Shown here in pieces: positions 1-26,535 of a DNA stretch of 26,535 nt; position 1 is the stretch's first letter; each line of letters opens with the position of its first letter. The DNA is taken from positions 1-26,535 of IMG/VR virus record IMGVR_UViG_3300036770_003535; one strand, 5' to 3'. A program made the position numbers and the translations under genes. The DNA comes from a virus. Under the pieces are notes generated by a model that saw nothing but the letters and a program-made list of their open reading frames with translations, searched no databases and was not told the origin of the DNA.

Positions 1-95
1 AGTTGCGGGGTGGTGGCCCAGTCATCAATGGCATCGGATTGAAGGTGCCAACGTTCGTCGGGGCCAAGGGGTGGACCATCGGGAAGGATGGTCAT
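1..95 (-). CDS. Hypothetical protein, N-terminal fragment
   Basis: Reading leftward from an ATG at 95, an open frame runs off the left edge of the window. The 31 visible residues begin MTILPDGPPLGPDERWH and look like ordinary protein, with acidic, aromatic and charged residues and none of the Ser/Arg/Pro bias of shadow frames. The leader before the ATG is a C/T-rich run with no Shine-Dalgarno sequence. It is the last visible gene of the leftward module, about 106 nt downstream of the nuclease gene. No family is recognised and the rest of the gene lies outside the window. Confidence 0.5.
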   Translation of the reverse strand, partial: MTILPDGPPLGPDERWHLQSDAIDDWATTPQ

Positions 96-149
96 GAGGG
101 GGGAGGGGCGGATGGGTGGAGGCACAGGGCTAGGGGTGACTACCTCTCC

Positions 150-178
150 ATCATGGGCTAGGTGCCGCTAGGCGTCAA
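150..178 (-). promoter_or_regulatory. Candidate sigma-70-type promoter for the leftmost gene
   Basis: On the minus strand, TTGACG (178-173) is followed after 17 nt by CATGAT (155-150). This is a reasonable -35/-10 pair with an optimal spacer. It sits in the gap between the nuclease stop and the ATG at 95, which would leave a leader of about 48 nt. It rests on pattern matching only. Confidence 0.3.
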
Positions 179-187
179 GGGGTGGTC

Positions 188-203
188 AGCACCCGCTAGT
201 GCT
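188..203 (-). terminator. Small hairpin at the end of the nuclease gene
   Basis: AGCAC (188-192) and GTGCT (199-203) form a 5-bp stem with a 6-nt loop. It overlaps the TAG stop of the nuclease gene. There is no T-tract on the minus strand after it, so it may be a weak terminator, a 3' stabilising structure, or chance. Confidence 0.25.
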
Positions 204-1090
204 AAAACGGCCTGAATCGTGTCTCGTACTGCTCCAGCACGTCAAACCAGGCATCCAGGCACTCCTGGGCCTTGTAGGTCTGCACCGTGAGGCCACCAGG
301 GCGGGCCCAGAGGCCGAGGCAGCGCGTCAGGTAGATGCCATAGCGATCACCGACCATGTGCACACCAGCGCCGAGCTGGGGGCGGATGTCATACGGCTGT
401 GAGGAGGCGGATGATTGGGTCTTGAGGTCAGCTAGGCCATAGGTGCCATCAGCAAAGCGAAAGACCAGATCGAAGGTTCCGGCGACGTTGCGCTTGAGGC
501 AGTAGGCCATGACCTCAGAGCCGACTGGCGTGATGCGGTCCCAGAGGGGATGGGCCAGGAGCGGGTCGATCCAGTCTTGGTATTGCGAGTAGGGCTCAGA
601 AGTCGAACTGATCGGGGTCTTGTAGGTACTCGCCGGGTTCCAGCGATGGTGGACGAAGTGTTCCATTGCTAGATGGACTGTGTTCCCACGAGGCTCCCAG
701 GAGTCCTTGAGGGCCATGATGCGGGCCATCTGCTCTGGGGTCTTCGTCACTTGGGAGATGACCTGGGTGACGCTGACGGGGAAGCGATAGGTCGTCAGGC
801 CATCGGAGAGGTTGTAGGTCCAGGTCTGGTTGTCCCGCGTTAGGCCTAAGGGAGGCAGCCACGTCAAAGTCGCGTGGGTTGACGACTTGGACGGTTTCGG
901 AGGGGGGTGGGTCATCACGGAGGAGGTTGCGGTAAGGGGATGGAGTGAAGCCGTGAATGCGCTTGGCCTGGGCGTTGCAGTAGGCCCAGCCAGAGGGTGG
1001 CTGGTCGATGTCAAAGAGGGTCCAATGGCCTGCTGTGATGCCGTGCGCGAGGGTGCGGCGGACGGTGGACAGGTCAAAGGCAGCATCCAT
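202..1090 (-). CDS. PD-(D/E)XK-family nuclease (RecB/Cas4-like), interrupted by an apparent +1 frameshift
   Basis: The C-terminal frame (about 850 to 202) carries a PD-(D/E)XK nuclease core: a Glu in VGSEVMAYC, an Asp in GTFDLVF, and ADLKTQ, at about residues 192, 207 and 221-223 of a joined protein. A helix around GNTVHLAMEHF precedes it. The N-terminal half of that same frame is Ser/Thr/Pro-rich shadow sequence. The credible N-terminus (MDAAFDLSTVRRTLAHG, ATG at 1090) lies in another frame, open from 1090 to 596. Joining the two by skipping one nucleotide near 840-855 gives a normal-looking protein of about 296 aa. The crossing region contains CTT AGG C in the upstream frame (850-844). Such nucleases often pair with phage annealing proteins, and an Erf protein is encoded at 7265. 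Sequencing error, pseudogene and programmed shift cannot be separated here. Confidence 0.7.
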
Positions 1091-1099
1091 GGCACTGGC

Positions 1100-1591
1100 T
1101 CAGGTCAACAGGGGTTGGGTTGTGGCGTAGCTGGTCTGCTCGGTTTTGATCGTGTAGTCCTTGGAGAAGGGAGCAGCAGAGACCACACCCATCTGCTTGA
1201 GGGCTGTGAGGGCGTTGCCAACGATGTTGCGCCAGGTTTCCCTGCCGCAGCTGTTGGTGATCAAGTCACCAGTGCTGATGGCCAAGTCGTTGCGGTGCTG
1301 GATCCAAGAGAGCAGCTCATGGCTGGTGAACTTCAGCCTGCCGTTCTCCGTCATGAACGGAATGAAGTGCTCACGGATCAGCCGCATCCAGTAGTGGTAG
1401 TCATGGGCAGGGCCTTCAATGACCTGCTTGGCGGGCGGCAGGGCAGCAAAGGGCAGCTGCGGGGATGGCTGGGAGACAAGCTGCAGCTGTGGCGCGAGCA
1501 GGGCCAGCAGCTCAAGGGCAGCGGTGTCATCACGATCAGCAAGGGCATCCTGTGCGGCCTTGCGGATGCGGTCCTGTGTGGCGGGGTTCAT
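1100..1591 (-). CDS. Hypothetical protein (163 aa)
   Basis: A 163-aa protein with ATG at 1591. The first 40 residues are Ala/Asp/Leu-rich and probably helical (ALADRDDTAALELLALL). The rest is a mixed alpha/beta sequence around HDYHYWMRLIREHFIPF and FTSHELLSWIQHRND. No catalytic motif or transmembrane segment is visible. The nuclease ATG follows 9 nt after its stop, so the two are probably co-transcribed. Its start is preceded at 13 nt by TGTCCCACC, shared with the next two genes upstream. Family not recognised; a DNA-binding or recombination accessory role would be a guess from position only. Confidence 0.75.
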   Translation of the reverse strand: MNPATQDRIRKAAQDALADRDDTAALELLALLAPQLQLVSQPSPQLPFAALPPAKQVIEGPAHDYHYWMRLIREHFIPFMTENGRLKFTSHELLSWIQHRNDLAISTGDLITNSCGRETWRNIVGNALTALKQMGVVSAAPFSKDYTIKTEQTSYATTQPLLT

Positions 1592-1604
1592 AATGAAAGG
1601 GATC

Positions 1605-1613
1605 GGTGGGACA
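1605..1613 (-). promoter_or_regulatory. TGTCCCACC start-proximal motif, copy 1
   Basis: Minus-strand TGTCCCACC ends 13 nt before the ATG at 1591. The same nonamer sits 14 nt before the ATG at 2674 and 13 nt before the ATG at 3326. The function is unknown: it could be a promoter element, a repressor site or an mRNA element. It does not resemble a Shine-Dalgarno sequence. Confidence 0.6.
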
Positions 1614-1626
1614 ACTGATCAGAGGG

Positions 1627-1648
1627 AGGGGGCTTGCACGGGCCCCCT
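1627..1648 (-). terminator. GC-rich intergenic hairpin
   Basis: AGGGGGC (1627-1633) pairs perfectly with GCCCCCT (1642-1648) across an 8-nt loop. It lies between the stop at 1652 and the next gene's motif and start. There is no T-run on the minus strand, so if it terminates it is not a classical rho-independent site; an attenuator or processing hairpin is also possible. Confidence 0.45.
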
Positions 1649-1651
1649 TTC

Positions 1652-2674
1652 TCATGCACGGGTGTGGATAGCGCTGATGTCGATTGTGGCTTGCGCTAGC
1701 TCGCCCTCGCCAACATCGGCAACAAGAAGTGAGGCGATGAAGTCGATGTCCTCACCCATCTGCTGGATTTGGTCATCGATGGCATTGAGGCTGTAGACGC
1801 CTGCATCGACCTGGCGAAGGAAGCCGAGGTAGTCGCGGCCATATTTGTGGATTTGGCTGTAGAGGATGCCACGGAGGAGGCCAATGGCCTTGTGGGCATC
1901 ATTGATGGCACGGGAGACCTTCTTGCATTCCTCGGTGGCATCAAGGGCGTTGTCTTCCTTCTGTAGCTCCCAAGCCGGGATGGTCGGGGCAGGTGCGGGA
2001 GCTGGAGCGGGTTGATAGCTGCGTTGAGGCTGAGGCTCGGTGACTCCTATGGGTTCGACGGGAGTGGTGACAGCAGCACGGCTGGCGGCCACGGCCTTCT
2101 GCTGGGCTGCTTGTTGGGCATCGCTGAGGCGGCGGGCTTCGTTGGCCTCGTTGGCTTTGTAGGCCAGGGCAGCACGGTTGACCTGATCGAAAGTGGGCAC
2201 CTTGCCCTTGGCATCAGCCACGGCGGCCTTCCACATCTCGATGGCGGCCTCGGGGTGAGTGTCGAGCTGGCCGAGCAACGGACGGACCTGATATGGGCTA
2301 GCCGGAAGCGGAAGCGAATCGTGCGGCCGCCCGGCCGCAGGGCTTAACACTTCGCAACGGAACTGGTAGAAGCCTTTTAGGCGAAGTGCCGCTGACTTGT
2401 CCAAGGGGCCACTGCCTGCCGTCAGATCAGCCGACTCCTCAGCCAGCCATTGCTCCCAAGTACGCCCGCCCTGCTTGCCCCGATAGAGCTTGCGGCGGAA
2501 GATCTGGAGCAGACCAGCACCAATGGCCAGGTCACGCTCCAGCTTGTCGGCATAGGCCGTTTTGATGGCCGTCTTGACGATGACCAGCTCCTTCTCTTCG
2601 GAGTCGGTCATGGGTGAATCTTCGAGGATCTGGGTTTCTAGACCCATCACCTCTGGGGTGATAGCAGTTGACAT
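1652..2674 (-). CDS. Hypothetical protein with Ala/Pro/Gln-rich linker and helical C-terminus (340 aa)
   Basis: The frame is open up to 2908, but that extension overlaps the next gene and is Ser/Arg-rich shadow. The ATG at 2674 is preferred because the shared TGTCCCACC motif lies 14 nt before it. The protein has an acidic N-terminus, then a region (about 60-150) with GKQGGRTWEQWLAEE and KSAALRLKGFYQFRCEVL. A helical stretch rich in Ala, Glu and Gln follows at about 170-220. Next comes a low-complexity PAPAPAPAP linker, then a C-terminal helical domain (about 250-340) with several hydrophobic heptads. It resembles a DNA- or protein-binding scaffold more than an enzyme. No family is recognised. 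Confidence 0.75.
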   Translation of the reverse strand: MSTAITPEVMGLETQILEDSPMTDSEEKELVIVKTAIKTAYADKLERDLAIGAGLLQIFRRKLYRGKQGGRTWEQWLAEESADLTAGSGPLDKSAALRLKGFYQFRCEVLSPAAGRPHDSLPLPASPYQVRPLLGQLDTHPEAAIEMWKAAVADAKGKVPTFDQVNRAALAYKANEANEARRLSDAQQAAQQKAVAASRAAVTTPVEPIGVTEPQPQRSYQPAPAPAPAPTIPAWELQKEDNALDATEECKKVSRAINDAHKAIGLLRGILYSQIHKYGRDYLGFLRQVDAGVYSLNAIDDQIQQMGEDIDFIASLLVADVGEGELAQATIDISAIHTRA

Positions 2675-2688
2675 GAGAGGGCATGAAG

Positions 2689-2697
2689 GGTGGGACA
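2689..2697 (-). promoter_or_regulatory. TGTCCCACC start-proximal motif, copy 2
   Basis: Minus-strand TGTCCCACC lies 14 nt before the ATG at 2674, immediately downstream of a GC-rich hairpin. This copy identifies 2674 as the likely start of its gene. Confidence 0.6.
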
Positions 2698-2698
2698 T

Positions 2699-2724
2699 AG
2701 GCCCCCGCTGGTAGGCAGGGGCCT
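2699..2724 (-). terminator. GC-rich intergenic hairpin
   Basis: AGGCCCC (2699-2705) pairs with GGGGCCT (2718-2724) across a 12-nt loop. It starts 14 nt past the stop of the gene at 2739-3326 and ends one nucleotide before the TGTCCCACC motif. No T-tract follows on the minus strand. Confidence 0.45.
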
Positions 2725-2738
2725 GATTGAAGAGGGGA

Positions 2739-3326
2739 TCAGCCAGCAGGCAGGAGCTTGACGCCAGTCGATGCCTCAGCAGCAGTGAGGACATGGCTGA
2801 TGTCGTAACCGCAGGCTTCAGCGTGCTTGAGCTGTGAACCGAGCTTCTGCAGCTTGCTGGACATCGACGAGAAGTACCGCTCGATGTTCTCTGCTGTCTC
2901 GATGCCATCGACGAAGCGAACGGTCATGGCTTTGCGGTCAGGGACGACAGCAACACCAACGGCAGCGTTGACGTACAGGGAGGCCTGCTTGAGGTTGTTG
3001 AGGACGGTGTTCTCACTGACGGGTGATTTGCCGAAGCTCATCAGATACCCGTTGATGTCAGCGGTGATGTCTGCGATGGAAACATCAACAGCACGCTCAC
3101 CACGCTTGGAGAGGAGGCCACGGGCTTCGGCCACGTAGAGGGCACGGAGGGGAGCGGACAGGTCGTTGCCTTTCCAAGCGAAGGGTTCCCAGGAGGCAGC
3201 GTTAGCGAGCAGGGATGAGAGGCCGTGCTCGTTTTCGAGTTCACCGCGAAGCTCAAGGGGAGAGATTTCGAGACGAGGGCCGACCTTGGCGGCAGCCTTT
3301 TCCCGACGCGGAAGCGTAATGGCCAT
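2739..3326 (-). CDS. Hypothetical protein (195 aa)
   Basis: ATG at 3326, with TGTCCCACC 13 nt before it. The protein starts with a basic stretch (MAITLPRREKAAAKVGPR), continues through a mixed region with SWEPFAWKGNDLSAPLRALYV, then a helical segment around VSIADITADINGYL and KSPVSENTVLNNLKQASLYV. It ends in a helical part (EAENIERYFSS-like, then KLQKLGSQLKHAEACGY). The middle (residues about 80-120) could fold as a small helix-turn-helix, but no diagnostic motif stands out. It is the first gene of the run of three motif-preceded leftward genes. Family not recognised. Confidence 0.72.
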   Translation of the reverse strand: MAITLPRREKAAAKVGPRLEISPLELRGELENEHGLSSLLANAASWEPFAWKGNDLSAPLRALYVAEARGLLSKRGERAVDVSIADITADINGYLMSFGKSPVSENTVLNNLKQASLYVNAAVGVAVVPDRKAMTVRFVDGIETAENIERYFSSMSSKLQKLGSQLKHAEACGYDISHVLTAAEASTGVKLLPAG

Positions 3327-3339
3327 GAGTGTTCAGATA

Positions 3340-3348
3340 GGTGGGACA
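3340..3348 (-). promoter_or_regulatory. TGTCCCACC start-proximal motif, copy 3
   Basis: Minus-strand TGTCCCACC lies 13 nt before the ATG at 3326 and 5 nt after a perfect 7-bp hairpin at 3354-3369. With the copies at 1605 and 2689 it forms a repeated arrangement: hairpin, nonamer, 13-14 nt, ATG. Confidence 0.6.
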
Positions 3349-3353
3349 GGGCG

Positions 3354-3369
3354 AAGCGTCACGACGCTT
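3354..3369 (-). other. Perfect 7-bp hairpin in the leader of the gene at 2739-3326
   Basis: AAGCGTC (3354-3360) and GACGCTT (3363-3369) form a perfect stem with a 2-nt loop. It could be a protein-binding dyad or an RNA structure. It precedes the TGTCCCACC motif on the minus strand. Confidence 0.4.
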
Positions 3370-3415
3370 GCGCTTGTCTTGACCATAGCCCTAGTTACCG
3401 CAAGTGGGCAAGGGG

Positions 3416-4111
3416 TCAGAAGAGCCCCTGCAGGGCCGGGTTGGTCGTGGGGCCGTCCTCGTCCACGAACCGCCCGTTCTGAAACAGCCTGCTGGCCGGG
3501 TGCTTGGGCACCTCCGCGACCTCGTTAGGCCTACCGCCCACAGGCTGCTTGAACTGCTCGTAGCGCAACAGGGTGATGCCCATCCACTTCCCGTTGATGG
3601 CCAGCTGCAGCTGCTCCCTGACCACGGCCTCGCCGTAACGCTGCCTGATCTTCAACAGCTCGGTCATCAGCAGCTTCCAGGCCGTGTCCCCACGGCTCCC
3701 CTTCTTGGCACGCCAGAACTCATGGACCAGCTCAGCTACGGGTAGCAACTCCTCAGCTACCGCACGGCTACTTTTATGTCCTCCCCTAGGGGTTTCTCCA
3801 GACCTCTTCCCGACACCTCTCCCACATTCAGTTAAGGGAGAAAAATCTTCAACAAAGCCAGGACGCAAACCATCATCCGTGGTTGCGGTCCCATCCTCGT
3901 CTGAAGCTGCCTGCGTTTGCGGGTAGCTGCCCTGCGTTGAGGGACTTAAGCCTTTTCCCGCACCGACACAGTACGCGGGTATCGTACTCCCCTGTGTCAA
4001 GGCCTGATCCAACAACAGGCACACAAAGGCCTTCCTGTCTAGATAGTCAGGCCGTCCCTGTTCAAGGCGATACATAAGCTGGTCGGGAATCTGAATCCGG
4101 AGTTCTGCCAC
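3416..4111 (-). CDS. RHH-domain DNA-binding protein with long C-terminal extension (231 aa)
   Basis: The frame opens at GTG 4147, but GTG 4111 gives a start typical of ribbon-helix-helix proteins (MAELRIQIPDQLMYRL). It also leaves room for a promoter and repeat array upstream. The RHH-like segment is about residues 1-40: a beta strand ELRIQIP, helix QLMYRLEQ, then a helix around RKAFVCLLLDQAL. A polar linker follows (about 45-120, rich in Thr, Ser, Gly, Asp). The C-terminal helical domain (about 125-190) contains VAELVHEFWRAKKG and ITLLRYEQFKQPVGGRPNE. RHH proteins bind DNA as dimers and usually repress their own operons. The 11-bp repeats at 4117-4225 are the obvious operator candidates. The C-terminal domain is not recognised. 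Confidence 0.7.
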   Translation of the reverse strand: MAELRIQIPDQLMYRLEQGRPDYLDRKAFVCLLLDQALTQGSTIPAYCVGAGKGLSPSTQGSYPQTQAASDEDGTATTDDGLRPGFVEDFSPLTECGRGVGKRSGETPRGGHKSSRAVAEELLPVAELVHEFWRAKKGSRGDTAWKLLMTELLKIRQRYGEAVVREQLQLAINGKWMGITLLRYEQFKQPVGGRPNEVAEVPKHPASRLFQNGRFVDEDGPTTNPALQGLF

Positions 4112-4116
4112 GAAAA

Positions 4117-4225
4117 CGGAGAGCGAGTGGAGAGTCAGCGGAGACACTAGCCGTTGTTAGCGGAGAGTCAATCCCCTAGCTATCCCTTCTGACGGAGAGC
4201 GGACGGAGAGTCAACGGAGAGGCTC
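4117..4225. repeat. CGGAGAG direct repeats with 11-bp helical phasing
   Basis: Copies of CGGAGAG begin at 4117, 4161, 4193, 4204 and 4215. Variants begin at 4128 (TGGAGAG) and 4139 (CGGAGAC). Spacings are 11, 11, 22, 32, 11 and 11 bp, so nearly all copies fall on the same face of the helix. Several copies continue as GTCAA or GTCAG. The array covers the end of the small RHH gene, the candidate promoter and the leader of the larger RHH gene. It looks like a multi-copy operator for cooperative binding; an iteron-type origin is the alternative. Confidence 0.75.
4144..4171 (-). promoter_or_regulatory. Candidate promoter embedded in the repeat array
   Basis: On the minus strand TTGACT (4171-4166) is followed after 16 nt by TAGTGT (4149-4144). 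The -35 hexamer is made from the tail of one CGGAGAGTCAA repeat, so repressor binding to the array would block it. Transcription would start near 4137, about 26 nt before the GTG at 4111. The same -10 hexamer TAGTGT is found in the candidate promoter of the Erf operon. Confidence 0.5.
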
Positions 4226-4359
4226 TCCATTTCAGGGGCTGTCATGCCCCGCTCCACCAGCAGGGCGCAGTAGGTCGAGAGGCTCAAGGCCTTCGGCTTG
4301 GCCTTGACCACCTCCTCCAGCAGCTCCGGGGCCAGGGTCAGCGTGATGCGTTTCGCCAT
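4180..4359 (-). CDS. Small RHH (CopG/Arc-like) protein, 59 aa
   Basis: ATG at 4359, stop TAG at 4182-4180. The sequence fits a ribbon-helix-helix fold: strand RITLTLAP, helix ELLEEVVKAKPKA, then helix LSTYCALLVERGM. About 20 tail residues follow, the last of which are encoded by the CGGAGAG repeat array. Proteins of this size act as dimeric repressors, plasmid copy controllers or antitoxins. No toxin gene is visible beside it; its neighbours are a second RHH protein and a membrane-anchored HTH protein. This suggests a small regulatory cluster next to the integrase, perhaps controlling lysogeny. The role is inferred. Confidence 0.65.
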   Translation of the reverse strand: MAKRITLTLAPELLEEVVKAKPKALSLSTYCALLVERGMTAPEMESLSVDSPSALRQKG

Positions 4360-4401
4360 GTGCTGATAGCAGCGATCTGCCGCTGACCGTAACGAGGGTG
4401 T

Positions 4402-4587
4402 TCAGGCCAATGCCTTCCTGACCTGATACAGCGAGCACCCGAGACGCTCGGCAATCGCCTTCTGCGTCATCCCCTCAGAGCGCCAGCGGCGGATCCTCTG
4501 AGGCCTTGTCTCTGTGACCCAGTAGACGACCCCGACCAAGACGATCAGGGGCAGCAGCAGCCATGCTGCAAGGCATGAAATAGACAT
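4402..4587 (-). CDS. Membrane-anchored mini-HTH protein (61 aa)
   Basis: ATG at 4587. Residues about 5-26 form one hydrophobic segment (AWLLLPLIVLVGVVYWV). Residues about 30-60 contain a helix-turn-helix of the resolvase/Hin-like type: RRWRSEGMTQKAIAERLG then CSLYQVRKAL. The Arg-rich stretch after the membrane segment suggests the HTH is cytoplasmic, so the protein could tether DNA to the membrane or act as a one-component regulator. It lies divergent from the integrase across a 153-nt gap, with the two RHH genes downstream on the same strand. It has no strong ribosome binding site. No named family is assigned. Confidence 0.6.
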   Translation of the reverse strand: MSISCLAAWLLLPLIVLVGVVYWVTETRPQRIRRWRSEGMTQKAIAERLGCSLYQVRKALA

Positions 4588-4740
4588 GTTCCAAACCGGC
4601 CAGTGCCGGGCGATGGGGTTGTGTCTAGGGGGCCAGCTACAGGCCTCGCCCTCGACTCCTTCACCCTAGCTCACCACTGCGCGAGTCTGCAACCCAGTCC
4701 AGGGATTGGCTCGTAGATACGCGCAGCTATGTTGGGGCCT
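4588..4740. promoter_or_regulatory. Divergent intergenic region before the serine integrase
   Basis: This 153-nt gap separates the leftward mini-HTH gene from the rightward integrase. On the plus strand TTGGCT (4706-4711), 16 nt, TATGTT (4728-4733) forms a candidate promoter whose start would fall at or next to the ATG at 4741. Phage serine integrase genes commonly lie beside attP, so attP may be here, but no convincing dyad around a 2-bp core was identified. Confidence 0.4.
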
Positions 4741-6414
4741 ATGGAACGGGTCTTCAGCTACGAGCGCGTCAGCTCCAAGCAGCAGGTCACAGGCAGTGGT
4801 CTGGAGCGGCAGAGCGGGGCAGCGCAGGAGTGGGCCGCACGCCATGGCCTGCAGCTTGATACCACCCTGCACCTGTGTGATGCGGGCCGCTCTGCCTCCA
4901 AGGGTGACCACCTGAGCAAGGGGGCATTGGGGCGGTTCCTGCAGCTGGCCCAAGCTGGCCAACTGGGCAGCTCACCGTTGCTGCTGGTCGAGGCCATTGA
5001 TCGCCTCAGCAGGCAGGAACCCTTGGATGCCATCGAGACGATCCTGAGCGGGCTGGTCGGCAGCGGGGTCCGCATCGTCACGCTTGAGGATGGCAGTGAA
5101 TACAGCAGGGCCACGCTCCGCTCTGACCCGAGCAAGCTGATCGTCCTTGTCGTCAAGATCCAGGCGGCCTACGAATACTCAGCCCGCTTGGCCATGCGGA
5201 TGCAGGGGAGCTGGCAGGCCCATCGGGCCAAGCTGCAGGCCAACCTCAACCCACGGCCCCGCCACTTCTGTCCTGCGTGGTGCGACTGGGGCGAGGACGG
5301 CTACACGGTCGATGAGGCCAAAGCCAAGACGATCCGCCTGTGTTTCGAGATGCTCCGGTATCAGGGTGCCTCGGCCACGGCCAGGGATCTCAATGCCAAG
5401 GGCCTGCTGACGCCATCAGGTAGCCGCTGGAGCAATGGTGCGGTGCGGCACATGGCCATGAACACCGATGCGGTCTATGGGGCGCTGCGGATCAACAGCC
5501 GCCGCCATCACGGCAAGGATGCCAACGAGCAGGTCTATGAGGACGTGCTGCCGGTGGTCGTCGAGAAGGCTGAGGTCATGGCCGTGCGGGAACTCATGCG
5601 CCAGCGGGGGAAGACCGCAGATCAGGCCGGACCCAATGGCACGATGCGTTTTGTGGGTCAGGGGTTGACCCATTGCATCTGCGGCACACGGGTGGGGATC
5701 CTGACCTCAGGCACAAGCGAGTACCGCTACCTGTATTGCCGCCATCGCTCCAGCCATAACGACGGGTGCCGCCGGGCGAATGTGCCGCTGCTGGAGGCCA
5801 CGGCCCACCTGTTGCGCAGGCTGGAACCAGAGGCCCTGCTGGCCATGGTCAAGGCCGCTCAGGCCAACGATGGGGCCACGGGGCTGCAGCGGCGTGCTGA
5901 GCACCTCCGCGTTGAGCTGGCAGCCGTCCAGACCAAACGCCGGAACCTGGAGCGGGCGCTGGTCAAGGCAGCAGAGCAGGGCCTGGCCGTGGAGGTGCTC
6001 TCTGAGCAGCTGGGGCTACGGCAGAAGGAGGCCAGCAGCCTGGAGCAGGAGCTGATGGGGCTGGAGGCGCAGCTGGCGGTGCAGCAGAACAGCAGCAGAT
6101 CAGAGGCAGCCATGGAACCGCTAGCGGCGTTCCGTCAGGCGTTTGCGCTAGGCCAGGACAGCAGCGAGCAACGCAGGGCCGTGAATAGGTGCCTGCGGGA
6201 GCTGGGGCTGCGGATCGTCATTGATGGCGACGAACGCCGCATGGGACTGGGATTACCCGGTGGGCCACTGGACTGGCAGACCATGCGCCCATTGGACCGC
6301 CGCGTCCTGTGGGCCGGGGGGAGGCTAGCGGAAGCGGGCCAACTCGTACAGGAGGTCCCTGATGGGGGTATTGCACCAGCGCCTGACTCCCGGCAAGCTG
6401 CACAAAGCCGCTAG
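4741..6414 (+). CDS. int: Large serine recombinase (phage integrase), 557 aa
   Basis: Site-specific recombinase expected to integrate the phage at attB via attP by a phosphoserine mechanism. The catalytic domain opens with VFSYERVSSKQQ, Ser11 being the likely nucleophile. Further on are EAIDRLSRQ and GVRIVTLEDG, both typical of the resolvase domain (residues about 1-150). The recombinase domain (about 180-260) includes LNAKGLLTPSGSRWS and the arm after it. A zinc ribbon follows, with Cys at about 312, 314, 333 and 343. A coiled coil covers about 382-451, the module that controls directionality in this family. The frame also has an ATG at 4729, but 4741 puts the start of the catalytic strand in the usual place. 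No recombination directionality factor was recognised; the small regulators nearby are candidates. Confidence 0.93.
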   Translation: MERVFSYERVSSKQQVTGSGLERQSGAAQEWAARHGLQLDTTLHLCDAGRSASKGDHLSKGALGRFLQLAQAGQLGSSPLLLVEAIDRLSRQEPLDAIETILSGLVGSGVRIVTLEDGSEYSRATLRSDPSKLIVLVVKIQAAYEYSARLAMRMQGSWQAHRAKLQANLNPRPRHFCPAWCDWGEDGYTVDEAKAKTIRLCFEMLRYQGASATARDLNAKGLLTPSGSRWSNGAVRHMAMNTDAVYGALRINSRRHHGKDANEQVYEDVLPVVVEKAEVMAVRELMRQRGKTADQAGPNGTMRFVGQGLTHCICGTRVGILTSGTSEYRYLYCRHRSSHNDGCRRANVPLLEATAHLLRRLEPEALLAMVKAAQANDGATGLQRRAEHLRVELAAVQTKRRNLERALVKAAEQGLAVEVLSEQLGLRQKEASSLEQELMGLEAQLAVQQNSSRSEAAMEPLAAFRQAFALGQDSSEQRRAVNRCLRELGLRIVIDGDERRMGLGLPGGPLDWQTMRPLDRRVLWAGGRLAEAGQLVQEVPDGGIAPAPDSRQAAQSR

Positions 6415-6454
6415 TTATGGCTGAGTGCTGCTGCCGCAGCCGATACTGAAAGGG

Positions 6455-6468
6455 CCTGCCTATGCAGG
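6455..6468. promoter_or_regulatory. Short dyad upstream of the XRE-like regulator
   Basis: CCTGC (6455-6459) and GCAGG (6464-6468) are inverted around CTAT. The site lies 21 nt before the ATG at 6490 and could be an autoregulatory operator. An AAGGA ribosome binding site follows at about 6476-6480. Confidence 0.3.
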
Positions 6469-6489
6469 TTTCGCATAAGGACACCTGCC

Positions 6490-7200
6490 ATGGCCGAGAC
6501 AGACAGAGAGCTATTTCCCGGCCAAGAGGCCCGCATCAGCTTTGGCCGCACGCTCAAGCTCTGGCGATTACGGGCCGGGTGGAAGCAGGACACGCTGAGC
6601 CGATGGGGCAAATCGGCAGGCTTCTCCTCGGTCACGGATGCCGTCTTCAACAAGCTGGAGCGGGGGCAGACACCGCAGCCGCTGCCGCTGACCTTCATCC
6701 AGCTCGGCCTGGCCAATGACCGCCTGCACCGCCAGGAATATGGCGTGATCGCAGACCGCAGGCTGATGGATCAGATCAAGGCCCAGGAGCCGATCTGCAG
6801 ACCCGATGGCCAGCCATGGACTGCCGTGGACTTCTTCGCTCACTTCTGCGGGCTGGAGGATGCCCCGGAGTGGGCCCGCAAGGAACGGGAGTGGGCCATT
6901 AGCGAAGAGGCTGCCGAACGGCTCAGCAACCAGCAACGCGAGATGTTCCTGCGCCATGCCCAGGATTGCCTCATGGACCGTCAGGAGGCCTGGCGGGATC
7001 TGCAGCAGCACTGCACCGGGATGACCAGAGAGCAGGTGGCCAGCTTCAAGCTGGTGCTCGGTGGGCACAAGGTCTGGAAGCCTGCGGAGCTGGCTGAGAT
7101 GACCGACAGCAACGGGCGCAACCCAGCGATTGAGGCGATGCAGGAATGGTGCGACTCCGACGAGCTGTGCGCCGAGTTCAGGGAGCTGTGCCCGCGCTAG
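6490..7200 (+). CDS. XRE-like HTH transcriptional regulator (236 aa)
   Basis: ATG at 6490 with AAGGA about 9 nt before it. Residues about 17-75 resemble a Cro/C1-type helix-turn-helix: FGRTLKLWRLRAGWKQDTL, then SVTDAVFNKLERGQT. The remainder is helical and highly charged, with HFCGLEDAPEWARKERE and a C-terminal acidic patch (EWCDSDELCAEF). It has no recognisable LexA/CI-type autoprotease motif. It sits between the integrase and the promoter of the Erf operon. That makes it a good candidate for the lysogeny repressor or an early activator; the -10 and leader of the Erf operon carry dyads it could bind. The C-terminal region matches no family I can name. Confidence 0.65.
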   Translation: MAETDRELFPGQEARISFGRTLKLWRLRAGWKQDTLSRWGKSAGFSSVTDAVFNKLERGQTPQPLPLTFIQLGLANDRLHRQEYGVIADRRLMDQIKAQEPICRPDGQPWTAVDFFAHFCGLEDAPEWARKEREWAISEEAAERLSNQQREMFLRHAQDCLMDRQEAWRDLQQHCTGMTREQVASFKLVLGGHKVWKPAELAEMTDSNGRNPAIEAMQEWCDSDELCAEFRELCPR

Positions 7201-7211
7201 CCGCCAATCCC

Positions 7212-7253
7212 TTGACCGGTAGTCGCTACTAGGGGTAGTGTTGAGGGGTCAAC
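7212..7253 (+). promoter_or_regulatory. Promoter and operator region of the Erf operon
   Basis: TTGACC (7212-7217), 18 nt, TAGTGT (7236-7241) forms a sigma-70-type promoter with a predicted start near 7248. TAGT (7220), ACTA (7228) and TAGT (7236) are spaced by exactly 8 bp inside the spacer and -10. GTTGA-GGGG-TCAAC (7240-7253) is a perfect 5-bp dyad over the start. Overlapping half-sites and a start-site dyad suggest tight repression, perhaps by the XRE-like protein encoded just upstream. Confidence 0.55.
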
Positions 7254-7264
7254 GGGCCTAGCCC

Positions 7265-7987
7265 ATGCCTAACCCCTCCCCATCCACTGGCAGTCCCCTC
7301 ACTGCCGCACTGGTCGAGTTTCACAAGAAAGTCGGCACCATCCACGAAACCAGCAAGGCCCAGTACGGCTCCTATGCCGACCTGGCCACGGTCCTTGGTG
7401 AAATCCTCCCCAAGCTGGCCGAATGCGACATCCGCCTGTCCCAGACCTTCCGGCCCTGGCCTTCGGATGACGGCCTTGGCACGATGCTGGTCACCAGCCT
7501 CAAGCACGTTTCCGGCGAGGAAGAACGCTCGGAGCTGCCGCTGACCATCCCCACCTCCAACCGGGGCAACCCGCTTCACGACTTCGGTGGAGCGGTCACC
7601 TATCAGCGCAGGTATGCCGTGCTGGCCATGCTCGGGCTGGCCGCTGGCATTCCAGATGATGACGGGGACGCCTTTGACCAGGCCAAACCCGCTAGCACTA
7701 ACAAGCCTGCTCGCGCTGCCGCTAAGCCTGCACCCGCAAGCAAGCCGCAGAAGCCTGCACCCGCTCCCGCTGCCCCAGCGGTCCCTGCTGCCTCCACTGA
7801 TGCGCTTAATGCCATCAAAAAGGCCATCCTCGGTCTGAACCCTGACCAGCGGTCACAACTGGTCGAGGCGTTCCGCCTGCAATACGGCACCCCCGAAGGT
7901 GTCGGCATCGCGGATCACATCAAGACCCAGGAACACATCGACTTCCTCTCTCAGACCATCGCCCATGTCACCGGCACTGACTCATGA
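7265..7987 (+). CDS. erf: Erf-family single-strand annealing protein (240 aa)
   Basis: Erf proteins form oligomeric rings that anneal complementary single strands during phage recombination and genome circularisation. The signature is clear at residues about 101-125: NPLHDFGGAVTYQRRYAVLA followed by MLGLAAGIPDDDGD. It follows an N-terminal helical part (ALVEFHKKVGTIHETSKAQYG). A Pro/Ala/Lys-rich linker covers about 140-180, and a C-terminal helical domain of about 55 residues ends the protein. It is the first gene of a rightward operon and its stop overlaps the following genes. The PD-(D/E)XK nuclease at 202-1090 is a plausible partner nuclease, although it is encoded on the other strand. Confidence 0.92.
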   Translation: MPNPSPSTGSPLTAALVEFHKKVGTIHETSKAQYGSYADLATVLGEILPKLAECDIRLSQTFRPWPSDDGLGTMLVTSLKHVSGEEERSELPLTIPTSNRGNPLHDFGGAVTYQRRYAVLAMLGLAAGIPDDDGDAFDQAKPASTNKPARAAAKPAPASKPQKPAPAPAAPAVPAASTDALNAIKKAILGLNPDQRSQLVEAFRLQYGTPEGVGIADHIKTQEHIDFLSQTIAHVTGTDS

Positions 7988-8291
7988 GCACATCGTCTAT
8001 GCGCTCCAGCACATCGCCAAAGCGTGCCGCCAGCTCGAACAGGACGAGCACGAAGCCTATGCAGCGGCAGCCTTTGAATCACGCATCACGGCCTATGGCA
8101 CACACTGCACCCGCAGGGCCATCCTCGAGCGCGTCTCCGCTGACCTCCGCACTTTGCTTGCAACGGGAACGGTTCTTGGTGCAGCACACGCAGACCGGCC
8201 AGTACCTATCGGGGGCAGTGGACGGGAAGCTGACGTGGACAGCCGATCCACGCCAAGCGTTCCGCTACACGCTTATGGAGACTGTGCTTGA
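7965..8291 (+). CDS. Small hypothetical protein, 3' part overlapping the next gene
   Basis: ATG at 7965 overlaps the end of erf by 23 nt. The first 68 residues look real: HEHIVYALQHIAKACRQLEQ, then CTRRAILERVSADLRTLLATG, a helical and charged sequence. After about residue 70 the frame becomes Gly/Pro/Ser-rich and unconvincing, while the frame one nucleotide over becomes clearly protein-like. The visible product is either a 108-aa protein whose tail overlaps the next gene by about 134 nt, or the N-terminal half of one protein split by a +1 frameshift. Family not recognised. Confidence 0.5.
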   Translation: MSPALTHEHIVYALQHIAKACRQLEQDEHEAYAAAAFESRITAYGTHCTRRAILERVSADLRTLLATGTVLGAAHADRPVPIGGSGREADVDSRSTPSVPLHAYGDCA

Positions 8292-8415
8292 GCAGCTGCG
8301 GGCCACACGGGAGTTCTACAAGATTCCCGATGTGCAGGTCGTCAGCGTCATCTTCAACGTCAACCCAAGCGCACCTGATCGCTTGGATGCCTGGGAGGCT
8401 TCAGTCTGCTCATGA
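8158..8415 (+). CDS. Small hypothetical protein (85 aa, TTG start proposed)
   Basis: The convincing part of this frame begins around 8158: RERFLVQHTQTGQYLSG, GKLTWTADPRQAFRY, VLEQLRATREFYKIP, then a VVSVIFNV strand. The upstream part of the same frame, back to an ATG at 7984, is Ser/Thr/Arg/Pro-rich shadow over the previous gene. A TTG at 8158 is therefore proposed as the start, unless it is joined to the preceding frame by a +1 shift. The fold looks like a small alpha/beta domain with the pattern of display-and-mask phage proteins. No family is assigned. Its stop overlaps the next ATG (ATGA). Confidence 0.55.
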   Translation: MQRERFLVQHTQTGQYLSGAVDGKLTWTADPRQAFRYTLMETVLEQLRATREFYKIPDVQVVSVIFNVNPSAPDRLDAWEASVCS

Positions 8416-8636
8416 GCACTAGGGCTAACGAACGCAAGCGTCTTGGTCGCAGCAGCCAAGCACACCAAATGCGGCAAGCACTTTTTGGCACTGACAGCGG
8501 CCATCGCGTTGGCGTTTACCTCTGGCCTGATGCCCATGAATTGCTAGAGGCCGATGCCTCCACCTATGGCCTGACCGTTAGCGGGATGGCCCACCGCATC
8601 ATCCGTCAACACTATCAACTCCCCCCAATCCCATGA
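8412..8636 (+). CDS. Small RHH-like protein (74 aa)
   Basis: Starts at an ATGA overlap with the previous stop. A basic N-terminus (RANERKRLGRSSQAHQMR) precedes an RHH-like segment at residues about 32-70: strand RVGVYLWP, helix DAHELLEADASTYG, then LTVSGMAHRIIRQHYQ. This matches the CopG/Arc pattern of strand, helix, turn with Ser, and second helix. It probably binds DNA as a dimer and is the third RHH-type protein in the window. In the middle of the Erf operon it may autoregulate early transcription. The function is inferred from fold alone. Confidence 0.6.
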   Translation: MSTRANERKRLGRSSQAHQMRQALFGTDSGHRVGVYLWPDAHELLEADASTYGLTVSGMAHRIIRQHYQLPPIP

Positions 8637-8956
8637 ACGAATTCACCCCTGCCTTCCCCAAGCCTGTGAAGTGGGGAACCTCCGAGAACAAATTTGATCA
8701 GTCGGGCAAAAACCCCATCAACCTCTCGCTGTTCATTCCTCTGGAGTCGGCCTATGCCTTCGCCCAGTACCTGATGAACTTGGCTGATGATCCCTCCCGC
8801 CATAAGACCGGCAAGGTCTGGGACTATGCCACCAAAAGCGAGATCGAGGTGACTGGTGTCTATGTCAATGGCAAAGGGCGTGATGGCCAGCGCGGCAGCT
8901 TTGGCACCATCAACCCGCAGGCCGTGACCCTCTCATCTGAGGAGCCTGCATTCTGA
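8633..8956 (+). CDS. Hypothetical protein with SSB-like acidic C-terminal tip (107 aa)
   Basis: Starts at an ATGA overlap. It contains NPINLSLFIPLESAYAFAQY, a conserved-looking strand/helix, and KSEIEVTGVYVNGKGRDGQ, a hairpin rich in Gly and basic residues as in nucleic-acid binding loops. The chain ends SSEEPAF. Bacterial and phage single-strand binding proteins often end in an acidic stretch with a final Phe that docks partner proteins, so the tail together with the nearby Erf gene suggests a single-strand DNA-binding or recombination accessory role. The body does not obviously match an OB-fold family, so this is only a suggestion. Confidence 0.6.
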   Translation: MNEFTPAFPKPVKWGTSENKFDQSGKNPINLSLFIPLESAYAFAQYLMNLADDPSRHKTGKVWDYATKSEIEVTGVYVNGKGRDGQRGSFGTINPQAVTLSSEEPAF

Positions 8957-8957
8957 G

Positions 8958-9560
8958 ATGGGACATCGCCACTGGTCTGACGAGGAACTTGAAATCCTGA
9001 TGTCGCTCTGTGGTGATATGCCCTGGCCGATGGTCACGCCTGCCTACAACAGTCAGGCCAAAGGTCGGGGCTACATCGAGCGATCAGAGACGGCCCTACG
9101 TCGAAAATGCGATGGCCTTGGCCTGCAGCGGCGGTCCACTGGTGAATGGGTCACCACTGGTTTTGTGGCCCAACTGATGGACGTGTCTAAATCGACCGTC
9201 CAGCGGTGGATTGCCAATGGCTGGCTCAAGACCCGCAGCTACCCCCATGGCCCGCACCTTGTCCACTTCTTCACCAGGGACAGCTTGCGGCGCCTGGCCG
9301 AAGATCGGCCTTACCTGTTCGGTGGCCAGTCTGAATCCACACTGACCATGCTCTTTAACAACGAGTACACGGCAGCCAGGATCGTGGCCATGGAACTCCC
9401 CAAGCCGTGGTGCCGTAAACCCGTCATCTGCATTGAACGGGGCAGACGGTATCCCTCGGTCTACAGGGCGGCAAAGTCAGTTTATGTGACGCCACAACGG
9501 CTCAGGGCAGTGCTCGATACGAACGAGACGGCTGCTGGTTACCACTGGAGGACCGCGTGA
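8958..9560 (+). CDS. Multi-module DNA-binding protein: SANT/Myb-like, HTH and NUMOD1-like
   Basis: 200 aa. Residues about 4-58 resemble a SANT/Myb-like module (HWSDEELEILMSLCGDMPW, then TALRRKCDGLGLQRR). Residues about 65-95 carry a MerR/excisionase-style winged HTH: TTGFVAQLMDVSKSTVQRWI, then ANGWLKTRSYPHG. Residues about 164-198 match the NUMOD1 pattern common beside homing endonucleases: YPSVYRAAKSVYVTPQRL and the final GYHWRTA. No GIY-YIG, HNH or other nuclease motif is present, so it appears to be a specific DNA-binding protein. It could be a regulator or an excisionase-like directionality factor. It starts 2 nt after the previous stop and overlaps the next gene by GTGA. Confidence 0.7.
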   Translation: MGHRHWSDEELEILMSLCGDMPWPMVTPAYNSQAKGRGYIERSETALRRKCDGLGLQRRSTGEWVTTGFVAQLMDVSKSTVQRWIANGWLKTRSYPHGPHLVHFFTRDSLRRLAEDRPYLFGGQSESTLTMLFNNEYTAARIVAMELPKPWCRKPVICIERGRRYPSVYRAAKSVYVTPQRLRAVLDTNETAAGYHWRTA

Positions 9561-9718
9561 ACAACACCAGTCTTGTTGCTGCCTTTGAGGAGTGGTGGAT
9601 GGAGAGCTATGGCCGCAGCCCTGGTGTCCATGCCGTCATGACACATACCGCTTTTGCTCAGCACATCCTGAGCCTGCTTGAACACAACCACGAACAACCC
9701 AATGGCGATTCTCGCTGA
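9557..9718 (+). CDS. Small hypothetical protein (53 aa)
   Basis: A GTG at 9557 overlaps the previous TGA (GTGA). The product includes FEEWWMESYGRSPGVHAVM and THTAFAQHILSLLEH, a compact Trp-rich helical domain typical of small conserved phage proteins. The stop TGA is at 9716-9718, 15 nt inside the dCTP deaminase gene, so the two are coupled. No function is assigned. The codon context and operon position make it credible despite its size. Confidence 0.6.
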   Translation: MNNTSLVAAFEEWWMESYGRSPGVHAVMTHTAFAQHILSLLEHNHEQPNGDSR

Positions 9719-10223
9719 CTATCAGATCACTGCCCGCTGCGAAGGCGGGATGGTCACCCCTTTTGATCCGTCCCTGGTCAACCCGGCCAGCCTTGACGTG
9801 CGGCTGGGTGGCACGCTCTTGATTGAGTCTGCCCAATCGCCGCAGCTGGTCCCCTACCCGTTGGAGCAGCACAGCCAGGAGCATCCGTACATGATGCGAC
9901 CCGGTGAGTTTGTGCTGGCCCAGACCCTTGAAGAGTTCAACATCCCAGTTGATGTGGCCGCACAGTTTGTCCTGAAGTCGAGCAGGGCCAGGGAAGGCAT
10001 CGAGCATCTGCTGGCCGGGTTCGCTGACCCTGGCTTCAACGGCTCGGTCATGACGCTTGAGCTGCACAACAGCAGGCAGCTCCATGCGGTGCCGATCTGG
10101 CCTGGCATGAAGATCGGCCAGATGATCTTCTACGTGATGGCCGACGTTCCCCTGAGGAGCTATGCGGTCGTCGGGAACTACAACGGCGACCGGGTTGTCA
10201 CGGCCAGTCGAGGGCACCTCTAA
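9702..10223 (+). CDS. dcd: dCTP deaminase (dCTP to dUTP), 173 aa
   Basis: Dcd deaminates dCTP to dUTP, the precursor of dUMP and hence dTTP. Family features visible: NPASLDVRLGG near the N-terminus, KSSRAREG (Ser and Arg of the nucleotide site), and GFADPGFNGSVMTLELHN with the catalytic Glu in TLELHN. PGMKIGQMIF comes near the end. The length agrees with the 175-195 aa family. The start MAILADYQ at 9702 is preferred over 9678 because the family begins directly with a strand/helix containing IxxYQI. The gene overlaps its neighbours on both sides (TAATG with the sigma factor). A phage copy probably rebalances pyrimidine pools for its own replication. Confidence 0.9.
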   Translation: MAILADYQITARCEGGMVTPFDPSLVNPASLDVRLGGTLLIESAQSPQLVPYPLEQHSQEHPYMMRPGEFVLAQTLEEFNIPVDVAAQFVLKSSRAREGIEHLLAGFADPGFNGSVMTLELHNSRQLHAVPIWPGMKIGQMIFYVMADVPLRSYAVVGNYNGDRVVTASRGHL

Positions 10224-11152
10224 TGAAAAAGGACACCCTTGATGTCTTCCTGAACGAGGCCAGCAGGATCCCACTCCTCACCCCTTCAGAAGAAATCCAT
10301 CTGGGCCGCCGCGTCCAGGCCATGATGCAACTGCAGGAGCAGAGCAAAGGGCCCTACACCACAGCCCAGCAGCGGATCATCAAACGTGGCATCGCTGCCC
10401 GTAACCGCATGATCAGCGCCAACCTCAAGCTGGTGGCAGCCATCTGCCGTAAACGCCAGCGGTCGCTAGGCGGGTTCCAGACCAGTGCTGAGGACATGAT
10501 GCAAGACGGCATCCTCGGCCTGATCCGTGGCGTCGAGAAATACGACCCAGAGCGGGGTTACAAGTTCTCGACCTATGCCTACTGGTGGATCACGCAGATG
10601 ATGACCCGTGGCATCGAGGCCCACGGCAGGCAGATCAGGCTGCCGCACAAGATCGCGGAGAAGTTCATGGGCCACAACCGCATCATCCAGCGGCTGGCCG
10701 GTGAACTGGGCCGCCAGCCCACCAGGCCGGAGATTGCCCAGGCCATGGGCATCACCGAAGAGGAATACGACCGCGCCCTGTTGCTGGCTGCACCCTGTGC
10801 CAGCCTGGACGTGGCCATCCTTGACGATGGCAGTGACCTGGGCGGGCTGGTCGGTGATGGCTCTGACGCGGACCAGCACCTTGAGCAGGTGTCAGATCGC
10901 ATTGATACCGAGCTGCTCAACACGGCCATGGCCAACCTGCCGGAACGCCAGCAGCTGATCATCAAACTCCGCTATGGCCTCGACGGCAACGAGCCGCACA
11001 CGTTCACGGCCATCGGGCGGAAGCTCAATGTGACCCGTGAAGCCGTCAGGCTGCAAGCTGAGCGGGCATACAAGGCCCTGCAGCGTCACATGCTATTGGC
11101 CAAACAGGTGAAGCAACCAGCGCATGACCCGTGGGGGTTGCTTACGGCTTAG
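10223..11152 (+). CDS. RpoD-like sigma-70 family factor, cyanobacterial group 2 type (309 aa)
   Basis: Full sigma-70 architecture without region 1.1. Region 1.2 is at about 5-35 (IPLLTPSEEIHLGRRVQ), a pattern typical of cyanobacterial group 2 sigmas. Region 2 is at about 57-145, including RGYKFSTYAYWWITQM with the -10 melting and reading residues. Region 3 is at about 146-215 and region 4 at about 235-290. Region 2.4 keeps the Gln and Thr that read the -10. In the -35 helix the usual RERIRQIE is REAVRLQA, so positions equal to E. coli R586 and Q589 are Ala and Leu. It is the last gene of the Erf operon, coupled to dcd by TAATG. That suggests a middle-time regulator switching host RNA polymerase to later phage genes. 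A captured host sigma is the likely origin. Confidence 0.9.
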   Translation: MKKDTLDVFLNEASRIPLLTPSEEIHLGRRVQAMMQLQEQSKGPYTTAQQRIIKRGIAARNRMISANLKLVAAICRKRQRSLGGFQTSAEDMMQDGILGLIRGVEKYDPERGYKFSTYAYWWITQMMTRGIEAHGRQIRLPHKIAEKFMGHNRIIQRLAGELGRQPTRPEIAQAMGITEEEYDRALLLAAPCASLDVAILDDGSDLGGLVGDGSDADQHLEQVSDRIDTELLNTAMANLPERQQLIIKLRYGLDGNEPHTFTAIGRKLNVTREAVRLQAERAYKALQRHMLLAKQVKQPAHDPWGLLTA

Positions 11153-11368
11153 CTCCGCTTCCATCTCCAGCATCCCGACATGGTGAATGGCCTGACGGAT
11201 GATGGCAGCTTGCAATGCGTTTTGTTGCGTTAATGAACACGCAATGTTTACAAGCTGATCAACATTCTCCGGCCCTTCACGTTTGATTGCAGACAGATGG
11301 CTATGCATCTGTGCTTCTGCAGAAATGCTTAATCTTGGGACCAGCCATTCACTCCAGGCCACGGGCAA
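11093..11368 (-). CDS. Small hypothetical protein (up to 91 aa), convergent with the sigma gene
   Basis: Minus-strand frame with non-ATG starts at 11368 (TTG) or 11362 (GTG); an internal ATG at 11308 is also possible. The sequence is protein-like: SISAEAQMHSHLSAIKREGP, ENVDQLVNIACSLTQQNALQ, then AAIIRQAIHHVGMLEME, an all-helical pattern. Its last 20 codons overlap the 3' end of the sigma gene. The DNA here (about 11160-11380) is clearly less GC-rich than its surroundings, suggesting separate acquisition. It is divergent from the gene at 11402. No family is recognised. Confidence 0.55.
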   Translation of the reverse strand: MPVAWSEWLVPRLSISAEAQMHSHLSAIKREGPENVDQLVNIACSLTQQNALQAAIIRQAIHHVGMLEMEAELSRKQPPRVMRWLLHLFGQ

Positions 11369-11388
11369 CTTAATCAGGGTCTTGCATG

Positions 11389-11394
11389 TATGTT
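11389..11394 (+). promoter_or_regulatory. Candidate -10 (TATGTT) giving a leaderless start at 11402
   Basis: TATGTT lies exactly 7 nt before the ATG at 11402, the same arrangement as TATGTT and the integrase ATG at 4741. A -10 at this distance would place the transcription start at the start codon. The -35 region is poor here, so support is limited to the shared layout. Confidence 0.3.
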
Positions 11395-11401
11395 GCCCGC
11401 C

Positions 11402-11566
11402 ATGGCTGTTGATGTTGTGCCTTACATCACAGTTGTTTTGGATGAGCGGGGGTCAGCGGTCTGGCAGGTTGTCGCAGCAGGGATAGCGGTCAACTGCTAC
11501 TGCGGCCAGCGGGCGCTGGAGGTGCTGCGGGTGGTCTGCAAAAGCAAGGGGCTGAAGGCTCCCTAG
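11402..11566 (+). CDS. Small hypothetical protein (54 aa)
   Basis: ATG at 11402, stop TAG at 11564-11566. The product begins MAVDVVPYITVVLDERGSAV and continues WQVVAAGIAVNCYCGQRALE. This is a beta-rich start then a helix, with three Cys, two of them in a CYC pair. No ribosome binding site is visible. It converges on the endolysin gene and the two stops share the tetramer CTAG (11563-11566). The coding sequence has coherent codon use, so it is probably real, perhaps an accessory gene inserted between the early and lysis modules. No function is assigned. Confidence 0.5.
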   Translation: MAVDVVPYITVVLDERGSAVWQVVAAGIAVNCYCGQRALEVLRVVCKSKGLKAP

Positions 11567-12744
11567 CGTTCAGCGATGATGGCCCAGCCGGTATTGGTGC
11601 CCTCGACCATCCACCGTGGTCCCCAGTTCTTCCTGCTGTAGCGGGCATACCGGGCCACGCTGCTCATGGTGGTCCCATTGACCAGATCGGCCTCCCCGAG
11701 CGGGTCATGCACGATCACGTTGCTGCTGTCGTAGCCGACGACGCACAGCCAATGGCCACCACCAGATGGCTTGCTTACAGGGCCACGGTGCAGGTAACCA
11801 CAGGGCACCGGGATCCCGCGCTTGATCTGATCCTCCAGCGTGCGCCAACCAGCCACCTTGGTGAACTTGGCTTTGATGCCATAGCTCTGCAATGCCCTGA
11901 TCTGAGCCGTGGGGTCGGTGGTGTCGCCGTACTGCTGCACCCGCTTGAGGTACAGGTCATCACCGTTGGGCGTGATCAGCAGGCCAGGCTTCAGGTAGGA
12001 GAGGAGCATGGCGCAGCTGGAGGAGAAGCACATGCGGCGGCCTTGGTCCGTGGCTGAATCCAGCTGGGCGTACCAGTTGACGCTGAGCGGGTTGCCGTAG
12101 CTGCCCTGCTGCAGGGTCTTGCCGACGAACAGGGCCACCTCCGCATTGCGCCTGCGCACCAATCCATCAAGCACCTTGCCGTCAGCGTGGACCCATTTAG
12201 GTAGCTCCTCCGAAACGACCTTGACCGGATCCTCGTTGGCATTGAGCCGCTTGCGGAGAGTCGAGTCCTCCAGTGCGGCCAAGCCCACGTTGTAGGCAAA
12301 GCTGATCAGCGCGGCGATCTGGTTGCCGCTCCACTTCTTGCTGTTGGGGATCAGATGGAACACCCCAGGAGCAAACAGATCAAACAGAGCGGTCTGCAGC
12401 ATGTAATCCGCTTGCTGCACCGTGATGGTGTCGTCTTTGCGGACAGGGCCACCGCTGGGCCCGCTATAGCGAGTCGTCCCATACCCAATCGTCCACACCC
12501 CTGCCGGACACTTGTAGGCCTCAAGCCGCAGGCCCTCCCATTCCTTAATGATGGCCAGCGCCGGGGCCAACCAGTCGGGATCGGGCTGCTTCCCGGCTTG
12601 GCTCCAAGTGTGGAACCATTCATTCTCCCGGTGCAGGAGGCTGGCGGGGATCAGCTCGCCCAGTTGCTGAAGGGCCGCGATCTGATGGGGCGCTCCCTTG
12701 TAGTAGCGGAATAGATCAAGGAACTGGATTGGGTTCTTGGTCAT
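11563..12744 (-). CDS. Two-domain endolysin: GH24 lysozyme plus C39-like cysteine peptidase (393 aa)
   Basis: Residues about 55-210 form a phage-type lysozyme (GH24, muramidase). E70, C79 and T85 fit the family triad spacing Glu-8 residues-Asp/Cys-5 residues-Thr in EWEGLRLEAYKCPAGVWTIG, with Cys in place of Asp as in P21-like lysozymes. LISFAYNVG is also typical. Residues about 220-393 look like a C39-like papain-fold domain: Q227 (oxyanion), C239 (MCFSSSCAMLL), H331 (GGHWLCVVGYD) and D347 (VIVHDPLG). Together it could cut both glycan and a peptide, or the C39-like part may bind or process a partner. There is no signal peptide, so it needs a holin. It is the last gene of the leftward lysis block and overlaps the upstream gene by ATGA. 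Confidence 0.85.
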   Translation of the reverse strand: MTKNPIQFLDLFRYYKGAPHQIAALQQLGELIPASLLHRENEWFHTWSQAGKQPDPDWLAPALAIIKEWEGLRLEAYKCPAGVWTIGYGTTRYSGPSGGPVRKDDTITVQQADYMLQTALFDLFAPGVFHLIPNSKKWSGNQIAALISFAYNVGLAALEDSTLRKRLNANEDPVKVVSEELPKWVHADGKVLDGLVRRRNAEVALFVGKTLQQGSYGNPLSVNWYAQLDSATDQGRRMCFSSSCAMLLSYLKPGLLITPNGDDLYLKRVQQYGDTTDPTAQIRALQSYGIKAKFTKVAGWRTLEDQIKRGIPVPCGYLHRGPVSKPSGGGHWLCVVGYDSSNVIVHDPLGEADLVNGTTMSSVARYARYSRKNWGPRWMVEGTNTGWAIIAER

Positions 12745-12944
12745 GGTTCAGCAATGGGAGGAAGATCAGGCAGCCGATCACCCATGGCCTTGTCTGCCCT
12801 GCGGTACGCCTGCTGCCCGATATACGCCGCCACCGGCTCCAGAAAGGCCTTGAGCACGATCAGCCTGAGGGCACCAGCCAACAGGCTCCCGGCGATGATG
12901 TCGCCAATGATCCGCAGGTCATCCCATCCCCAATGCACACTCAT
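12741..12944 (-). CDS. Small membrane protein, holin candidate (67 aa)
   Basis: The ATG at 12944 is chosen over the longer frame because GGAGG lies 8 nt before it. One long hydrophobic region at about 13-43 (IIGDIIAGSLLAGALRLIVL, then KAFLEPVAAYIG) could make one or two membrane passes. The tail is charged and Pro-rich (RRADKAMGDRLPDLPPI). It lies directly upstream of the endolysin (ATGA overlap) in a cluster of four small membrane proteins, the classic place for a holin. Which of the four is the holin cannot be decided from sequence. Confidence 0.6.
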   Translation of the reverse strand: MSVHWGWDDLRIIGDIIAGSLLAGALRLIVLKAFLEPVAAYIGQQAYRRADKAMGDRLPDLPPIAEP

Positions 12945-13147
12945 TGGAACGGCCTCCGGCAAGCATCAACTACCTTCTGCATGAGCTGGCCGTGATCATG
13001 CCTCAACCGCCTTTGTTCATCGACGGTGCCCTGAATTGACCAGGCAAACACCGAGCCGATCAACAACAGGAACAATGCACCAATCGGAATGGCCAGCTCC
13101 ATGATGTGCCAGCGATCTGTAATCCTGCGGTGCTGGTGATCGTCCAT
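12941..13147 (-). CDS. Small membrane protein of the lysis block, spanin- or holin-like (68 aa)
   Basis: ATG at 13147, directly after the previous stop; the end overlaps the next ATG (ATGA). Residues about 16-37 form a transmembrane segment (MELAIPIGALFLLLIGSVFA). A polar, probably helical tail follows (VDEQRRLRHDHGQLMQKVV). One N-terminal membrane anchor followed by a helical tail resembles inner-membrane spanins (Rz-like), but it is short for one. An outer-membrane lipoprotein partner was not seen. A shorter product from the internal ATG (MELAIPI) is possible. Confidence 0.6.
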   Translation of the reverse strand: MDDHQHRRITDRWHIMELAIPIGALFLLLIGSVFAWSIQGTVDEQRRLRHDHGQLMQKVVDACRRPFQ

Positions 13148-13387
13148 CTACTCTTCCCGCTTGGCAAACCGCCCGTGCTCATCACGATGCGGCGGCTGCC
13201 TCAGGTCTGGGTTGTAGGTCTGATAACCCCGCTCAAAGCCTGCTCGCGCTGCACCGCCCAGACCCATGATGGCCAGCGCACCAGTCCAGCGGCTTTCAGA
13301 CCAGCCACCGGTCCCGGCATAGATCAGGCCGATCAGCACCGGGATGAAAAGACCGGCATCAACTTGGCCCTTGAAAAAGCGATTCAT
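13148..13387 (-). CDS. Small membrane protein of the lysis block (79 aa)
   Basis: ATG at 13387 overlapping the previous stop (ATGA). A transmembrane segment is likely at about 11-29 (AGLFIPVLIGLIYAGTGGW), and a second, weaker Gly/Ala-rich one at about 34-50 (WTGALAIMGLGGAARAG). The C-terminus is polar and basic (RDEHGRFAKREE). Two short membrane segments with a charged tail fit class II holins, so this is a holin candidate alongside 12741-12944. Confidence 0.6.
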   Translation of the reverse strand: MNRFFKGQVDAGLFIPVLIGLIYAGTGGWSESRWTGALAIMGLGGAARAGFERGYQTYNPDLRQPPHRDEHGRFAKREE

Positions 13388-13665
13388 CGGAGTTCAAGGC
13401 GAATGATCCGCCGGTCGTGCTCCTGCACTTGCTTCTCCAAGTCGATGAACTTGGAATTGAACAGCTCTTGGTTTTCCACGATCTGAACGATCCTGGCCTC
13501 CAGCTGCTGCAGCCTGTTCGGTAGCTGAACAACCAGCCACCCCACACCAGCAGCAGTGCCGATCACAGCAGCACTCAACACAGAGGCAGCCGTGGCCTCC
13601 ATGACCTGAATCCTGCTGAACTTCCGCCGTTCAACAAACGGTGGTGGTTGCTGCTCGGTGGTCAC
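13384..13665 (-). CDS. Membrane-anchored coiled-coil protein, first gene of the lysis block (93 aa)
   Basis: Starts considered: TTG 13671 and GTG 13665. The GTG gives MTTEQQPPPFVERRKF and is preferred. A basic N-terminus is followed by a membrane segment at about 28-48 (ASVLSAAVIGTAAGVGWLVV), then a coiled coil to the end with regular heptads (LPNRLQQLEARIVQIVENQE and on). The layout of anchor plus coiled coil resembles an inner-membrane spanin or an XhlA-type lysis accessory. The late motif GGAAACCTA lies 25 nt before the GTG, so this gene probably heads the lysis transcript. Confidence 0.62.
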   Translation of the reverse strand: MTTEQQPPPFVERRKFSRIQVMEATAASVLSAAVIGTAAGVGWLVVQLPNRLQQLEARIVQIVENQELFNSKFIDLEKQVQEHDRRIIRLELR

Positions 13666-13690
13666 AACCAAAGGTGAAGCACGACCTCTT

Positions 13691-13699
13691 TAGGTTTCC
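13691..13699 (-). promoter_or_regulatory. Late-region motif GGAAACCTA, lysis copy
   Basis: Minus-strand CGGAAACCTAAAG sits between the stop of the upstream tail gene (13702) and the lysis block, 25 nt before GTG 13665 (19 nt before TTG 13671). It is one of four exact copies of the nonamer seen in the window, all in gene gaps of the late region. Confidence 0.6.
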
Positions 13700-13701
13700 G
13701 C

Positions 13702-14082
13702 TTACTGGAACCTGATGGTCAACTCGATCTGGTTTTGCGGACCCACACCTTTGGGCACGTTGGCCGCCTGAACAAGGGTGCCCGGATAGGCCGCGACAAC
13801 GGCTGCCGCAGGAGCCTCGAGGCTGGTGGCATCAGACCAGTCGATCAGGTAGACCGTCCATTCCCTGAATGCACCGGGATCCTTGTAGGCATCAATGGGG
13901 GACAGCTCAGGGTCACGCACGATGACCACCTCCATGCCGGTGACCGTCGTATCCACAGGCCTACGCTCACCCACTGCCCGCACGCTGATCGCTGGCGTGG
14001 TGCTGCCATTGCCCAGTGTGTAGGTGCCCAAGGATGCAGACAGCAAGGATGCCAGTGCATTGCGCAGCTCCAATACCGTCAT
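13702..14082 (-). CDS. Probable tail-associated protein (126 aa)
   Basis: Starts considered: GTG 14088 and ATG 14082. AGGAGG lies 4 nt before the GTG and 10 nt before the ATG, so either is possible; the ATG gives MTVLELRNALASLL. The protein has an N-terminal helix and then beta-rich sequence (TPAISVRAVGERRPV, TGMEVVIVRDPELSP, FREWTVYLIDW, NQIELTIRF). This overall pattern resembles small phage tail-completion or minor tail proteins. It lies between the tail chaperone gene and the lysis block with its own late motif upstream. No specific family is claimed. Confidence 0.6.
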   Translation of the reverse strand: MTVLELRNALASLLSASLGTYTLGNGSTTPAISVRAVGERRPVDTTVTGMEVVIVRDPELSPIDAYKDPGAFREWTVYLIDWSDATSLEAPAAAVVAAYPGTLVQAANVPKGVGPQNQIELTIRFQ

Positions 14083-14103
14083 CAGCACTCGGCCTCCTGA
14101 TCC

Positions 14104-15275
14104 TTAGGTTTCCCCCTTCAGCAGCAGATCCGCTTCAATCCAGCCTGCCAGCTTGCGGTTAGGCACGCTCACCTGATAGCTGGCTAGCGGGCGGTCAATG
14201 TCCCTGACCTCAATCTGCCCATGGGCCTGGCCCAGAACGCAGACCAGCCCACCACGCACATGCGGGCCCTCCCACCGTGGGCACAGGATCCACACCCGAT
14301 CATCGGAGGATGCCAATGCTCTGATGCTCGGCACACTGGCCGACTCGGTGGCCGCGGCCAGAATCGAATGCCAGATGGCCAGCACACCCCTTGGCGCACG
14401 GTCCTCATGCCTCAAGGCCAAGGCCACTGCAGCCACCTCCGGCGACAGCTGGCCGGGGCCATCATCTGGCTTCTCGTTGAAGACGCAGAAGTCGTAGAGG
14501 CTGAACGGCTTGGCCTTCTTCGGATCTCTGTTCATGTTGGCCATCAAGGCCGACAGGTTGGCCACCGGCAGCTCAGCCATGGCTGCCTGCTCCCGTCTGA
14601 TGCTGTGCAGCGTCCGCCAGGCCTTGAGCACAACGACCCGCTTTTCTTGGCCAAAGGTCTGCCGGTCAAACTGGCCGGGGTAACCGTTGGCTAGCTCCCA
14701 GAAGATCTTTTGCCAGTCGGCTTCCTGCTGTTGCCAGTGGCCAGCGGCTGCTTTCCCAGGTCTTCCTCCGTGGGCGGACTAGCAGGCATCTGCTCGGCAG
14801 CCTGCTCCTCTTGCGCCAGCTCCCAGATCGCATCAAACAGTGCCTTGTGCAGACCCTTGGTGTCCTCCACCGTCCACTCGGGCACCTTCAGCCTGCAACG
14901 GATCAGGGCGGTCACGGTGGCCTCCATGTTGGCCTGGCCTGCCTTGGAATAGACGCGGGCCACCTCGGAAATCCGCTCGGCATGGCGGATGCGGATCTGA
15001 TCCGCGTCATCCTCCAACGGCCTGCCCATGACAGCCTTCTCAATGATCTGGAACGCTTCGGTCAGGGAGACTTCCTCGACCTTGGCGATCACATCAGCGG
15101 CAGCAGCACCCGTGACAAAGGCGGAACGCTCAGAAGCCAGCATCTCCGAAATGATGGCCGACTCATCAACGGTCAACCCACCAATCACAGGCATCTCAAG
15201 GATGCCAGAAGCGGGTGTGCCTAGGCGACGGGTTGAATGGGACGCTGGTGATTGGACGAACGGTAATGTCGTCAC
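14104..15275 (-). CDS. Tail assembly chaperone, long frameshifted form (G-T type)
   Basis: Predicted -1 frameshift product of about 390 aa. The zero frame starts at GTG 15275 and would slip at G GGA AAG (14757-14751) into a frame that is open to 14104. The -1 frame is closed by a TAG about 27 nt upstream of the slip site. Its first residues after the slip (ADWQKIFWELANGYPGQFD) look genuine although no standard start codon precedes them. The heptamer equals the one used for lambda gpG-gpGT. The T-like part is helical, with RRVVVLKAWRTLHSIRRE-type sequence. In lambda these proteins coat and recruit the tape measure and tail tube before tail polymerisation. Here the gene lies downstream of the tail tip genes rather than next to the tape measure. 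Confidence 0.75.
14105..14113 (-). promoter_or_regulatory. Late-region motif GGAAACCTA, copy overlapping the tail chaperone stop
   Basis: Minus-strand GGAAACCTAAGG includes the TAA stop of the long tail chaperone frame. It lies 22 nt before ATG 14082 (16 nt before GTG 14088) of the following gene. Confidence 0.55.
14691..15275 (-). CDS. Tail assembly chaperone, short form (G type), 194 aa
   Basis: GTG at 15275 overlaps the stop of a 39-aa gene (GTGA). The protein has a disordered N-terminus, then IPVIGGLTVDE-like sequence (MPVIGGLTVDESAIISEMLA) and a helical domain (about 60-130). Next comes LIRCRLKVPEWTVEDTKGLH and FDAIWELAQEE, then an acidic/Pro-rich end leading to the slippery site. This matches the general layout of phage tail chaperones that are extended by a -1 shift. 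Most ribosomes would end at the stop at 14691, giving the short form in excess, as in lambda. The direct family assignment rests on the frameshift signal more than on the residues. Confidence 0.75.
   Translation of the reverse strand: MTTLPFVQSPASHSTRRLGTPASGILEMPVIGGLTVDESAIISEMLASERSAFVTGAAAADVIAKVEEVSLTEAFQIIEKAVMGRPLEDDADQIRIRHAERISEVARVYSKAGQANMEATVTALIRCRLKVPEWTVEDTKGLHKALFDAIWELAQEEQAAEQMPASPPTEEDLGKQPLATGNSRKPTGKRSSGS
14751..14757 (-). promoter_or_regulatory. -1 ribosomal frameshift site GGGAAAG
   Basis: In the zero frame the codons are CTG GGA AAG, so the heptamer reads G GGA AAG, a correct X XXY YYZ slippery site. It is the lambda G-T heptamer. It lies near the end of the 194-aa frame where the -1 frame is open for 216 further codons. 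A strong downstream pseudoknot or stem is not obvious by eye. Confidence 0.8.
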
Positions 15276-15391
15276 TTGGTATTACGGATGTTGTTAGTGA
15301 GCTTAGCGTTGAGCTGGCGAAGGAGGAACGCATAACGGTTAGCCTGCGTCTGGGCTTGGGCTTTTTGGATAAGGGCTTTGGGGTCGGTCAT
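15272..15391 (-). CDS. Small hypothetical protein (39 aa)
   Basis: ATG at 15391, 4 nt after the stop of the tail fibre gene; TGA at 15274-15272 overlaps the GTG of the tail chaperone. The product is helical and basic: MTDPKALIQKAQAQTQANRY then AFLLRQLNAKL. It has clear codon structure and coupling on both sides, so it is likely a real small tail-module gene. No function is recognised. Confidence 0.5.
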   Translation of the reverse strand: MTDPKALIQKAQAQTQANRYAFLLRQLNAKLTNNIRNTK

Positions 15392-15395
15392 GGCT

Positions 15396-16550
15396 TTAGT
15401 TAAAGCGGACAGTGATAGGGCCACACAAGACTGGGCCTATATCGCTGTTGACCGATTCGTCTCCCGAAAACACTTGAATTTCTACAATGGGCTTACAGTC
15501 CAGCGATGTTACAGGAAAAGGCAGTTGGCTTTCTAAAACAACCACACCATCTATGTGAATAGAAAGATAATGGCTGCCGTTCAGCTTGTTAAGGCGAAAA
15601 GAGAAAGATTGCTCGGAGTCCAAGATAATACCAGTGTCAAGGCTTTTACTTATAGACAAATCGCCTGTAGCATTATCTCGGCTGAACCAAAATAGAGATA
15701 CCCCTTGGCGCTGGTCGATATTATTTCTACTTATTTGTCCGATAAACTGATAAAGACTGGTAAATTTATCTTCGCCGCTTGACTGCGAATCGAGTAAGTA
15801 GACCTGCACGCTTACCCTAGAGAAACGGGTGGATGGGGAGCGAATTACCGCCGATAAGTCAACGGAGAGTGTGTCTATTCTCTTTCCTAGCGATTTAGTA
15901 ATTGGCCTCTGGGCCAGCAAATCATAAGCTAGGTCTGATGAGCCTCGAACAGGGGTATCGCTTATCGACCCTCTAATGAAGACAGCGCTTGGAGTCGCGC
16001 CAAACTCGTTGATCACAAGCGGCTGTGCTTCTAGATATGGCTTATTGTTTAAGGACGTACGCCGATATTGAACCGCCTGAACAAGCGTTCCATACTGTGC
16101 TGTGGTCAAAAACGATCCAAAACCTGGGTTTATTCCGCCTTTTTTGCGGAATGGACATGTAAATGCGGCAACTTCAAGGGGAATACCAAATTCACTTTCT
16201 GAAACACGGTAATATGCATCGAAAGCGGGGTCTGCAAATGTGCAGCTCCACTCAATCCCTGTTGTTTGTCGGCTGGCGCCGATTTGTTGGTTGAGGCGGG
16301 GGATGCCGGGGGTAGAGGCAGAGCCGAAGCGAGCCAGGGTGGTGGCAGAGACTGGCGGGATGAGGGGGTCGCCGGTTTCGGGATTGAGGCCTGCGGCGAT
16401 GCGATCCAGGCGGCGGCGTTCGGTGCCGGCGGCGGTGGCCTTGTTGGCGTTATTGCGCACCACGGCGCCTTGGCGGTTGGCGGCTTGCTGCTGGGCGTTG
16501 CGCTCGACTAGTCCACCGTCGCCTGTGGTGACCGTGATGCGGGTGGTCAT
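15396..16550 (-). CDS. Chimeric tail fibre / receptor-binding candidate (384 aa)
   Basis: ATG at 16550, 3 nt downstream of the neighbouring tail gene. Residues about 1-95 are encoded by DNA as GC-rich as the rest of the phage: a helical anchor with RNAQQQAANRQGAVVRNNAN and RRRLDRIAAGLNPETGDPL. From about residue 100 (DNA left of about 16250) GC content drops sharply. The protein becomes beta-rich, ending in sequence like a lectin/concanavalin-type jelly roll: SFSFRLNKLNGSHYLSIHID and VVVLESQLPF. An N-terminal virion anchor joined to a compositionally foreign beta domain is the usual build of receptor-binding proteins. The assignment is from layout and position after the tail tip genes, not from a recognised family. 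Confidence 0.65.
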   Translation of the reverse strand: MTTRITVTTGDGGLVERNAQQQAANRQGAVVRNNANKATAAGTERRRLDRIAAGLNPETGDPLIPPVSATTLARFGSASTPGIPRLNQQIGASRQTTGIEWSCTFADPAFDAYYRVSESEFGIPLEVAAFTCPFRKKGGINPGFGSFLTTAQYGTLVQAVQYRRTSLNNKPYLEAQPLVINEFGATPSAVFIRGSISDTPVRGSSDLAYDLLAQRPITKSLGKRIDTLSVDLSAVIRSPSTRFSRVSVQVYLLDSQSSGEDKFTSLYQFIGQISRNNIDQRQGVSLFWFSRDNATGDLSISKSLDTGIILDSEQSFSFRLNKLNGSHYLSIHIDGVVVLESQLPFPVTSLDCKPIVEIQVFSGDESVNSDIGPVLCGPITVRFN

Positions 16551-16553
16551 CCC

Positions 16554-16958
16554 TTAATCGTCCTGGCGCAGGTTCAGTCTGTACGTCTGCGTTTGGCCTG
16601 CGAGCAGGATGATGTTCGGATCCTCAGCCAAGACGCTGTGAGGGTAGGTGGTGCCGTCGATGTAGAGCACCACGCGGTCGTAGGTGTAGCCGATGCCGGT
16701 GGCGGTGAAGGCGGCGTCGATGACGGGCAGGTTGTAGGTGCCGGTGGTGGCGCTGTAGCTGCCAGTGCCGATGACCTCGGAGTAGCGGACGTAGCCGTTG
16801 CCGCTGACCTCGACGGACTGCCAGTTGGCCACTGTCGTCTCTGCCGTGTAGCCGGTGGTGCCGATCTGGCAGAGCATGACCTTGAGGGTTTCGCCCTCAA
16901 AGGCCAGGGCCGCTTGGCGCTCCAGCTCTTTGGTGCTGATCGTGGTGGTGATGGCCAT
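16554..16958 (-). CDS. Probable minor tail protein (134 aa)
   Basis: ATG at 16958 overlaps the upstream stop (TGATG). A helical start (STKELERQAALAFEGETLKV) is followed by beta-rich sequence with ANWQSVEVSGNGYVRYSEV, NLPVIDAAFTATGIGYTYD and RVVLYIDGTTYPHS. It resembles the gene directly upstream (16958-17389) in length and in the order GYT, theta-like strands, F/W-TA-G, then a hydrophobic VVLY or AILY strand; the two may be paralogues. It probably forms part of the tail tip or fibre network. No named family. Confidence 0.6.
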   Translation of the reverse strand: MAITTTISTKELERQAALAFEGETLKVMLCQIGTTGYTAETTVANWQSVEVSGNGYVRYSEVIGTGSYSATTGTYNLPVIDAAFTATGIGYTYDRVVLYIDGTTYPHSVLAEDPNIILLAGQTQTYRLNLRQDD

Positions 16959-17389
16959 CAGGCGACCGTCCAGGTGAAGATGCCAGAGGCGTTCCAGACG
17001 ATGAGGAAGTCGGTGCCACTGCCTGCAGATTCAGAACCGCCGAAGTCAATGAAGGCAACCGGCGGATCATCGGCGTCGGTGTCGTTGTAGAGGATGGCGT
17101 AGCTGGCGTCGATGCTGCCGCCGCTGGCGGTCCAGGTCACGTCGTCAGCGTCGAACTTGGCGTCATTGGTGGTGACGGTGGTGACGGCCACGTTGGCCAG
17201 GGTGGCGCCGCCTGCGGTGTACCCGGTGCCCCCGGTGGTTTCCGTTCCACCCGTGGCAGCCAGCGTGGTGTGGGTAGCGTCGAAGGTGGCAACGGTCAGC
17301 AATTTGACCTTGTAGGTGTCGCTGCTGGCATTGCTGCCCTCGGCAAACCGCTTAGCGGTGTGATTATAGAGGCTGATCGTTACGGCCAC
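16958..17389 (-). CDS. Probable minor tail protein (143 aa)
   Basis: GTG at 17389 (MAVTISLYNHTAKRFAEG). A Thr/Gly/Ala-rich beta protein with DTYKVKLLTVATFDATHTTL, GTGYTAGGATLANVAV and DADDVTWTASGGSIDASYAI. The order of motifs parallels the next gene, suggesting duplication. The late motif GGAAACCTA lies 22 nt before the start, so this gene may head a transcript that runs through the fibre and tail chaperone genes. Virion structural role by position and composition. Confidence 0.6.
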   Translation of the reverse strand: MAVTISLYNHTAKRFAEGSNASSDTYKVKLLTVATFDATHTTLAATGGTETTGGTGYTAGGATLANVAVTTVTTNDAKFDADDVTWTASGGSIDASYAILYNDTDADDPPVAFIDFGGSESAGSGTDFLIVWNASGIFTWTVA

Positions 17390-17411
17390 AGGCTGAGCGC
17401 AGGCATATACC

Positions 17412-17420
17412 TAGGTTTCC
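17412..17420 (-). promoter_or_regulatory. Late-region motif GGAAACCTA, minor tail copy
   Basis: Minus-strand CGGAAACCTAGG lies in the short gap after the stop at 17433 and 22 nt before the GTG at 17389. The distance to the start codon is the same 22 nt as for the tape measure copy. Confidence 0.6.
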
Positions 17421-17432
17421 GCCTGCTCCCTA

Positions 17433-18992
17433 TCAGGGTTTGAAGGCGATGGTGATGGCTGCGTTTGTGGAGTCGGCAGTAGAGGCAAACGTGGTCGTGC
17501 CTGTTGATCCCGGTGCCAGCTTGACGCCGGATGTGATGACAAAGCCGCCGCCGTTGCCAGAAGCCGTGCCTGATTCGCCTCTGTTGGTAAAGCTGCTCAA
17601 CACGCTGTTGTCGGCGGTGCCAAATGCAGTAGTGCTGCTGCTGTCGTTTGCACGGGAAACAGCAGAGATGACAAGGGTGTTGCCTTCTGTCGTTGTCACT
17701 GCGGGGGCACTGGCCGTAGTGGATGTGACGGTCTTTGTGTCTGTTCCGGTGACGTCCCACGGGTTGCCCGTTGTGGTACAGCCTCGGATCACGACGTAAC
17801 GGGACAGTTGGTGGTCGCCAGAGTCGTCAATCAGGATGTTTGCGGTGGTGACGGTAGAAGCGACACGAATCCACCAGGCGTGGAGCTTGGAACCAGCGGT
17901 GGTGGTCGCATCAATGACAGGGCTGCCGGTGACAGCGGCGAACGAGCCTGTCAGACCTCCACCGGGACCAGGCGCGATGCTTGTTCCATCACCTGAGGTT
18001 TCGACAAACATCAGGATGATGTCGTCCTGCTGAGCACTGACGTTGGTGTGAGTGTGGAAGGTGGTGCTGGATAGGGTTGTAGACACTGCGGCCACGGTTG
18101 GCGCAGGCTTGCTGACGATTACGGGCAACGCTGCTGCAATCGTCAGATTGGCAGCGGGCGGTTCGATGGTGACGCCTGCGCTAATAGCAGGTAGCGGCAT
18201 TGCCAAGCTAAACGCACCACGTTGCGCTTGGATCACAGTTGCTGCAGTGCCGACATAGGGCACAGCACTGGCTTCAAACGCAAAGTCAGTGACAGGTACA
18301 GCAATAGAGGAACCACCACTGATTAGAGGCAGGTGAGCTGCCAGTGCTGTGTTTTGTGCAGGAGGCAGCACCGCTCCTCCGCTCGCCACCAGCGGGGTGT
18401 AGACGGTGAAGGTGAAGTCGGTGGAGGGGGCGGCGACGTAGGCCGTGACGCTGCGGGCCAGCAGAGCGGTCTGCGTGATGACCGGATCGGGTTCGGTCAG
18501 GAGCGTTAGAGCGTAGCCGAGGGAGGTGATATCGAGCTTGGTGCGAGTGGTGGCATCGGTGCTGACGATCTCGTTCCAGGGCGGGATGACGACGGTGGCG
18601 ACGATGGTGGGGCCAGGCGTAGGGCCGACGTTGTTCCATACGGAGCCGTCGTAGACCCAGATGTCGTTGGTGGCACGGTCGATGACGCCATCGCCGTCTA
18701 CGGCAGAGGGAAACAGGGCATTGAGGCGGCCTTGGGGATTGTCTGCGACGGTGACGATGCACCCGATCATCTGGTCGGGCGACGTATCAACGATGGTCGG
18801 GGCTAAAGGCAGGTTGTCATAGGTGACGCCCGGTGCCACGGGGGTGTAGATGGCGTCGTCGCCAACCGGGGCGGGCGGTTCTTCGCCGGGGTCCGGTGGA
18901 GGGGAGGGCTGCAGGACGATGCAGCTCCGCACGACATCCGGCACCAGCGCAGCCAGCGTGATCGTTTTGAGCGGTGCGGTAACAGTGGTCAT
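17433..18992 (-). CDS. Large minor tail / fibre-like protein (519 aa)
   Basis: ATG at 18992, overlapping the upstream gene's stop (ATGA). An N-terminal part (about 1-150) includes a Pro-rich stretch (LQPSPPPDPGEEPPAPVGDD) and ATNDIWVYDGSVWNNVG, a short module common in phage fibre proteins. A middle region (about 185-300) shows three or so degenerate repeats containing PLVASGG, PLISGG and PAISAG about 38-40 residues apart. The C-terminal domain (about 310-519) is beta-rich with DDIILMFVETSGDGTSI, HAWWIRVAST and NTLVISAVSRAND, like a jelly-roll surface or sugar-binding domain. It is probably a distal tail or side-fibre protein. Confidence 0.65.
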   Translation of the reverse strand: MTTVTAPLKTITLAALVPDVVRSCIVLQPSPPPDPGEEPPAPVGDDAIYTPVAPGVTYDNLPLAPTIVDTSPDQMIGCIVTVADNPQGRLNALFPSAVDGDGVIDRATNDIWVYDGSVWNNVGPTPGPTIVATVVIPPWNEIVSTDATTRTKLDITSLGYALTLLTEPDPVITQTALLARSVTAYVAAPSTDFTFTVYTPLVASGGAVLPPAQNTALAAHLPLISGGSSIAVPVTDFAFEASAVPYVGTAATVIQAQRGAFSLAMPLPAISAGVTIEPPAANLTIAAALPVIVSKPAPTVAAVSTTLSSTTFHTHTNVSAQQDDIILMFVETSGDGTSIAPGPGGGLTGSFAAVTGSPVIDATTTAGSKLHAWWIRVASTVTTANILIDDSGDHQLSRYVVIRGCTTTGNPWDVTGTDTKTVTSTTASAPAVTTTEGNTLVISAVSRANDSSSTTAFGTADNSVLSSFTNRGESGTASGNGGGFVITSGVKLAPGSTGTTTFASTADSTNAAITIAFKP

Positions 18993-20920
18993 GCGGTCCT
19001 CCCGACAATGCCCCAGTACAGGGCGTCAGTGGAGGCCACGACGCCGTTGCTGTCCATTGTCCAAGAGGTGCCGTTGGTGCGGTACTGCGTGACGACGCCG
19101 TTGGCGGTGAGGTAGAAAGCGCCAAAGGGGGCATTAGGCAACACCTCGGGAACGGTTTGGATGTTCATGCCGTTGCGGTTGCCGAAGAGCAGACGGTTCT
19201 GGGTGGTGCCGTAGAGCTTGGCCTTGACAGGGGCGTTGCTCTTGATAGAGGTGTAGGAATAGACAGTCGGGTTGGCCGACTTGATGGTGCGCGTAAACGT
19301 GTCGTCTGGGGCGTAGGGCATGGACAGCTCAATGCGGCGACTGGCTGTGCGGCTGCCAGTGACCAGCTCAATTTCGCTGACGCTTTCGGTCCTGTAGCCG
19401 TTGTCAGGGTCGGAGGTGTCGGGGTCGGCCAAGTTCTCGTTGTTGATGTCCTCGGGTGCGGGGGCTTCTTGCGATCCAGCGCCAGGGGCAGAGCGGGTCG
19501 TGTTGACACTGACATCGGACAGGACCAGACCGCCAAAGATCAGATCGAGCAGGCTGTTGGCCGCCTCTGCGGTAAACGTGGATTCACGGCTTTCGGCAAT
19601 GGCCTGCTGACCGGCAGAGCTGTAGATCCACGGTTGGTAGCGGCGGGTGATGGTCTTGCGGTAGTTGCCGTTGATATAGGTGTTGACGGTGGTCCGCTCC
19701 AGCGTGACCGTGTTGGTTGGGATGGGGATAAAGGTGTTGCTGCCATCCTCGTTTGGGAAGACCCAAGGGATTGAAGCGGCACCAGCAAGGAACACGGCAC
19801 TCCCGGTACGAGTCAACTCGCGGAACACTTCGTTTCCATCAATGTCGTAGTCGAAGGTTTCCACGGTTGTGGAAGACACCTGGCTGTTGCCGAAGCTGTT
19901 GCCGTTGCTGAGGTAAGACGTGGCAATATTGCCCGCAACTTGGACAAGGCTGGTGTCCTCATTGATTTGGCGCCGGACCACCACGTAGCGGTTCTCGTCT
20001 TTGAAGATGCGTTTGGCGTAGGTGGTCTGCTCGCTGGTACTTGATTTGGCGTTGTAGGTGGCAATAACTTCGTTGCCTTCAGCGTTGGTGTAGGCGATGC
20101 CAACGGTGCTGGTGGCAGAGGTGGTGGCCACTTCGGTGCCCCAGCCGGTGGAGGTGCCGGGGATCAGGGAAGTGGGGGTGACATCGCCTTCTACCCGTTC
20201 AGCGACTTCGGTGTCGTCGGGAATCTTGAGCCTGAGGGTGCTGTAGCTGACGGTCACAGCATCCCCGGCCAAATCGCCTACGCCGATGGGGCCGATGTCG
20301 ATCAGTTGGCCTTCACCGAAGGAGGGGCCAGAACCAGGCGGGGAGGCCAGGCTGATGATCTGGAGGGTTTCGGTGTAGTCGAGGTAGCCGTAGTAGGACT
20401 CGGAGACGAGCAGGTCGCTGAGGGTCTGGACGTAGCCGCTGCCGAAGTCAAACTCGGCCACGCTGAATCTGTTGGTCAGCGGGACGCTGCTGGCGCTGAT
20501 GCCCAGTTCAGTAAGGCACTTGCGCATGACCGATGCGGCCCAGATGGGGAAGGTGACGATCTGGGATTCGGCTTCGGTGATGCTGCTGTTTTCGGGGTCG
20601 TCAAGGGCGCTCCAGTTGATTGGATCCTTGAGGTCTTGGAGGTAGGTCAGTTTGCAGCCGAGTTCGACCTTGGTGGTGCGGCGGAAGGGGTCGGCAAAGC
20701 TGGAGAGCACCCGCAGCTTGCGGGGGATGGCGCGGGTGACACCCGACTTGGTGTAGTTGAAGGTGACAACGCTGCCAACAGCAGGAGACACAAGGCCGCT
20801 GATTTCACAGTTGCCACGGGTCTTGATCAGACCGCTGCCCTGGATGTAGTCGTCGTTGACGCTGGCACTGATCAGCGTGCCGAGCGAGCAGGTAACAGTG
20901 GCGCGAATATCAACTGGCAT
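18989..20920 (-). CDS. Tail tip / tail-associated protein (643 aa)
   Basis: ATG at 20920, overlapping both neighbours. The N-terminal 250 residues (MPVDIRATVTCSLGTLISAS, FNYTKSGVTRAIPRKLRV, ESYYGYLDYTETLQIISLA) resemble the hub domain of siphophage tail-associated proteins. The middle is long and beta-rich with many Thr/Ser/Glu. The C-terminal about 90 residues contain YGTTQNRLLFGNRNGMNIQT and FGAFYLTANGVVTQYRTNG, a pattern typical of cyanophage structural end domains. Position directly after the tape measure and a distal-tail-like protein supports a tail tip role. It may carry the fibre genes encoded downstream. Confidence 0.7.
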   Translation of the reverse strand: MPVDIRATVTCSLGTLISASVNDDYIQGSGLIKTRGNCEISGLVSPAVGSVVTFNYTKSGVTRAIPRKLRVLSSFADPFRRTTKVELGCKLTYLQDLKDPINWSALDDPENSSITEAESQIVTFPIWAASVMRKCLTELGISASSVPLTNRFSVAEFDFGSGYVQTLSDLLVSESYYGYLDYTETLQIISLASPPGSGPSFGEGQLIDIGPIGVGDLAGDAVTVSYSTLRLKIPDDTEVAERVEGDVTPTSLIPGTSTGWGTEVATTSATSTVGIAYTNAEGNEVIATYNAKSSTSEQTTYAKRIFKDENRYVVVRRQINEDTSLVQVAGNIATSYLSNGNSFGNSQVSSTTVETFDYDIDGNEVFRELTRTGSAVFLAGAASIPWVFPNEDGSNTFIPIPTNTVTLERTTVNTYINGNYRKTITRRYQPWIYSSAGQQAIAESRESTFTAEAANSLLDLIFGGLVLSDVSVNTTRSAPGAGSQEAPAPEDINNENLADPDTSDPDNGYRTESVSEIELVTGSRTASRRIELSMPYAPDDTFTRTIKSANPTVYSYTSIKSNAPVKAKLYGTTQNRLLFGNRNGMNIQTVPEVLPNAPFGAFYLTANGVVTQYRTNGTSWTMDSNGVVASTDALYWGIVGRTA

Positions 20921-21669
20921 TAGATCACCTGCAACACGGTCATCTGCACGTTGTATCGGGTGGCCTTGACGCCACCTGTGATGATCACCTCAGCGGTGGC
21001 CGTGGGTGGGTTGATCGGGAACCATGTGCCAGCAGAGGGCACACTGGCAACGGTCGTGTCGTACCAGCTCAGCAGGTTGGCAAAGGTGCCGGAGCTGATG
21101 TAGCCCTCGACCTGGCGGATCTTGTGCGCGACCAACGGGCCGGTCACATAGCTCTTACCAGTAGCCGTCAGCGCCACCGCAGGGCCGTCCTGGCGAGTAT
21201 CAGCAGGGGCAGTCAAGGTGACCACGGCAGAGCCAAAGGTCAACGTGCCAAGGCTGGGCCGGGTGGCCTCAGACTCTTGCCTCGACTTCTCCTGACTGCG
21301 CAGCAGAACGGCCACGGCTTGGGCCGCATCCACCAAGGTGACCGTGGCCGAGACGTAGGTACCAGCCTGCTCACCACTGGGGGGCTCAGTGAACCAGCAG
21401 GCCAGACTGGTCACGCTGAGGCCATTGGTCGAGGTGATGGACAGGTTGACGGTGGTGCCGACCACGCCACTGCTCAGCGTGTCTTCATCGGCAATCCGAG
21501 CGTTCCGCCAGGTGTTGTATTCACTGATCAGTGCCTGCCACTGGGTCGGGGTGAGCAGGCCAGCAATGCGGAAGGTGCGAGCAGTCAGCCCCGTGCGAGC
21601 CTCACCCTCGTAACCAAACGGCTGGGCCGTGAGGGCATTGGTGGTGAAGGTGCCAATGGTGACGGTCAT
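20920..21669 (-). CDS. Distal tail protein-like (249 aa)
   Basis: ATG at 21669, overlapping the tape measure stop by one nucleotide. The sequence looks like a duplicated beta domain: FRIAGLLTPTQWQALISEYN in the first half and RQVEGYISSGTFANLLSWYD in the second are equivalent segments, each followed by strands (VNLSITSTNGLSV; AEVIITGGVKATRYNVQM). Located just after the tape measure, it fits the place of the distal tail (Dit-like) or tail terminator adaptor. The call rests on synteny and internal duplication. Confidence 0.62.
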   Translation of the reverse strand: MTVTIGTFTTNALTAQPFGYEGEARTGLTARTFRIAGLLTPTQWQALISEYNTWRNARIADEDTLSSGVVGTTVNLSITSTNGLSVTSLACWFTEPPSGEQAGTYVSATVTLVDAAQAVAVLLRSQEKSRQESEATRPSLGTLTFGSAVVTLTAPADTRQDGPAVALTATGKSYVTGPLVAHKIRQVEGYISSGTFANLLSWYDTTVASVPSAGTWFPINPPTATAEVIITGGVKATRYNVQMTVLQVI

Positions 21670-23687
21670 CAGAGTGCCCCGTTATTCAGCGCCTGCTGCT
21701 CAGACGGCAGAGCGTATGCAGCACCATTGACACGAACAGTCCAGTCTTTGCCAGCGAGCTTCTCGGTCACATCTGCCAATCGGGTGTTGATGGCAGCAAG
21801 GGCAGAAGTCGTATCAGCCAATGCCTGCTGCGCTTGCACCACATTCTGGTTTGCCACATCCTCCGTATTGGTTCTGGTGATGAAGTCCCGGATGGCTGCA
21901 TTCACATCAGCAGTGCTGCCAGAGAATTCGGGAGCTTGCGCACCAGTTAGATTCCTGAACCTGGCTTGCGCTTCCCTGAACTGGGGCAGCAGCAACTGGA
22001 AGTCTTCCTGCGCACGACGAGCCTGATCGCCAGGGTTCAGGAATTTGTTGAGCCCTTGCGGATCACTGCGGATGCCAGTCAGGTCAAGGATTGCAGAATC
22101 CAGATCCCGCTTAAGCTGTTGACCAGCATCCCTCAAGGCAGAAGCGCCTTCAACCAGCTTTAAGCGGAACTCTTCAGCCGCGACACGCTGATCATCAACA
22201 AGGCGCTTAAGCTCAACATTCTCAAAGTCGATTTTGCCGCTCAGACGCAAGCGGTCAATTTGAGCACCAATGTCCTTGATCTGATCTTCTGCCGCAGAAA
22301 TCCCCGCCAGATACTGCTGAATCGTCTCGCGGTTCTGACGCTGGATATTAACGCCACCTCTCGTCTCAATGGCCTGCAATTCAAGGATGGCATCAATTTC
22401 TCGCTGAATCGCAGTGATGCGAATTTTGGCCTGGGCTTCTGATTGTTGCTTTTCAGCAAGTGCTTCTTGCCTGCGGAGGGCCAGCTCCTTCTGCTTTTTG
22501 GCATTCTCGTCATCTTGCCTAGTGCCAACAGGGTCAAGACTTGTATTCCCCAGCAGCTCTCGGAATGCCTTGATTGCCTCCTCTGCCTCGCCCTTGGCAG
22601 CTCCAATAGCTTTGGAGGATCCCGCCATGGCCGCATCAAGGCCTTTTGCGGCAAGAGCCGTAGCACTGACCGCAGCAGCCAACACAGCCCAGCCCTTCGG
22701 ACCAGTCAGCGCAATCACACCAGCCTGAGCAACAGCAGCCGCCTTGGCTGCAACCGCCCATGCCTTAAAGCCAAGCTGCACAGCCTTGATGCCCAAGGCA
22801 AACGGCAGCAGCGTCTTACCTATGCCGACAATGCTTTTGCCGAAGTTGCCAATCGCTGTCTGGTTTTCCTTGATGAACCGGGTGAAGGCAATGACACCAG
22901 CGGAAACGTTGGTGAGCAGATTGGTGACAGTTGGGCCAAAGGCTTTTGCAACTTCAGCCTGCAGACCTCTAAATGCAATGCCAAGGTTTTCAACTTCAGT
23001 CCGACCAGGAGCTGCCGCACCGGCCAGGCTCTTTGCCGCATTGAAGACGATTTCTGAGGTGATCTTCCCTTCGCTGCCCAGCTTCCGCAGCTGACCGACA
23101 TTGACCCCGATCTCTGCTGCGATGGCCTGCGACAGAGCAGGCAGACCCTCCAGCACGGAGCGGAGCTCATCACCCTGCAACACACCGGACGCTAAGCCTT
23201 GCTTGAGTTGCAGCAGTGCTCCGGCAGCCTCCTGAGTACCCGCACCAGACAAGCGAGCAGCATTGGTGACACCAACAAACAAGACCTCTAGCTGCTGCAG
23301 ACCGATGCCGGTGCCACGCAGAGCTGCAAAGAGCTGTGCAAACCCTTGACTCGCTTCAACGGAGCTGATGCCAAGCACCTTGGAAATGCGAGACACGGCA
23401 GCAGTAGCCTGCTCGGCCTCTCCATAGGCTCCAGCCAAGGCAGCAATCTGAATCTCAGCCTGTTTGGCAGCCTGACCTGTAGCAATGACCTGCTGCGTGA
23501 AAGCGGCAAAGCTGATTGCGCTGACAACATTGGCCAGCAGGCCGACAGAGCCACCCAGACCAGAGAATGCCCGGCCTACCTGATCCGCTGCAGCGTTGGC
23601 ATTCTGCCGAGCACGACTGAGCCCAGCATTGAACTGCTTATCGTCAACGGTCAGCGTCAGTACCGCTTGCCCAAGCGAGTCTGCCAC
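21669..23687 (-). CDS. Tail tape measure protein (672 aa)
   Basis: The tape measure sets tail length and occupies the tail lumen. The N-terminal region has VDDKQFNAGLSRARQNAN, common to many tape measures. Residues about 80-230 contain the typical domain with LGISSVEASQGFAQLFAALR, GLASGVLQGDELRSVLEGLP and KLGSEGKITSEIVFNA. A hydrophobic stretch (about 290-350; LLPFALGIKAVQLGF, then Ala-rich helices) probably spans or inserts into the host membrane at DNA ejection. Long coiled coils follow (about 380-590). By the usual rule of about 0.15 nm per residue, a tail near 100 nm is expected. The start is GTG 23687 with AGAGGGG just before it, and the late-type motif GGCAACCTA 22 nt upstream. Confidence 0.9.
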   Translation of the reverse strand: MADSLGQAVLTLTVDDKQFNAGLSRARQNANAAADQVGRAFSGLGGSVGLLANVVSAISFAAFTQQVIATGQAAKQAEIQIAALAGAYGEAEQATAAVSRISKVLGISSVEASQGFAQLFAALRGTGIGLQQLEVLFVGVTNAARLSGAGTQEAAGALLQLKQGLASGVLQGDELRSVLEGLPALSQAIAAEIGVNVGQLRKLGSEGKITSEIVFNAAKSLAGAAAPGRTEVENLGIAFRGLQAEVAKAFGPTVTNLLTNVSAGVIAFTRFIKENQTAIGNFGKSIVGIGKTLLPFALGIKAVQLGFKAWAVAAKAAAVAQAGVIALTGPKGWAVLAAAVSATALAAKGLDAAMAGSSKAIGAAKGEAEEAIKAFRELLGNTSLDPVGTRQDDENAKKQKELALRRQEALAEKQQSEAQAKIRITAIQREIDAILELQAIETRGGVNIQRQNRETIQQYLAGISAAEDQIKDIGAQIDRLRLSGKIDFENVELKRLVDDQRVAAEEFRLKLVEGASALRDAGQQLKRDLDSAILDLTGIRSDPQGLNKFLNPGDQARRAQEDFQLLLPQFREAQARFRNLTGAQAPEFSGSTADVNAAIRDFITRTNTEDVANQNVVQAQQALADTTSALAAINTRLADVTEKLAGKDWTVRVNGAAYALPSEQQALNNGAL

Positions 23688-23709
23688 TGCCCCTCTCTTT
23701 CACTGCCCC

Positions 23710-23727
23710 TAGGTTGCCGGAAACCTA
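23710..23727. promoter_or_regulatory. Divergent inverted repeat of the late-region motif
   Basis: TAGGTTGCCGGAAACCTA is an inverted repeat: plus-strand GGAAACCTA (23719-23727) lies 19 nt before ATG 23747, and minus-strand GGCAACCTA (23718-23710) lies 22 nt before the tape measure GTG 23687. One site therefore serves two divergent genes, which fits a pair of back-to-back start elements. Confidence 0.65.
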
Positions 23728-23746
23728 AGCCACAGGCGTGTAGACG

Positions 23747-24142
23747 ATGGCATCAGCATTAGCTTCCCTTGCCAATGCTTCCCTCGTCCTGGCCCTTCCC
23801 ACAGCTGGCACCGTCACGGATGCCACCACGGGCAACGTCACGGCAGCCACTGAAAACGTGACTATTTCAGCGTTCCTGCGGCAGGGTTCACCCGATAAGA
23901 CCGAGCTGCCAGGCGTTGAGGCCTACACCGAAGTGTTTGAGGGGTATGCCATCAACCCGCAGGCCCTTGATGCCCGGATCAAACCCGGCACTCGCGGCAC
24001 CCTTGCTTTTGCTGGCCAAGCTGCCAAGACCTGTGAAATCCTCGCTGCTCGTCACCCCTATGGCACGACAGGGTTGATCGGCAGCACACTGCAATCTGTT
24101 ATTGGCGACCGGATCAGGGTGGCGATCTATGGTCAGCGTTAA
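23747..24142 (+). CDS. Probable head-tail connector or minor structural protein (131 aa)
   Basis: ATG at 23747. An Ala/Thr-rich N-terminus (ASALASLANASLVLALPTAG) is followed by VTISAFLRQGSPDKTELPGV, EAYTEVFEGYAINPQALDAR and IKPGTRGTLAFAGQAAKTCE. It ends with SVIGDRIRVAIYGQR, a barrel-like ending seen in head-closure or stopper proteins. It lies between the tail tube and tape measure genes but on the opposite strand from them. The next gene overlaps it. The connector role is an inference from synteny and size. Confidence 0.6.
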   Translation: MASALASLANASLVLALPTAGTVTDATTGNVTAATENVTISAFLRQGSPDKTELPGVEAYTEVFEGYAINPQALDARIKPGTRGTLAFAGQAAKTCEILAARHPYGTTGLIGSTLQSVIGDRIRVAIYGQR

Positions 24143-24554
24143 GGCCACCTACAAGCTGACCGGCTGGAATGCCACCCAGCTCAAGCTGCGCATCCCGGCG
24201 ATCATGACGGCCTATGGCAAGGCCATGGATCAGCAGCTCAAAGAGGAAATCCAACTGGTGCAGTTCAGTTGGCCGGTCACGACCTACCGCCGCAACGGCA
24301 CCATTGAAGGCAGCCCACGCGACATCGTGGACACCGGGGCATTCCTCAAATCCCAGCGCCGCAACCGCATCAATGCCACCACCATTCAATTCTCTTGGGG
24401 CAACAGCGGCGTCACCTATGCCGGATACATCCTCCGTGGCGTCCCAGGCAAGAATTACCCACCACGCGACTGGATTGGATTGGCCCTCAACAACCTGCCC
24501 TTAGAGCCCTTCTTTGCCAAGGAATGGCGCAGCCTTGCTGGCCGCAGGCTCTAG
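24129..24554 (+). CDS. HK97 gp10-like / tail completion protein (141 aa)
   Basis: ATG at 24129 (MVSVKATYKLTGWNA) is preferred over 24102; it overlaps the previous TAA. The sequence has an amphipathic helical start (LKLRIPAIMTAYGKAMDQQL), then a Gly-rich loop with SPRDIVDTGAFLKSQRR, strands TTIQFSWGNSGVTYAGYI, and YPPRDWIGLALNN near the end. The D-T-G-x-L/F-x-x-S pattern, the Y-A-x-x-x-x-G-V region and a final R-D/P-W/F helix match the gp10-like tail completion/neck family. This is the second gene of the inverted block. Its end faces the end of the tail tube gene. Confidence 0.65.
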   Translation: MVSVKATYKLTGWNATQLKLRIPAIMTAYGKAMDQQLKEEIQLVQFSWPVTTYRRNGTIEGSPRDIVDTGAFLKSQRRNRINATTIQFSWGNSGVTYAGYILRGVPGKNYPPRDWIGLALNNLPLEPFFAKEWRSLAGRRL

Positions 24555-24559
24555 ACATG

Positions 24560-24584
24560 AAAAAGGGCTGACAACTGCCAGCCC
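24560..24584 (-). terminator. Rho-independent terminator after the tail tube gene
   Basis: On the minus strand GGGCTG (24584-24579), an 8-nt loop, CAGCCC (24570-24565) is followed directly by TTTTT (24564-24560). The site is 23 nt downstream of the tail tube stop. On the plus strand the same hairpin lies after the stop at 24554 but without a T-tract. Confidence 0.7.
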
Positions 24585-24606
24585 CTCCTCAAACCCCCTA
24601 CCCTGC

Positions 24607-25368
24607 TCAGCTGACAGTCGCCACCTCAAACACAGGGGCCACATCGCTGCCAGAACCGCCAACGTCAGCCAGAGCAACCGTCAACCGATCACCCACGCGA
24701 TAGTTGGTCCCACCGGCAATGATCGTCGGCGCAGCAGACACTGCACCACCACCGGCAACGATGATGTCAGCCGTTGCACCAAGACCCGAACCCACACCAG
24801 CCGCAGGGTCGCTGCTGATCAGCGTCTTGCCGCTGTAGGTCGCAGGGGTCAGCCCGCTACCACCAGACACCACCGTCAACGTGGCAATAGGGTTGCCCTG
24901 CGGATACCACTTGAGCTGTCCATAGCCGCGCATGGTGAAGCTGACCGTGGCCACGTTGCCAGCCTGCACACTTTCCTGAAATCCCTCCACGAAGCAGATG
25001 CCAGCGTGGAATTCGGCATTGTCGCCAGAGCCATCCTTGACCGGCGACTTGCGGTAGACCTCCAGCGTGGTCCCTGCTGCACCATTCAGCCAGGCACGCT
25101 TGATGATCCGATAGCCCTCGCTGCCAAGGCTCAGGTTCATCTCAGCGGGAGTAGACCAGCCGATGCCAGTGATCAGCGGGGTCTTCCACCCATACTCAGA
25201 CGAGTAGTCAATGGGGGCATCAGTTGAATCGCTGCTGCCTTCCATCGAGGCATTGGTCAGCGAAATCACCTCAGTCATGCCAACCGTAGAAGTCGGCGCA
25301 GTGCTGGACGTAGTGCCCAACTTCACAAAAAGTTCGTAGTCGAACGACGCGAAGTAGCCAGAGGTCAT
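24607..25368 (-). CDS. Major tail tube protein with C-terminal extra domain (253 aa)
   Basis: ATG at 25368. Tail tube features: MTSGYFASFDYELFVKLGTT, then TEVISLTNASMEGSSDSTDA, GIGWSTPAEMNLSLGSEGYR, and VEGFQESVQAGNVATVSFTM. These fit the beta-barrel tube fold of siphophages, where the last two segments form the inner sheet. After about residue 160 a Gly-rich domain begins (LTVVSGGSGLTPATYSG, IIAGGTNYRVGDRLTV). This domain type is often attached to phage structural proteins, like the Ig-like extension of lambda gpV. A terminator follows the gene and a sigma-like gene precedes it. Confidence 0.8.
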   Translation of the reverse strand: MTSGYFASFDYELFVKLGTTSSTAPTSTVGMTEVISLTNASMEGSSDSTDAPIDYSSEYGWKTPLITGIGWSTPAEMNLSLGSEGYRIIKRAWLNGAAGTTLEVYRKSPVKDGSGDNAEFHAGICFVEGFQESVQAGNVATVSFTMRGYGQLKWYPQGNPIATLTVVSGGSGLTPATYSGKTLISSDPAAGVGSGLGATADIIVAGGGAVSAAPTIIAGGTNYRVGDRLTVALADVGGSGSDVAPVFEVATVS

Positions 25369-25386
25369 TGACTTTGGGGGTTTTAA

Positions 25387-25971
25387 TCAAGTTTGCCCCG
25401 CATACCCCGAGGCCTCCTGCGCTTCAAGCCATTCCCACGGCGTTGGTTGATTCGACAGGTGCAGGTCAAACCCCATCGTTTCATGGGCGATGCCTGCGGT
25501 GGCCACCAGGGCATCCTTCAGCTCATCCATGGCACACCGCAGCCGGTCGCACACTTGCTCCACGGACAGGCCCTCATCAATCAACCGCCGAGCACTGCTG
25601 CCCAGTTCCCTGACCTTATGGGGGGCCTTGATTCCCCAGTTGTTGCCCCGCAGGTAATGCAACACCTCACCATGGGCAAAACACCAAAGAACAGTGCTCA
25701 GCTTGCCGCGCTTCGGATCCCAAGCCCTGAATGCCTTGATCGCTGCAAAATCGACGCAGCTGTTGATGTCCTCGATGGCCATGCAGTAGCGGTATTTCTT
25801 GGCCAGCTTGGCCTGGAAGAATTTGACCAGCTTGATGTTCTCGGCATACAGGCGGCCAAACTCCCGCTGCTCACGCCGACTCAGCGGTGTGCTGAGCAGG
25901 TCTGTGTTGCGCTTCTTCTGCTCGGCAACCCCCAGCCCAGCAAACATGTTCAGCTGGCTGGTGGCTTCCAT
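25387..25971 (-). CDS. Minimal sigma-70-like protein in the structural module (194 aa)
   Basis: The ATG at 25971 overlaps the previous stop (TGATG); a longer frame exists to 26031. Residues about 40-120 parallel sigma region 2: RLYAENIKLVKFFQAKLAKK, then IEDINSCVDFAAIKAFRAWD, then PKRGKLSTVLWCFAHGEVLH, ending with APHKVRE. The D-P-x-R-G-K-x-S-T sequence and the aromatic stretch after it correspond to region 2.3/2.4. Residues about 130-158 (DEGLSVEQVCDRLRCAMDEL) look like a helix-turn-helix equal to a reduced region 3 or 4. The protein is much smaller than a group 2 sigma, as are phage late sigmas such as T4 gp55. It lies between head-tail adaptor and tail tube genes, an unusual place for a transcription factor. 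Confidence 0.75.
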   Translation of the reverse strand: MEATSQLNMFAGLGVAEQKKRNTDLLSTPLSRREQREFGRLYAENIKLVKFFQAKLAKKYRYCMAIEDINSCVDFAAIKAFRAWDPKRGKLSTVLWCFAHGEVLHYLRGNNWGIKAPHKVRELGSSARRLIDEGLSVEQVCDRLRCAMDELKDALVATAGIAHETMGFDLHLSNQPTPWEWLEAQEASGYAGQT

Positions 25972-26531
25972 CAGCTTCGTTGCACCTTGACGGTGCCGAC
26001 ACTGCTGACCGGCCCACTGAGGCACAGGCACCCGAGGATGCCCTTGAGGGCCGGGACCATGGTCAACGCATTGGTGTAGACCGGGGCGCCACCACCATCG
26101 CGGAAGTCAACGCTGATCACGTCGATCCGGGCGGCCTTGAGGTTGGCATTAGGGATGCCAGGGATCAGCTCACCAACCGCCGGGTTGCTGCTGGTCAGAA
26201 GGGTTGCATCAGCCAGCAGGGCATTGGCCAGCTCAAAGGTGGCCCGCTTCAGCTCAGGCGGGAGGACATTGCTGGCATACGACTTCTCCCCGCAGGTTGC
26301 ATCAGACCGTGGCCAGAGCAGGGCCTGAGTGGTGCTGGCCTTGGCGCCGACCCATTCCAGCTGATCAAGAGCAGCGGTAGCAGCAATGACCGCCTTTCCC
26401 TTGTTGTCCGCCGTGGCAGTGGACCAACTGAGGGTGCGCAGCTCAAGGGCGGCATAGGCATCACCTTCGGCCACCGTCAGGTAGCTGTTGGCATCAGACG
26501 CGCCAACGGTGGCAGTAACGGTGACGGTCAT
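25971..26531 (-). CDS. Head-tail adaptor (DnaT-like connector family), 186 aa
   Basis: ATG at 26531, 5 nt from the right edge of the window. SDANSYLTVAEGDAYAALEL, KAVIAATAALDQLEWVGAKA and STTQALLWPRSDA are typical of the phage adaptor family often labelled DnaT-like. It is a small helical protein that bridges portal and neck. PPELKRATFELANALLAD is a further helix of the same domain. The C-terminal part is beta-rich. This position, at the head-proximal end of the tail genes and transcribed leftward, implies that portal and capsid genes lie beyond the right edge. Confidence 0.75.
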   Translation of the reverse strand: MTVTVTATVGASDANSYLTVAEGDAYAALELRTLSWSTATADNKGKAVIAATAALDQLEWVGAKASTTQALLWPRSDATCGEKSYASNVLPPELKRATFELANALLADATLLTSSNPAVGELIPGIPNANLKAARIDVISVDFRDGGGAPVYTNALTMVPALKGILGCLCLSGPVSSVGTVKVQRS

Positions 26532-26535
26532 GAGC

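Follow-up and report, generated by a model that had tools for sequence, protein, structure and literature searches.

A candidate late sigma factor with a one-block promoter motif and a putative clamp-binding peptide in a family of uncultured siphophages

The locus and its two sigma factor genes

The window analysed here, i.e. the whole 26,535-base viral record IMGVR_UViG_3300036770_003535 (positions 1-26,535), carries a rightward early series of genes that encodes, in order, Erf, an HTH protein, a dCTP deaminase and, as its last member, a sigma factor (sigma1), which is faced by an endolysin gene. A second and much shorter sigma factor gene (sigma2) has a head-tail adaptor gene and a major-tail-like gene as its neighbours. 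The first-pass annotation had placed one sigma gene at the end of the early operon and the other inside the late module, and Pfam and PHROG searches bear out both the genes and their positions:

10223..11152, plus strand: sigma1, a primary-type (group 1/2-like) sigma factor of 309 aa (Pfam, PDB, identity to cyanosiphovirus sigma factors)
25387..25971, minus strand: sigma2, a predicted minimal late sigma factor of 194 aa (PHROG 351, PDB/Foldseek, alignments, AlphaFold)

In sigma1, regions 1.2, 2, 3 and 4 each exceed their curated Pfam cut-offs, as in sigma-70 factors of the primary type, and the top PDB matches are SigA/RpoD. The protein shares 34-36% identity with the sigma factors of phages S-CBS1, S-CBS3, KBS-S-2A and S-LBS1, in which the homologue likewise faces or lies near the endolysin gene at the border of early and late genes; unlike the window, these four phages have no detectable sigma2 and no late motif (see below). 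Judging solely from the relatives of sigma1 and of the endolysin, the host of the virus is probably a cyanobacterium; the virus belongs to a large and widespread family of uncultured siphophages, whose hosts are probably cyanobacteria too. The late gene t10 was absent from the isolate phages searched, and bacterial and archaeal genomes scanned with two profiles, one of sigma2 and one of t10, returned no integrated relatives.

The open reading frame called for sigma2 spans 25387-26031 on the minus strand and is longer than the 194-aa form that we prefer; the start is likely the ATG at 25971, which is coupled to the preceding gene by a TGATG overlap. The protein matches the sigma factor family PHROG 351 (2.8e-11), whereas Pfam finds region 2 alone, below threshold (19.8 vs 24 bits); region 4 was found neither by the Pfam scan of sigma2 nor by a scan of the whole record at the position of sigma2. 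By PDB and Foldseek searches its nearest structures are SigB, WhiG and sigma-28. Its profile aligns with Staphylococcus aureus SigB across domains 2 and 3, which is the domain content of a group-3 sigma factor, and its AlphaFold model (pLDDT 73) superposes on the N-terminal domain of SigE with a TM score of about 0.8. The C-terminus is conserved, reading PTPWEWLE in the window and PTPWExLE across homologues. Moreover, sigma2 occupies the same late slot throughout, as the head-tail adaptor gene adjoins it in 50/50 of the loci that show this gene, and a search of the related loci for a homologous late module that lacks sigma2 found none.

A one-block element at the heads of late units

The sequence GGAAACCTA is one spelling of GGNAANYTA, an element which lies 19-25 nt 5' of six late genes in the window:

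13691..13699, minus strand: late element GGAAACCTA, 25 nt before GTG 13665
14105..14113, minus strand: late element GGAAACCTA, 22 nt before ATG 14082, overlapping the stop codon of the upstream gene
17412..17420, minus strand: late element GGAAACCTA, 22 nt before GTG 17389 (t7), kept in 29/29 distinct homologous windows
23710..23718, minus strand: late element GGCAACCTA, 22 nt before GTG 23687 of the tape-measure gene, kept in 15/15 distinct homologous windows
23719..23727, plus strand: late element GGAAACCTA, 19 nt before ATG 23747 of a divergent two-gene unit
25389..25397, minus strand: late element GGCAAACTT, 20 nt before ATG 25368 of the major-tail-like gene, kept in 44/45 distinct homologous windows

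Every one of the four exact copies of GGAAACCTA (13691, 14105 and 17412 on the minus strand, 23719 on the plus strand) stands at a gene boundary, and with one mismatch allowed there are 7 copies against 2.5 expected, a number matched by 0 of 100 shuffles. For the pattern GG[AC]AA[ACG]CTA, 5/5 copies in the window are followed by a start codon 15-26 nt further on, which none of 100 column-shuffled patterns equalled. The degenerate copies GGCAACCTA at 23710 and GGCAAACTT at 25389, the latter of which overlaps the 3' end of sigma2, had been overlooked in the first reading.

Among about 80 related loci, in which we counted distinct 45-nt upstream windows, the motif stands before the genes that head late units (t7, tape measure and major tail, with the counts listed above, and p1 with 40/51), whereas in-operon genes carry it in 0/60 and 1/27 distinct upstream windows and shuffled motif patterns give a mean below 0.4. 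The gene t6 is positive in 8/33 windows, mostly in genomes where t7 does not lie immediately before it. The copy at 14105 is retained in G006, G008 and G009, and in G008 the motif also heads a unit with the large terminase, portal and scaffold genes. Directly upstream of the unit of adaptor and sigma2, a region that lies beyond the end of the present window, it occurs in 19/35 distinct windows. No conserved -35 element accompanies the motif: for both t7 and the major-tail gene, the information content 5' of it is about zero as far as -45. Between motif and gene, no separate -10-like element is conserved. Taken on these comparisons of sequence, it is very likely that sigma2 reads this short promoter repeated before the late genes.

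A clamp-type peptide at the N-terminus of sigma2

25942..25956, minus strand: codons of QLNMF, a candidate beta-clamp-binding motif, sigma2 residues 6-10 (alignment, homologue counts)

The published consensus for binding the beta clamp is QL[S/D]LF (PMC12309361), of which QLNMF is a near match, with M for L. Peptides of the clamp type (QL[S/D]LF or QxxLF) recur in the relatives, which carry QLDLF, QLSLF, QLNLF, QLLLF and others; the Q and L are invariant in 15/15 aligned sigma2 homologues, and the linker that follows is unconserved and variable. QLxLF, with QLNMF counted among its forms, is present in 38/53 sigma2 proteins vs 0/1368 other methionine starts, with the caveat that such peptides are short. 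The other 15/53 constitute one group with the N-terminus RGYLATPL, which lacks QLxLF and retains the late motif; clamp binding would therefore not be universal. A bacterial-type beta clamp encoded by the phage (PF00712) was not found in eight records. Sigma2 appears to carry a putative N-terminal hook for the beta clamp of the host.

The group without QLxLF is also what favours an explanation that we judge unlikely, namely that sigma2 is a plain minimal late sigma factor which reads the motif without any clamp, while QLxLF makes, for example, some other contact with the polymerase or a host protein. Such an explanation has to contend with the agreement of the peptide with the clamp consensus, with the invariance of its Q and L ahead of a linker that is not conserved, and with its complete absence from the other starts.

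The late motif goes with sigma2

In three related loci (G029, G030 and G033), sigma2 and the late motif are present and a sigma1-type gene is missing; two of them, G029 and G030, have the dCTP deaminase and endolysin genes directly side by side at the site expected for sigma1. Conversely, the four isolates named above have a sigma1-type gene without sigma2, and they show no late motif, with the caveat that their late module is unrelated. Together these genomes indicate that the motif goes with sigma2 and that sigma1 is not needed, the association of motif and sigma2 being one of linkage within a single ancestral late module. The co-occurrence of factor and motif across relatives that the first reading had looked to accordingly favours sigma2 over sigma1, subject to that caveat. 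A co-divergence of sigma2 with its sites (partial r 0.43) was discarded, as the signal was gone once other late proteins were controlled for.

The same genomes bear on the two-step cascade of the first-pass annotation, in which early sigma1 would use GGAAACCTA to fire the late units, which sigma2 would later sustain or redirect. Sigma1 does close the early operon while sigma2 sits in the late module, and a similar pair is present in P-SS2 (PMC2784084); but phages without sigma1 retain sigma2 and the motif, phages with sigma1 only lack the motif, and the primary-type regions 2 and 4 of sigma1 lead one to expect ordinary -10/-35 promoters, so that we regard the cascade as improbable. Sigma1 is probably an accessory early factor, dispensable for the late element, that helps host-type promoters, and a cascade may at most survive in a form where something early, possibly sigma1, assists the initial production of sigma2.

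Equally doubtful is the idea that a different phage regulator, an activator or repressor, binds GGNAANYTA while sigma2 acts elsewhere. GGCAACCTA (23710, minus strand) and GGAAACCTA (23719, plus strand) do abut as an 18-bp imperfect palindrome, resembling a dimer operator, where the tape-measure and p1 units diverge, but two opposed copies of the motif account for this palindrome; at its other sites the motif occurs as one oriented block whose distance to the start codon is fixed, with no separate -10 element conserved.

A separate early element

1605..1613, minus strand: early element TGTCCCACC, 13 nt before ATG 1591
2689..2697, minus strand: early element TGTCCCACC, 14 nt before ATG 2674
3340..3348, minus strand: early element TGTCCCACC, 13 nt before ATG 3326

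The first reading had described two distinct repeated elements. While the late one is enriched at gene boundaries, the early one is real by its three exact copies, each before a leftward gene, and shows no excess over chance with one mismatch (8 vs 9.2 expected); the case for it therefore rests on exact copies at a fixed place. The element directly follows a terminator-like hairpin, and in each genome its spelling drifts in concert across the three genes. We considered it as a sigma-linked promoter and rejected this, as the position after the hairpin, the spacing of 13-14 nt and the concerted drift fit a leader element or the operator of a repressor. TGTCCCACC thus stands apart as an early element that shows no link to sigma1 or sigma2.

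Discussion

We think it fairly probable that sigma2 is a dedicated late sigma factor which reads GGNAANYTA as a -10 region, is tethered to the clamp and couples late transcription to replication, with sigma1 as an accessory. The sequences show that sigma2 has retained domain 2, which binds core polymerase and reads the -10 region, and domain 3 of a group-3 (SigB/SigF/FliA-type) factor, and that GGNAANYTA(G), one block of fixed spacing and orientation, heads the late transcription units. Host RNA polymerase with sigma2 would initiate there, the block serving as the -10 region, and the N-terminal QLxLF on its variable linker would tether sigma2 to DnaN, the beta sliding clamp of the host. Once loaded on phage DNA that is being replicated, DnaN would couple late transcription to replication, as T4 gp45 does for gp55; given such a hook, DNA replication may be what turns on the late genes. 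Because its gene lies inside the late units, sigma2 would also raise its own synthesis.

In late transcription of T4, gp55 works with the coactivator gp33, which substitutes for region 4, and with the clamp gp45, and the late promoters are TATA-like, in contrast to GGNAANYTA. The T4 factor gp55 has no region-4 domain, a divergent linker connects its clamp epitope, and it uses promoters without a -35 element (PMC2988020). Sigma2 is similarly minimal and devoid of region 4, its candidate promoter is likewise a single block without -35 that would act as the -10 region, and its clamp-type peptide is also joined by a variable linker. On the other hand, the epitope of gp55 is C-terminal whereas sigma2 carries a peptide of the bacterial beta-clamp type at its N-terminus, and T4 has its own clamp, gp45, for which the eight records offer no counterpart. 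Nor did homology to gp55 emerge, the nearest profiles being bacterial group-3 sigma factors and PHROG 351 rather than a late-sigma family. Whether a clamp-loaded late sigma factor arose here independently of T4, by loss of region 4 from a group-3 factor and gain of a host-clamp hook, with a one-block promoter and with replication licensing late transcription, is close to an even question, and we put it forward tentatively.

Group-3 sigma factors have region 4 and two-block promoters. Sigma2, whose domains 2 and 3 align with those of SigB, WhiG and sigma-28 by profile and fold, differs from them in lacking region 4 and in its one-block candidate promoter. In the Bacillus phage SPO1, a cascade of phage factors runs from gp28 to gp33/gp34; late control here, as far as the genomes show, needs sigma2 alone. 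A pair of sigma factors in one cyanosiphovirus is already known, as group 2 and group 3 factors were reported in P-SS2 in 2009, the primary-like one near dcd and the short group-3-type one near the terminase gene (PMC2784084). However, the short factor of P-SS2 has no QLxLF at its annotated start, differs from sigma2 in genome position and has no assigned promoter, GGNAANYTA being at most weakly enriched in that genome. In the literature searched, we found no earlier report of the GGNAANYTA promoter class or of the clamp motif of sigma2.

The link between sigma2 and the clamp can be tested with purified proteins or a single peptide, and the promoter rule GGNAANYTA predicts late units across a large family of uncultured phages. 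If the proposed mechanism is true, replication-coupled late transcription would be a recurrent solution, of which these phages would provide a second, apparently independent case, one that uses the clamp of the host.

Two sigma factor genes in the viral fragment

The window, a 26,535-base fragment of a viral genome, is organized as follows.

4587 to 202, minus strand: a further early group of leftward genes
From 4729, plus strand: rightward genes, including those for a serine recombinase, an HTH regulator, an Erf-like annealing protein, a dCTP deaminase and sigma1
10223-11152, plus strand: sigma1, a primary-type sigma factor
26531 to 11563, minus strand: leftward head-tail, tail and lysis genes
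23747-24554, plus strand: a two-gene unit of opposite direction within the leftward late series
25387-25971, minus strand: sigma2, a minimal sigma factor of the late module

Every sigma-70 region of sigma1 exceeds the Pfam cut-off, its best relatives of solved structure are SigA/RpoD, and its phage relatives occur in the cyanosiphoviruses S-CBS1, S-CBS3, KBS-S-2A and S-LBS1, where the gene likewise lies near that of the endolysin; sigma1 is ordinary for phages of this kind. Two sigma factors in one cyanosiphovirus were already reported for P-SS2 in 2009 (PMC2784084). The related contig G042 holds two sigma1-type genes in tandem (304-1751) plus sigma2, i.e. three sigma factors.

Sigma2 gives only a weak region 2 match in Pfam, and matches PHROG 351 (sigma factor) at 2.8e-11. 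The stop codon of the head-tail adaptor gene overlaps the ATG of sigma2 at 25971 (TGATG), so the true length of sigma2 is probably 194 aa, not 214 aa as called. The AlphaFold model, built from a 15-sequence alignment, has a mean pLDDT of 73; fold and profile comparisons place sigma2 nearest to SigB, WhiG and sigma-28, and the SigE N-terminal domain aligns with the model at a TM of about 0.8, although the Foldseek E-values are weak overall and none falls below 0.001. Sigma2 has domains 2 and 3, and no region 4 was found by a Pfam scan of the protein or by a scan of the whole record at its position.

A 61-aa protein (4402-4587, minus strand) combines a hydrophobic N-terminal segment with a helix-turn-helix like that of sigma region 4. 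It has homologues in contigs G009, G012, G013, G029, G030 and G042, exceeding the region-4 cut-off in G029. Possible roles are a membrane-anchored regulator and a stand-in for region 4.

A one-block element precedes late transcription units

The late element GGNAANYTA, one variant of which is the exact 9-mer GGAAACCTA, lies 19-25 nt upstream of six late-gene start codons in the window, on the strand of the gene, and is conserved at the homologous sites of relatives, where the flanking bases differ. A profile search with the late gene t10 added 71 loci, and the motif was counted in distinct 45-nt upstream windows over 81 loci. It precedes the unit-heading genes t7 (29/29), tape measure (15/15), major tail (44/45) and p1 (40/51), versus 0/60 and 1/27 windows for in-operon genes; t6 has it in 8 of 33, mostly where t7 is not immediately ahead. 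Column-shuffled control patterns gave a mean below 0.4 per gene. In contig G008, the element also stands ahead of a unit including the large terminase gene, and ahead of the portal and scaffold genes. The bases 3' of CTA are G, G, g, followed by a C-A or T-A step, and in neither the t7 nor the major-tail set is any block conserved further upstream, as far as -45. Its placement at unit heads and this lack of an upstream block argue that the element behaves as a one-block promoter, the simplest reading being that it represents a -10 region. We found no report of such a promoter class in the open-licence papers searched, which is no proof of novelty.

Three further observations concern individual sites. 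The major tail gene has its promoter inside the 3' end of sigma2 (25387-25397), and in several relatives GGAAACCTAG encodes Glu-Thr-stop of sigma2. In G008, a late-type GGAAACCTA (17307, minus strand) lies 19 nt before a 149-aa ORF that adjoins the integrase in the early region. Among the loci from the t10 search, sites tend to read CTAGGgGTA in the sigma2 group without the QLxLF peptide (see below) and CTAGGgCA in the others, possibly because start or -10 preferences differ.

The late element accompanies sigma2

Sigma2 is present in all 50 loci with a visible adaptor gene (some of them near-identical), always adjoining the adaptor and ahead of the major tail gene, and no homologous late module without sigma2 was found among the relatives. 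Contigs G029, G030 and G033 carry sigma2 and the motif. In each of them, seven strict copies lie 15-26 nt ahead of a start, where 0.1-0.2 would be expected. Neither a sigma1-type gene nor any further sigma region 2 above threshold was detected in these contigs, which may be incomplete. Conversely, sigma1-type genes occur in S-CBS1, S-CBS3, KBS-S-2A, S-LBS1 and contig G013, in which the late module is unrelated and neither sigma2 nor strict motif copies before starts were detected. The first-pass annotation had proposed a cascade in which sigma1 starts the late units and sigma2 sustains or redirects them, and had named co-occurrence of motif and factor across related genomes as a check; this check speaks for sigma2 and against sigma1, which was not detected in three contigs that keep the motif. 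Sigma2 distance and site distance show a partial correlation of 0.43, which vanishes once other late proteins are controlled for.

A clamp-type peptide at the sigma2 N-terminus

A few residues from its start, sigma2 carries QLNMF in the window, and QLDLF, QLSLF, QLNLF, QLLLF, QLALF, QLCLF, QLQLF and similar peptides elsewhere, followed by a linker variable in length and sequence and then by the conserved sigma domains. This QLxLF-type motif occurs in 38 of 53 sigma2 proteins, the other 15 sharing an N-terminus that ends in GYLATPL or similar; of 1368 further methionine starts from these loci, none is followed by it within the first 15 residues. Peptides that bind the bacterial clamp follow the consensus QL[S/D]LF or QxxLF (PMC12309361); by this resemblance, sigma2 may bind the bacterial sliding clamp through this short motif.

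The late sigma factor gp55 of phage T4 has no region-4 domain, bears its clamp epitope on a divergent linker, and its late promoters have no -35 element (PMC2988020). Sigma2 parallels gp55 in lacking region 4, in a clamp-type peptide joined by a divergent linker and in a candidate promoter without a -35 element. However, the epitope is C-terminal in gp55 and the peptide N-terminal in sigma2; moreover, gp55 uses a phage clamp, whereas no phage-encoded clamp of bacterial type was found in the eight records searched. In the open-licence papers searched, we found neither a region-4-less group-3 phage sigma factor with a clamp motif nor clamp-coupled late transcription outside T4-type phages, again without this proving novelty.

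The early element

Three copies of TGTCCCACC (at 1605, 2689 and 3340) lie 13-14 nt before three leftward ATGs, directly 3' of terminator-like hairpins. Relatives keep this position, and the sequence shifts jointly at the early genes e2, e3 and e4 of each genome (TGTCCCACC; CTACCAAC; CTATCAAC; TTCCCACTGCTG). The element looks like an operator or leader specific to each genome, and its concerted drift suggests a cognate genome-specific regulator; no tie to sigma1 or sigma2 is visible. Two related records, L026 (9017-9189) and L027 (995-1167), hold, in the ~170 bases upstream of e4, six exact copies of TGTCCCACC that point in both directions, an operator- or origin-like array, while their own e2-e4 genes carry CTACCAACA, not TGTCCCACC.

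Proposed feedback in late transcription

The motif lies directly upstream of the adaptor-sigma2 pair in 19 of 35 distinct windows, and otherwise the pair lies downstream of other late copies; because of this arrangement, sigma2 would feed its own synthesis. Such a loop would need a first trigger, which may be read-through, a host sigma factor or, where present, sigma1.
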